Below are positions 1 to 64,000 of a DNA stretch of 64,000 nt, piece after piece. The DNA comes from Anadara kagoshimensis (Eukaryota; Mollusca; Bivalvia; Arcoida; Arcidae): positions 73,424,128 through 73,488,127 of the forward strand of contig CM037865.1 of the NCBI GenBank assembly GCA_021292105.1, in the 5' to 3' direction. Made by a program: the position numbers and the translations under genes. The notes below the pieces were generated by a model. It saw only the letters and a list, made by a program, of their open reading frames with translations. It made no database searches and was not told the DNA's origin. How positions within the stretch are numbered: the first letter of the stretch is position 1; each line of letters begins with the position of its first letter.

Positions 1-3000
1 TGTATGTGTTTATTATCTGGCGCCATAGAAAGTATGTATGTGTTATTATCTGGCCCGTAGAAAGGATGTATGTGTTTATGATCTAGCTCCGTAGAAAGGA
101 TGTATGTGTTTATGATCTGGCGCCATAGAAAGGATGTATGTGTTTATGATCTGGCCCGTAGAAAGGATGTATGTGTTTATGATCTAGCCCCGTAGAAAGG
201 ATGTATGTGTTTTATGATCTGGCGCCATAGAAAGTATGAATGTGTTTATTATCTGGCCCCGTAGAAAGGATGTATGTGTTTATGATCTAGCCCCGTAGAA
301 AGGATGTATGTTTATGATCTGGCGCCATAGAATGGATGTATGTGTTTATCTTGGCGTCATAGAAAGGATGTATGTGTTTATGATCTAGCCCCATAGAAAG
401 GATGTATGTGTTTATTATCTGGCCCGTAGAATGGGTGTATGTGTTTATGATCTAGCCCATAGAAAGGATCTATTGTTTATTATCTGCCCCTTAGAAATGG
501 ATGTATGTGTTTATGATCTAGCCCCGTAGAATGGATGTATGTGTTTATGATCTAGCCCGTAGAATGGATGTATGTGTTTATGATCTAGCCCCGTAGAATT
601 GAATGTATGTTTATTATCTGGCCCCGTAGAATGATGTATGTGTTTATATCTGGCCCGTAGAATGGATGTATGTGTTTATGATCTAGCCCCGTAGAAGGGA
701 TGTATGTGTTAATGATCTAGCCCCGTAGAAGGATGTATATGTTTATGATCTAGCCCGTAGAATGGATGTATGTGTTTATGATCTAGCCCCGTAGAATTGA
801 TGTATGTGTTTATTATCTGGCCCGTAGAATGGATGTATGTGTTTATGATCTAGCCCCGTAGAAAGGATGTATGTGTTTATGATCTAGCCCGTAGAAAGGA
901 TGTATGTGTTTATTATCTGGCGCCATAGAAAGTATGTATGTGTTTATTATCTGGCCCCGTAGAAAGGATGTATGTGTTTATGATGGCCCCGTAGAATGGA
1001 TGTATGTGTTTATGATCTGGCCCCGTAGAATTGATGTATGTGTTTATTATCTGGCCCGTAGAAAGGATGTATGCGTTATGATCTGGCCCCGTAGAATGGA
1101 TGTATGTGTTTATGATCTGGCCCCGTAGAATGGATGTATGTGTTTATGATCTAGCCCGTAGAATGGATGTATGTGTTTATGATCTAGCCCGTAGAATGGA
1201 TGTATGTGTTTATGATCTAGCCCCCGTAGAAAGGATGTATGGTTTATGATCTAGCCCCGTAGAATGGATGTATGTGTTATGATCTAGCCCCGTAGAAAGG
1301 ATGTATGTGTTTATTATCTGGCGCCATAGAAAGTATGTATGTGTTTATTATCTGGCCCCGTAGAAAGGATGTATGTGTTTATGATCTAGCTCCGTAGAAA
1401 GGATGTATGTGTTTATGATCTGGCGCCATAGAAAGGATGTATGTGTTTATGATCTGGCCCCGTAGAAAGGATGTATGTGTTTATGATCTAGCCCGTAGAA
1501 AGGATGTAGTGTTTATGATCTGGCGCCATAGAAAGTATGTATGTGTTATATCTGGCCCCGTAGAAAGGATGTATGTGTTTATGATCTAGCCCGTAGAAAG
1601 GATGTATGTTATGATCTGGCGCCATAGAATGGATGTATGTGTTTATGATCTGGCGTCATAAGAAAGGATGTATGTGTTTATGATCTAGCCCCATAGAAAG
1701 GATGTAGTGTTTATTATCTGGCCCGTAGAATGGGTGTATGTGTTTATGATCTAGCCCATAGAAAGGATGTATGTGTTTATTATCTGGCCCGTAGAATGGA
1801 TGTATGTGTTTATGATCTAGCCCCGTAGAAGGGATGTATGTGTTTATGATCTAGCCCCGTAGAATGGATGTATGTGTTATGATCTAGCCCGTAGAATTGA
1901 TGTATGTGTTTATTATCTGGCCCCGTAGAATTGATGTATGTGTTTATATCTGGCCCGTAGAAGGATGTATGTGTTAGATCTAGCCCCGTAGAAGGGATGT
2001 ATGTGTTAATGATCTAGCCCCGTAGAATGGATGTATATGTTTATGATCTAGCCCCGTAGAATGGATGTATGTGTTTATGATCTAGCCCCGTAGAATTGAT
2101 GTATGTGTTTATTATCTGGCCCCGTAGAATGGATGTATGTGTTTATGATCTAGCCCCGTAGAAAGGATGTATGTGTTTATGATCTAGCCCCGTAGAATGG
2201 ATGTATGTGTTTATGATCTAGCCCCGTAGAATTGATGTATGTGTTTATTATCTGGCCCCGTAGAATGGATGTATGTGTTTATGATCTAGCCCCGTAGAAA
2301 GGATGTATGTGTTTATGATCTGGATCCGTAGAATGGATGTATGTGTTTATGATCTGGCTCCGTAGAATTGATGTATGTTTTATTATCTGGCCCCGTAGAA
2401 TGGATGTATGTGTTTATGATCTAGCCCCGTAGAAAGGATGTATGTTTATGATCTAACCCGTAGAATGGATGTATGTGTTTATGATCTGGCCCCGTAGAAT
2501 GGATGTATGTGTTTATGATCTGGCCCCGTAGAAAGGATGTGTGTTTATGATCTGGCGCCATAGAAAGTATGTATGTGTTTATTATCTGGCGCCATAGAAA
2601 GGATGTATGTGTTTATGATCTGGCTCCGTAGAATGGATGTATGTGTTTATGATCTAGCCCCGTAGAAAGGATGTATGTGTTTATGATCTGGCTCCGTAGA
2701 ATGGATGTATGTGTTTATGATCTGGCGCCATAGAAAGGATGTATGTGTTTATGATCTGGCCCCGTAGAATGGATGTATGTGTTTATGATCTAGCCCGTAG
2801 AATGGGTGTATGTGTTTATGATCTGGCGCCATAGAAAGTATGTATGTGTTTATTATCTGGCGCCATAGAAAGGATGTATGTGTTTATGATCTGGCTCCGT
2901 AGAATGGATGTATGTGTTTATGATCTGGCGCCATAGAAAGGATGTATGTGTTTATGATCTGGCTCCGTAGAATGGATGTATGTGTTTATGATCTGGCGCC

Positions 3001-6000
3001 ATAGAAAGTATGTATGTGTTTATTATCTGGCGCCATAGAAAGTATGTATGTGTTTATTATCTGGCGCCATAGAATGGATGTATGTGTTTATGATCTGGCG
3101 CCATAGAAAGTATGTATGTGTTTATTATCTGGCGCCATAGAAAGGATGTATGGGTTTATGATCTGGCTCCGTAGAATGGATAGTATGTGTTTATGATCTG
3201 GCGCCATAGAAAGGATGTATGTGTTTATGATCTAGCCCGTAGAATGGATGTATGTGTTTATGATTGGCGCCATAGAAAGTATGTATGGTTTATTATCTGG
3301 CCCATAGAAATGATATAAGTGTTTATGATCTGGCCCCGTAAAATGGATGCATGTGTTTATGATCTGGCCCCGTAGAAATGATGTATGTGTTTATGATCTA
3401 TCCCCGTAGAAAGGATATATGTGTTTATGATCTAGCCCCGTAGAATTGATGTATATGTTTATGATCTGGCGCCGCAGAATGGGTGTATGTGTTTATGATC
3501 TGGCGCCGCAGAATGGGTGTATGTGTTTATGATCTGGCCCCGTAGAATGGATGTATGTGTTTATGATCTGGCGCCGCAGAATGGGTGTATGTGTTTATGA
3601 TCTGGCCCCGTAGAATAGATGTATGTGTTTATGATCTGGCCCCGTAGAAAGGATGTATGCGTTTATGATCTGGCTCTGTAGAATGGATGTATGTATTTAT
3701 GATCTGGCCCCGTAGAAATGATAAAGTGTTTATGATCTGGCCCGTAAAAGGATGCATGTGTTTATGATCTGGCCCCGTAGAAATGATGTATGTGTTTATG
3801 ATCTATCCCGTAGAAAGGATGTAAGTGTTTATGATCTAGCCCCGTAGAATTGATGTATGTGTTTATTATCTGGCCCGTAGAATGGTGTATGTGTTTATGA
3901 TCTGGCCCCGTAGAATTGATGTATGTGTTTATTATCTGGCCCTGTAGAAAGGATGTATGTGTTTATGATCTGGCCCCGTAGAATGGATGTATGTGTTTAT
4001 GATCTAGCCCGTAGAAAGGATGTATGTGTTTATGATCTAGCCCCGTAGAATGGATGTATGTGTTTATGATCTGGCCCCGTAGAATGGATGTATGTGTTTA
4101 TGATCTAGCCCCGTTGAATGGGTGTATGTGTTTATGATCTGGCCCGTAGAATGGATGTATGTGTTTATGATCTGGCCCCGTAGAATGGATGTAGGTGTGT
4201 TTATGATCTAGCCCGTAGAATGGATGTATGTGTGTATGATCTAGCCCGTAGAATGGATGTATGTGTTTATGATCTAGCCCCGTAGAAAGGATGTATGTGT
4301 TTATTATCTGGCGCCATAGAAATTATGTATGTGTTTATTATCTGGCCCCGTAGAAAGGATGTATGTGTTTATGATCTAGCCCCGTAGAAAAGATGTATGT
4401 GTTTATGATCTGGCCCCGTAGAAAGGATGTATGTGTTTATGATTTGGCTCCGTAGAAAGGATGTATGTGTTTATGATCTAGCCCCGTAGAATGGATGTAT
4501 GTGTTTATGATCTGGCGCCATAGAAAGTATGTATGTGTTTATGATCTAGCCCCGTAGAATGGATGTATGTGTTTATGATCTGGCGCCATAGAAAGGATGT
4601 ATGTGTTTATGATCTAGCCCCGTAGAATTGATGTATATGTTTATGATCTGGCGCCGCAGAATGGGTGTATGTGTTTATGATCTGGCGCCGCAGAATGGGT
4701 GTATGTTTATGATCTGGCCCCGTAGAATGGATGTATGTGTTTATGATCTGGCGCCGCAGAATGGGTGTATGTGTTTATGATCTGGCCCCGTAGAAAGGAT
4801 GTATGCGTTTATGATCTGGCTCGTAGAATGGATGTATGTATTTATGATCTGGCCCCGTAGAAATGATATAAGTGTTTATGATCTGGCCCCGTAAAATGGA
4901 TGCATGTGTTAAGATCTGGCCCGTAGAAATGATGTATGTGTTTATGATCTATCCCCGTAGAAAGGATGTAAGTGTTTATGATCTAGCCCCATAGAATTGA
5001 TCTATGTGTTTATTATCTGGCCCCGTAGAATGGGTGTATGTGTTTATGATCTGGCCCCGTAGAATTGATGTATGTGTTTATTATCTGGCCCTGTAGAAAG
5101 GATGTATGCGTTTATGATCTGGCCCCGTAGAATGGATGTATGTGTTTATGATCTGGCCCCGTAGAATGGATGTATGTGTTTATGATCTAGCCCCGTAGAA
5201 TGGATGTATGTGTTTATGATCTAGCCCCGTAGAAAGGATGTATGTGTTTATGATCTAGCCCCGTAGAATGGATGTATGTGTTTATGATCTAGCCCCGTAG
5301 AAAGGATGTATGTGATTATTATCTGGCGCCATAGAAAGTATGTATGTGTTTATTATCTGGCCCCGTAGAAAGGATGTATGTGTTTATGATCTAGCTCCGT
5401 AGAAAGGATGTATGTGTTTATGATCTGGCGCCATAGAAAGGATGTATGTGTTTATGATCTGGCCCCGTAGAAAGGATGTATGTGTTTATGATCTAGCCCC
5501 GTAGAAAGGATGTATGTGTTTATGATCTGGCGCCATAGAAAGTATGTATGTGTTTATTATCTGGCCCCGTAGAAAGGATGTATGTGTTTATGATCTAGCC
5601 CCGTAGAAAGGATGTATGTGTTTATGATCTGGCGCCATAGAATGGATGTATGTGTTTATGATCTGGCGTCATAGAAAGGATGTATGTGTTTATGATCTAG
5701 CCCCATAGAAAGGATGTATGTGTTTATTATCTAGCCCCGTAGAATTGATGTATGTGTTTATTATCTGGCCCCGTAGAATTGATGTATGTGTTTATTATCT
5801 GGCCCGTAGAATGGATGTATGTGTTTATGATCTAGCCCCGTAGAAGGGATGTATGTGTTAATGATCTAGCCCCGTAGAATGGATGTATATGTTTATGATC
5901 TAGCCCGTAGAATGGATGTATGTGTTTATGATCTAGCCCCGTAGAATTGATGTATGTTTATTATCTGGCCCCGTAGAATGGATGTATGTGTTTATGATCT

Positions 6001-9000
6001 AGCCCGTAGAAAGGATGTATGTGTTTATGATCTAGCCCCGTAGAATGGATGTATGTGTTATGATCTAGCCCGTAGAATTGATGTATGTGTTTATTATCTG
6101 GCCCCGTAGAATGGATGTATGTGTTTATGATCTAGCCCGTAGAAAGGATGTATGTGTTATGATCTGGATCCGTAGAATGGATGTATGTGTTATGATCTGG
6201 CTCCGTAGAATTGATGTATGTGTTTATTATCTGGCCCCGTAGAATGGATGTATGTGTTTATGATCTAGCCCCGTAGAAAGGATGTATGTGTTTATGATCT
6301 AGCCCCGTAGAATGGATGTATGTGTTTATGATCTGGCCCCGTAGAATGGATGTATGTGTTTATGATCTGGCCCCGTAGAAAGGATGTATGTGTTTATGAT
6401 CTGGCGCCATAGAAAGTATGTATGTGTTTATTATCTGGCGCCATAGAAAGGATGTATGTGTTTATGATCTGGCTCCGTAGAATGGATGTATGTGTTTATG
6501 ATCTAGCCCCGTAGAAAGGATGTATGTGTTTATGATCTGGCTCCGTAGAATGGATGTATGTGTTTATGATCTGGCGCCATAGAAAGTATGTATGTGTTTA
6601 TTATCTGGCCCCGTAGAATGGATGTATGTGTTTATGATCTAGCCCCGTAGAATGGATGTATGTGTTTATGATCTGGCGCCATAGAAAGGATGTATGTGTT
6701 TATGATCTAGCCCCGTAGAATGGATGTATGTGTTTATGATCTGGCGCCATAGAAAGTATGTATGTGTTTATTATCTGGCCCCATAGAAATGATATAAGTG
6801 TTTATGATCTGGCCCCGTAAAATGGATGCATGTGTTTATGATCTGGCCCCGTAGAAATGATGTATGTGTTTATGATCTATCCCCGTAGAAAGGATATATG
6901 TGTTTATGATCTAGCCCCGTAGAATTGATGTATATGTTAATGATCTGGCGCCGCAGAATGGGTGTATGTGTTTATGATCTGGCGCCGCAGAATGGGTGTA
7001 TGTGTTTATGATCTGGCCCCGTAGAATGGATGTATGTGTTTATGATCTGGCGCCGCAGAATGGGTGTATGTGTTTATGATCTGGCCCCGTAGAATAGATG
7101 TATGTGTTTATGATCTGGCCCCGAAGAAAGGATGTATGCGTTTATGATCTGGCTCTGTAGAATGGATGTATGTATTTATGATCTGGCCCCGTAGAAATGA
7201 TATAAGTGTTTATGATCTGGCCCCGTAAAATGGATGCATGTGTTTATGATCTGGCCCCGTAGAAATGATGTATGTGTTTATGATCTATCCCCGTAGAAAG
7301 GATGTAAGTGTTTATGATCTAGCCCCGTAGAATTGATGTATGTGTTTATTATCTGGCCCCGTAGAATGGGTGTATGTGTTTATGATCTGGCCCCGTAGAA
7401 TTGATGTATGTGTTTATTATCTGGCCCTGTAGAAAGGATGTATGTGTTTATGATCTGGCCCCGTAGAATGGATGTATGTGTTTATGATCTAGCCCCGTAG
7501 AAAGGATGTATGTGTTTATGATCTAGCCCCGTAGAATGGATGTATGTGTTTATGATCTGGCCCCGTAGAATGGATGTATGTGTTTATGATCTAGCCCCGT
7601 TGAATGGGTGTATGTGTTTATGATCTGGCCCCGTAGAATGGATGTATGTGTTTATGATCTGGCCCGTAGAATGGATGTATGTGTTTATGATCTACCCCCG
7701 TAGAATGGATGTATGGTTATGATCTAGCCCCGTAGAATGGATGTATGTGTTTATGATCTAGCCCGTAGAAAGGATGTATGTGTTTATTATCTGGCGCCAT
7801 AGAAATTATGTATGTGTTTATTATCTGGCCCCGTAGAAAGGATGTATGTGTTTATGATCTAGCCCCGTAGAAAGGATGTATGTGTTTATGATCTGGCCCC
7901 GTAGAAAGGATGTATGTTTATGATTTGGCTCCGTAGAAAGGATGTATGTGTTTATGATCTAGCCCGTAGAATGGAGTATGTGTTTATGATCTGGCGCCAT
8001 AGAAAGTATGTATGTGTTTATGATCTAGCCCCGTAGAATGGATGTATGTGTTTATGATCTGGCGCCATAGAAAGGATGTATGTGTTTATGATCTAGCCCG
8101 TAGAATGGATGTATGTGTTTATGATCTAGCCCGTAGAATGGATGTATGTGTTTATGATCTAGCCCGTAGAAAGGATGTATGTGTTTATTATCTGGCGCCA
8201 TAGAAAGTATGTATGTGTTTATTATCTGGCCCGTAGAAAGGATGTATGTGTTTATGATCTAGCCCGTAGAAAGGATGTATGTGTTTATGATTTGGCTCCG
8301 TAGAAAGGATGTATGTGTTTATGATCTAGCCCCGTAGAATGGATGTATGTGTTTATGATCTGGCGCCATAGAAAGGATGTATGTGTTTATGATCTAGCCC
8401 CGTAGAATGGATGTATGTGTTTATGATCTAGCCCCGTAGAATGGATGTATGTGTTTATGATCTAGCCCCGTAGAAAGGATGTATGTGTTTATTATCTGGC
8501 GCCATAGAAAGTATGTATGTGTTTATTATCTGGCCCCGTAGAAAGGATGTATGTGTTTATGATATAGCCCCGTAGAAAGGATGTATGTGTTTATGATCTG
8601 GCCCCGTAGAAAAGGATGTATGTGTTCATGATTTGGCTCCGTAGAAAGGATGTATGTTTATGATCTAGCCCCGTAGAATGGATGTATGTGTTTATGATCT
8701 GGCGCCATAGAATGGATGTATGTGTTTATGATCTGGAGCCATAGAAAGGATGTATGTGTTTATGATCTGGCCCCGTAGAAAGGATGTATGTGTTTATGAT
8801 CTAGCCCCGTAGAAAGGATGTATGTGTTTATGATCTGGCGCCATAGAATGGATGTATGTGTTTATGATCTGGCGCCATAGAAAGCATGTATGTGTTTATG
8901 ATCTAGCCCCGTAGAAAGGATGTATGTGTTTATGATCTGGCCCCGTAGAAAGGATGTATGTGTTTATGATCTGGCGCCATAGAATGGATGTATGTGTTTA

Positions 9001-12000
9001 TGATCTGGCGCCATAGAAAGGATGTATGTGTTTATGATCTAGCCCCGTAGAATGGATGTATGTGTTTATGATCTAGCCCCGTAGAATGGATGTATGTTTA
9101 TGATCTAGCCCCGTAGAATGGATGTATGTGTTTATGATCTAGCCCCGTAGAATTGATGTATGTGTTTATTATCTGGCCCCGTAGAATTGATGTATGTGTT
9201 TATTATCTGGCCCCGTAGAATGGATGTATGTGTTTATGATCTAGCCCCGTAGAAGGGATGTATGTGTTAATGATCTAGCCCCGTAGAAAGGATGTATGTG
9301 TTTATGATCTGGCTCCGTAGAATGGATGTATGTGTTTATGATCTGGCTCCGTAGAATTGATGTATGTGTTTATTATCTGGCCCCGTAAAATGGATGTATG
9401 TGTTTATAATCTAGCCCCGTAGAAAGGATGTATGTGTTTATGATCTAGCCCCGTAGAAAGGATGTATGTGTTTATGATCTGGCGCCATAGAAAGTATGTA
9501 TGTGTTTATTATCTGGCGCCATAGAAAGGATGTATGTGTTTATGATCTGGCTCCGTAGAATGGATGTATGTGTTTATGATCTAGCCCCGTAGAAAGGATG
9601 TATGTGTTTATGATCTGGCTCCATAGAATGGATGTATGTGTTTATGATCTGGCGCCATAGAAAGGATGTATGTGTTTATGATCTGGCCCCGTAGAATGGA
9701 TGTATGTGTTTATGATCTAGCCCCGTAGAATGGGTGTATGTTTATGATCTGGCGCCATAGAAAGTATGTATGTGTTTATTATCTGGCGCCATAGAAAGGA
9801 TGTATGTGTTGTTTATGATCTAGCCCCGTAGAATGGATGTATGTGTTTATGATCTAGCCCCGTAGAAAGGATGTATGTGTTTATTATCTGGCGCCATAGA
9901 AAGTATGTATGTGTTTATTATCTGGCCCCGTAGAAAGGATGTATGTGTTTATGATCTAGCCCCGTAGAAAGGATGTATGTGTTTATGATCTGGCCCCGTA
10001 GAAAGGATGTATGTGTTCATGATTTGGCTCCGTAGAAAGGATGTATGTGTTTATGATCTAGCCCCGTAGAATGGATGTATGTGTTTATGATCTGGCGCCA
10101 TAGAATGGATGTATGTGTTTATGATCTGGAGCCATAGAAAGGATGTATGTGTTTATGATCTGGCCCCGTAGAAAGGATGTATGTGTTTATGATCTAGCCC
10201 CGTAGAAAGGATGTATGTGTTTATGATCTGGCGCCATAGAATGGATGTATGTGTTTATGATCTGGCGCCATAGAAAGCATGTATGTGTTTATGATCTAGC
10301 CCCGTAGAAAGGATGTATGTGTTTATGATCTGGCCCCGTAGAAAGGATTATGTGTTATGATCTGGCGCCATAGAATGGATGTATGTGTTTATGATCTGGC
10401 GCCATAGAAAGGATGTATGTGTTTATGATCTAGCCCCGTAGAATGGATGTATGTGTTTATGATCTAGCCCCGTAGAATGGATGTATGTGTTTATGATCTA
10501 GCCCCGTAGAATGGATGTATGTGTTTATGATCTAGCCCCGTAGAATTGATGTATGTGTTTATTATCTGGCCCCGTAGAATTGATGTATGTGTTTATTATC
10601 TGGCCCCGTAGAATGGATGTATGTGTTTATGATCTAGCCCCGTAGAAGGGATGTATGTTAATGATCTAGCCCCGTAGAAAGGATGTATGTGTTTATGATC
10701 TGGCTCCGTAGAATGGATGTATGTGTTTATGATCTGGCTCCGTAGAATTGATGTATGTGTTTATTATCTGGCCCCGTAAAATGGATGTATGTGTTTATGA
10801 TCTAGCCCCGTAGAAAGGATGTATGTGTTTATGATCTAGCCCCGTAGAAAGGATGTATGTGTTTATGATCTGGCGCCATAGAAAGTATGTATGTGTTTAT
10901 TATCTGGCGCCATAGAAAGGATGTATGTGTTTATGATCTGGCTCCGTAGAATGGATGTATGTGTTTATGATCTAGCCCCGTAGAAAGGATGTATGTGTTT
11001 ATGATCTGGCTCCATAGAATGGATGTATGTGTTTATGATCTGGCGCCATAGAAAGGATGTATGTGTTTATGATCTGGCCCCGTAGAATGGATGTATGTGT
11101 TTATGATCTAGCCCCGTAGAATGGATGTATGTGTTTATGATCTGGCTCCGTAGAATGGATGTATGTGTTTATGATCTGGCGCCATAGAAAGTATGTATGT
11201 GTTTATGATCTGGCTCCGTAGAATGGATGTATGTGTTTATGATCTGGCGCCATAGAAAGTATGTATGTGTTTATTATCTGGCGCCATAGAAAGGATGTAT
11301 GTGTTTATGATCTGGCTCCGTAGAATGGATGTATGTGTTTATGATCTGGCGCCATAGAAAGTATGTATGTGTTTATTATCTGGCGCCATAGAAAGGATGT
11401 ATGTGTTTATGATCTGGCTCCGTAGAATGGATGTATGTGTTTATGATCTGGCGCCATAGAAAGGATGTATGTGTTTATGATCTGGCTCCGTAGAATGGAT
11501 GTATGTGTTTATGATCTGGCGCCATAGAAAGTATGTATGTGTTTATTATCTGGCGCCATAGAAAGGATGTATGTGTTTATGATCTGGCTCCGTAGAATGG
11601 ATGTATGTGTTTATGATCTGGCGCCATAGAAAGGATGTATGTGTTTATGATCTGGCTCCGTAGAATGGATGTATGTGTTTATGATCTGGCGCCATAGAAA
11701 GTATGTATGTGTTTATTATCTGGCGCCATAGAAAGGATGTATGTGTTTATGATCTGGCTCCGTAGAATGGATGTATGTGTTTATGATCTAGCCCCGTAGA
11801 ATGGGTGTATGTGTTTATGATCTGGCGCCATAGAAAGTATGTATGTGTTTATTATCTGGCGCCATAGAAAGGATGTATGTGTTTATGATCTGGCTCCGTA
11901 GAATGGATGTATGTGTTTATGATCTGGCGCCATAGAAAGGATGTATGTGTTTATGATCTGGCTCGGTAGAATGGGTGTATGTGTTTATGATCTGGCTCCG

Positions 12001-14950
12001 TAGAATTGATGTATGTGTTTATGATCTGGCCCCGTAGAAAGTATGTATGTGTTTATTATCGGGCTCCGTAGAATGGATGTATGTGTTTATGATCTGGCCC
12101 CATAGAAAGGATGTATGTGTTTATGATCTGGCTCCGTAGAATTGATGTATGTGTTTATGATCTGGCCCCGTAGAAAGGATGTATGTGTTTATGATCTGGC
12201 TCCGTAGAATGGATGTATGTGTTTATGATCTGGCTCCGTAGAATGGATGTATGTGTTTATGATCTAGCCCCGTAGAATTGATGTATGTGTTTATTATCTG
12301 GCCCCGTAGAATTGATGTATGTGTTTATGATCTGGCTCCGTAGAATGGATGTATGTGTTTATGATCTAGCCCCGTAGAAAGGATGTATGTGTTTATGATC
12401 TGGCTCCGTAGAATGGGTGTATGTGTTTATGATCCAAAGGATGTATGTGTTTATGATCTAGCCCCGTAGAAAGATGTATGCGTTTATGATCTGGCCCGTA
12501 GAAAGGATGTATGTGTTTATGATCTAGCCCCGTAGAAAGATGTATGTGTTTATGATCTGGCCCCGTAGAAAGGATGTATGTGTTTATGATCTGGCCCGTA
12601 GAAAGGATGTATGTGTTTATGATCTAGCCCCGTAGAATGGATGTATGTGTTTATGATCTGGCGCCATAGAAAGGATGTATGGTTTATGATCTGGCCCCGT
12701 AGAATGGATGTATGTGTTTATGATCTGGCCCCGTAGAAAGGATGTATGTGTTTATGATCTAGCCCCGTAGAATGGATGTATGTGTTTATGATCTGGCGCC
12801 ATAGAAAGGATGTATGTGTTATGATCTGGCCCCGTAGAATTGATGTATGTGTTTATTATCTGGCCCCGTAGAATTGATGTATGTGTTTATGATCTGGCTC
12901 CGTAGAATGGATGTATGTGTTTATGATCTAGCCCCGTAGAAAGGATGTATGTGTTTATGATCTGGCTCCGTAGAATGGGTGTATGTGTTTATGATCCAAA
13001 GGATGTATGTGTTTATGATCTAGCCCCGTAGAAAGATGTATGCGTTTATGATCTGGCCCCGTAGAAAGGATGTATGTGTTATGATCTAGCCCCGTAGAAA
13101 GATGTATGTGTTTATGATCTGGCCCCGTAGAAAGGATGTATGTGTTTATTATTTAGCCCCGTAGAAAGATGTATGTGTTTATGATCTGGCCCCGTAGAAA
13201 GGATGTATGTGTTTATTATTTAGCCCCGTAGAATGGATGTATGCGTTTATGATCTGGCCCCGTAGAAAGGATGTATGTGTTTATGATCTGGCCCCGTAGA
13301 AAGGATGTATGTGTTTATGATCTAGCCCCGTAGAAAGGATGTATGTGTTTATTATTTAGCCCCGTAGAATGGATGTATGTGTTTATGATCTAGCCCCGTA
13401 GAAAGATGTATGCGTTTATGATCCAAAGGATGTATGTGTTTATGATCTAGCCCCGTAGAATGGATGTATGTGTTTATGATCTAGCCCCGTAGAATGGATG
13501 TATGTGTTTATGATCTAGCCCCGTAGAAAGGATGTATGCGTTTATGATCTGGCCCGTAGAAAGGATGTATGTGTTTATGATCTGGCCCCGTAGAAAGGAT
13601 GTATGTGTTTATGATCTGGCCCCGTAGAAAGGATGTATGTGTTTATTATTTAGCCCCGTAGAAAGGATGTATGTGTTTATGATCTGGCCCCGTAGAATGG
13701 ATGTATGTGTTTATGATCTAGCCCCGTAGAAAGATGTATGCGTTTATGATCTGGCCCCGTAGAAAGGATGTATGTGTTTATGATCTAGCCCCGTAGAAAG
13801 ATGTATGTGTTTATGATCTGGCCCCGTAGAAAGGATGTATGTGTTTATGATCTGGCCCCGTAGAAAGGATGTATGTGTTTATGATCTAGCCCCGTAGAAT
13901 GGATGTATGTGTTTATGATCTGGCGCCATAGAAAGGATGTATGTGTTTATGATCTGGCCCCGTAGAATGGATGTATGTGTTTATGATCTGGCCCCGTAGA
14001 AAGGATGTATGTGTTTATGATCTGGCCCTGTAGAAAGGATGTATGTGTTTATGATCTGGCCCTGTAGAAAGGATGTATGTGTTTATGATCTGGCCCCGTA
14101 GAATGGATGTATGTGTTTATTATTTAGCCCCGTAGAATGGATGTATGTGTTTATGATCTGGCCCTGTAGAAAGGATGTATGTGTTTATGATCTGGCCCCG
14201 TAGAATGGATGTATGTGTTTATGATCTAGCCCCGTAGAATGGATGTATGTGTTTATGATCTAGCCCCGTAGAATGGATGTATGTGTTTATGATCTAGCCC
14301 CGTAGAATGGATGTATGTGTTTATGATCTGGCCCCGTAGAAAGGATGTATGTGTTTATGATCTGGCCCCGTAGAAAGGATGTATGTGTTTATGATCTGGC
14401 CCCGTAGAATGGATGTATGTGTTTATGATCTAGCCCCGTAGAATGGATGTATGTGTTTATGATCTAGCCCCGTAGAATGGATGTATGTGTTTATGATCTA
14501 GCCCCGTAGAAAGGATGTATGTGTTTATGATCTAGCCCCGTAGAATGGATGTATGTGTTTATGATCTAGCCCCGTAGAATGGATGTATGTGTTTATGATC
14601 TGGCCCCGTAGAAAGGATGTATGTGTTTATGATCTAGCCCCGTAGAATGGATGTATGTGTTTATGATCTAGCCCCGTAGAATGGATGTATGTGTTTATGA
14701 TCTAGCCCCGTAGAATGGATGTATGTGTTTATGATCTAGCCCCGTAGAATGGATGTATGTGTTTATGATCTAGCCCCGTAGTAGAATGGATGTATGTGTT
14801 TATGATCTAGCCCCGTAGAATGGATGTATGTGTTTATGATCTAGCCCCGTAGAATGGATGTATGTGTTTATGATCTAGCCCCGTAGAATGGATGTATGTG
14901 TTTATGATCTAGCCCCGTAGAAAGGATGTATGTGTTTATGATCTGGCCCC
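1..14950. repeat. 34-bp minisatellite, about 440 units
   Basis: The whole left end is a tandem array of a 34-bp unit built from GATGTATGTGTTTATGAT, then CTAGCCCC or CTGGCGCC, then GTAGAAAG or GTAGAATG. Variant classes (CTAGCCCCGTAG, CTGGCGCCATAG, CTGGCTCCGTAG, CTGGCGCCGCAG) recur in the same order kilobases apart, for example around 3,300-3,950 and 6,780-7,440, so blocks of units have been duplicated. A shortened unit (GATCCAAAGG) recurs at about 12,434, 12,996 and 13,423. One- to three-base losses (CCC for CCCC, GTTAT for GTTTAT) are common before about 8.3 kb and rarer after. The array is cut by the window start and ends sharply at 14,950. Short open frames inside it are not genes. Confidence 0.98.
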
Positions 14951-15310
14951 TGTTTCACTATCATCCTAACTTAAGATTTCCCTTAACATAAATTTGGCAA
15001 ATTAGAAATTTTAATAATTTCTCCACACACTCCACACACACATATATAGATGGCGATCTATCGATTAATAATCCTACATTTGCAGATTATGTGGATGTCG
15101 TCTATCCTAGTGAGCATGATATTTAAAAATACGACTGATTCTTCAAGAAGTTCTGCTTGAAAGATGTTTGACAAATGTGATGAATTCAATTTTTCAACTT
15201 TCCTTTCTATGCAGCAATTTACCTGCTTCTCCTACTTATGGTGTATTTGTTTCCCAATGAATGCGATATGGTAGAGTTTATTCCCACTATGGGATCTTTA
15301 TGCAACGAAG
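14941..15310 (+). repeat. dispersed block A, right flank of the 34-bp array
   Basis: This flank matches, in inverted orientation and in order, about 32,590-32,960. Shared landmarks are the CTGGCCCC junction, AAGATTTCC, GAGCATGATATTTAA, GACTGATTCTTCAAGAA, CAACTTTCCTTT followed by CTATGCAGCAAT, and a shared ATCTTTATGCAA-like end. The match resumes at 16,203-16,290 and 17,378-17,510. At the inverted copy only one minisatellite-like unit is present. It could be part of a mobile element or part of a duplicated gene region. Confidence 0.75.
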
Positions 15311-15339
15311 CAAACTGCTTACAAATAAAGGCTTATCAA

Positions 15340-15545
15340 GGCCCTTTAATTATAATGTCTCTGTATCAAACGTCCCATAGTTCCATGTTCCTTTCATTCC
15401 AAATTCTGATTACACAAGTGGTTGGTGTAGCTAACTAAACAGGAGGTGCTCTCCCTTCCGGAACACTCGGCCTAGTAAAACTTTACGTGATTAACATACC
15501 GGTAATTTGCAGGCTTCAATGTTTTACTTTGCTTTGTGATTGTAG
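15340..15545 (+). repeat. family-A dispersed repeat, copy 1
   Basis: One of about 13 copies in the window of a roughly 200-250 bp repeat. Landmarks are CCATAGTTCCATGTTCCTTT, GTGTAGCTAGCTAAACAG, CCCTTCCGGAGCACCCGG and a TTTACTTTGCTTCTGGATT-like tail. No tRNA-like promoter boxes are evident. Inverted pairs elsewhere suggest that it is the terminal arm of a larger element. Confidence 0.8.
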
Positions 15546-15822
15546 TTTAGACATGTATTGATATCTTTGTTTTTTATTCTTAAAATATTCGGGAATTTAA
15601 CCTGCAATTTGAAAATAAATTTAAGCTTATAATATTTACGTTTAGTTTTGTCAAAAATGTGAATTAATATTTGCGAAAAAAATTGTCAAAACTGGGCAAA
15701 TTTAAGTTAAGAAAAATCTTAGTTCAGGAATGATTGTGAAATATTGGGCTTGTACAAGTTTGTTAAGTCAAAACTCGCTAAAGTTAAGTTAAAGAATGAT
15801 TGTGAATCTGGGGTGTGTGCAT

Positions 15823-16006
15823 TTCATCAAAAGCTCACCTGCGTCTCCGTTGTAGGCATCATAATTCAAGTTATATTTCATTGAAACATCGCCTAATCTA
15901 AAGTTACTGTAGACTGCAAATTTCCAAACCCCATCATTGTCTTCTAGATCAATTCTTAACGAATAGCTTGTAGATGATGTAATTTCATATATTTTGTCAA
16001 GACCTA
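15823..16006 (-). CDS. FReD gene exon 4 (mid fibrinogen fold)
   Basis: The exon follows an acceptor TTCATTTTGTAG and ends at a GTGAGC donor. It reads on from exon 3 to give [19 protein letters not shown], then [15 protein letters not shown] and ends [10 protein letters not shown]. This is the standard order of FReD motifs. It enters and ends in phase 1, so a further coding exon is required. Confidence 0.9.
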
Positions 16007-19000
16007 CAAAATGAAGCATGTCTTTTCTTGCATAATAAAAACTAAAGGTGTAAAGACAAAGCTGAAAGTATCAATTATATGTGACAAAGGATAACTGTTA
16101 TGGAACAAAATTAGATTTATGTATACAGAAATAGTAAAAGATAAAACATTTAGACTAATGTTTAAAAAAAACTATATCAATTGACAAAACTTCTGTCATA
16201 ATAACCACATGTATTCACATTGTAGTCGTACAACAAAAACTTTTGATTAAAAATATTTCATTTGAAACATTTCTTTTTAAATTTTCTTATATTAAGCATT
16301 TTAATCAAAGAAAAGAACCCATAAAATGTTACAAGACCCTTTTACACTTTAATAAATTTTTGTCATTCTTTAAAATGTAAAGTTCACCTTGATTATCAAG
16401 CGTTATCCCTTTTCTACTGTAATCGTATCAAAAATGAACAATGATTCCCTAAATAAAGCTTGGAGACTTTAAATGATATTTAGACCATACAGTCCAACCT
16501 GTGTTAAAGGCCACCTCTATATAAGGGCCACTGTCTATAAAGGGCACTTTCAATTCCTCCCAAGCCATTTTACTCTTTATTTAACCTCTATATAAGGGCC
16601 ACTGTTCAACTGAGCCAGAGGCCACCCTATTTTTGTACAAAATGGCTCATGAACCTGTCTATAAAGGCCACTTTTTATTTCTATTTTAGGAACAAGTTTT
16701 GTTATAGTTTCTAAAAATGTGTGCAAAAATGTTAAGCCATGTAGTTTTTTAAAAATCTTGAAGCTAAAATTAGATTTTAAACATTGATTATTAAAATTAG
16801 ATTTTAAACATTGATTATTTAACTTTAAACCATTGATTATTAAACTAAGTGCATGTAACCAAATCTGTATGTTGATAAGAAAAGAATTTTTAAAAAGTAT
16901 ATTATTGAAATTTTTTAAAACTTAAAAAAATTCTTAAGTTATTTATCCTCATGTCAACAAATGAAGCCATAAAGCACTAAGGATAGATTATTACTCATTA
17001 TTAATTATGATACATATACTATTTTCTATTGTTTTCATTACTGGCTCCTACCTATTAAAGAAAACATGTCTTTATTTAAGATATGTATATACTTGGTGTT
17101 TTTAAGGTTTTTTTTTCAAAGATTGATAAATAGTGTGGTCAGAAGATTTTTTTAATTGTTTTCAAAGAAATTATTCTGTTAAAATTAGCTTATGCCTTTT
17201 TTGTAACAGAAATTTTAACAAATAAAATAAATAAATTAGAACTGCTCACTATTTTTTCAACTAATATTTATATTGATGTCATAACTGGATTTACAGACCT
17301 TTATATAAAGGCCACCTGTCCATAGAGGCCACTTTTGCAACTTCCCCTGAGTGGCCCTTATAGACAGGTTAGACTGTATTTGGATTTCAACAGTTTTGGT
17401 CCAAGCACTATTGATGAGGAATTTTATTCCGAAACGGTCGTCTAGTGCTACAAAATTGAAACAGGTTTAGTTAAAATATTACATGCTGCTTCCCGGGAAG
17501 TGTCATAAAATATTTTCAGTTATTTTAAGTTTAGTTTATAATTTACACGTTGATTCCTGTGAAGAGCGGCATAAATATTTATTTTTACAATAAGTTGGGC
17601 TAATGTGGTATTTTGTGCCAAATTGATTGATGTTATTTAATGCAGTAAAATAAACGAGTCTATCAAGATATATCTGCATAGAAATGTAGAAAAATTTCGA
17701 AAAACACTGGTTGTATATTTCTGATCTTACCAAGCCAGAATTCGTTGGAAATATTTCCGAAACCTACAACATACGAATTCCAATCCCGAAAGAAATTGGT
17801 AGAGCCATCCGTTCTTCTTTGAAAAACCTGGAACAAAACAATTGAAAAAATAAACAATTGACCAAACGTAAATTGTCAATATAAAATGCTAAACGGGACC
17901 AAAGATAGCAATATAAATATTGATCACTTGTGACATTGCCATAAACATGGTTTTTATGTCTGTATTACAATATTGGTTTAATTGTGACATTTCCATGAAC
18001 ATGTTTTCAGTATCCCATTTTATTCTGACGTATTCTTGGTTGCTTCTGATGTATTCTTGGTTGGTTGGGACGTATTTTTGGTTGGTTGGGACGTATTCTT
18101 GGTTGGTTGAGACGTATTCTTGGTTGGTTGGGACGTATTCTTGGTTGGTTGGGACGTATTCTTGGTTGGTTGGGACGAATTTTGGGTGGTTGGGATGTAT
18201 TCTTGGTTGGTTGGGACGTATTCTTGGTTGATTGGGACGTATTCTTGGTTGATTGGGACGTATTCTTGGTTGGTTGGGACGTATTCTTGGTTGATTGGGA
18301 CGTATTCTTGGTTGATTGGGACGTATTCTTGGTTGGTTGGGACGTATTCTTGGTTGGTTGGGACGTATTCTTGGTTGGTTGGGACGTATTCTTAGTTGGT
18401 TGGGACGTATTCTTGGTTGGTTGGGACGTATTCTTGGTTGGTTGGGACGTATTCTTGGTTGATTGGGACGTATTCTTGGTTGATTGGGACGTATTCTTGG
18501 TTGCTTCTGACGTATTCTTGGTTGGTTGGGACGTATTCTTGGTTGGTTGGGACGTATTCTTGGTTGATTGGGACATGTTTGTGTATGATTGTGACGTGTT
18601 CAGGTTGATAACGACGTGTTCCTTGTTCATTGTGACGTGTTTAGGCTGATTGTGATGTCGTATTCATGTTGATTATGACGTATTCAGGTTGATTACTGCA
18701 AGTTCTTTGCTAATTGTGACGTGTTTATGTTGATTGTGACGTGCTCTTAATTTATTTTGACATGTTCTTGGTTGATTACGACGTGTTCTTTGTTAATTGT
18801 GACGTGTTCAGGTTGATTTTTGGTTGATTGTGACGTGTTCTTGGACGAATGTGACTATGTGGCTATTGAAAGTACTAGAAAGTCAGTTCGTAATTGTTTT
18901 TTAAAATCTGTCTAAATAAAAAGTTATATTATTGTATTTTTAGATTTGTACATTGTTAGGATATAATACCATTTTGTCACTGGAACATATTCTTGTGCAC

Positions 19001-21470
19001 AGGTAATATTTTATCAGTTTTACGGTTTGCATGACAAAACCTTGTTTAGCTTTATAATTATCCCATTTTATAGTTGTATATGATTGCAAGGTTTATTATT
19101 CATTCTTATGAAAAATGCTGGGTTATTATCGGACCTGTTAACCTTTATCATACGACGTTGTTCAGAAAACGTTAAAGACCGGTAAACTACACGTGTATTA
19201 TATTTGTTGTTGACCGTCATCACAGTATTATTGATAGGTATGCTGTATGTCTATCCAGGATTGCCCTTGATATATTTGACGTCCCATAGTTCCATGTTCC
19301 TTTCACTCGATTGTGATCACACACGTGGTGGGTGTAGCTAGCTAAACAAGAGGTGCTAACTCTTACCGTGGTATCAGGTCTCACTTGCCTGGTAGAAGTG
19401 CACGTGTTTAAGACAATATGTCAGTTTCAAAGTTTTAACTTTGTTTCTGGATTTTAATTTGAGAATGGATTATTATGTTTGTTTTTATTTCATTGTGATA
19501 TCACTTAATCTGCAGTAACAGGAAGCATGAAGTCACTTGTGGTTAAGGAACTTTTGATATATTGATGACTTCATTATGACCGACTTGATAAACCTTTCAA
19601 ATCAAACAAGAGAACACAAAGTTTTTATTATCGATACTTTTGCGACACATTTACCTAAACCATGTTGTCATCACAGTATTGCTGATAACTTTGATGTCTC
19701 TTATGTCAATGATTGCCCTGGATATATTTGACGTCATATAGTTCAATGTTCCTTTGACAGAATTTAGTTACACACGTTGCGGGTGTAGCTAGCTAAACGG
19801 GAAGTACCTACCCTTCTGGAGCACCCGGTCTCTCTTCCTTGGTGAAAGTTATGTGTCTAACCTAACTTGTCAGTTCCAAAGTTTTATACTTTGCTTCTGG
19901 ATTGTGATTCGGACATGGATTAGTATGTTTGTTTTTGATGTTGATTGTGATATTGTGACCATGTGCAGAAACATACCTAAACGTGCACTATAACTGTATA
20001 CTAGCACAATGCAGATCAGTATCACGTGCATAGTCACATGTAAATCATTCACTTTGTTCCTTTCACACAATTTTCATTACACACGTGGCAGGTGTAGCTA
20101 GCTAAGCAGGAGGTACTTACCCTTCCGGAGCACCCGGCCTCACTTTCCTGGTGAAAGTTCACGTGTCTAACGTACTTGTCAGTTCCAATGGTTTTACTTT
20201 GCTTCTGGATTCGGACATGGATTTGTATGTTTGTTTTTGATTAGGTTTAACTCTCGAGCTCAATAAAACCTTTAATCTACGCGACTTTAAACAGCATGCA
20301 GTATTATTTATTAAGAATAAAGTTGTCTACCGTCCATCCATGTCGTTTCATATCACAATACACTTCATACTGGCTACCATTTCTGTATATTGTATACACT
20401 CCGTCGGTCGTTTTTCCTGACTTGAAAATTTCTTCACAGTCTATAGGTTTGCTTTCTAGAACAAAAATCATATTGAATACTGACTGTGTAATGAGCATGA
20501 ATAACAGGAAATATTTACTTTGCTAACCGAGTACGACACAATATAAATTAATAAAAGAAGCAACTAATCAACTGCAAGACCAGTAAACATTTCGACCACT
20601 GATAATAAAGTTCTCGAACCTTATTGTAACAAACAGTTAACCAACAACCCCTCCGTATGCATGTACACGTTATCGAGAAAAAATCACAAATATAATTGAT
20701 TTTTATATTTTTAAGTTTTTTATGTTAACTATATAAGTATATTATGCATGGTAAAATTGCCGCAGCCTGTACTGAACATTTTTATTCACGGTACTGGATA
20801 CATCAAAATCATTAAATGATGTTTTTAAAAGCTGAGAGCTTTATAATTAGCGGACCGTTTATTATTTTAAGACAAGCATTCATTGTAATCCCTAGTTATG
20901 GCGGAAAATTACTTTTCTTAAATTCGTGAATTACATAAACTTACAATTTCATTCATGGAGTACCTTCATAAGATGTCTGAGAATTACCCTGTATGATTTA
21001 CATGAAGTTAAAAATGCATTGCTAGTTTCATATTGAAATATTGAGGAGGTTCTAAAATGAATTTATTATATGCAACTTACTATCAAATAAAATGTTTTGG
21101 TTGTTCATATATTTTAGTTAGCCATTATACCATATTTGATGAGTGTACAAATATATATCTTACCCGTTTTATTCATGGAGTAATATTTCCACCCCGTCTG
21201 TGATAGTCCTGCTGTAGCATCTGTAAATGTAGCCGAGTGTAGCTGACATATGTCACAATCATACTGACAGAAAAATGACACACACAGATTAACTTCTCTA
21301 CATAATTGTGAACAACTGTCTAATGATGTTCGACATCCAGAGACTTTCTGTATTCTGAACGTGTTGATGATCTTGTCACGGAACGAAACGTTTTCTATAA
21401 ATGTTACATTTGAACTGAAAACACTACCACTAAATAGAAAAATTATTGTTAAATGTAAAAACATTTTCAT
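15823..21470 (-). CDS. fibrinogen-related (FReD) secreted protein, four 5' exons, 3' end missing
   Basis: Minus-strand exons are 21,470-21,164, 20,475-20,334, 17,838-17,734 and 16,006-15,823; internal ends are good to a few bases, and donors and acceptors are GT/AG with matching phases (1, 0, 1). Exon 1 encodes a signal peptide ([19 protein letters not shown]) and a Cys-rich stretch of about 80 residues spaced like a PAN/apple domain. Exon 2 opens the fibrinogen C-terminal fold (DCEEIFKSG ... YEVYCDM). Exon 3 carries [14 protein letters not shown] and NEFWLG. Exon 4 carries [17 protein letters not shown] and Y(N)GDAG. Molluscan FReDs are secreted lectin-like recognition proteins. The last third of the fold, with the calcium site and terminal Cys pair, is not found between 14,951 and 15,822, so its exon is either left of the window or lost. 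A start at Met3 is possible because that ATG has the better context. Confidence 0.9.
16203..16290 (+). repeat. block A fragment in FReD intron 3
   Basis: The stretch from CATGTATTCACATTGTAGTC through ACAACAAAAA and AAAATATTTC matches the reverse complement of about 32,505-32,585. It continues the homology that starts at 14,941 and stops near 15,310. Confidence 0.65.
16490..17376. mobile_element. CAGT...AACC TIR element (MITE or Tc1/mariner/pogo-like), 887 bp
   Basis: The left end CAGTCCAACCTGT and right end ACAGGTTAGACTG are inverted repeats. Both ends carry internal AAGGGCCAC-type motifs, and TA dinucleotides flank both sides (16,488-16,489 and 17,377-17,378). There is no transposase frame inside, so it is non-autonomous. 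TA duplication and CAGT termini are known from the Tc1/mariner/pogo superfamily. It lies in FReD intron 3, between two stretches of block A that lie close together in the 32-kb copy. Confidence 0.75.
17378..17510 (+). repeat. block A fragment carrying a hammerhead-like motif
   Basis: It matches the reverse complement of about 32,235-32,395 over TTTTGGTCCAAGCACTATTG, GAGGAATTTTATTC, GTCTAGTGCTACAAAATTG and a GCTGCTTCCCGGGAA-like end. It forms the far end of the colinear A/B homology. Confidence 0.75.
17404..17449 (+). ncRNA. hammerhead ribozyme-like motif 1 (core substitution)
   Basis: In order: AGCACTA (stem I), TTGATGA (box 1, normally CTGANGA), GGAAT-TTT-ATTCC (perfect 5-bp stem II), GAAA (box 2), a short stem III around CGGTCG, the cleavage triplet GTC, and TAGTGCT (7 bp back to stem I). 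The C-to-T change at the first core base should disable cleavage. Hammerheads of this minimal form are known in metazoan retroelements. Confidence 0.65.
17734..17838 (-). CDS. FReD gene exon 3
   Basis: Acceptor GTTTTGTTCCAG, donor GTAAGA. It encodes [16 protein letters not shown] followed by [17 protein letters not shown], matching the FReD consensus in which a QRR-DGS-F-R-W-Y--GFG stretch precedes EFWLG. It enters in phase 0 and leaves in phase 1. Confidence 0.92.
18024..18860. repeat. 21-bp minisatellite with decayed right flank
   Basis: About 26 units of GGGACGTATTCTTGGTTGGT plus one base run from 18,024 to about 18,575. Increasingly divergent units with TGTGACGTGTTC continue to about 18,860. 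The unit is a multiple of three and stop-free, which gives long frames on both strands (repeats of NTSQPTK or ILGWLGR); these are not genes. It lies in FReD intron 2. Confidence 0.95.
19240..19475 (+). repeat. family-A dispersed repeat, copy 2
   Basis: It carries GTCCCATAGTTCCATGTTCC, ACACACGTGGTGGGTGTAGC, TAGCTAAACAAGAGG and the AACTTTGTTTCTGGATT tail. It lies in FReD intron 2. Confidence 0.8.
19690..19945 (+). repeat. family-A dispersed repeat, copy 3
   Basis: It carries GATTGCCCTGGATATATTTG, CACACGTTGCGGGTGTAGCT, a CCCTTCTGGAGCACCCGG core and the CTTTGCTTCTGGATTGTGAT tail. Confidence 0.8.
20055..20245 (+). repeat. family-A dispersed repeat, copy 4
   Basis: It carries CACACGTGGCAGGTGTAGCT, CCCTTCCGGAGCACCCGGCC and the TTTGCTTCTGGATTCGGACA tail. 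It ends about 90 bp from FReD exon 2. Confidence 0.8.
20334..20475 (-). CDS. FReD gene exon 2 (start of fibrinogen fold)
   Basis: Acceptor TTTTTGTTCTAG, donor GTAGAC after GGATGGACG. It encodes [20 protein letters not shown], then [15 protein letters not shown] and ends HGWT. The Cys of DCEEIF and the VYCDM Cys are the usual first disulfide pair of the domain. The boundaries agree with exon 1 (phase 1) and exon 3 (phase 0). Confidence 0.9.
21164..21470 (-). CDS. FReD gene exon 1 (signal peptide and PAN/apple-like region)
   Basis: It begins with ATGAAAATG at 21,470 and ends at a GTAAGA donor after AATAAAACGG. After the hydrophobic leader comes a region with eight Cys ([28 protein letters not shown]), which resembles PAN/apple domains found ahead of fibrinogen domains in molluscs. 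The PAN assignment rests on Cys spacing only. Confidence 0.85.
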
Positions 21471-22064
21471 ATGATTACTTTTGCAACACCTTCATCAAAA
21501 CGAACAATTTTCAAGAAATACATAAATATATTTCCTCTGCGTTTAATTCGACAACCTGATATTAAATCGAGAGTCTAACCTTTTAAAAAAATTATGTTTA
21601 TTTCATTCAATATATATTTTGACAAATATATTATAATTATATAGATATATGAAGTGGGGAAATAAGTCAGGTTTAGATACGCCCCTAGTAACCGGCTAGT
21701 GAAATAGATTATATAAATTTCTATCTGAAAAAAACATGTCCTAAGCAACAGCCACGCAATCAAGAACACGACACTATACAAGTTGATACTGGCAAATTCA
21801 ATATTTTCAGATAACACAAAGAAAAAACGAGCGCATATATTTTGGGCTACAACCACTGATTATGAATACTACTAATCACCCCTGCTCTGTCCAGAGGAAA
21901 TAAGTTATGTGCAGTAGTGTGATTAAAGTACTACTGTGGGCCACAACTATTCCACCTATTTCACAACCAATGTTTCTTAACTATCACAAAAAAATCCTTA
22001 ATTTACCAAACGATCAACCAATAGCCTTTGCACGTATTCAAAGGTATAGTGTGTAATCAAAAAC

Positions 22065-22460
22065 AAACACACCATTTCATGTCCAAATCACAATCCTAAA
22101 GCAAAGTAAAAACTTAGAAACTCGCAGATTAGGGAAAAAACGCGTAAAAATCAACCAAGGAAGTGAGACTGTGTGCTCCGGAAGGGCAAGTATCTGTTAA
22201 GCTAGCTAAAACCGCTATCCGTGTAACCAAACTTCAGAGTGACAGGAATTTCAATTTTATAATTATATTTTTAGGAATTTGTGAAATATACCGGAGAGAA
22301 GTAAAAGCTTTAGAAGCTAGTTTTCTAATAAGCATTTGAATAAGTCAAATCAATTAATTGCGGTGACTTTATAGTTCCTCGATAGAAGTTTCAAAGGAAA
22401 ATTCACAATGTGAGATCTATGGTGATGCCTTTTAAATTCATCATTTATAACTGATAGTTG
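22065..22460 (-). repeat. family-A copy 5 plus left spacer of the 31-bp array element
   Basis: An inverted family-A copy (GTGCTCCGGAAGGGCAAG, GTTAAGCTAGCTAAAACC) is followed by about 250 bp of spacer that runs into the 31-bp array. The whole stretch matches the reverse complement of about 28,900-29,310, including TAGTTTTCTAATAAGCATTT and TTTGTGAAATATACC. Confidence 0.75.
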
Positions 22461-22461
22461 A

Positions 22462-25400
22462 TGTTATCCAGATCAACAAAGGGTATTGTATCTGTTATCC
22501 AGATCAACAAAGGGTATTGTATCTGTTATCCAGATCAACAAAGGGTATTGTATCTGTTATCCAGATCAACAAAGGGTATTGTATCTGTTATCCAGATCAA
22601 CAAAGGGTATTGTATCTGTTATCCAGATCAACAAAGGGTATTGTATCTGTTATCCAGATCAACAAAGGGTATTGTATCTGTTATCCAGATCAACAAAGGG
22701 TATTGTATCTGTTATCCAGATCAACAAAGGGTATTGTATCTGTTATCCAGATCAACAAAGGGTATTGTATCTGTTATCCAGATCAACAAAGGGTATTGTA
22801 TCTGTTATCCAGATCAACAAAGGGTATTGTATCTGTTATCCAGATCAACAAAGGGTATTGTATCTGTTATCCAGATCAACAAAGGGTATTGTATCTGTTA
22901 TCCAGATCAACAAAGGGTATTGTATCTGTTATCCAGATCAACAAAGGGTATTGTATCTGTTATCCAGATCAACAAAGGGTATTGTATCTGTTATCCAGAT
23001 CAACAAAGGGTATTGTATCTGTTATCCAGATCAACAAAGGGTATTGTATCTGTTATCCAGATCAACAAAGGGTATTGTATCTGTTATCCAGATCAACAAA
23101 GGGTATTGTATCTGTTATCCAGATCAACAAAGGGTATTGTATCTGTTATCCAGATCAACAAAGGGTATTGTATCTGTTATCCAGATCAACAAAGGGTATT
23201 GTATCTGTTATCCAGATCAACAAAGGGTATTGTATCTGTTATCCAGATCAACAAAGGGTATTGTATCTGTTATCCAGATCAACAAAGGGTATTGTATCTG
23301 TTATCCAGATCAACAAAGGGTATTGTATCTGTTATCCAGATCAACAAAGGGTATTGTATCTGTTATCCAGATCAACAAAGGGTATTGTATCTGTTATCCA
23401 GATCAACAAAGGGTATTGTATCTGTTATCCAGATCAACAAAGGGTATTGTATCTGTTATCCAGATCAACAAAGGGTATTGTATCTGTTATCCAGATCAAC
23501 AAAGGGTATTGTATCTGTTATCCAGATCAACAAAGGGTATTGTATCTGTTATCCAGATCAACAAAGGGTATTGTATCTGTTATCCAGATCAACAAAGGGT
23601 ATTGTATCTGTTATCCAGATCAACAAAGGGTATTGTATCTGTTATCCAGATCAACAAAGGGTATTGTATCTGTTATCCAGATCAACAAAGGGTATTGTAT
23701 CTGTTATCCAGATCAACAAAGGGTATTGTATCTGTTATCCAGATCAACAAAGGGTATTGTATCTGTTATCCAGATCAACAAAGGGTATTGTATCTGTTAT
23801 CCAGATCAACAAAGGGTATTGTATCTGTTATCCAGATCAACAAAGGGTATTGTATCTGTTATCCAGATCAACAAAGGGTATTGTATCTGTTATCCAGATC
23901 AACAAAGGGTATTGTATCTGTTATCCAGATCAACAAAGGGTATTGTATCTGTTATCCAGATCAACAAAGGGTATTGTATCTGTTATCCAGATCAACAAAG
24001 GGTATTGTATCTGTTATCCAGATCAACAAAGGGTATTGTATCTGTTATCCAGATCAACAAAGGGTATTGTATCTGTTATCCAGATCAACAAAGGGTATTG
24101 TATCTGTTATCCAGATCAACAAAGGGTATTGTATCTGTTATCCAGATCAACAAAGGGTATTGTATCTGTTATCCAGATCAACAAAGGGTATTGTATCTGT
24201 TATCCAGATCAACAAAGGGTATTGTATCTGTTATCCAGATCAACAAAGGGTATTGTATCTGTTATCCAGATCAACAAAGGGTATTGTATCTGTTATCCAG
24301 ATCAACAAAGGGTATTGTATCTGTTATCCAGATCAACAAAGGGTATTGTATCTGTTATCCAGATCAACAAAGGGTATTGTATCTGTTATCCAGATCAACA
24401 AAGGGTATTGTATCTGTTATCCAGATCAACAAAGGGTATTGTATCTGTTATCCAGATCAACAAAGGGTATTGTATCTGTTATCCAGATCAACAAAGGGTA
24501 TTGTATCTGTTATCCAGATCAACAAAGGGTATTGTATCTGTTATCCAGATCAACAAAGGGTATTGTATCTGTTATCCAGATCAACAAAGGGTATTGTATC
24601 TGTTATCCAGATCAACAAAGGGTATTGTATCTGTTATCCAGATCAACAAAGGGTATTGTATCTGTTATCCAGATCAACAAAGGGTATTGTATCTGTTATC
24701 CAGATCAACAAAGGGTATTGTATCTGTTATCCAGATCAACAAAGGGTATTGTATCTGTTATCCAGATCAACAAAGGGTATTGTATCTGTTATCCAGATCA
24801 ACAAAGGGTATTGTATCTGTTATCCAGATCAACAAAGGGTATTGTATCTGTTATCCAGATCAACAAAGGGTATTGTATCTGTTATCCAGATCAACAAAGG
24901 GTATTGTATCTGTTATCCAGATCAACAAAGGGTATTGTATCTGTTATCCAGATCAACAAAGGGTATTGTATCTGTTATCCAGATCAACAAAGGGTATTGT
25001 ATCTGTTATCCAGATCAACAAAGGGTATTGTATCTGTTATCCAGATCAACAAAGGGTATTGTATCTGTTATCCAGATCAACAAAGGGTATTGTATCTGTT
25101 ATCCAGATCAACAAAGGGTATTGTATCTGTTATCCAGATCAACAAAGGGTATTGTATCTGTTATCCAGATCAACAAAGGGTATTGTATCTGTTATCCAGA
25201 TCAACAAAGGGTATTGTATCTGTTATCCAGATCAACAAAGGGTATTGTATCTGTTATCCAGATCAACAAAGGGTATTGTATCTGTTATCCAGATCAACAA
25301 AGGGTATTGTATCTGTTATCCAGATCAACAAAGGGTATTGTATCTGTTATCCAGATCAACAAAGGGTATTGTATCTGTTATCCAGATCAACAAAGGGTAT

Positions 25401-26118
25401 TGTATCTGTTATCCAGATCAACAAAGGGTATTGTATCTGTTATCCAGATCAACAAAGGGTATTGTATCTGTTATCCAGATCAACAAAGGGTATTGTATCT
25501 GTTATCCAGATCAACAAAGGGTATTGTATCTGTTATCCAGATCAACAAAGGGTATTGTATCTGTTATCCAGATCAACAAAGGGTATTGTATCTGTTATCC
25601 AGATCAACAAAGGGTATTGTATCTGTTATCCAGATCAACAAAGGGTATTGTATCTGTTATCCAGATCAACAAAGGGTATTGTATCTGTTATCCAGATCAA
25701 CAAAGGGTATTGTATCTGTTATCCAGATCAACAAAGGGTATTGTATCTGTTATCCAGATCAACAAAGGGTATTGTATCTGTTATCCAGATCAACAAAGGG
25801 TATTGTATCTGTTATCCAGATCAACAAAGGGTATTGTATCTGTTATCCAGATCAACAAAGGGTATTGTATCTGTTATCCAGATCAACAAAGGGTATTGTA
25901 TCTGTTATCCAGATCAACAAAGGGTATTGTATCTGTTATCCAGATCAACAAAGGGTATTGTATCTGTTATCCAGATCAACAAAGGGTATTGTATCTGTTA
26001 TCCAGATCAACAAAGGGTATTGTATCTGTTATCCAGATCAACAAAGGGTATTGTATCTGTTATCCAGATCAACAAAGGGTATTGTATCTGTTATCCAGAT
26101 CAACAAAGGGTATTGTAT
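22462..26118. repeat. 31-bp minisatellite, about 118 near-identical copies
   Basis: The unit is TGTTATCCAGATCAACAAAG followed by GGTATTGTATC. I saw no substitution inside the array; the last unit runs out into ATATATATTGTATAC. Because 31 is one more than a multiple of three and the 93-bp triple has no plus-strand stop, all three plus frames stay open for over 1,230 codons. These frames are not genes: they encode the same 31-residue repeat shifted, with no upstream exon. Confidence 0.98.
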
Positions 26119-26410
26119 ATATATTGTATACAGAAAATATTTCAGGAATGGATTTTTCTCCGGAACTTTATTCTTACAAACGAATTCTTGGTTCAAGGAT
26201 ATGTTTCTGAATCAAAAATTATCGTAGATAAAGTTTCATGTTCGTTTCAATTTTGATTGCACATGTGGCGGGTGTTTCTAACTAAATAGGGATGCTTACC
26301 CTACAGAGTACCAGGACTTAACTGCGTTTCACGTGTGTAGCTAAATTTGCGAGAATTCAAAGTTTATGTGGCTTGTGATTTGAACATTGACTGATATGTT
26401 TGCATTGTTT
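26119..26410 (+). repeat. right spacer and family-A copy 6
   Basis: This closes the element that holds the 31-bp array. It carries GTTTCATGTTCGTTTCAATT, CACATGTGGCGGGTGTTTCT and CTACAGAGTACCAGGAC. With 22,065-22,460 it forms the same inverted family-A arrangement as 28,605-29,310. Confidence 0.7.
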
Positions 26411-28390
26411 TTTGGGGGTTTATTTTGGCTTTTCAACTTTTACTTGTGATTTGACGCATACGTTTGTTTTGATTTTCATTTACAATATTTATTAATTTGT
26501 TGGTTTATTTCTTATACATTTTTTTATTATTATAATATTCTTTAGGTCTATTCTAGTCAAAGTTCAACTTGGTTCAATTTGGATCTTCCATCAACAAAAC
26601 AATACAATTTAGATGAGATATTAAAACTGTCTTCACTTCATTTTATTAGTTACATTCCTGTTCAAAAGAACCATTGATATTTATTAGACAAACATAACTT
26701 ATTATGCCGTGTGTAACTTCAAAAACATTATCAGCCATCCTCACTAAGTATTCAATATAAAAAAGGCAAACAAATTTATTATAGTCAAAGTTTTACTTAG
26801 GTTCTTCAATTAATTCTAAATGAACATCGAACAAATGGAATTCAAAGATATTCTGTAATTTGGTATTAAAAAATCAAAACTCATTTCCATTACATTAAAT
26901 TTTTATTGCACCTAATCCGTTGGTGTTGATAAGACAAGCATACAATATCCATGTCTTATTGACTTTTTTGTTAAAACATGAAAAGCTTATAAATTAGAAT
27001 TCTAGAAGTCATTAGAAATCCTCGTATCAAACAAATATATCATATTCATGTTTAAATTCAAAGAGTTGTGTTAATGAAGTTGATGAAGCAAATATCACAC
27101 ATTCAAATTATTATGTCATGCTAACGAAAAACATCATTAAGTTCTGAGTATCTTCTAGAATGTTTTGATCATATATAATATAGGCCAACAGTCGTTTAAC
27201 CTGATGGAAACATTGTCGAAGTGTTTTGCAGAAACTACGGGGAGTTGAATATTGAATGTTGTCCTTTGGAACAGAAACTTAATGCACAGATGCATCTTTC
27301 GTAGACTATATTATTTTTAAATTACGTTACCTTCAAAGCGCGCTCGCGTTTGTGTGATCAACATGTTCACGTGGTTGTCACTAATGATGTGCTGATTATC
27401 GATTATAATTGATTGACTGTGATCAGATGCTAAGTAATTGATTAAATTATTGGATAATCGATTATCGTTTCCATTCTTTAGCGGGAAGAACCTATGGGGG
27501 CTCCAAACAAGAAATAACACAAGGCTATGACTGCTGTTCTTCCCAAATGGAGTGTCATTCTTGTCCCCTGGATCTAAGAATAGACACAGGGTATGGTAGT
27601 GTTTTAATTCTTTTCAAAATATGTATTCATGGCACAAGTTTCAAATACTTTTAACATAAAGGAAAATGCCAGATTATAAAATACGTTGCCTGAAATTCCA
27701 TTTTTGAACTTATTGACAAAACAAATGTTCATTTTCTATGTATTTGTTATCGATTATTTCCGATTATTGGTTACTCGAGTAGTTCTTATTATCGATTTTG
27801 AGAACACAACCTATTGGACACCCATGATAGTGCTTGCCGAAATAATTGTCACTAATCATTTCCCAGACTTTGGTATGTTTGAATTCTGACATGTCGTTAT
27901 CTGTTGGTCGCGCACGATAAATTGGCACATCTTTGTACATAAACATTGCAGCTCGCCCAATAAATATTTTGTTATGACCCATAGTTTATTACATGGATAG
28001 ATGTTGCGAGTTCGATGCTGCTTTACTATATATATATATTTTCAAAATAGTTTTAAATACGTTTGATGACGTCCTCATTTGAAATAAATAATCAAATATA
28101 TTGATTTTACTTTTTTATTTTATTTATATCATACCATGAAACAAATGCTGAAAGTGTTTTAAAATTCTTATGCAAAAGTTATAATTTTATTTATGTATTG
28201 ATAATTTTATTTATTTAATACTTTGCTTAAATTATTCCATAGCCAAAATTCACATTTTTCCAGTTCCGGGTAGTTTGGTTACAGTAAAAGTTTCATTAGC
28301 TGTATCAGTGGTCTCTTCTTCTGTCATAGTTGTTTCCTTGTTTACTGTCGATTCTTCTCCTTCTTCATCATCATCATCTTTGTTGGTTTC
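26411..28390. other. AT-rich interval, no recognised gene
   Basis: I see no recognisable domain. Four TATCGATT/AATCGATTA-type motifs cluster at about 27,395-27,460 and 27,745-27,800. Minus-strand open frames at 27,317-27,520 and 27,764-27,982 match nothing I know. Confidence 0.5.
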
Positions 28391-28394
28391 TATC

Positions 28395-28575
28395 ATCCAC
28401 CAGGAAAGTGAGGCTGGGTACTCCGGAAAGGTAAGCGCTTCCTATTTAGCTAGCAAATCTAGCAACGTGTTTAATCAAAAAGATAACGAAACTAACATGG
28501 AACTTTATCCAGGATAGTTTTGGATACAGACACATATCCCCTAGCCAATAATTTATTTGCAAGCAGTTTGCTTCG
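28395..28575 (-). repeat. family-A dispersed repeat, copy 7
   Basis: It carries CACCAGGAAAGTGAGGCTGG, GTACTCCGGAAAGG and TATTTAGCTAGCAAAT. The end GCAAGCAGTTTGCTTCGTTG is the reverse complement of 15,305-15,327 next to copy 1. Confidence 0.7.
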
Positions 28576-28604
28576 TTGTAAAAAAAATCCAAATAAAAGT
28601 ACAT

Positions 28605-29310
28605 CTATCAAAAACAAACATACTAATCCATGTCCGAATCACAATCCAGAAGCAAAGTAAAAACTTTGGAACTGACAAGTTAAGTTAGACACGTGAACTT
28701 CCACCAGGGAAGTGAGGCCGGGTGCTCTGGATCGGGGTAAAAACCTCCTGTTTAGCTAGCTACACCCGCCACGTGTGTAATCAAAATTGTGTGAAAGGAA
28801 CATGGAACTATGAGACGTCAAATATATCCAGGGCAATCCTGGACACAGAGATATTTTCTAAAGATTCATTATTAGCAAAAAGCAAACAAGTCTTTTTTAT
28901 CTGGATCATACAATGATAACTTAAATAAGGATGACTAAAGATTTCTCAATGTATATTTTCATTTGGAAGATGGCTCCTATCGAGGATCAATCTATACAAC
29001 CATCGCCATAAATAAGTTGAGCTTATTCAAATGCTCATTAGAAAACTAACTTCGTAAATCAGGTATATTTCACAAAATTCTAAAACAAAAATTATAATTA
29101 TAACATTAAAATTCCTGTACTCTTAATTTTATTACACGGGTAGCGGTTGCAGCTAGCTAAACAGATACTTTCTATTCTCGAGCACCGGCCTCACTGCCCT
29201 GGTTGATGTTCACGCGTTTTGTTTAATCTGATAGTTGCAACGTTTTTACTTTGCTTTGAAATTGAGTTTTGGACTTAAATTGGTATGTTTGTTTTTGATT
29301 AAACACTATA
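28605..29310. mobile_element. element with two inverted family-A arms
   Basis: A family-A copy in minus orientation (28,605-28,860) and one in plus orientation (29,115-29,310) flank a spacer of about 250 bp. At 28,885-28,915, in the position where the 31-bp array lies in the homologous 22-26 kb segment, there is one related unit (reverse complement TGATCCAGATAAAAAAG). The arms would act as long terminal inverted repeats of about 200 bp. There is no coding capacity. Confidence 0.65.
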
Positions 29311-29446
29311 CATAATTTTCTGGATACGTGCAAGGTTTGATGTTGATCATTTGGAAAATTAAGACATCTTTTATTTTTAGATTTGGGTAGTTAAGAACCA
29401 TTGGTTGTAAAATAGGTTGGATGGTTGTGGTCCCTGTTACGCCGGG

Positions 29447-32251
29447 TTATGTAATAAATGCCAAGTAATGTAATAACACCTTGTTATGTAATAATTATCT
29501 CCGTGTAATGTAATAACGCCTTGTTATGTAATAAAGAACGATGTGTAATGTAATAACACCTTGTTATGCAATAAAGAACGATGTGTAATGTAATAACACC
29601 TTGTTATGTAATAAAGAACGATGTGTAATGTAATAACGCCTTGTTATGTAATAAAGAACGATGTGTAATGTAATAACACCTTGTTTTGTAATAAAGAACG
29701 ATGTGTAATGTAATAACACCTTGTTATGTAATAAAGAACGATGTGTAATGTAATAACGCCTTGTTATGTAATAAAGAACGATGTGTAATGTAATAACACC
29801 TTGTTATGTAATAAAGAACGATGTGTAAGGTAATAACACCTTGTTATGTAATAAAGAACGATGTGTAATGTAATAACGCCTTGTTATGTAATAAAGAACG
29901 ATGTGTAATGTAATAACACCTTGTTATGTAATAAAGAACGATGTGTAATGTCATAACACCTTGTTATGTAATAAAGAACGATGTGTAATGTAATAACACC
30001 TTGTTATGTAATAAAGAGCGATGTGTAATGTAATAACACCTTGTTATGTAATAAAGAACGATGTGTATTGTAATAACGCCTTGTTATGTAATAAAGAACG
30101 ATGTGTAATGTAATAACACCTTGTTATGTAATAAAGAACGATGTGTAGTGTAATAAAAGAAGGTTTCTTGTTATGTAATAAAGAACGATGTGTAATGTAA
30201 TAACACCTTGTTATGTAATAAAGAACGATGTGTAATGTAATAGCACCTTGTTATGTAATAAAGAACGATGTGTAGTGTAATAAAAGAAGGTTTCTCGATA
30301 TGTAATAAAGAACGATGTGTAATGTAATAACACCTTGTTATGTAATAAAGAACGATGTGTAATGTTATAACACCTTGTTATGTAATAAAGAACGATGTGT
30401 AATGTAATAACGCCTTGTTTTGTAATAAAGAACGATGTGTAATGTAATAACGCCTTGTTATGTAATAAAGAACGATGTGTAAGGTAATAACACCTTGTTA
30501 TGTAATAAAGAACGATGTGTAATGTAATAACACCTTGTTTTGTAATAAAGAACGATGTGTAATGTAATAACGCCTTGTTATGTAATAAAGAACGATGTGT
30601 AATGTAATAACACCTTGTTATGTAATAAAGAACGATGTGTAATGTAATAACGCCTTGTTATGTAATAAAGAACGATGTGTAATGTAATAACACCTTGTTA
30701 TGTAATAAAGAATGATGTGTAAGGTAATAACACCTTGTTATGTAATAAAGAACGATGTGTAATGTAATAACACCTTGTTTTGTATAAAGAACGATGTGTA
30801 ATGTAATAAACCTTGTTTTGTAATAAAGAACGATGTGTAATGTAATAACACCTTGTTATGTAATAAAGAACGATGTGTAATGTAATAACACCTTGTTATG
30901 TAATAAAGAACGATGTGTAATGTAATAACACCTTGTTATGTAATAAAGAACGATGTGTAATGTAATAACACCTTGTTATGTAATAAAGAACGATGTGTAA
31001 TGTAATAACACCTTGTTATGTAATAAAGAACGATGTGTAATGTAATAACACCTTGTTATGTAATAAAGAACGATGTGTAATGTAATAACACCTTGTTATG
31101 TAATAAAGAACGATGTGTAATGTAATAACACCTTGTTATGTAATAAAGAACGATGTGTAATGTAATAACACCTTGTTATGTAATGAAGAACGATGTGTAA
31201 TGTAATAACGCCTTGTTATGTAATAAAGAACGATGTGTAATGTAATAACACCTTGTTATGTAATAAAGAACGATGTGTAGTGTAATAAAAGAAGGTTTCT
31301 TGTTATGTAATAAAGAACGATGTGTAATGTAATAACACCTTGTTATGTAATAAAGAACGATGTGTAATGTAATAACACCTTGTTATGTAATAAAGAACGA
31401 TGTGTAGTGTAATAAAAGAAGGTTTCTCGATATGTAATAAAGAACGATGTGTAATGTAATAACACCTTGTTATGTAATAAAGAACGATGTGTAATGTAAT
31501 AACACCTTGTTTTGTAATAAAGAACGATGTGTAATGTAATAACGCCTTGTTATGTAATAAAGAACGATGTGTAAGGTAATAACACCTTGTTATGTAATAA
31601 AGAACGATGTGTAATGTAATAACACCTTGTTTTGTAATAAAGAACGATGTGTAATGTAATAACGCCTTGTTATGTAATAAAGAACGATGTGTAATGTAAT
31701 AACACCTTGTTATGTAATAAAGAACGATGTGTAATGTAATAACGCCTTGTTATGTAATAAAGAACGATGTGTAATGTAATAACACCTTGTTATGTAATAA
31801 AGAACGATGTGTAAGGTAATAACACCTTGTTATGTAATAAAGAACGATGTGTAATGTAATAACACCTTGTTATGTAATAAAGAACGATGTGTAATGTAAT
31901 AACGCCTTGTTATGTAATAAAGAACGATGTGTAATGTAATAACACCTTGTTATGTAATAAAGAACGATGTGTAATGTAATAACACCTTGTTATGTAATAA
32001 AGAACGATGTGTAATGTAATAACACCTTGTTATGTAATAAAGAACGATGTGTAATGTAATAACACCTTGTTATGTAATAAAGAACGATGTGTAATGTAAT
32101 AACGCCTTGTTATGTAATAAAGAACGATGTGTAATGTAATAACACCTTGTTATGTAATAAAGAACGATGTGTAATGTAATAACACCTTGTTACGTAATAA
32201 AGAACGATGTGTAGTGTAATAAAAGAAGGTTTCTCGATATGTAATAAAATT
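29447..32251. repeat. 40-bp minisatellite, about 70 units, with higher-order structure
   Basis: The unit is AATAAAGAACGATGTGTAAT followed by GTAATAACACCTTGTTATGT. It is a dimer of two 20-bp halves sharing ATGTAATAA. Most variation is at fixed sites (CACC or CGCC, TTATG or TTTTG). A distinct insert (GTAGTGTAATAAAAGAAGG) recurs at 30,145, 30,272, 31,277, 31,404 and 32,211. The first pair and second pair are exactly 1,132 bp apart, so a block of that size was duplicated. Confidence 0.97.
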
Positions 32252-32313
32252 TATATCATTTCTCGGAAAGCAGTATATAGTTAAAATTTGTACTAAACCA
32301 GTTTCAATTTTGT

Positions 32314-32359
32314 AGCACTAGACGGCCGTTTCTGAATAAAATTCCTCATCAATAGTGCT
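32314..32359 (-). ncRNA. hammerhead ribozyme-like motif 2 (core substitution)
   Basis: Minus strand: AGCACTA, TTGATGA, GGAAT-TTT-ATTCA, GAAA, CGGCCG, then TC ending the GTC triplet, then TAGTGCT. Stem I is a perfect 7 bp. Stem II has lost its terminal pair. Box 1 has the same C-to-T change as motif 1, so both probably derive from one defective ancestor. The 40-bp array starts 62 bp beyond its 3' end. Confidence 0.6.
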
Positions 32360-32420
32360 TGGACCAAAATTATGAAAATTCAAATATCGTTAAGGATGCA
32401 TTCTTCTAAAAACAATTTAA

Positions 32421-32499
32421 ATACGCGTTGTAACAACGCCTAATGAAGTCCGGACTTCATTAGGCGTCGGACTTCATTAGGAGTTGTTACAACGCGTAT
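32421..32499. repeat. 79-bp palindrome
   Basis: The left arm ATACGCGTTGTAACAACGCC is followed by TAATGAAGTCCGGACTTCAT, and the right arm is the reverse complement (ending GTTGTTACAACGCGTAT), with an extra TAGGCGTCGG-type duplication in the centre. It can form a hairpin or cruciform. It is absent from block A. Confidence 0.8.
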
Positions 32500-32975
32500 A
32501 TGAACATTTAAACAGCAACGTTTTAACCGAAATATTTTAATCAAATTTTTGTTGTGCGACTACAGACTACAATGTGAATAAATGTGGTTGTGGTTGCATA
32601 AAGTTACCGTAGCGGGAACAAGCTCTAAAGTCGCGTATTAGTTTGAAAAAGCACCAGAAACAAAAGAAGCAGGCATATTGCTGCATAGAAAAGGAAAGTT
32701 GACAATAGAAAAATTTAAGGCACCACGTTTGTCATACATCTTCAAAGCAGAACTTTTTGAAGAATCAGTCGTATCTTAAATATCATGCTCACTAGGGTAG
32801 ATGACATCCACACAATCCGCTGCAAATATAGTATTATTAATCGATAGAACGCCAGTTATATATCTGTGTGTGGAGTGTGTGTAATTATTAAGATTTCTAA
32901 CTTTCTAACTCTTAGGAAATCTTAGTTTATAATGATTGTAAAACCGGGGCCAGATCATTAACACATCATGACTAT

Positions 32976-34734
32976 GTTTCTGTATTAATTTTGAATCTTT
33001 ATACAATTAAGCAGGCTGCTTACAATTGAAAGGTTGGGATTTTAGATGCAAATACTACATTTTCAAATACATGGCGAGATACATCAGGTCTATGAACAAA
33101 TCATAAAGAGGCAGAATCAATGAGTGTTCTTTGTGTCCAAAGAGCCAAAGAAACAGATAATGATCAGACGCTTAATATCCTTCGCAGCGTCGCGGGTGTT
33201 TTTGTTATGCTCTTGGGTTTTGTTTTCGAAAAATGGTTGGAAATCAAAAGATCATAATTTTATCTGATATTTATAACTATTGAATAGTTGAACCGGGGAA
33301 ATGTTCTTGTTATATTCTGATCGTATAACGAACGATATATCACAAGTACAAGGTATGCGTATAGAACACGTTGCTGCAAGGTGCTTGAGGATGTTAATCA
33401 TGTTGCTGTAGAACCTCTCCGAATTTTCAAATGAGAGAGATTTTTATTGCAGACTTTAATACTCATAGCTACTAAATTAATTCACAAAAGATCTTATAAA
33501 TTCAATAAATTACTTTTATGTCTTAAAATAATTACGTCCTACATTGTATTTGATCTAATATAAGGCTGATAATTATAAGCCGGTCATCTTGAAAATGGGG
33601 ACCATGTTGAAATTTACAACCAAATATTATTCATAAAAAATAGTAAAAATATTTAATTGATCAAATACCAAATTTCATCTCAAAAGGTTAGTCGGTTGGT
33701 TTACTATTGAATTTTAATAGTAAAAGTTTAACTTTTTGGCGGCCATCTTGGATTTGGCAGCCATATTTTCATTAAACGGAAAAAAGTCAAGGTGGAAACA
33801 TACCTAGCCAATAAGATCCACCATGTTTCCTGGTTTTAACCAAAAAAAGTTTAGGGGTGTCAGATTTTTGGAATCTGTCACCCAGACTATTTGCATGGCA
33901 TCACTTGTTTGACATTACAACTGGGGCGGGGTTACTGACAGCGGTGTCATTGCCAAGTTCAATTTAAAGATTAGATCTCGCGTTAATGTCATAAATTTGC
34001 GAAAGTGCCAAAAAGGTTTTTTTTCTTTTTCTTTTTTTCGACAAAAGATTACTGGCGTATGAAACTAAAGAATGACATTATATAGAGGAATGCAAACTTT
34101 CTGTGTTTTAGAGGGATTTTTGTTTTCAAACACCAATTCTGAATGTATCTTATAAAGCAGATTGATACGAATTATCACTGTTATAAACATAATCATCTAA
34201 GTTTTAACAATAGTTTCAAAAATGCTAATTTTGTATTTTTAAAGTTTTAAAGGTTTGAAAATGCAAAACTAACGTCCAAGTCCGCCTTTTGAAAACATAG
34301 GCGGGTCGAACGTTGAAACCTTGATAGTCCCTGTGTTGCCGAACGTAGTCTATTCCGGACTATTTCCGGTCCAGTGGCATTCCTAGAGTTCAAAGATTTT
34401 AAATACTTCGATTATATTGAATTTATTGTATGGTGACTTCAGTTAGTCATGCTACCACACGAACCTGTCCATTGATCCGTTAAAATAAACAACAGATGAA
34501 TCACTAACAATTTATTAAAAATATAAAAACTCCCAATTTGTTGATAAACATTTTAGTCGCATTAAATTCAACTTGAAAAGCTCGAATACAAGGCGTCGAT
34601 ACCCCTTGATTCATATGATGTAAGCAGTACATATCCCTTTGACACCACCGTGTGTGAAAATGTTTCAGCAGTTTTACCTAGAACTGACTCTTGAGAGCCA
34701 AATTCCCCTACCAATAAAATATCTACAAGGGTTT
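32976..34734. other. intergenic, dispersed low-copy repeats
   Basis: I recognise no gene. The stretch 33,590-33,900 contains the GGCGGCCATCTTGGA motif often seen in molluscan repeats. A poly-T tract lies at about 34,016-34,040. Confidence 0.4.
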
Positions 34735-34935
34735 AAATAATGACGCGACCTTGACCTTTCCGATATGATCTTGGTTCACGGTCATGGCACACCTTTGGAC
34801 CATGAAGATTATATGACAGTCTTCCTAAGCAATTATGAGATTTGGCCCCGACACGATTTTACAGTCAGACAGACGGACAGACAGACATGGTGATTCTAAT
34901 ATACCCCCTCAGACTAGTTTGCGAGGGGTATAATT
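34735..34935 (+). repeat. dispersed repeat with CTTGACCTT and GACAGACGGACAG motifs
   Basis: It contains GCGACCTTGACCTTTCC, CAGTCAGACAGACGGACAGA and the end GCGAGGGGTATAATT after ATATACCCCC. This layout is common in bivalve intergenic DNA. The family has no name I can give. Confidence 0.6.
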
Positions 34936-35615
34936 AAGACATAAAACGCCCATACCCCCCTTATGTATTTTCCCCGATTGTCACCTATGCATGGGCGTGG
35001 TTAGGAAACCAACTTTAACCGAGGCAAAAATAGAAAGGGCAAAGGCACATCAAATCTAGGGGTTCGGGCATGTTCCCATGGGGATAGTTGGGGGAAAGGG
35101 CGTTAAATGGTGCAGTCTGGCGACACATGAGCCTGATATTTGCTGTTAAATGATACTAGTAATATAATAGAAAACTTGTGAATTTAAAAACAAGTAAACA
35201 TATATTGTCAAAATAACAAAGCAAAACTTGCTGAAACCAAAAGTATACAGTTGAAGAAATAAAACAACTTAGATACTCAGAATAATCATGTCTGTCCTTC
35301 TTCGTACAACTGACATAATTTCATATTTGTTTACCATACATTTTTATCCATTTATTTCTCATCGTGTTTCTGTAAAATATTAATTTAAAAACCGATTGAT
35401 TTTTGCCAGTTACATCGGTTGCCTGATGTGTTAATAAACAGTAAAAATATATAGGCTATGTTTACATTTGTACACTACTTATGTCTAATTTATGTTATAG
35501 GAACGAGGTTATATTCATGCGGGATAACTCTGTGCTCCGTCATCGTCACATGTTTTGTTTACATGTGAAACGCGTAGTTCCTTGTTAGAATTAATCACAG
35601 TTCTGACTGTTCAAG
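34936..35615. other. region upstream of the stefin gene
   Basis: This should hold the promoter of the cystatin-B gene. I see no clear TATA box close to the ATG. The 5' untranslated exon sequence cannot be delimited. Confidence 0.3.
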
Positions 35616-35681
35616 ATGATGTGTGGAGGTACTGGCGATGTAAAACCTAAGGATGCTGATACACAGGCGATAATTGATCAG
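35616..35681 (+). CDS. CSTB: stefin exon 1
   Basis: It encodes MMCGGTGDVKPKDADTQAII plus DQ and ends at a GTTATT donor. The Gly at position 4 is the conserved N-terminal Gly that enters the protease active-site cleft. Confidence 0.92.
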
Positions 35682-38550
35682 GTTATTATTAATGTTATAC
35701 GGTTATGAATTCATGTACACATAAGTTTTGGGGTGTAATGTGGCCTATGGGGCACGCCCACGCACACTACCCAACAATTTATAATTGGGCACAGGTGTCT
35801 GAATGCAGCATTACCATTTCACATTTTCAGGCGATGCAGTAAGGAATCTGTCCTTATCTGTCCTTACTTAGATCTACCGGTAGGAAAAGATTGACTATTG
35901 TATGCACTCATAACGGTTATAAAACTTTTAAAGTGAAAATAAAAAAAATGTATATACAGTCACAGTCCATGTATCATTCATGTACATGAAGGGAACCGGT
36001 TATTTCAAATTTAAAAGAAAAAAAAAAGTAAAAGTTATTTAAAGTTGTTATGGGAGTTGTTAAATTGAGCGGGATTTAAATTTAGAATTAATTCAGAACT
36101 GGTAAAACAACCATGTAATATATAACGATCGATTAACTGATGAAGATCTACTTAATGATAGAAAAATTATAAATTTGTCATGGTAATCATTTTTGAAAAA
36201 TGTTGTAAATTATTAAATTTTGATTGATGTCAAGTTTTTTGTCCTTCGCGGCAGGTGATTTTTGCTGAACAAGAAAATAGCAATTAGTGGGTAAAAGATT
36301 ATTCTAGTAAATAGGGGTACAGGCTTTTTTGCTGTGAAAGTGGTACATTTTATAAATGCCATCTTCTACCTTTTATTTACCTTCAAAAACGCCGTTAGCT
36401 AGGCGTGATAATTCACATTCTAAGATCAACAGCGACAAATTTGATGGTTCATAAAATTACCAGCCACTTTTCATATCTATGAACTATTTTGTTTGACAAT
36501 CTTAGTTGTATCCTCGACCGTCCGTGATTCGAGACTCTAATAGAGAACGAACTAAATTTGCTAACGCAACAAGAATTTGAGAGCTGAAAAATAGACAACT
36601 GATTTTTCTGGATAGTTTTACATGAATACCTAAATTTTGTCTTTAATGCAGGAAATCGCCACTGCAGGGACGATACTCGCGTATAATAACTGAAAACAAA
36701 AATGGCCTCGAATCTTACGACGCTCTCGATTTTAGGACGGTCGACGATATAATATTCATCAATTTAAAAAGCATACATGTAATTGCTACTGAACAGTATA
36801 GAGTAACCCCTCGGTAATTTTTCTTACTAATAATGGTTTTGGATCTTTGGTAGTCTTAGATAAGAGATAACACGCCTGGCACCCTGTCTCATTTCTGAGG
36901 GAATTCGGTGTGAGATTTGCCACTTGTGGTAAAGCCCAGAGAATGGGAAGAATAAAGCGGCGATCTGGGTAGTTCAGGTGGTGGTAAACCACTTGCATAT
37001 ATAATTCGGGAGGTCTCATGTTCGATCACTGTATGGTTTGACCGTACCTTTTCTCCTTCCTGTTACAGTAATGCCATTATATCCTATATATTATCATAGG
37101 ATTATTATAAGATATTCAGTAAATAAGATTATAAAATTTAGTTCTTGAAGAGCATAGGGGCAGAATGACATTATATTGACAAAGAAGAATTGTCTAATTC
37201 CTAGTATTTATTTTAGGTGAGGGGATCCTTTGAAGAACAGAATGGAGCTGTGACCAAGTTTGAGTTAGTGTCCTACAAATCGCAGGTTGTAGCAGGGACC
37301 AACTACTTTGCAAAGGTATGAAAAATTGTGCAAAAAATTGAAGTGAGGACTAGAATAATATAGGCATATAACAATACATCGGTTTTACTTTATGTGTGAA
37401 TTAAAATGTGACATATATTATACTGTATTATATGTCACTGGTTATCTATATCAACAGTAATGTCAGCAGTTTCGGCACGACGCAAGTCAACCCAAAAACA
37501 ATGAAATTAACACTGTCTTCCATGTTATAATATTGAATGCAAGTTCACTGATCACGAGTCAACTCTACATCACTAAAACCAACACAATACATCTAAAATG
37601 CACCAATGAGATTCAAGTGGAAGCTTCTACACAGATATAGTACAGACTGTCGAAAGATTAACACTTAAGCCTAACAAATTACAGAAATCGGCAGCTCATT
37701 GTCCTCTCGTTATCTATATCGCGACAGCTTTTTGACATTAGCTTCCTAGAGGTAGCCGAGCTTTGATTCCGTTTTGTTAGCTCAGTTTGAAGTAGCTTGT
37801 CAGGCTTGTACTGTAGTTGCCTTTGTTTACACATACCAAACAGTCACTATATAGTGATAAGAAAGTCAACTAGGATTTGACTTTAAATCAGCGTTATTTT
37901 GCTTATATTGAGAAACCACTAAAATTGAAACGAGCAAGTGTTTTATTTATTTATTTTACAATACCAACTATGACATTAAGGCATTATTTATTGTATTTTT
38001 GATAAGTTTGATGTCTCTGTGTCCAGGATTGCGTTAGATATATTTGACGTCCCATATTATACAATAATATAATATAATAATAATTCCATGTTCCTTTCAC
38101 ACAATTTTGATTATACATGTGGCGGGTATAGCTAGCTAAAAAGGAGGTGCTACCCTTGCGGAGCACCCGACCTCACTTCCCTGGTGGAAGTCCACCTGTT
38201 AGGCCTAATTTGTCAGTTTCAAAATTTTTACTTTTCTTCTGGATTATGATTCGGACATGGATTAGTATGTTTGATTGGGTTTTTTATATTTTTTATTGGA
38301 TACTAAAGTTTATGTTTCAGAATTCTAAATCATGTAGTCTGGTTGTGTATTGAAAAATACTTAAATATACCTTTATATTGATGAGTTACTGTATAATTTG
38401 TTTTTATTATTAAAACAGGTTGATATTGGTGATGGAAAGTTTGTTCACCTTCGGATATTGAAAGCACTGCCCCATACAGGTGCTGGACCAGAGTTGGTTA
38501 AGTTTCTCCTGGATAGGTCTGCTGATGATGCTGTCGAGTATTTTGATTAG
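35616..38550 (+). CDS. CSTB: cystatin-B / stefin, complete, three exons
   Basis: Exons are 35,616-35,681, 37,217-37,315 and 38,419-38,550, all joined in phase 0 by GT/AG introns of 1,535 and 1,103 bp; the product is 98 aa, the usual stefin length. There is no signal peptide, as in family-1 cystatins, which are cytosolic reversible inhibitors of papain-like cathepsins. Visible inhibitory parts are the N-terminal MMCGG with the flexible Gly, the QVVAG loop in exon 2 and the LPHTG second hairpin loop in exon 3; the chain ends EYFD. The intron positions match those of vertebrate CSTB as I know them. The ATG has A at -3, and Met1 and Met2 are adjacent, so either could be used. In molluscs stefins are often linked to immunity, but nothing here shows that directly. 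Confidence 0.95.
36508..36749. mobile_element. possible MITE in stefin intron 1
   Basis: TATCCTCGACCGTCC at the left and GGACGGTCGACGATAT at the right are near-perfect inverted ends about 240 bp apart. A second weaker inverted match (ATTCGAGACTC, CTCTCGAT) lies inside. No target duplication was confirmed. Confidence 0.45.
36940..37065 (+). repeat. tRNA-like SINE fragment in stefin intron 1
   Basis: GGGTAGTTCAGGTGGTGG resembles an A box and TGTTCGATCAC resembles a B box, 40-50 bp apart. It lies just before stefin exon 2. It could be chance similarity. Confidence 0.4.
37217..37315 (+). CDS. CSTB: stefin exon 2 (QVVAG inhibitory loop)
   Basis: Acceptor TATTTATTTTAG, donor GTATGA. It encodes VRGSFEEQNGAVTKFELVSY then KSQVVAGTNYFAK. 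QVVAG is the QxVxG signature of cystatins. Confidence 0.95.
37995..38275 (+). repeat. family-A dispersed repeat, copy 10, in stefin intron 2
   Basis: It carries GTCTCTGTGTCCAGGATTGC, ATGTGGCGGGTATAGCTAGC and CACTTCCCTGGTGGAAGTCC. A short ATAATAATA expansion interrupts it at about 38,060-38,080. Confidence 0.8.
38419..38550 (+). CDS. CSTB: stefin exon 3 and stop
   Basis: Acceptor TTATTAAAACAG. It encodes VDIGDGKFVHLRILKALPHT, then GAGPELVKFLLDRSADDAVE and YFD, with TAG at 38,548. LPHTG is the second hairpin loop that contacts the protease. Confidence 0.95.
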   Translation, partial: VDIGDGKFVHLRILKALPHTGAGPELVKFLLDRSADDAVEYFD

Positions 38551-38782
38551 CTGAGTAAAAACAACATGGTGTACATCAACAGACGTGACGTCACACATAC
38601 CCATGAAGATCAAATACTTTGACAAGACTCCATCTCTTCAAGTCTGTTTTGGACTAAGTCTAAAGTCAGCTTTTGACTTATACTGAAGAGGGATTATAGA
38701 ACTGGCTTATTATAGATTGCTCTGTTAGCAGTTGATTGATTATTTTTATACTGCCATATTTTTTGTTATTTATACACTTTTG

Positions 38783-38788
38783 AATAAA
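38783..38788 (+). promoter_or_regulatory. polyadenylation signal of the stefin gene
   Basis: AATAAA lies 233 bases after the stop codon and is followed by T/G-rich sequence (TATGGTTGTATGGTTG), as expected for a cleavage site. Confidence 0.65.
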
Positions 38789-38799
38789 TTTATGGTTGT

Positions 38800-39954
38800 A
38801 TGGTTGTATGCTTTTTGTCTTATGTGATGAGACAAATTGGAAATGTGTAGTTTAAATTATAATTTTATAATGGAAACTAGTAATTAGAATGGTAAATATA
38901 TCACTCCTGACTTCAGCTAGACATCTCGATATAAATGAAATACCTTAGAAGCCAAACTATCTTAATAGTCATACCATCTGATACAGTTATCCAATTTCTA
39001 ACTAATACAACTCTGGGATTTGATACTCAACACGCAATTTCGATTGTAGGAGATACAAATTCTTTTATACGGATGATTTGTATATACGATTTCATGCTAT
39101 GTGTCCTACAAGTAGCAGTTCTTATATGCATTTGTTCCAAAACCCACAAACTTGTTCATAGATTAATCCATAGAGATTAATAAAGTAGTTCTTGTTGCCA
39201 ATAGCTGAAAAATTTCTGTTGTGACGTTAAGCAACATTCAACAACATCAATCCGAGCATTTAGGCGGATATTAAAGGTTTTACTTTGCCAAACTTATCAG
39301 TGTTATTGTGTAATACGATGTATAAACAATGAATACTTAAACTATGCTACCCCTCACAGCTTTGGAACGCGTGGTCCAAAAACATCGAACTAAGCACATA
39401 TATCTTAACCCTTTCCGATTATATGAAATAAATGTCAGAAATAACATGTGCTAAGTTTGGTGATTTTGAGCACATTTTACGAGGCTCTAGGAGTAAACGC
39501 TCTCGGTATTGGCATTGCCCAATGATCATGTTGCAAAAATTACACTTACAAAATTTGAGCAGTGGAAGTTTCACTTAGGCCTAATTCCACTACCTGCTTC
39601 GTTACTTTTAGAACATATGTTCCGAGTGTCTGTTTTAAATGCTAATTAGTAGTGTTAAAAATAATACTTCGAAGATTTGAAACAATGGAAGCTTCACTGT
39701 ATCCGAATGAAAGGAACACGGAACTATGTGACGTAAAATACATCCAGGACAAACTTGAATACAGAGACATGATCAACAACATTGTGACGACGTCGAGGTC
39801 TTAAAAAACCTGAGGATTGTAGTACCCTTGCAATAAATAAGTAACGTACTTCAGTTATCCAAATTATTTTAAAACACCAAAACGACAATTCTGCCATATT
39901 CTAGCGCCAGATAGTTGGCTCATTTGCCGTAGACCGTTGGTTGTTTTTTCATGT
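38800..39954. other. intergenic, no recognised gene
   Basis: The open frame at 38,935-39,180 shows no known motif. GTTGTGACGTTAAGCAACAT at about 39,220 is a dispersed-repeat motif. A short inverted family-A fragment (GGAACACGGAACTATGTGAC) lies at 39,700-39,775. Confidence 0.4.
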
Positions 39955-40854
39955 ACTTCAAGTCCACAGTGTATGAACGCAACTGTACGCAAAAAGGTAG
40001 CTACTGTTCGTCGTAGCGAGAAGAAAGTGTAACGGGAGACACGAGGTTGTTGATTATCTATATTTCTAGCTCAATTTTAATGGATTTAGTTTATCCCTTT
40101 TATCCCTTTTATTTAATCCATCTTCACTATATAAATTTTTGGTGGTAGCCATATGCTATCAGAAAAGTGTCAACTTTAATAATAAATATGATGATGAAAA
40201 TCATCAAACGTCGAGCCGTGGGCTTCTCACTTCTAGTTAAATGATGTAAAATACGTATTATTTCACATTGTATGTTCCATAAGAAGTACCTATATGTAGA
40301 AAAATATTCTTACATTCCCTAACTCATGTACAGAATGTTACAAAACCCATATTTACACTGAAAAAAGCAAGTTTTCCTTCCGTGGTCGAAAGTTAAAACT
40401 GTACCTGTAGTTTTCAACATCTGTATTGTTTCTGTACCGGTAGCTACTTTTCTCTTCCACGCCATCCATGCGAGTTGGATGGGATTTTCCGTTTGATACT
40501 AGAACCTTTTTATAATTCAATTGTAAATTATAAATCATGCTTTTCTATTGAAGCAAAATATCCTATGGACAATATTAAAGACCAATAGCCCCTTAATTAT
40601 AGTACATTTTGCAATTGCATTAACATATATCGTATACTGTAGCATGTTTTGACAATTTATTACTCAAATTTCCATATTGCAAGAACTGAGGGGTGATAGC
40701 TATAATATAGAAATATTATTAAACGTAAGCTACTATTCGCGACGAGAACAAGATTATTACCCTCTGAGAATTAATCTTTGTGCGTGAGATTTGCTAGTGT
40801 GTTCACTATCAGTCATTAGCTAGAAATTTAGCTGTCTGGTCATTGCAAGGATTA

Positions 40855-41860
40855 AGACAGGAGTGGACAAGAGACTCAGGAAGGAAGGAACATGCAGGTT
40901 GAGTAACAACAGAGCATCCTGGGAAAAATACTGGAACAAGCAAATGAATTCAGAACTCCAATATACACATACTTTTTGGACTTTGAAAAGGCACAGGAAG
41001 AGCCTTTGGGCGATAACGAAGAGCTATGGGACTCCAACCAAAATCACTAATGCTATAAGATGGATGTATGAGGGACTGTCATTGAAGAAAATGAAACATC
41101 AGAGTGGTTCGCTATTAAAAGTGGTGTAAAACAGGGATGTGTAATGTCAGGGTTTCTTTCTAATAGTTATAGATTGGATGATAAAGAAAACAACAAATGG
41201 AGTGAGAAGAGAAATAAGAAGTGACTTTACAACATTATTGTTAGGTCTTTTATCCTCCAAATTCTAAGACCTGAATGATAAGCTAGGAAAATGACTGAAG
41301 AGGCATCAAGGATATGGCTTAAATTAAATTTAAAGAAATAGACTTAGAAGGATTTGAAACACCAAAAATATTGGAAAAAATACAAAAATGCACCTATTTA
41401 AGACCTTAGTAGGACCAGTATTGTTTTATGAAAGTAAACCGTGGAAAAGAATGAAGAAAGATGAACACCTCTTTCAAACAGCTTCCAAACATATTGCCTC
41501 AGAAGGATACTAAGAATAAGAAGGCAGCAGAAAATACCTAATGAAAACTGCTAGACTTAACAACATAAGCTATGAGATCAGGAGAAGAAAGTGGAACTGA
41601 TTCGGACACATACTAAGGAAAGAGGAAACAAATGACTGAAAGACAACACTTGGGGGGCAGACAGAGGGAAAAAAGGGAAGACCTAAGTCCACATGGAGGA
41701 GAACAACGAAAAAAGGAAAGAAACGCTGCTGGATGGAGTAGTTGGCCAAAGCAACAACGAAGGACAGACAAAAATGGAAGGATAGCGTTGAGGCCTTATG
41801 CGACTTCTGGCGTAGAGAACATTAAGTTAAGTTTATGGTTTTCATTGTACTAGCGCACGC
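40855..41860 (+). pseudogene. decayed non-LTR retrotransposon reverse transcriptase
   Basis: Frameshifted pieces read like LINE reverse transcriptase: TFWTLKRHRKSLWAI and ITNAIRWMYEG, and in another frame SEWFAIKSGVKQGCVMSGF, the conserved thumb-side motif of this class. Further down RNAAGWSSWPKQQRR resembles the C-terminal tail of the same elements. Several stops and frame changes make it dead. Confidence 0.75.
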
Positions 41861-42304
41861 TCAGGGCGACTTTAAGGTGCGAGTAGTTTTAAACTTAAGT
41901 TCAAGCTCAATGTCGTCGAAAATAAAAATGTATAAAGACTATTTGCAGTGACAACAATGGTAAGAAACCATCTGTGTAAATGAAAGTATTTTATTTTACG
42001 ACAATCTTTTTGGCCAAAGCAATATCACAAGTTTAAGAGGAGTTGAGTTGAGTAAATGTGTTCTACGTCCCAGTCATGAATATTTCACTTATATCAAGAA
42101 ATCGCTAGCTAAAGGTGAAGGTGCATAAGTTTTGTCTGTGCGTTGCATTGATGGCAATTTACAGCAGGGTTCTTTATCGCGTCAAGCCTAACATGACACG
42201 GGACCTCGTTTATTTTAAGTTCCCATCCGAAAGAACCGTAACTTTCATTTTGTTATGCCGAGTGCTTGGCGAAAAAACAGTCACTTCCCACTTCCAAGTT
42301 TTGA

Positions 42305-42385
42305 GTCAGACCTGGTCGGGGTTCGAAGCAACGACCTCCCACTTACGGAGCGAGCACTCTACAAACTAAGCTACTACAGGGGTTA
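42305..42385 (-). repeat. tRNA-derived SINE head
   Basis: Minus strand: GTAGCTTAGTTTGTAGAGTG fits a tRNA A box and CTTCGAACCCC fits a B box, about 45 bp apart. It is a typical molluscan tRNA-derived SINE 5' part, not a functional tRNA gene, because there is no proper acceptor stem. Confidence 0.7.
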
Positions 42386-43482
42386 TGTTTAAAAGAAAGT
42401 GGTGGCTGTATTACCATAATACTTATACAACTAATTAGATCAAATCATATGGTAGCATAATAAGCATAAAAGTACTTAAAATCTCCGACTGGAAAAAGAG
42501 AAACATCCCCAGTATCCCAGAAAGACTGCAGTTAAAGTATCACAATAAAAACTACCGGTACAGTGTTTCTTTTACTAAAACTTCACTACCGGTACAGACA
42601 AAATATAAACTACCGGTACAGTAACATCATGTCAATCATGTCGTTTGAATCAATATTTTGAATGTTTCTGTGTCAAAGTAGATTTTGTAACTATATAGAC
42701 TGATTGAAAAAAGGGTTTGTTTTCATCACGTATTTTAAAATTCTCGGATATTTTCTATTAAATGAGCATAAATCTACATTTTAGATAGGTCCAGCGTTGC
42801 TCAAATACGTGTTCATGACTGTTCTAAATGGAATATTTAATTTATTTTGAGATTCTAAAACATACAAATACGCCCAAGAAGAAGATAGAGAACAACTGCT
42901 TATTTACCGTATTTGATTTCGAGTTGCTATTTACGCAACAAGAAAATAAGAAACAATTTACCCGTTGACCTCATTGTCTCTCGCTTCGCCGAACAGTAGC
43001 TACCTTTTTGCGTACAGTTCCGTTCATACACTGTGAAGTTCTGTCAACTAAATAAGAGTGAATCTTGACTGAATTCCATCCCTTGCCATTATCGCATTGT
43101 ATCAAAATCCATCCAATGGCGTAATTGAACTAACAGACCATTAATGTACCATGCTTAAATGCATTTCTTGACTAGCAAATACTAGCGACCTTAAATAAAA
43201 TACTGCTAGCTCAGAAGCACAAGTTTAATGATTTATATTAGATATGCTACTTCAAATTCATGTGTTGATTCACTTGCAGTACCAAATTAATGAAAGCTGT
43301 TATTTGTTAACCACCATGCACGTCCTGACTTTGCATTAGCTATAACCGTGCTCTGTCTACCATGCTCTCTTATCATATAGATCTCTTCTGCAGGAACTTG
43401 TGATATAGTCAGGTTTTATACGTTTTAGATATAGACTGATGAGAAATGACATTTTGTGTGAAAACAACGACTATATGTGATG

Positions 43483-43772
43483 TTGTCACCCTTCAAAGAA
43501 ATTTCTCGCATAGCGATTGGTTAACTTGCCGGGTTACATTATAAGTTATACAGGGCTTTGGCAGGTTACACGGCCCCATGTACCCCGTCAAAGATGTATG
43601 TAACCTGAGCCGCAGGCAAAGGTACATTCATCTTTGACGGGGTACATGGGGCCGTGTAACCTGCCAAAGTCCTGGGGTACATGGGGCCGTGTAACCTGCC
43701 AAAGCACTGAATAACTTATATTGTCACCCTTCAAAGAAATTTTTCGCATAGCGATTGGTTAACTTGCCGGGG
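43483..43772 (+). repeat. direct repeat of about 50 bp around MITE 1
   Basis: TGTCACCCTTCAAAGAAATT, then CTCGCATAGCGATTGG and TTAACTTGCCGGG, occurs at 43,484-43,533 and 43,721-43,772, flanking the foldback element in the same orientation. Confidence 0.75.
43541..43719. mobile_element. foldback MITE 1
   Basis: Outer ends ATAAGTTAT and ATAACTTAT frame inverted arms of over 40 bp (GGCTTTGGCAGGTTACACGG and its complement, through CCCCATGTACCCCGTCAAAG). The right arm is partly duplicated. Confidence 0.8.
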
Positions 43773-43967
43773 TACATGGAACTATGTTCGGAAATCTGTC
43801 GGGGTACATGAACGCACGCGACGTGTAGCGGTAAAAGGGAAATAACTCGTAAATCTCTGACGTCTAGTTACGGTAAACAAAGATGGCGACAACGTACGCA
43901 AGTCAATCAAAATACGAAATGGAAGTTAAAAAGATCCAACTGGTTACGCTTTGAAGGGTGACAAAAA

Positions 43968-44119
43968 CGTTATACAGGGTTTTGGCAGGTTACACGGCCC
44001 CATGTACCCCGTCAAAGATAAATGTACCCTGAGCCGCAGGCGAACGGTACATAAATCTTTGACGGGGTACATGGGCCATGATGGGGCCGTGTAACCCGCC
44101 AAAGCCCTTTATAACTTAT
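43968..44119. mobile_element. foldback MITE 2, same family as MITE 1
   Basis: The arms and loop are the same (TTTTGGCAGGTTACACGGCC, GAGCCGCAGGC), again ending ATAACTTAT, 250 bp from MITE 1. The intervening sequence starts and ends with inverted TGTCACCCTTCAAAG motifs (43,720 and 43,950), so the two may be arms of one nested element. Confidence 0.8.
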
Positions 44120-44344
44120 AATAACTGACCGTAACTAAAAATAATATGGTCACTCCGTACAAAAACTGTCTATGTTAAGTTGCCAGTAGTTCATGACAAT
44201 TTGACTGTTGCATTGTACGTTTTGGCTTTACAAACATCCAGTGTTCTCAATAAAGATTCCATCATGTAACCTTGACCTTTGATCTATATACCTAAATGCG
44301 GTGCGCCGTATCGTGTTGGTGCCAAGATTGCCTATATATTACCC

Positions 44345-44455
44345 CAAAACAATAACAAATATACTAATCCATGTCCAACTCACAATCCCAAAGTAAAGTA
44401 TAAAACGTTGAAACTGGCAAATTAGAATAAACACGTGAACTTCCACCAGGGAGGT
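44345..44455 (-). repeat. family-A dispersed repeat, copy 12 (partial)
   Basis: It carries ATATACTAATCCATGTCCAA, CTCACAATCCCAAAG and ACACGTGAACTTCCACCAGG. The core is missing beyond 44,455. Confidence 0.7.
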
Positions 44456-44469
44456 TATCGATTGGCGAG

Positions 44470-45790
44470 GGTTAATAGGGTTAATATATTTAATACGGAG
44501 CATATTCCGATGGATGGACAAAACATACTGAAAAAGACATTGCCAGAAAAATCACAAAAGAACAAAATTTAGATTTCTACAAGAAGTCGTCAAAATCATC
44601 CAAACAATTGGTTATAAATATAGTATGGACTGCATTAATATCTGACGGAACAACTATCAACAGCCATGGTATCTTGAGACACGATATTATAAAAAGCAGA
44701 CCTATGACTGTTACATCAGTAAACAATAGGATCTTATTTGATCGAGCACCAGTAAGCCAATAAGTCGTCTCAAATAATCTAAAACACCATATTTTTAAAT
44801 TCCCTCTTAGACAAAGGAATAATCCAACACGTGAGACATGTCCACTTTTAACAAAAAGATGCCAAGGTACACTAAAAGCGATCGGTTTAATCGATAAAAA
44901 CTGAATGGTTAAAAGTATCAAATATAAGCAGAGGACATAAAATGTATTTTATGAAATTATATAAAAATATATAATATTATTCTAAAATAAATTTAAATGT
45001 AAAAAGGGTAGAAAGGCTTAGCTTTTTTAAAATATGAAATTATTGTTCAAAAACAGTAAAAGTTCTATCACAATGAAATGGGTAAATACAAAAGTATGAA
45101 AATGCTATAAAAATATAAATCATGCTGTTAATTCAATTAACATAGTTCTGTCTTATGCTGCCTGTGTATAACATTGCTGATATTCTTAAGTTTGATACAC
45201 TAATATTAAAAATTCCCTGAACACAATCTCAACATTGAATCATCGAGATGACATTGTCATCTTTAGTGTGGGTGAAGTAAATGTCTATAAAAATTAAACA
45301 CATCAATTATGGTATAAATGCTTTTTAACCTGATGAGTAATATTTAAGTCATCGCCTTGTTCCAAAGCCATCTCTCCTACTAGAACAAGCCTGTTTATAT
45401 ATAACCAAATCCTTAGCTGGATCCCTGTGGTGTCTTTTTAGTGCATGTCAGTGTGCATAAAAGTTCAAAGCAAAACAGCTATTAGTTGAAACATTAAAGA
45501 AAAGCACAAAGCCATTATATTGAAATCTGCAAACTATAAGCAACACTGAATCAAACCTAATAAAGTATATCTTAATGAATATAGCTTAAGTTAGTCAGAG
45601 AGATTAAGAGAACAACAAAGCAATAAGAAAGAAAATCAGAAACAAGCTATATACATATTCGACCAATGAGTATCAAACTCCTGAATTACGGCCAATTATG
45701 CAAAGCATCAAGCAAGATAAGATAGCTAAAAGATAAAACAACATGCAAACAGATCAAGTAAGTAAATAAAATACAAACATACTTTAAGGA
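44470..45790. other. AT-rich interval, no recognised gene
   Basis: A 114-codon minus frame (44,577-44,921) and a shorter overlapping plus reading show no known motif. I see no splice-linked partner exon. Confidence 0.4.
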
Positions 45791-45794
45791 ATAA

Positions 45795-45960
45795 AACAAA
45801 CATACCGGCCCATGTTCAAATCACAATCCTAAAAGCCAAAGTACAAACTTGAAGTTTGGTTTGCAAAGTAAACGCCATGGAACTGTTGCCGGATGTTCCA
45901 GAAAGGTTATGAGTACCTCCTGTTTTGCTATCTACACCGCCACAGATGAAATATTAAACT
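45795..45960 (-). repeat. family-A dispersed repeat, copy 13
   Basis: It carries AAACATACCGGCCCATGTTC, AAATCACAATCCTAAA, GTTGCCGGATGTTCCAGAAA and CACCGCCACAGATG. It is diverged. Confidence 0.65.
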
Positions 45961-46559
45961 TTCATTTTAAGTAAACGATTCTTTCAAGTGTTGTGTATAA
46001 ATGCTTCATGCCATTTCCTGGAAACCTACAGCTTATGACGGAGATCTGAATTTTTATACCGGTCTTTTTTCTTTTGTTTTCTTGAAAATAGATATTTTAT
46101 TCCAGTGATATGATGATAAACAAATATCAAGATTTTCATTCCCGTTACAATTTCGCATAGAGTTCTTTTGGAAATTAAACCTAAGTTCTTGTTTCAGATA
46201 CTATGAATGGTTCCACATAGTGTTTCAAGATTGCTGGGTATTTTCAAATTATTTCTTATGCTATGAATAAATGAAATCAAATAATCTTTTTGACAATTTT
46301 AAACATTTTATTAAACTTTGCACCAATTTTACTAAACTTAAACAGAATTAAATCAAATACTTGCTTACTTAAGCTTACCAAGCTATCCCTCAGATATTTA
46401 CAATATGACAGGGAGATCCCTACATACTCAGGGACCCATGAATCCACAATACCACTGACTCCCATGTACCAATTAAACATTAAACAAAATTCACTCAAAA
46501 GCTGAAAATATGAAGTTAAATAGGGTCTGTATCACTCAACTGGCAGTACTTGCATTGAC

Positions 46560-47330
46560 TTTCGGACAGCAATGCCAGAAAATTTAAAATATTGGTGAGC
46601 ATCAACTAAGGAATTTTCAAAATGCATACAATTCAATTTGGTTCGGTTGTTCTAGATAATAAGACATGCATTACACAGAATTATCATACTCTGTCAAAAC
46701 TATGTCAATACTACCGTTTGAATATTCCACTAATGATCCAATAAAGATTTGGGGGATAAAAATACATTACATACCTTCCACGTCAATTTTGATTGAAATT
46801 TGTCCAGTAGCTTCAAAGTAGAAGATTTTCAAAGAACCTGTTAAATACTGAACCTTTCATATTTGAATTTTCTGACCTGTATCTGTCATATACCACTTCT
46901 TGTAATTTATAGTCACTGCAGCCATCTTGAATGCCACAGAAAGTTACTCTGTGCAAACTTTAATCTGTGTCATCTAGGAACTTGCCCCACCAAATTTGGT
47001 TCAAATAGGTCTAGTCAGTTTCAAGAGAAGAATTTTAAAAAATCAGTTAAATATAGCACCTTAGGTGATTATGCTGCTAGTAAGGATCCAATGAATAAAT
47101 TTGGGGGGAAAAAACAAGTTAAATGGTTATATATCTACATTCTATATACCAAATCAATTGATAAATAAACCTGTATCAGCCATTTTCCACTATTTGCTAT
47201 TTGAAAGCAGTCATCCTGGCTGCCTCAGGATGTTGACTAGAGCAAACTTTCAACTATTCTGTGTAGGTTTTACCTGTTTCATTTAAGGATAAAACCAGCT
47301 CCGTAACTTCTGGAGTAGATTTAGTTTATG
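46560..47330. repeat. diverged dispersed repeat units with CCACCAAATTTGG
   Basis: At least two related units about 207 bp apart share TTTGGTTCAAAT/TTTGATTGAAAT, GTCTAGTCAG/GTCCAGTAGC and AGAAGA-TTTT. The motif around CCCCACCAAATTTGGTTCAA is widespread in molluscan intergenic DNA. Confidence 0.45.
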
Positions 47331-48914
47331 AACTAAAGGGGGCATACACGCTTTGCCATGTCATAAGCTCAGTTGAAAAAAAAACTATATTTTTCTGATT
47401 ATTGTCTGATTTCGTATTCCTTATTAAAGTCCTGCCTATCAGAAATCCATTTCTCTCAATCTCTGTAATATGACATATTGTGTTCTCTATCAATATTGTA
47501 ACATGTTTAGTCCAGAACAATCCTTGTGTATAACTAATCAAGTATCATATCATATTGTTAATTAATCACAGCAAGAAATATATACACAGTATTAGTAAAT
47601 CAACATATAGGCATTGTATCACATCTAGAAATAACATGCAATGATATATGTATATGTGTACAAATACATATAAGGCAAGCGATATAAAGTCCAGTTTAAT
47701 GCAATGATTTGTAATTTATACTCGGATATACATTGTTAATGCATCGAAAAAGGCTCAACTTTTCATCATCTTGACAGCAGCCATGTAGATAAATTGAAAA
47801 CTCAAAATAATGCTTGTAGATTCATCAAAACATTCAAACAATATACAGATTGTCATATTAAAAAGAATCTTAAATTTTTTGTATTTTGTATAATCCCTGT
47901 GTCCTGTTGACTTTGTTGCTAATTTAATCATTTTCTGTACAACATGTACAGATTTTCAAATTGTTTTTAGAAACTGGACTTTTATCAATTATATAACTAA
48001 GCTGACCTATCAAATTGACATTCTATCCGGATTCATTACAGGGTATATACCAATATCTTCTTATATAATAAATGATGGCCATGTTCTGAATAAGCTTCCA
48101 AATAGATTTTTTAGTATTTTCTTAAAAAGTCATTATATTATAAAATTCAAAGTATCATAATTCTGACTCCAGTTTATTATCACTATGAATAAATTTTAAT
48201 TAATTTATTATTTTTTTTTTGTTAAATTTTGAATTGGTCAGCCTGTTTATATATATGCAAATATATTGAGTATATGAGAAAAAAACTACTACAAGTTCTA
48301 TAATCTAATTAAGGACTATAAGAAAATGTGCAATACATACATGATGTAAGCCAATATATAATTAATCATGGACATTGTATCAATATATTTTGTATTAGTA
48401 ATCACTAATATATAAACAGATTTACATACAAGAATGCAAAGTCGTCCGCAAACCTACCACATGATACATGAGGTTTGTGCAGAATGAGATGGAATCACAA
48501 AATTTTATGTTTTTCTGTAACATATTTTTGGTCCATGGGTAAAATTAGAAATACATGCTTTGCACAAACGTTATAAGGTATCACATGATATGCTTGCAAA
48601 GATCATGTCTGTGTTGATGTCCATTCAAATTTACACTCAAATTCAATCTTCAACTCAAAAAGTCAATGCACAATTTCAATTTACATTCATGTAAAATAAA
48701 ATGACATATGAATAAAAGTTCTGTGAATAATTTTCATCAAAACATAAACATTCCAAAGATAAAGTACCAATAATTAACAGTATACAGAATCATTCTCTGC
48801 AAAAATCAAAACTTCAGTGAATTTGTATTTTTTTCTCTCTCACAATTTAGCAATGTCACCAATTATTATACATGTACATTGTACAATTGGATTGTCATCC
48901 TACACAGAAAGTTT
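47331..48914. other. AT-rich interval, no feature seen
   Basis: No domain, RNA gene or strong repeat is visible. A plus-strand poly-T run lies at about 48,210. Confidence 0.4.
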
Positions 48915-49120
48915 CTATAGTCCGTCAGCGATACTATAGCAGTGTATATAAACATGGGTAGGTCCGTCATACACAAATAAATATGAATACTGTGTTATCA
49001 TATGCATAAATTCACGCCTTCGTACATTTTTCAAAATCACATTTTTATTCCCCTTTTTATATTATATAGACTTTTCTATGTTTATAAATACTCTGCCAAA
49101 ATATCGCTGACGGACTATAG
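48915..49120. mobile_element. 206-bp MITE
   Basis: The termini CTATAGTCCGTCAGCGATA and TATCGCTGACGGACTATAG are 19-bp perfect inverted repeats. The inside is AT-rich, non-coding and unlike the flanks. Confidence 0.75.
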
Positions 49121-52097
49121 TTACAGTTTTCAAGTGTAAAAATTTCATATAAAAATACATTTCAACAAAAAGTACAAATATTGTATCAAATTATTTAGGT
49201 TGTGGCTAATCCTTCTTGATAAATAGGCATGTTATCACTGTCACACTTCAGTGGTAGACACACACTAGAAATAAACAAATTATTGACAAATATTTACAAA
49301 ATAAAGAAAAAAACAACAACAAAAATAATGTAATTAAAAATCACACAGGTCTTTTTGCTTCAATGAGTTGGATACTTGTTACAAACCAAACTGTTTAACT
49401 AATGACTTATACCTTTCCTGTGTGTTTGACAATGAAAGTATAATATAAATGTAAAAATAAACAAAACATAAACATAATTCAAGACGATATGCATAATAAA
49501 ACCTATGACAATATTCCATGTCCATATTATACACAATTAAACACAGAATAAGTTTTAAATATTCCCATAAAATAATAAATGTTCAAAAGCCATGAGAAGT
49601 TCCTCAGTTTCTTACTATTACTGGATATATATATACAATGTATAAATTATATGTGTGTGTATATATTGAGAAATTATCCATATAATGACTCCCAAAAACA
49701 ACACAACAAATGAGACAGTGTATTAAGCACAATTGTTAAACATAACAGTATATTACATACAAGGATATAAAATTAATATTGACACACATACAATAATATG
49801 ACTAACGTATATCTGTAAACCAAATCACTATATATACCGGTACACATTGTACAACAAAACACCTCTCAAGTAACTAAGATACATGTATAGTACATTTGTA
49901 CTTCCAGAAACATGTTTTACAGTGCTCAAAGTGACTTTTACTCTAGGAACCAATGTGGCTCCTTATCAAAAATTTTCAGGTGCCAATCAAAAATTTTAGT
50001 TGCACTAAAACAATGAAAAATGAAACTATAACGAAAATTTTTTATAAAAAAAACTGTATTAAAAATATGTTGTTTGTTGTTTTTATTGCAAACTAGTAGT
50101 TTGTGTCTAAATATTTTTCTGGCCATCCTTCATTTTTTAATTCATATTTCTGTCTTAAACAGCTAAAATTGGATTTTGAGGACAGCAATTTTGACAGGTC
50201 TCTTTACAATAAGTCCAAATTAAAGTTTATTGTCATACACCAAAACCAATCTAAAGAAGCTAAGATACATGTATGATATTTTATCTACACATGTTATATA
50301 GTGTACAACAAATGTTCATAAGGTTCATCAATATTTAGAAGTTCTATTTACAAGTCAAAATGAAAGTCCATGGTCAGTCTATATACAGACCTGGCCAGGC
50401 TATAACATGTTAAAACATTTACTTCACCATAATGAACATGGACAAAGAATTATACATGAAGGCCTTATAGAAGTTATAGTGTATTTAATACAGACCTTAC
50501 ACTGGTAAAGATACAATGAAACTTTAGGTCTGAAACAGCGACCGAAAACAGTGTACACAAAATATGAAAACAAGCAACACAAATAACAATACTCAGTGAG
50601 TGCATGGGTCACTTTAAATTTACATGAATTAACACATTTGAAATACCCATACAGTTAAGCTCCAATATGCATTTATAACTGATGTTCTTCTATGTTTCAA
50701 ATCTTAAAGCCCTTCTGAATGTAATAATTATAAAGTATGTGTTACTGAAGAAAATGATGTTTAATGTGCAAAAGCACTGACTCAAAAAGAGCGATTAACA
50801 AAAACAAGATATTTCTATATGAACCATCATTACTAGAGGTCACAAGACTTGAAATATACATGTAGTCTGAAAATGACAATATCTTTAATTTTAGGAGCAA
50901 AAAGGTATTTTGTGAATTGGAAATCATAAGGATGTCATAATTGAATACAGAAAGGATGGTTCTTGAATTATATATCATCTATGCCTGAAGTATGAAATGA
51001 ACTGTACTGTTTATTTTCTTCTGTGAAATGTTCTGTGACGTAACCATGACATTTATGACAACGATTCTATACTCTGAGTGCCATGAACATATTTATTTTC
51101 TGCAAAAGTTGGTGGTAATATACTGTATAATTATATTGATGGGAAGAAACATTTGGTTTTACAGATATTAGCATTTTCTCAATGACTTCCATACTTTCAC
51201 CATTCTATCTTTTCATGAATATTCATGTAGTGTCATGAGGAATTCTGACTATGTAATTTGAGGGTTCAGTTGTTCAAAACTTGCATTAGTTTACCACAAA
51301 TTAAAAACCTTGATAAAGATCAATGTAGTATTATCTGACCAATTGCCATTTTGAGGAAATTTTATTTATTTACTCATTAATGATTGTTTTGTCTTGTTTT
51401 TGTTTTTGTTTTTTCCTCCACAAAAAACTGAAAGATTCCAAACACAAAAATTGAAATTCCTCTAAAAAAATTGTTTTCCAATAAATAAATCGAAAAAAAG
51501 TTCTAAAGTCTACAAGAAACAGATCTTGACTAATCAATTTATAAAGCTAATCAAGTTTTGGACAACTGCTTCCTGGATTATTTCTAGTTATGCATGCATT
51601 TGGTATCACAAGGGGAATTAATGCATAATACTAATACATAGGTAAACTGATTCAAGTACACACTTTACATTTGTCCACAGATAATAAAAATACAAGTTTC
51701 AATCTCAAACATCTGCTGAAACTTTACTTTTTTACAGAAGTGATATTTTTATGACTACCATTATATATATTTTTACTCCATTGTATTTTATGAAATGCAG
51801 TTATATCAAAACACTGATGTCTACATTTCTGTCATGTGAAGATGTTACTAAATATATACAATGTTCTGTACAGTATCCATAATTATATAATATAGAGCTG
51901 TATACAAATATATACAATTTAGCAGCATATATACAAACCACCATCATAGATCCAGGTCTATTGTGAAACACATAACATGTACCTAATTCTATGCATGTAT
52001 TTGCAGACAAAAATATAATAAATGCAAGCAAATGTGTATTTCATAAATATTGTAATAACACTGAGGTATATGATGTATCATAATAACAATACAATTA
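49121..52097. other. AT-rich interval, no recognised gene
   Basis: Open frames are short and without motifs. Simple AT tracts such as TATATATATACA at 49,620-49,680 are present. It could include untranslated sequence of a neighbour, but nothing shows this. Confidence 0.35.
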
Positions 52098-52244
52098 CAG
52101 TCAAACCTTCCTTAAAGGCCACCTGCTTTTAAACGTCAGTCAAATTTTACCCCAATCACTCTTTACTCAGACTATTTTTTAACCTGCATATAAGGGCCAC
52201 TTTTACAGGTTCCCTTGGTTGGCATTTATATACAGGTTTGACTG
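52098..52244. mobile_element. 147-bp CAGT...AACC MITE
   Basis: The left end CAGTCAAACCT and right end AGGTTTGACTG are perfect inverted repeats with TA on both outer sides. Inside are AAGGCCACCTG and AAGGGCCAC motifs shared with the 887-bp element at 16,490, so the two are one family. Confidence 0.8.
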
Positions 52245-52264
52245 TATTAAAAATGTATTTACAT

Positions 52265-52640
52265 AAGACATCCATGTTGTAAATGTGATATCATAAAGGT
52301 GAAACTGTAAAACATTTATATCACCATAAAATAGTTTTTACAGTATGACATTCATGTGGTTAATATGACATCAAAATAATAATACAGTATGACAATGATA
52401 CTGTAAATAGTACAGCATCATAATGGTGAAACAGTATGACATTCATGTGGTAAATGTGACATCAGAATAATGATACAGTATGACAATGATACTGTAAATA
52501 GTACAGCATCATAATGGTGAAACAGTATGACATCCATATGGTAAATGTGACATCACAATAAAACAGTTATTATTTACATATGACATCCATGTTGTAAATG
52601 TGACATTACAATAGTCATACAGTATGACATTGATACAGTA
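52265..52640. repeat. 91-bp tandem repeat, about 4 units
   Basis: ACAGTATGACATTCATGTGG starts at 52,340 and 52,431, and a close variant starts at 52,522, an exact 91-bp period. Units also share TAGTACAGCATCATAATGG. Partial units lie on both sides. Confidence 0.85.
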
Positions 52641-53024
52641 TGTATATGACATCATAATGACACATCTACTATTTACATGCATCATTCATGTTGTAAATAT
52701 GAAAACATTATTGTAAGTCTTTCTACATGAACTTTATTTTAGGAAATTAACATGTGTTGAGAGCTAAAAATTATTTGTGTTGATTTGACCTAAGTTTATT
52801 GTATTAAGATATTGAAGTAAACTTCATACCTTATATGCAACCAAATTTTGTTCACATGAATTAAACATAATTAACATGAATTTTACATGAAATTATTAAT
52901 GTGAAATTAACATGAATAGAGCTAACCGCTATAGAACAAAATTTGGCTGTGTATGCAACAGTCTGTATCTGTAAGACTTTTTTGTAAAACTGATTATAAA
53001 ATGAGTAAGTGTTACTTTAAATGT

Positions 53025-53110
53025 ATTTATCATTGTTGGAAGGACATCTATCATGTTCGGAGGGGCATCTATCAATGTGGGAGGAGTATTTATCACTGTG
53101 GGAGGGATAG
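53025..53110. repeat. 21-bp tandem repeat, 4 units
   Basis: Units of about 21 bp (GGAGGAGTATTTATCACTGT, GGAGGGGCATCTATCAATGT) run from 53,025 to 53,110. The array lies 38 bp beyond the 3' end of hammerhead-like motif 3. Confidence 0.8.
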
Positions 53111-53148
53111 GATTTACTTGATTGATAGCCATCCACCCTAAGTGAAAT

Positions 53149-53200
53149 ACCACTAGTATCGGACGCGCGTTTCGGAAAATGATTCCTCTTCAGTAGTGCT
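53149..53200 (-). ncRNA. hammerhead ribozyme-like motif 3 (all core boxes present)
   Basis: Minus strand: AGCACTA, CTGAAGA (matches CTGANGA), GGAATCATTTTCC (4-bp stem II), GAAA, CGCGCG, TC completing GTC, then six extra bases CGATAC, then TAGTGGT. The catalytic boxes are canonical. Stem I is interrupted by the six bases and has one mismatch, so activity is doubtful. Confidence 0.65.
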
Positions 53201-53872
53201 TCAAACAAGCATTTAAGATTTAGTACAGTATTAGTAGAAATGTTTGCCGTGTATAAATGTTCGTGATTGATTTTTTGTATCATTGATCAACCTCCATTCA
53301 AAAATACTTTAAATCATTTTGAAATTCATCATTCATATTACATATAGCCAAATCTTTAATATTAAACATGTTCAAGGTAGAGTTACCGTAATGACCCCCC
53401 TCTAACACCCGTTTCACTGCTCGACTGCAGAGTGACAGAGATATGGATTGCTAACTTTCAAGAGATACCTAAAGTAGTTGTGGAAAAGCTGTCGACAAAG
53501 AGGTAATGCAGGACCATGATGTGACTTGTTGCTTTGGGCTTAGTGTTAAAACTTTCAACAGGCCTGTACTGCCCCCCATTTCAAACAAATGTCAGTTTTT
53601 ATGAAACCAATATTTGTTGTTGTATCCAATATAAAATACCAAAACCGTGAGAGTTTATACCAGCAAACATTTCTACTTTCTGTACAGTATAGTACGTGTT
53701 ATGTCATGTAGACAAATTCAAATATGAAAAATGTACATTGCGACATATATTCATGTATTCTTCTCATTATAATAAAGTTATGTTGATGTCATAGTTCTAT
53801 ACATATATACTAGTATACACTAATTACAGGTATATATATTATATAATGCCTGATGTGATGTTGGTAAATGTA

Positions 53873-53996
53873 CAGTAAAACCTGCTATAACAACCACCTC
53901 TATATAAAGAGCACCTGTTAATTAACACCAGTGGTATTAAGTCTCTTTGCTTCAGGTATCTGTAAATAAAGGTGGTTGTTATAACAGGCTTTACTG
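53873..53996. mobile_element. 124-bp CAGT...AACC MITE
   Basis: CAGTAAAACCTGCTATAACA and its near complement ending AGGCTTTACTG form inverted ends of over 25 bp. TA precedes the left end; the right flank lacks a clear TA. There is no coding capacity. Confidence 0.78.
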
Positions 53997-54551
53997 TTCT
54001 ATGACTTAGGATTGGATAATATGTCATTTTCCTTTTGTTACAATATTTTAAAAATTTCAAGAAAATTCAAGATGTCATTGAATGTTGTAGCCATCAAGTC
54101 ATACACACGTTTGTTAGAACATGATCTTCAAATTGATGTAAATGAATACAAAGAAGTTAGAATCAAATATCCATAGCAACATGGCCACAATGCAAGACTA
54201 GGATACCAAAACACTCCAAAACTTGGCAGCTACCCACTAAAAATACTTGTTACAAACATGAAAATATCACCTAGTAATGCCCCCGTCACACATTCATAGA
54301 TCACTTCGACGGATTAGCTATGACAAATATCTGACATCATTGATGGTAATCTGTACTTGTCTGTAGCTTTCCGCACAGAAGCTACAGTCATATGTAGTGG
54401 TAATTTTATATGTGTCAATTTTTTAATATGTTCAAAATTTGTCCACAGATCAACAACTGTAAAATATCCTTGTGCATCATGTGTCTGTATCAGATCCATG
54501 TTGGACTATGGAAATTGCCTTTTCCAAGGTCATCCATAAAGTTAAATCCAT

Positions 54552-54706
54552 AGTGGAACCCGAGAGGTGATCCGTGAATGTGCGACCACTACACAAGCTT
54601 TATTGGAACCTGAGAGGTGATCCGTGAATGTGCGACAATTACACAAGCTTTATTGGAACCTGAGAGGTGATCCGTGAATGTGCGACCACTACACAAGCTT
54701 TATTGA
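54552..54706. repeat. 50-bp tandem repeat, 3 units
   Basis: The units TGGAACCTGAGAGGTGATCC then GTGAATGTGCGACCACTACA and CAAGCTTTAT start at 54,554, 54,604 and 54,654. They differ by one to three bases. Each begins with a TGGAACC motif like the MITE ends. Confidence 0.9.
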
Positions 54707-54772
54707 AGATACATTATCTTTTATCTTGAAATGTTCCTCTAAAATGATTCTATTAATCTTTGCAAACATTTT

Positions 54773-54790
54773 GCACTAGACGCGCCTTTC
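54773..54790 (-). ncRNA. 3' half of a hammerhead-like motif
   Basis: Minus strand GAAAGGCGCGTCTAGTGC has box 2, a short stem III, the GTC site and stem I. The 5' half (box 1 and stem II) is not recognisable, so this is at most a relic. Confidence 0.35.
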
Positions 54791-55575
54791 ATATCACTAT
54801 AATTATGTTACTGCATATACCGGTTGTATATGTCGTTCTTCTTAACAAAGTTAGTTAATAACAATCTTGCATTGAAACCAAATTGAAAAAAAATTTGATG
54901 ATAAATATTCTAACATCTACTTTGATGAATATGGTACATGACATTTTTAATACACCATTTACATTTAGAACTAGTTACTTTGTTAAAATCTGTTAATCTC
55001 TATTGTACATATAACTCATTTGATGTTTTCTAAATATGATTATTAGCTTAATTTTTTTTTTCTTAAAATGATGTACAAAACTTCTACAATAACTCCCATT
55101 ATATGCATTGTACTAACCAAATGTTCAGTAATTGTGTTTATTCCTCATATATTTTTCCATTTCCTTTTTTCTGTTTCTTTATAATTCTTCCATTTTTCGT
55201 TAAAGCCTGTTAAAGAACATAACCACTGACATTTCACATTCTTCTTGTACATACCATTTATAAAACAAATACACATGTTTCTATTGGTACTTCATCCTAT
55301 ATTCAATACTTGGGTAAAAATTCTGGTGTTTCACGTCCTTCTGATGTGGCCCGTCTATTTCAGTATAGTGTGTTCCAGATATTCATTCTTTACTTTTAAA
55401 TAAAATATATTTGTAGAATCTGAGATCACTAAAAAAATTGGTAAAATACTACTGAAATGAAATATGTTTTTTGTAAATTATAATTCACTAATAAAGATAA
55501 TTATTATTATACATCTAATTAAATTCTTGATATCTGATTGGTTTGCAGATATCACATGTCAAATCATTATTTTGA
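54791..55575. other. AT-rich interval, no recognised gene
   Basis: Only low-complexity and short open frames are present. Confidence 0.35.
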
Positions 55576-55810
55576 GTGGAGTGAAGTAGTGGTATATAAC
55601 ACCTGTCAAATTTCTTTCACTTATATTGAGATGTTTGGTTCAAGGATGGTGGAGGAAACTGGATTGCCTGAAGAAAACTCTGCAAACAAACTGAACGTTT
55701 CTCAAATTACCTGGGGAGGATGCACCCTAATTATGATTTGAACCCAGACAAGGACAGGTGTAGTGATCGGTAAGTGCATGCTTTAGACAATTATGCCACT
55801 GAGGGCCCCA
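55575..55810 (-). repeat. tRNA-derived SINE, family 2
   Basis: Minus strand: a tRNA-like head with GGGTTCAAATCAT as B box and GGCATAATTGTCTAAAG as A box. The body contains TCTTCAGGCAATCCAGTTTC. It shares head and body with the copy at 60,850. Confidence 0.7.
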
Positions 55811-56611
55811 AACCATTATTTTGAATAAATTTACCCAAATAAAAAATAATGAGCTATTCTGATAGTAAACCAATAAGAAGAGGTCTAAAACCTGAAAATA
55901 ATGACTGTCCAGTCGACACATGATAAATGTTAACCAAAAATTACATCACATAGTTACATGATATTTATCTACTTTGTCGACTGCCTGTGTATATAACAAT
56001 GTCGACTGCAATGTTTTTCGGAACTCTTCATTGATGAAGGATTATGGGTAAAATAAACAGTGCTTTTTTATTTTATTTTTTTATTTTTATTTTTTTTTTG
56101 GGGTAAATACATGTAATCAAGGTCCCTCAAACTGGAATGAGTCAGTAAATGGAGGTGTATGTCAATATAAGTCATTATTGATATAATAATAGTTATTTCA
56201 CTCATATTCAGACGTCAAGGTCTATAAATGAAGCATTAGATATTTATAATGAACAGTGCGCTGGTATTTTTTTTCTCACCTTAACTGTGACATCTATAAA
56301 GTTAAGACTTCCAGACAGTTTCATGAAGGGAAAAAACCAATAACTGAATTTGCATAATAGACCACATATTGATTAATTTTTTAACATGTCCACATTGTAG
56401 TAAAATATAATAATATAATCTACGATTTGCTTTAAGATAAAAACAGAGTTAAAAAAAGAATGGAAGACTTTCATCATTCCATCACTAACGGTCATGGGCT
56501 AATGAAAATGTTTGAATACAAAAGTAGCCAACAGTTTTTTGGGTTTTCTTTCTTTTTTTTTTTTTTTTTGAAAAATTACAAATATTAGTAAAACTCACCT
56601 CATAAGGTAAT
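55811..56611. other. 3' flank of the IAP gene
   Basis: It is AT-rich with several poly-T tracts (56,066-56,100, 56,550-56,570). The minus-strand 3' UTR should lie here. Several TTTATT (minus AATAAA) occur around 56,068-56,085, and I cannot choose one. Confidence 0.4.
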
Positions 56612-56808
56612 TTATGGGAAAAATGTCTTCACAGTGCCCCTTATGTAATCAGTACACATGGGGCATTTTCTCATCGCAGGTGCACAATCGTCACAGCAAA
56701 CCAAGTGACCACATGGTAAAAATGCCACAGACACGCTCTTCTCACAGCAAATTTTACAGAGTAATTGTTCACGGAGATGTTGATTTTCTTTTTGTAACGT
56801 TTCTATTT
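56612..56808 (-). CDS. IAP last exon (RING)
   Basis: It encodes IETLQKENQHLREQL then CKICCEKSVSVAFLPCGHLV, CCDDCAPAMRKCPMC and a tail ending VKTFFP with TAA at 56,612-56,614. Zinc ligands are C-x2-C, C-x-H, C-x2-C (CDDC) and CPMC. The aromatic tail after the RING is the dimerisation element of IAP RINGs. Confidence 0.96.
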
Positions 56809-59800
56809 CTAAAGTATCAAAAATAAATTGTTATTTATAGGCTTGAAGACATTACAATGTTGTAAACAAAGAGATGTAACATCACAAAATGGAACAGGCA
56901 AATTAAGTAAATTAGTATTCTCCACCATTAGGTACTTTTTGTGATTTACACTTATGTTTAAAGGGCCATAACTCCCAGGAAAATGAGAAAACTAACTCAG
57001 GTTAATGATATGCACATTTCCTATTATTGTTGATGCTTTGCCCTAAATTTTCTAAACTAGTGATTCAATTTCTGTGTCTTCATCTATAGCTGGTAACGTC
57101 TCAATGTAAGTGAAATATTCTTGACTGGGACATAAAACCAGATTCAATCAATCAATCTCTCTTGCTTTCTCTCTCATTAAGACCACATTAAAATTTAAAG
57201 AAATTATTATTATTTTATCATATTTTACTAAATTATATCTACAAAAAGATAGGTGTATATTGTAGATTTAAAACAAACTGGTTTACCCCCCCCCCAACAC
57301 ACCCGTAGCATCCTCTAAAGAATTGGCATGATCTTATTGACACCCCACACCCCACAAGTGCCTTAGCACTTAGCTTAATTATACTGTAATCAAATCTAAG
57401 ATGATGCTGATAAAATGCTTTTTTATAAAGAAGTGACATTTTTTGATTTGGTGTCTTTATACATGTAGGTCATCCACGATCTGATGGCAAAGTAAACAGC
57501 GAGTCTATTTTAAGATTAGGGTAATTGTAACGAATAAAATGTGAGTCGCCTGAATATGTTAATACGCCACTTACACCTATATGCATTATTTAAACCTGTC
57601 TGTGTTAATAAATACCCTGCCAACCCATCATGGACGGCTTTTACATTTAAATAGAGGCAGAATTTTAATAAGACAGTCTTTACATACAGGTGGACTGTTT
57701 TCACAGTTGAGACAGATTTTAATTAATCTGACATATTTTAATTATATAAGTTTGATCTTGTTGTACATGGGGTACTTTGGTATAACTTAATCACAGTACC
57801 TTCATCTATTTCTCCGGTTACTTCAACAGACCCAGTAACTTCATTAGGCTTTTCTTTCCTGTTTTTTCCTGAAACAATTACCTGTACATTTTAGAATTTT
57901 TATTTTACAAAATCACCACTTTATAAAATTTGTGCTATTTATAACCTTGTTGACTGTAATTTCTAGACACATTTATATTCAATCATGCACCATATTAATT
58001 GACGGATCGCCGGCCACGCCCACTATGTTCCGACAAAGGGTCGACGTGCTTGAATGACACAAAAAGAATGAAACTCGGTCTGAATTGTGTTGTTTTAATG
58101 ACGTCACTGACACTAGAACATCATTAGTTGCCGTGACGCTGCTTTGGTACCGTGATGGCGGCCAGTGACGGAACATTGTGGGCGTGGCCGGCGATACGTC
58201 AATTAGTTAGCCTTCTGGTAATAAGTTGGTATACATTGGTAGTATAGATAGTACCTTGCATATTTACGGAATATTGGTTGTAAAAATACTAGAATGATTC
58301 AGGCCCCCATACCCCAATAGTTCTATAACCAAATACACCCATTCATAGTCAAGAGGTTTATGATCGAACATCATAAAGTGAATGTAAGTATAAGAGTAAT
58401 TAGAGACTTCAGAGCCCATTGCAAGGTTTGCCTCAAACATTTTAGGTCAGACCTATTGATTCATGAGCAAGTGGACTGGAAAGACAAACCACATAACCAC
58501 ATAACCAAGACCCAAAACCAAACCCCTTGAATATATAACAAATCTGCACTAACAACTTGACAACACACATTAATGAAAGAATGAAAATATTTAAAGGTAA
58601 TCTATGGTAATAAAAAAGAACCAAACACTTACTTTTTCTCTGTTTAGACTTTCTTTTTCTAGCTGATTTAGATTTGGGTTTTGCTCCTATCCCTTCAGAT
58701 GTACCTGGCTCCTCAATAATGTCTTCATTACTGGAGACTGCCGAGTCTGAGCTCATTAACTCAGTGACAGGGGATCTACGTTCAGTAGGGAGAGGTCCTC
58801 CACCCGAGGCAGACGGTGGTTCTTCAGTGGTGGGAGATTTTTCTATCTCATCCAAGATAATGTGCATCAATACAGTAGCATCCAGATTTTCTGAATATTC
58901 ACCTGGTAATACAATTTAGCATTTAAAATTATTATGTTTCTACAAAAGTTTTCAAAATTAAGTTTACAAGAACAAGAAACCATGTCTAATCACTAAACAC
59001 TAAACACTGAACTCAATTACAGTGGAACCCCTAAACACTGAACTCAATTACAGTGGAACCCCTAAACACTGAACTCAATTACAGTGGAACCCCTAAACAC
59101 TGAACTCAATTACAGTGGAACCCCTAAACACTGAACTCAATTACAGTGGAACCCCTAAACACTGAACTCAATTACAGTGGAACCCCTAAACACTGAACTC
59201 AATTACAGTGGAACCCCTAAACACTGAACTCAATTACAGTGGAACCCCTAAACACTGAACTCAATTACAGTGGAACCCCTAAACACTGAACTCAATTAAG
59301 GCAATTTAACCTGTTTACAAATAAGAAAGTTTTTCTTGTATCTGACTACAGCGAAACCCGTGAAAACAGAACCTTATCAACACAATCAAACTGATAAAAA
59401 TTTACACTTTATGATCTCATAGCAGTGTTTAGAAATACAGACTAAACTCAATTATAAAAACAACCAAAATAATGAGGACAGTATGCTGCTTTTTGCTTAT
59501 ATTCACACAAATTCTCATTTCTTTTAAGAGAATTGCCACTTTTAAATCTTGTTTATCAATTCTATCATAAATTACTTCACAGTTTTATCTGAATTGCCAA
59601 TTCCAAAATCTTGTTTATACCCCTTAATCACAATAAATTGAAATTCATTTCTAAAGACTTCAGACTTTAATTTTATGGGTGGCTGCATGGTCTTAAGCAC
59701 AAGTCTCACAGCATCTCTAACTATCTTGGTCTGAATCATACCTGGATAGATCCTAGTGTGAGAGGGATGTCATTTCTCTTGTCAAAGGTAAGTAGTCTTC

Positions 59801-62800
59801 TCTGGGCACTTGGGATTCCTGTATCTTCCCAGAACCGACCACCTCAATATAAGTGTAAATTATCTTGACAGGGGTGTAAAACACAACACTACTCGTTTCA
59901 TTTTGTTTACCTGTGTTCGACCTATTGTGAAATATTTCTAGAGCCCTTTGTATTATATCTTCTTGGATCCCCATTTCTCTGATGGCTCTTACAGCAGGAG
60001 AGTCTACCTCGCTGTGAGATGTAGGAACAACTGTAGCACCTATAAATATACAGACAATCATTACATCAAACCATAACTCTTTAACATAAATATTTTGTTA
60101 ATATAAAATTGAACCACAAGAGTTGTCAAAATAACAAAGCAGATCCCCTTAAAATATAGTCCACAAAAAAACTACTGTTTGTTTACTAAAAAAACTGCAA
60201 CAAAATCTTTTAACGGTAACCACTAATGCTCATTTATCCATGCAACAACTTTGGCCAATTTCGGCCAAGCTGGGCTGGACTGGCTTGGGCAGGGCCTGGC
60301 TGGGCTGGTCTGGTCTGGGCTGGGCCAGGAATATGACACATTTACGATTAACCTTTTCCTATTCTGTAAGGATAGTAAAATTAGGAAAATTAATTGTATT
60401 GCAAATTAATGATACTGATGAAATAAACAGAGGATCTGACATGAGTGTACATATAACATTGGATTATTTATGAATTGAGTCTGGTGAGAATGACAAAGGA
60501 CCCAAAAAAAAAAGAGTCTGTCAAAAGTTCTTATTTTGACTATTTGACCTTGACCTTGTTTGACCTTGACCTTTGAGCTATGTAACTAAATATTGTTATA
60601 ATTACCATAACAATAGTACCAAGGTAAACTGAAGATTTTATAAAAACTAATTAGATAAGCATATCCAATCAAACTAGAGTTTAAATGTTCAGCTGTGGTT
60701 ATTGTTCATTAGACATTGTTCAGAGCCTATTAAATATATATAATTACTTACCTTGAGTTGACTCGTCTACTTGATATGATGCGGCATTTCCCTGAGCCCT
60801 TTGTCTTTCCTGTCAATAACATATTTTAGCGTAAATGTTAACTATTTATTTACATTGGAGTGGAGTAATGGTGGTTTACACTCCAATCAAGATTCTTTCA
60901 CTAATGTCAAGACAGTCTGTTCTGCTGGAGGAAACTGGAGTACCCAGAGACAACTACCGACCTTTGACAGCAAGCAAACTGATAAAAGTTTGCACAATAG
61001 GATCTGTCCGTAGTGTGATTTGAACCTAAACTGTGACAGGTGCTCTGATCAGTAAGCCGGCACTTTAGACTACTCAGACACAGAGGCTCCAATATATTTT
61101 TCAAAAGTTAAAAGCAATATATAAACCAAGACTGAGAAGTCATTCATATTACACGGTACCTATGGCGACAGAAAATCTTCATGTATTTTACAATGCTTAT
61201 GTTATAAAATATTTTGATTGTTATTGCTAGACAAAAAGTGAAAATAATGCTGTTTTATAACCAGAAGCCATAACAGAGGTAGACAAATGAAGAAAAATTC
61301 TCACTTAACAGAATTAGAATTTTACTTTTCTTTCTACTATGAAGTCATGGACAGTTTAGGAATGGTGCAGTTTTTTAAGATTGCTCACATTTCTAGTGTT
61401 CACAATTTTGGCATTTTGTTGAGATTCGACAAACTGGTTGGACCTCAATAGAGGAAAACCTCATTTCACTGTCACTATTCCTTGTCAGATTTTATACAGT
61501 CAAATCTTGATTCATTACCACTATTTGTACAGTCAGATTTTGTACAGTCAAATCTTGATTCATTACCACTATTTGTACAGTCAGATTTTGTACAGTCAAA
61601 CCTTGATTCATTACCACTATTTGTACAGTCAGATTTTGTACAGTCAAATCTTGATTCATTACCACTATTTGTACAGTCAGATTTTGTACAGTCAAATCTT
61701 GATTCATTACCACTATTTGTACAGTCAGATTTTGTACAGTAAAACCTTGATTCATTACCACTATTTGTACAGTCAGATTTTGTACAGTAAAACCTTGATT
61801 CATTACCACTATTTGTACAGTCAGATTTTGTACAGTCAAACCTTGATTCATTACCACTATTTGTACAGTCAGATTTTGTACAGTCAAACCTCGATTCATT
61901 ACCACTATTTGTACAGTCAGATTTTGTACAGTCAAATCTTGATTCATTACCACTATTTGTACAGTCAGATTTTGTACAGTCAAATCTTGATTCATTACCA
62001 CTATTTGTACAGTCAGATTTTGTACAGTCAAACCTCGATTCATTACCACTATTTGTACAGTCAGATTTTGTACAGTCAAATCTTGATTCATTACCACTAT
62101 TTGTACAGTCAGATTTTGTACAGTCAAATCTTGATTCATTACCACTATTTGTACAGTCAGATTTTGTACAGTCAAACCTCGATTCATTACCACTATTTGT
62201 ACAGTCAGATTTTGTACAGTCAAATCTTGATTCATTACCACTATTTGTACAGTCAGATTTTGTACAGTCAAACCTTGATTCATTACCACTATTTGTACAG
62301 TCAGATTTTGTACAGTCAAATCTTGATTCATTACCACTATTTGTACAGTCAGATTTTGTACAGTCAAACCTCGATTCATTACCACTATTTGTACAGTCAG
62401 ATTTTGTACAGTCAAATCTTGATTCATTACCACTATTTGTACAGTCAGATTTTGTACAGTCAAATCTTGATTCATTACCACTATTTGTACAGTCAGATTT
62501 TGTACAGTAAAACCTCGATTCATTACCACTATTTGTACAGTCAGATTTTGTACAGTCAAATCTTGATTCATTACCACTATTTGTACAGTCAGATTTTGTA
62601 CAGTCAAACCTTGATTCATTACCACTATTTGTACAGTCAGATTTTGTACAGTCAAATCTTGATTCATTACCACTATTTGTACAGTCAGATTTTATACAGT
62701 CAAATCTTGATTCATTACCACTATTTGTACAGTCAGATTTTGTACAGTAAAACCTTGATTCATTACCACTATTTGTACAGTCAGATTTTGTACAGTAAAA

Positions 62801-64000
62801 CCTTGATTCATTACCACTATTTGTACAGTCAGATTTTGTACAGTAAAACCTTGATTCATTACCACTATTTGTACAGTCAGATTTTGTACAGTCAAACCTT
62901 GATTCATTACCACTATTTGTACAGTCAGATTTTGTACAGTCAAATCTTGATTCATTACCACTATTTGTACAGTCAGATTTTGTACAGTAAAACCTCGATT
63001 CATTACCACTATTTGTACAGTCAGATTTTGTACAGTCAAATCTTGATTCATTACCACTATTTGTACAGTCAGATTTTGTACAGTCAAACCTTGATTCATT
63101 ACCACTATTTGTACAGTCAGATTTTGTACAGTCAAATCTTGATTCATTACCACTATTTGTACAGTCAGATTTTATACAGTCAAATCTTGATTCATTACCA
63201 CTATTTGTACAGTCAGATTTTGTACAGTAAAACCTTGATTCATTACCACTATTTGTACAGTCAGATTTTGTACAGTAAAACCTTGATTCATTACCACTAT
63301 TTGTACAGTCAGATTTTGTACAGTAAAACCTTGATTCATTACCACTATTTGTACAGTCAGATTTTGTACAGTCAAACCTTGATTCATTACCACTATTTGT
63401 ACAGTCAGATTTTGTACAGTCAAATCTTGATTCATTACCACTATTTGTACAGTCAGATTTTGTACAGTAAAACCTCGATTCATTACCACTATTTGTACAG
63501 TCAGATTTTGAAAACTTTAGTAGGAGACTTATAAACAACAGTATGAAAGAAATATATTTTGGGATTTCAAATTCTGTGGCAATAAGTAGAATGGCAAAGT
63601 TTTTAGAAGACATTAAAACAATGCAGGTTTTACTGTACTGCAAATTTTTATTCTTTTGAATTTTTTAAATTGTGATCACAAAAAACACTGTATTAAACCA
63701 CATACCAAAAACAAACACAAACAAAATAATAGTTTACTGTAAACACTGATCAATGATGTGTAAATGATTACAAGTAAAATCACAATAACAATTCTAAAAC
63801 ATTTTGTATGTACGGCTTTTTTTTCCCAGCTACACCATGTTCAAGTTCAGAGCTCCCGTTTTGGAGGTTGTGAGCTTTATAATCAATACACTTACCAATT
63901 CTTCCAGTTCCTTTTGCACCTGATTCACATATTTTTCACCTTTATTCATTCGTACAAAAGCACATCTTGAGAACCATTTTGCATGTTCGTGCCAAGGATC
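56612..64000 (-). CDS. inhibitor of apoptosis (BIR-UBA-RING), 3' six exons, cut by window edge
   Basis: Minus-strand exons are 64,000-63,896, 60,809-60,752, 60,039-59,911, 58,902-58,633, 57,868-57,800 and 56,808-56,612, all with GT/AG borders and matching phases; they join to 275 codons plus stop. In order: the end of a type II BIR (DPWHEHAKWFSRCAF, holding the zinc His and last Cys), a short linker, a UBA (VRAIREMGIQEDIIQRALEI), a Ser/Pro/Glu-rich stretch then a Lys/Arg-rich stretch, a predicted short coiled coil (EIETLQKENQHLREQL) and a C-terminal RING (CKICCEKS, PCGHLVCCDDC, CPMC, ending FFP). The layout is that of cIAP/XIAP: BIR binds caspases or IBM motifs, UBA binds ubiquitin, RING is an E3 ligase. 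No CARD is present between UBA and RING. The N-terminal BIRs lie outside the window. IAPs are expanded in bivalves, so the exact orthologue cannot be named. Confidence 0.93.
57800..57868 (-). CDS. IAP exon, 69 nt linker
   Basis: Acceptor TAATTGTTTCAG, donor GTACTG. It encodes KNRKEKPNEVTGSVEVTGEI then DE. It enters in phase 1 and leaves in phase 1, which joins both neighbours without a stop. The small size and plain sequence make it the least certain exon. Confidence 0.8.
57996..58205. mobile_element. 210-bp MITE with 36-bp inverted ends, in an IAP intron
   Basis: TAATTGACGGATCGCCGGCC continued by ACGCCCACTATGTTCCG is mirrored on the right by CGGAACATTGTGGGCGTGGC continued by CGGCGATACGTCAATTA, with two mismatches. 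It is GC-rich against an AT-rich intron and non-coding. Confidence 0.85.
58633..58902 (-). CDS. IAP exon, end of UBA and Ser/Pro-rich linker
   Basis: Acceptor TGTATTACCAG, donor GTAAGT. It encodes EYSENLDATVLMHIILDEIE (last UBA helix), then a region rich in S, P, E and G (SPTTEEPPSASGGGPLPTER), then a basic run (KPKSKSARKRKSKQRK). The basic run could be a nuclear-localisation-type patch; that is inference. Confidence 0.92.
59000..59298. repeat. 31-bp tandem repeat, 9.6 units, in an IAP intron
   Basis: The unit CTAAACACTGAACTCAATTA plus CAGTGGAACCC is almost identical throughout. It contains CAGTGGAACCCC, like MITE termini. A related single motif (CTACAGCGAAACCCG) lies just outside at about 59,346. 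Confidence 0.95.
59765..59885 (+). repeat. SINE family 2 body fragment in an IAP intron
   Basis: It shares TGTCAAAGGTAAGTAGTC-type and CTCTGGGCACTTGGGATTCC-type sequence with the minus-strand copies at 55,575 and 60,850, in opposite orientation and without the tRNA head. It ends about 25 bp from the splice donor of the UBA exon. Confidence 0.6.
59911..60039 (-). CDS. IAP exon, UBA domain
   Basis: Acceptor TATATTTATAG, donor GTAAAC. It encodes ATVVPTSHSEVDSPAVRAIR then EMGIQEDIIQRALEIFHNRS and NTG. The MGI loop (usually MGF) is the ubiquitin-binding turn of UBA domains. Phases are 1 and 1. Confidence 0.93.
60262..60332 (+). repeat. G-rich CTGG/TGGG low-complexity tract in an IAP intron
   Basis: Repeated GGGCTGG, TGGCTTGGGCAGGG and GGTCTGGTCTGGGCTGGG give at least five G3 runs in 70 bp, enough for a G-quadruplex on the plus strand, the non-template strand being the other one for IAP transcription. 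It is isolated in AT-rich sequence. Confidence 0.75.
60752..60809 (-). CDS. IAP exon, 58 nt linker after the BIR
   Basis: Acceptor TTATTGACAG, donor GTAAGT. It encodes ERQRAQGNAASYQVDESTQ and the first base of a Gly codon. It enters in phase 0, matching the BIR exon. Confidence 0.85.
60850..61095 (-). repeat. tRNA-derived SINE, family 2, in an IAP intron
   Basis: Minus strand head: TGAGTAGTCTAAAGTGCCGG (A box, Leu/Ser-tRNA-like) and GGTTCAAATCA (B box). The body contains CTCTGGGTACTCCAGTTTCC and AAGAATCTTGATTGGAGTG. It is the best copy in the window. Confidence 0.78.
61489..63509. repeat. 48-bp minisatellite, about 42 units, in an IAP intron
   Basis: The unit is TACAGTCAAATCTTGATTCA then TTACCACTATTTGTACAGTC and AGATTTTG. 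Variants alternate AAATCTTG, AAACCTTG, AAACCTCG and TAAAACC. Blocks beginning with the rare TTTATACAG unit at about 62,690 and 63,170 are identical and 480 bp (10 units) apart, so a ten-unit block was duplicated. Long open frames on both strands arise because 48 is a multiple of three and the unit has no stop; they are not genes. Confidence 0.97.
63625..63640. mobile_element. right terminus of the MITE that encloses the 48-bp array
   Basis: GCAGGTTTTACTGTA is the inverted form of the TACAGTAAAACC variants inside the array and of the MITE ends at 52,098 and 53,873. It closes the array on the right. Confidence 0.5.
63896..64000 (-). CDS. IAP exon, end of BIR domain (partial)
   Basis: It reads DPWHEHAKWFSRCAF then VRMNKGEKYVNQVQKELEEL to a GTAAGT donor. 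The DPWxEHAKWF-C signature is the last part of the BIR zinc fold, with the His and final Cys ligands present. The exon runs off the right edge. Confidence 0.95.

Follow-up and report, generated by a model that had tools for sequence, protein, structure and literature searches.

The window analysed here, a 64,000-nucleotide stretch of Anadara kagoshimensis DNA, carries exons of a fibrinogen-domain gene in a region rich in tandem repeats. For the array statistics, 17 of the 24 TRF rows were kept and seven were dropped, each being the same array at another period or nested in a larger one; these 17 arrays, eight of which are at least 150 bp long, account for 25,325 of the 64,000 bases, about 40% of the window. 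The gene is represented on the minus strand by the following features:

15837-16001, minus strand (opposite to motif A, below): Fibrinogen_C exon (PF00147, E 8.9e-14)
17729-17827, minus strand: Fibrinogen_C exon, between motif A and its 3' array (PF00147, E 5.2e-13)
20328-20462, minus strand: Fibrinogen_C exon of the same gene, start of the domain (PF00147, E 6.9e-7)
21162-21470, minus strand: possible first exon with a signal-peptide-like start, judged by eye; its best Pfam match, PF12783 (E 0.052), is under the cut-off

The rest of the window yielded no significant second copy of the Fibrinogen_C exons. Matches to PF04834 (E 4.1e-4) and PF01235 (E 0.053) were under their cut-offs and were taken as composition effects.

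Three hammerhead-like motifs also lie in the window. The first, motif A, is intronic and antisense to the fibrinogen-domain gene, whose exons flank it on both sides:

17391-17458, plus strand: motif A, hammerhead-like, its parts in type I order, stem I extended and the core reading TTGATGA (U at position 3)
32372-32306, minus strand: motif B, hammerhead-like, a paralogue of A, with U3 as in A and in addition G.A at the base of stem II
53206-53139, minus strand: motif C, hammerhead-like, with canonical core bases, a 6-nt insertion after GTC and a broken stem I

All three show, in the same order, a stem I strand, a CUGAUGA-like box, a short stem II, GAAA, a stem III of 2-3 bp and GTC. A sequence-only reading of this DNA had placed hammerhead parts in order at 17,404 (+), 32,314 (-) and 53,149 (-); the order and the places are borne out, but every site proves to be defective. 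The invariant core of the hammerhead comprises C3 U4 G5 A6 N7 G8 A9, G12 A13 A14, U16.1 and H17. Tested against it, C passes and both A and B fail at U3: they read UUGAUGA in place of the family's CUGANGA, and C3 has thus been lost from both. At the base of stem II in B, an A faces a G, giving a mismatch. Counted from the cleavage site, stem I is a perfect 7 bp in A and B, whereas in C it is interrupted by six bases, CGATAC, inserted after GTC, ahead of the stem's 3' strand.

Are these motifs derived from hammerheads, or are they chance folds in some other repeat? A strict type I descriptor matches A and nothing else in the window, compared with a mean of 0.025 rows in 40 random windows generated by a first-order Markov model. 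When one mismatch is tolerated in stems I and II, the descriptor returns six rows at three places, namely A, B and 21498 (-), against a null mean of 0.375 rows. Motif C fails the structural descriptor, and is recognised through its core and its likeness to A. Covariance models are less favourable. No Rfam entry reached its gathering threshold anywhere in the 64-kb window, and in the covariance search that the sequence-only reading had proposed as a check, the result went against it: with the Rfam type I hammerhead model (RF00163) the scores are 13.4 bits for A, 15.3 for B and 25.6 for C, all below the gathering score of 34. The three sites are for this reason to be regarded as relics or variants and not as certified ribozymes. 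For C, the E value of 0.065 over 4227 families in 64 kb corresponds, by division, to about 1.5e-5 for one model specified beforehand; calculated likewise and scaled to 64 kb, the E values are about 0.16 for A and about 0.04 for B.

The hammerhead model is outscored by 2-4 bits at both A and B by the best snoRNA models, which themselves stay far below their cut-offs. Given these scores, it is the resemblance to C, together with stem I, that supports a hammerhead ancestry for A and B. A C/D-box snoRNA was considered at both places and rejected: the SNORD82-like matches reach 17.5 and 17.6 bits against a threshold of 43, and although a C-box-like TGATGA is present, a CUGA D box was not seen, by eye, where it would be expected. 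The other sub-threshold Rfam matches in the window are all far below gathering.

Predicted folds are similarly divided. For A, the minimum free energy (MFE) structure (-18, z -2.32) forms stems I and II, the former with its 7 bp intact, and also eight pairs of an outer helix; it further pairs GAUGA with UCGUC, leaving the hammerhead core unopened, which counts against the hammerhead reading. For B (z -1.22) stem II is absent from the MFE structure, and C folds no better than its shuffles (z 0.12). The unopened cores, like the sub-gathering scores and the snoRNA models that outscore the hammerhead at A and B, are what would be expected if the folds had arisen by chance with no hammerhead ancestry. 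We nevertheless regard that explanation as unlikely, because the core bases of C follow in order and its score is 25.6 bits, because A retains its stem I and outer helix, and because the strict descriptor so rarely finds a match in random sequence.

A direct comparison of C with A points to common ancestry. The two share a 47-bp similarity (79%, E 3.3e-6) that includes the 8-nt stem I strand, the letters of which are not dictated by the fold. The simplest reading is that all three motifs may descend from one ancestral family that has been eroded differently, the canonical core having been kept in C and the intact stem I in A; C would then be a more distant member of the family to which A and B belong. 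Hammerhead ancestry of the three sites is, on these sequence comparisons, likely.

Activity is a separate matter. By analogy with the hammerhead family, an intact motif would cleave its own transcript after GTC. The core defects suggest that the present copies are most likely non-cleaving or very slow, and we take none of the three to be working at the normal speed of a ribozyme. In a study of an Anolis Penelope-like hammerhead (PMC11167929), C3 and G8 are described as conserved core residues, either C3G or G8C abolishing cleavage and the double change C3G + G8C restoring it in part. The substitution at A and B is C3U, whereas the mutation in that account is C3G. The same source reports that the Anolis hammerhead did not cleave unless protein was added, and activity in the cell is accordingly not to be judged from sequence alone.

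The relationship between A and B is clear from alignment. Once the arrays are masked, four colinear blocks around A can be aligned with the reverse strand at B:

14930-15306 (A side) with 32966-32593 (B side), inverted: block 1
16203-16291 with 32589-32497, inverted: block 2
17377-17516 with 32386-32243, inverted: block 3, which contains motifs A and B
21938-22445 with 29433-28912, inverted: block 4
14930-17516 (plus strand, A side) and 32243-32966 (minus strand, B side), together with block 4 of each: extents of the duplication

The blocks were taken from 14 matches, of which ten were set aside, nine lying in a dispersed repeat and one, at 21559-21642, being short and out of order. A dispersed repeat about 200 bp long occurs at no fewer than ten places in both orientations, among them:

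15370-15579, 19279-19491, 19731-19939, 20055-20238, 22052-22248, 28607-28809, 29112-29296 and 38058-38276, both orientations represented: copies of the dispersed repeat of about 200 bp

Because an inverted duplication makes A and B paralogues, they do not count as independent cases. The two sides differ in what lies between blocks 3 and 4. On the A side this is 4.4 kb (17516-21938), in which two Fibrinogen_C exons lie together with the possible first exon; on the B side there is instead little beyond a 2.8-kb array of 40-bp units. B thus looks like an inverted duplicate from which the exon-bearing segment has been deleted, with an array in its place. The alignment shows the intronic motif, antisense to the fibrinogen-domain gene, to have been copied together with the gene region into the inverted duplicate, giving A and B. 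We consider it probable that A, B and C all go back to minimal type I hammerheads and have since decayed to relics, that A and B were copied in this way and that the arrays nearby are separate from them.

Two further structures adjoin the motifs. Directly 5' of motif A, and on the A side only, 16490-17375 is a possible short DNA transposon with inverted ends, judged by eye, near ACAGTCCAACCTGT and ACAGGTTAGACTGT; its inner arms were picked up in the same analysis as the foldback described next. At B, a foldback at 32416-32504 has 37-nt arms that are 92% complementary, and matched only itself in the self-comparison of the window. Rfam matches to mir-1677, MIR537 and tsr25 overlap this foldback, and one to MIR4387 lies inside the 40-bp array; being far below gathering, all were rejected.

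Why should the motif be the part of the duplication that has changed least? Over 17394-17458, the motif plus the extension of its stem I, A and B differ at 2 of 65 aligned sites, compared with 98 of 524 in the remaining homologous blocks (Fisher p 6.6e-4), and no segment of that length in the A/B alignment is better conserved, five overlapping segments being tied. The finding counts against plain decay, which predicts no such peak at the motif. It might mean that the motif has been exapted and is under selection, as an RNA structure or as a DNA signal, in the introns of a fibrinogen-domain family; conserved intronic hammerheads are known from amniotes, as PMC6155905 describes. Equal conservation of any segment that long is reached in only 2.6% of column shuffles (0.026), but in 10% of shuffles of 20-column blocks, and the comparison involves two copies only. 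The pattern is also unlike preservation of a fold, since, of the two changes, one disrupts a stem II pair. B, moreover, resembles a gene remnant in which no exon was found, the runner-up for conservation (15078-15143, four differences) contains no motif, and gene conversion would give the same outcome. Selection on an exapted motif therefore seems to us highly improbable; with two copies, gene conversion, chance or a constraint at the level of the sequence remain as possible accounts of the conservation. Still bolder, and to be given very little credence, is the specific proposal that a hammerhead derivative lacking C3 is maintained by selection as an RNA or DNA element that does not cleave, antisense in the introns of a duplicating, probably immune, fibrinogen-domain family. 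Decayed relics carried along by duplication remain our preferred reading.

The sequence-only reading had further proposed that each hammerhead is tied to a minisatellite on its 3' side. The arrays that bear on this are:

1-14950: 34-bp array of about 15 kb, 5' of A (TRF)
18027-18818: 21-bp array, 574 bp 3' of A, past the coding exon 17729-17827 (TRF)
29465-32222: 40-bp array of 2.8 kb adjoining B, in place of A's 17517-21937
53028-53106: weak 21-bp array of 3.8 copies with 76% matches, 3' of C (TRF)
52340-52561: 91-bp array of 2.4 copies, 588 bp 3' of C and the next of at least 150 bp (TRF)

The distances to the 3' array had been given as 574, 62 and 38 bp. The first agrees with our measurement, but the others are 92 bp at B and 43 bp at C, the distance at B falling to about 63 bp when the array is taken to include a degenerate initial copy, noticed by eye, near 32251. 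Three of the eight arrays of at least 150 bp have A, B or C within 600 bp, whereas five do not; one of these five lies 1348 bp from C, on its 5' side. At random free positions, an array lies no more than 574 bp away on the 3' side in 18-20% of cases, and one of at least 150 bp in 11%. When the three motifs are combined, Fisher tests of proximity over all arrays give p 0.006 for the 3' side and 0.029 for either side, and over arrays of at least 150 bp 0.011 for the 3' side and 0.046 for either side; with B left out the corresponding values are 0.021, 0.065, 0.067 and 0.19. Significance is thus weak for the three together and mostly lost without B. All these values flatter the link, because the tests were made after the finding had been chosen.

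The 21-bp array 3' of A sits in a different intron from the motif, beyond a coding exon, and in A there is no array in 17517-17728, the counterpart of the place where B's array starts. The reverse comparison is not clean: B has no counterpart of the segment that holds A's array, and is uninformative as to whether an array was ever present there. A family of mobile elements carrying hammerhead and tandem array as a single unit would account for the nominal proximity of the three sites (p 0.006 to 0.046, depending on array set and side) and for the start of B's array near the end of the A/B similarity. Such an element is, however, very unlikely in view of the array-free sequence at A, the intervening exon, unit lengths that differ from one motif to the next (21, 40 and 21 bp) and p values that rise to between 0.02 and 0.19 once B is dropped. 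With A and B dependent on one another, no array at A where B's begins and weak proximity, the fixed link between hammerheads and minisatellites finds no support, and as a candidate structural unit it was rejected. Among the paper titles listed in literature searches, none concerned such a link.

The closeness of motifs and arrays is best explained by a region rich in arrays. The duplication offers a view of how one of them formed: the 34-bp unit is single and unexpanded on the B side (32966-32945, aligned with 14930-14950; 21 of 22 bases match), which suggests that the 34-bp array grew in place in A. Of the two duplicates, one thus carries the expanded array and the other a lone surviving unit of it. 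For the other arrays, likewise, local expansion and rearrangement in a minisatellite-rich region is the probable origin, as the single unit indicates for the 34-bp case. There is a general caution here, in that proximity of a motif to a minisatellite means little where tandem repeats make up some 40% of the sequence. A 31-bp array at 22462-26118, which lies upstream of the fibrinogen-domain gene, has 118 copies with a reported match of 100%, and is either a very recent expansion or an effect of assembly.

How do the motifs compare with known hammerhead systems? According to PMC7761336, minimal type I motifs number in the thousands, are mostly dispersed in metazoan non-coding DNA, occur in some cases in Penelope-like elements and usually lack helix III. 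The type I order, the very short stem III and the non-coding location of A, B and C are shared with Penelope-like elements and Terminons, as described in PMC7761336 and PMC6155905. Unlike these elements, each locus here has a single motif, no pair of pseudo-LTRs was seen, and all three motifs are defective. A search for paired hammerheads in tandem pseudo-LTRs found none, each locus having one motif, and neither a reverse transcriptase nor a GIY-YIG domain was detected among 27 peptides (24 distinct stretches, covering part of the reading frames) scanned with Pfam.

Metazoan non-LTR retrozymes, which form small tandem repeats as in the mussel, share with this locus a type I hammerhead and an animal-like, A+T-rich genome, as PMC7229834 characterises them. 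In mussel, that text places the type I hammerheads usually inside repeats of about 350-390 bp, and more generally the ribozyme of such retrozymes usually lies within each repeat of 150-450 bp; the arrays near the motifs here have units of 21, 40, 21 and 91 bp, and no descriptor match fell within any array. Amniote intronic hammerheads, exemplified by RECK and CTCL (PMC6155905), resemble A in lying in an intron. They differ from the present case, in which the motif is antisense to the gene, the core is defective and two copies are seen. Two pattern scans of viral contigs gave no match in either, and a sigma-70 promoter scan gave one site against 1.0 expected.

The 40-bp array beside B has a possible parallel of a different kind. 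Filling the place of about 4.4 kb whose exons are missing from the duplicate, the array at 29465-32222 resembles the putative gene deletion sites of the sea urchin Sp185/333 immune clusters, for which PMC5103432 describes short tandem repeats at the edges of duplications and at putatively deleted gene sites. The genes and the types of repeat differ, however, and the comparison is an analogy only.

Elsewhere in the window, a RING finger is encoded at 56612-56830 on the minus strand (PF13920, E 7.7e-13), and UBA-like text was noticed by eye near 59.9 kb, where there is no Pfam match; together these are perhaps parts of an inhibitor-of-apoptosis gene.
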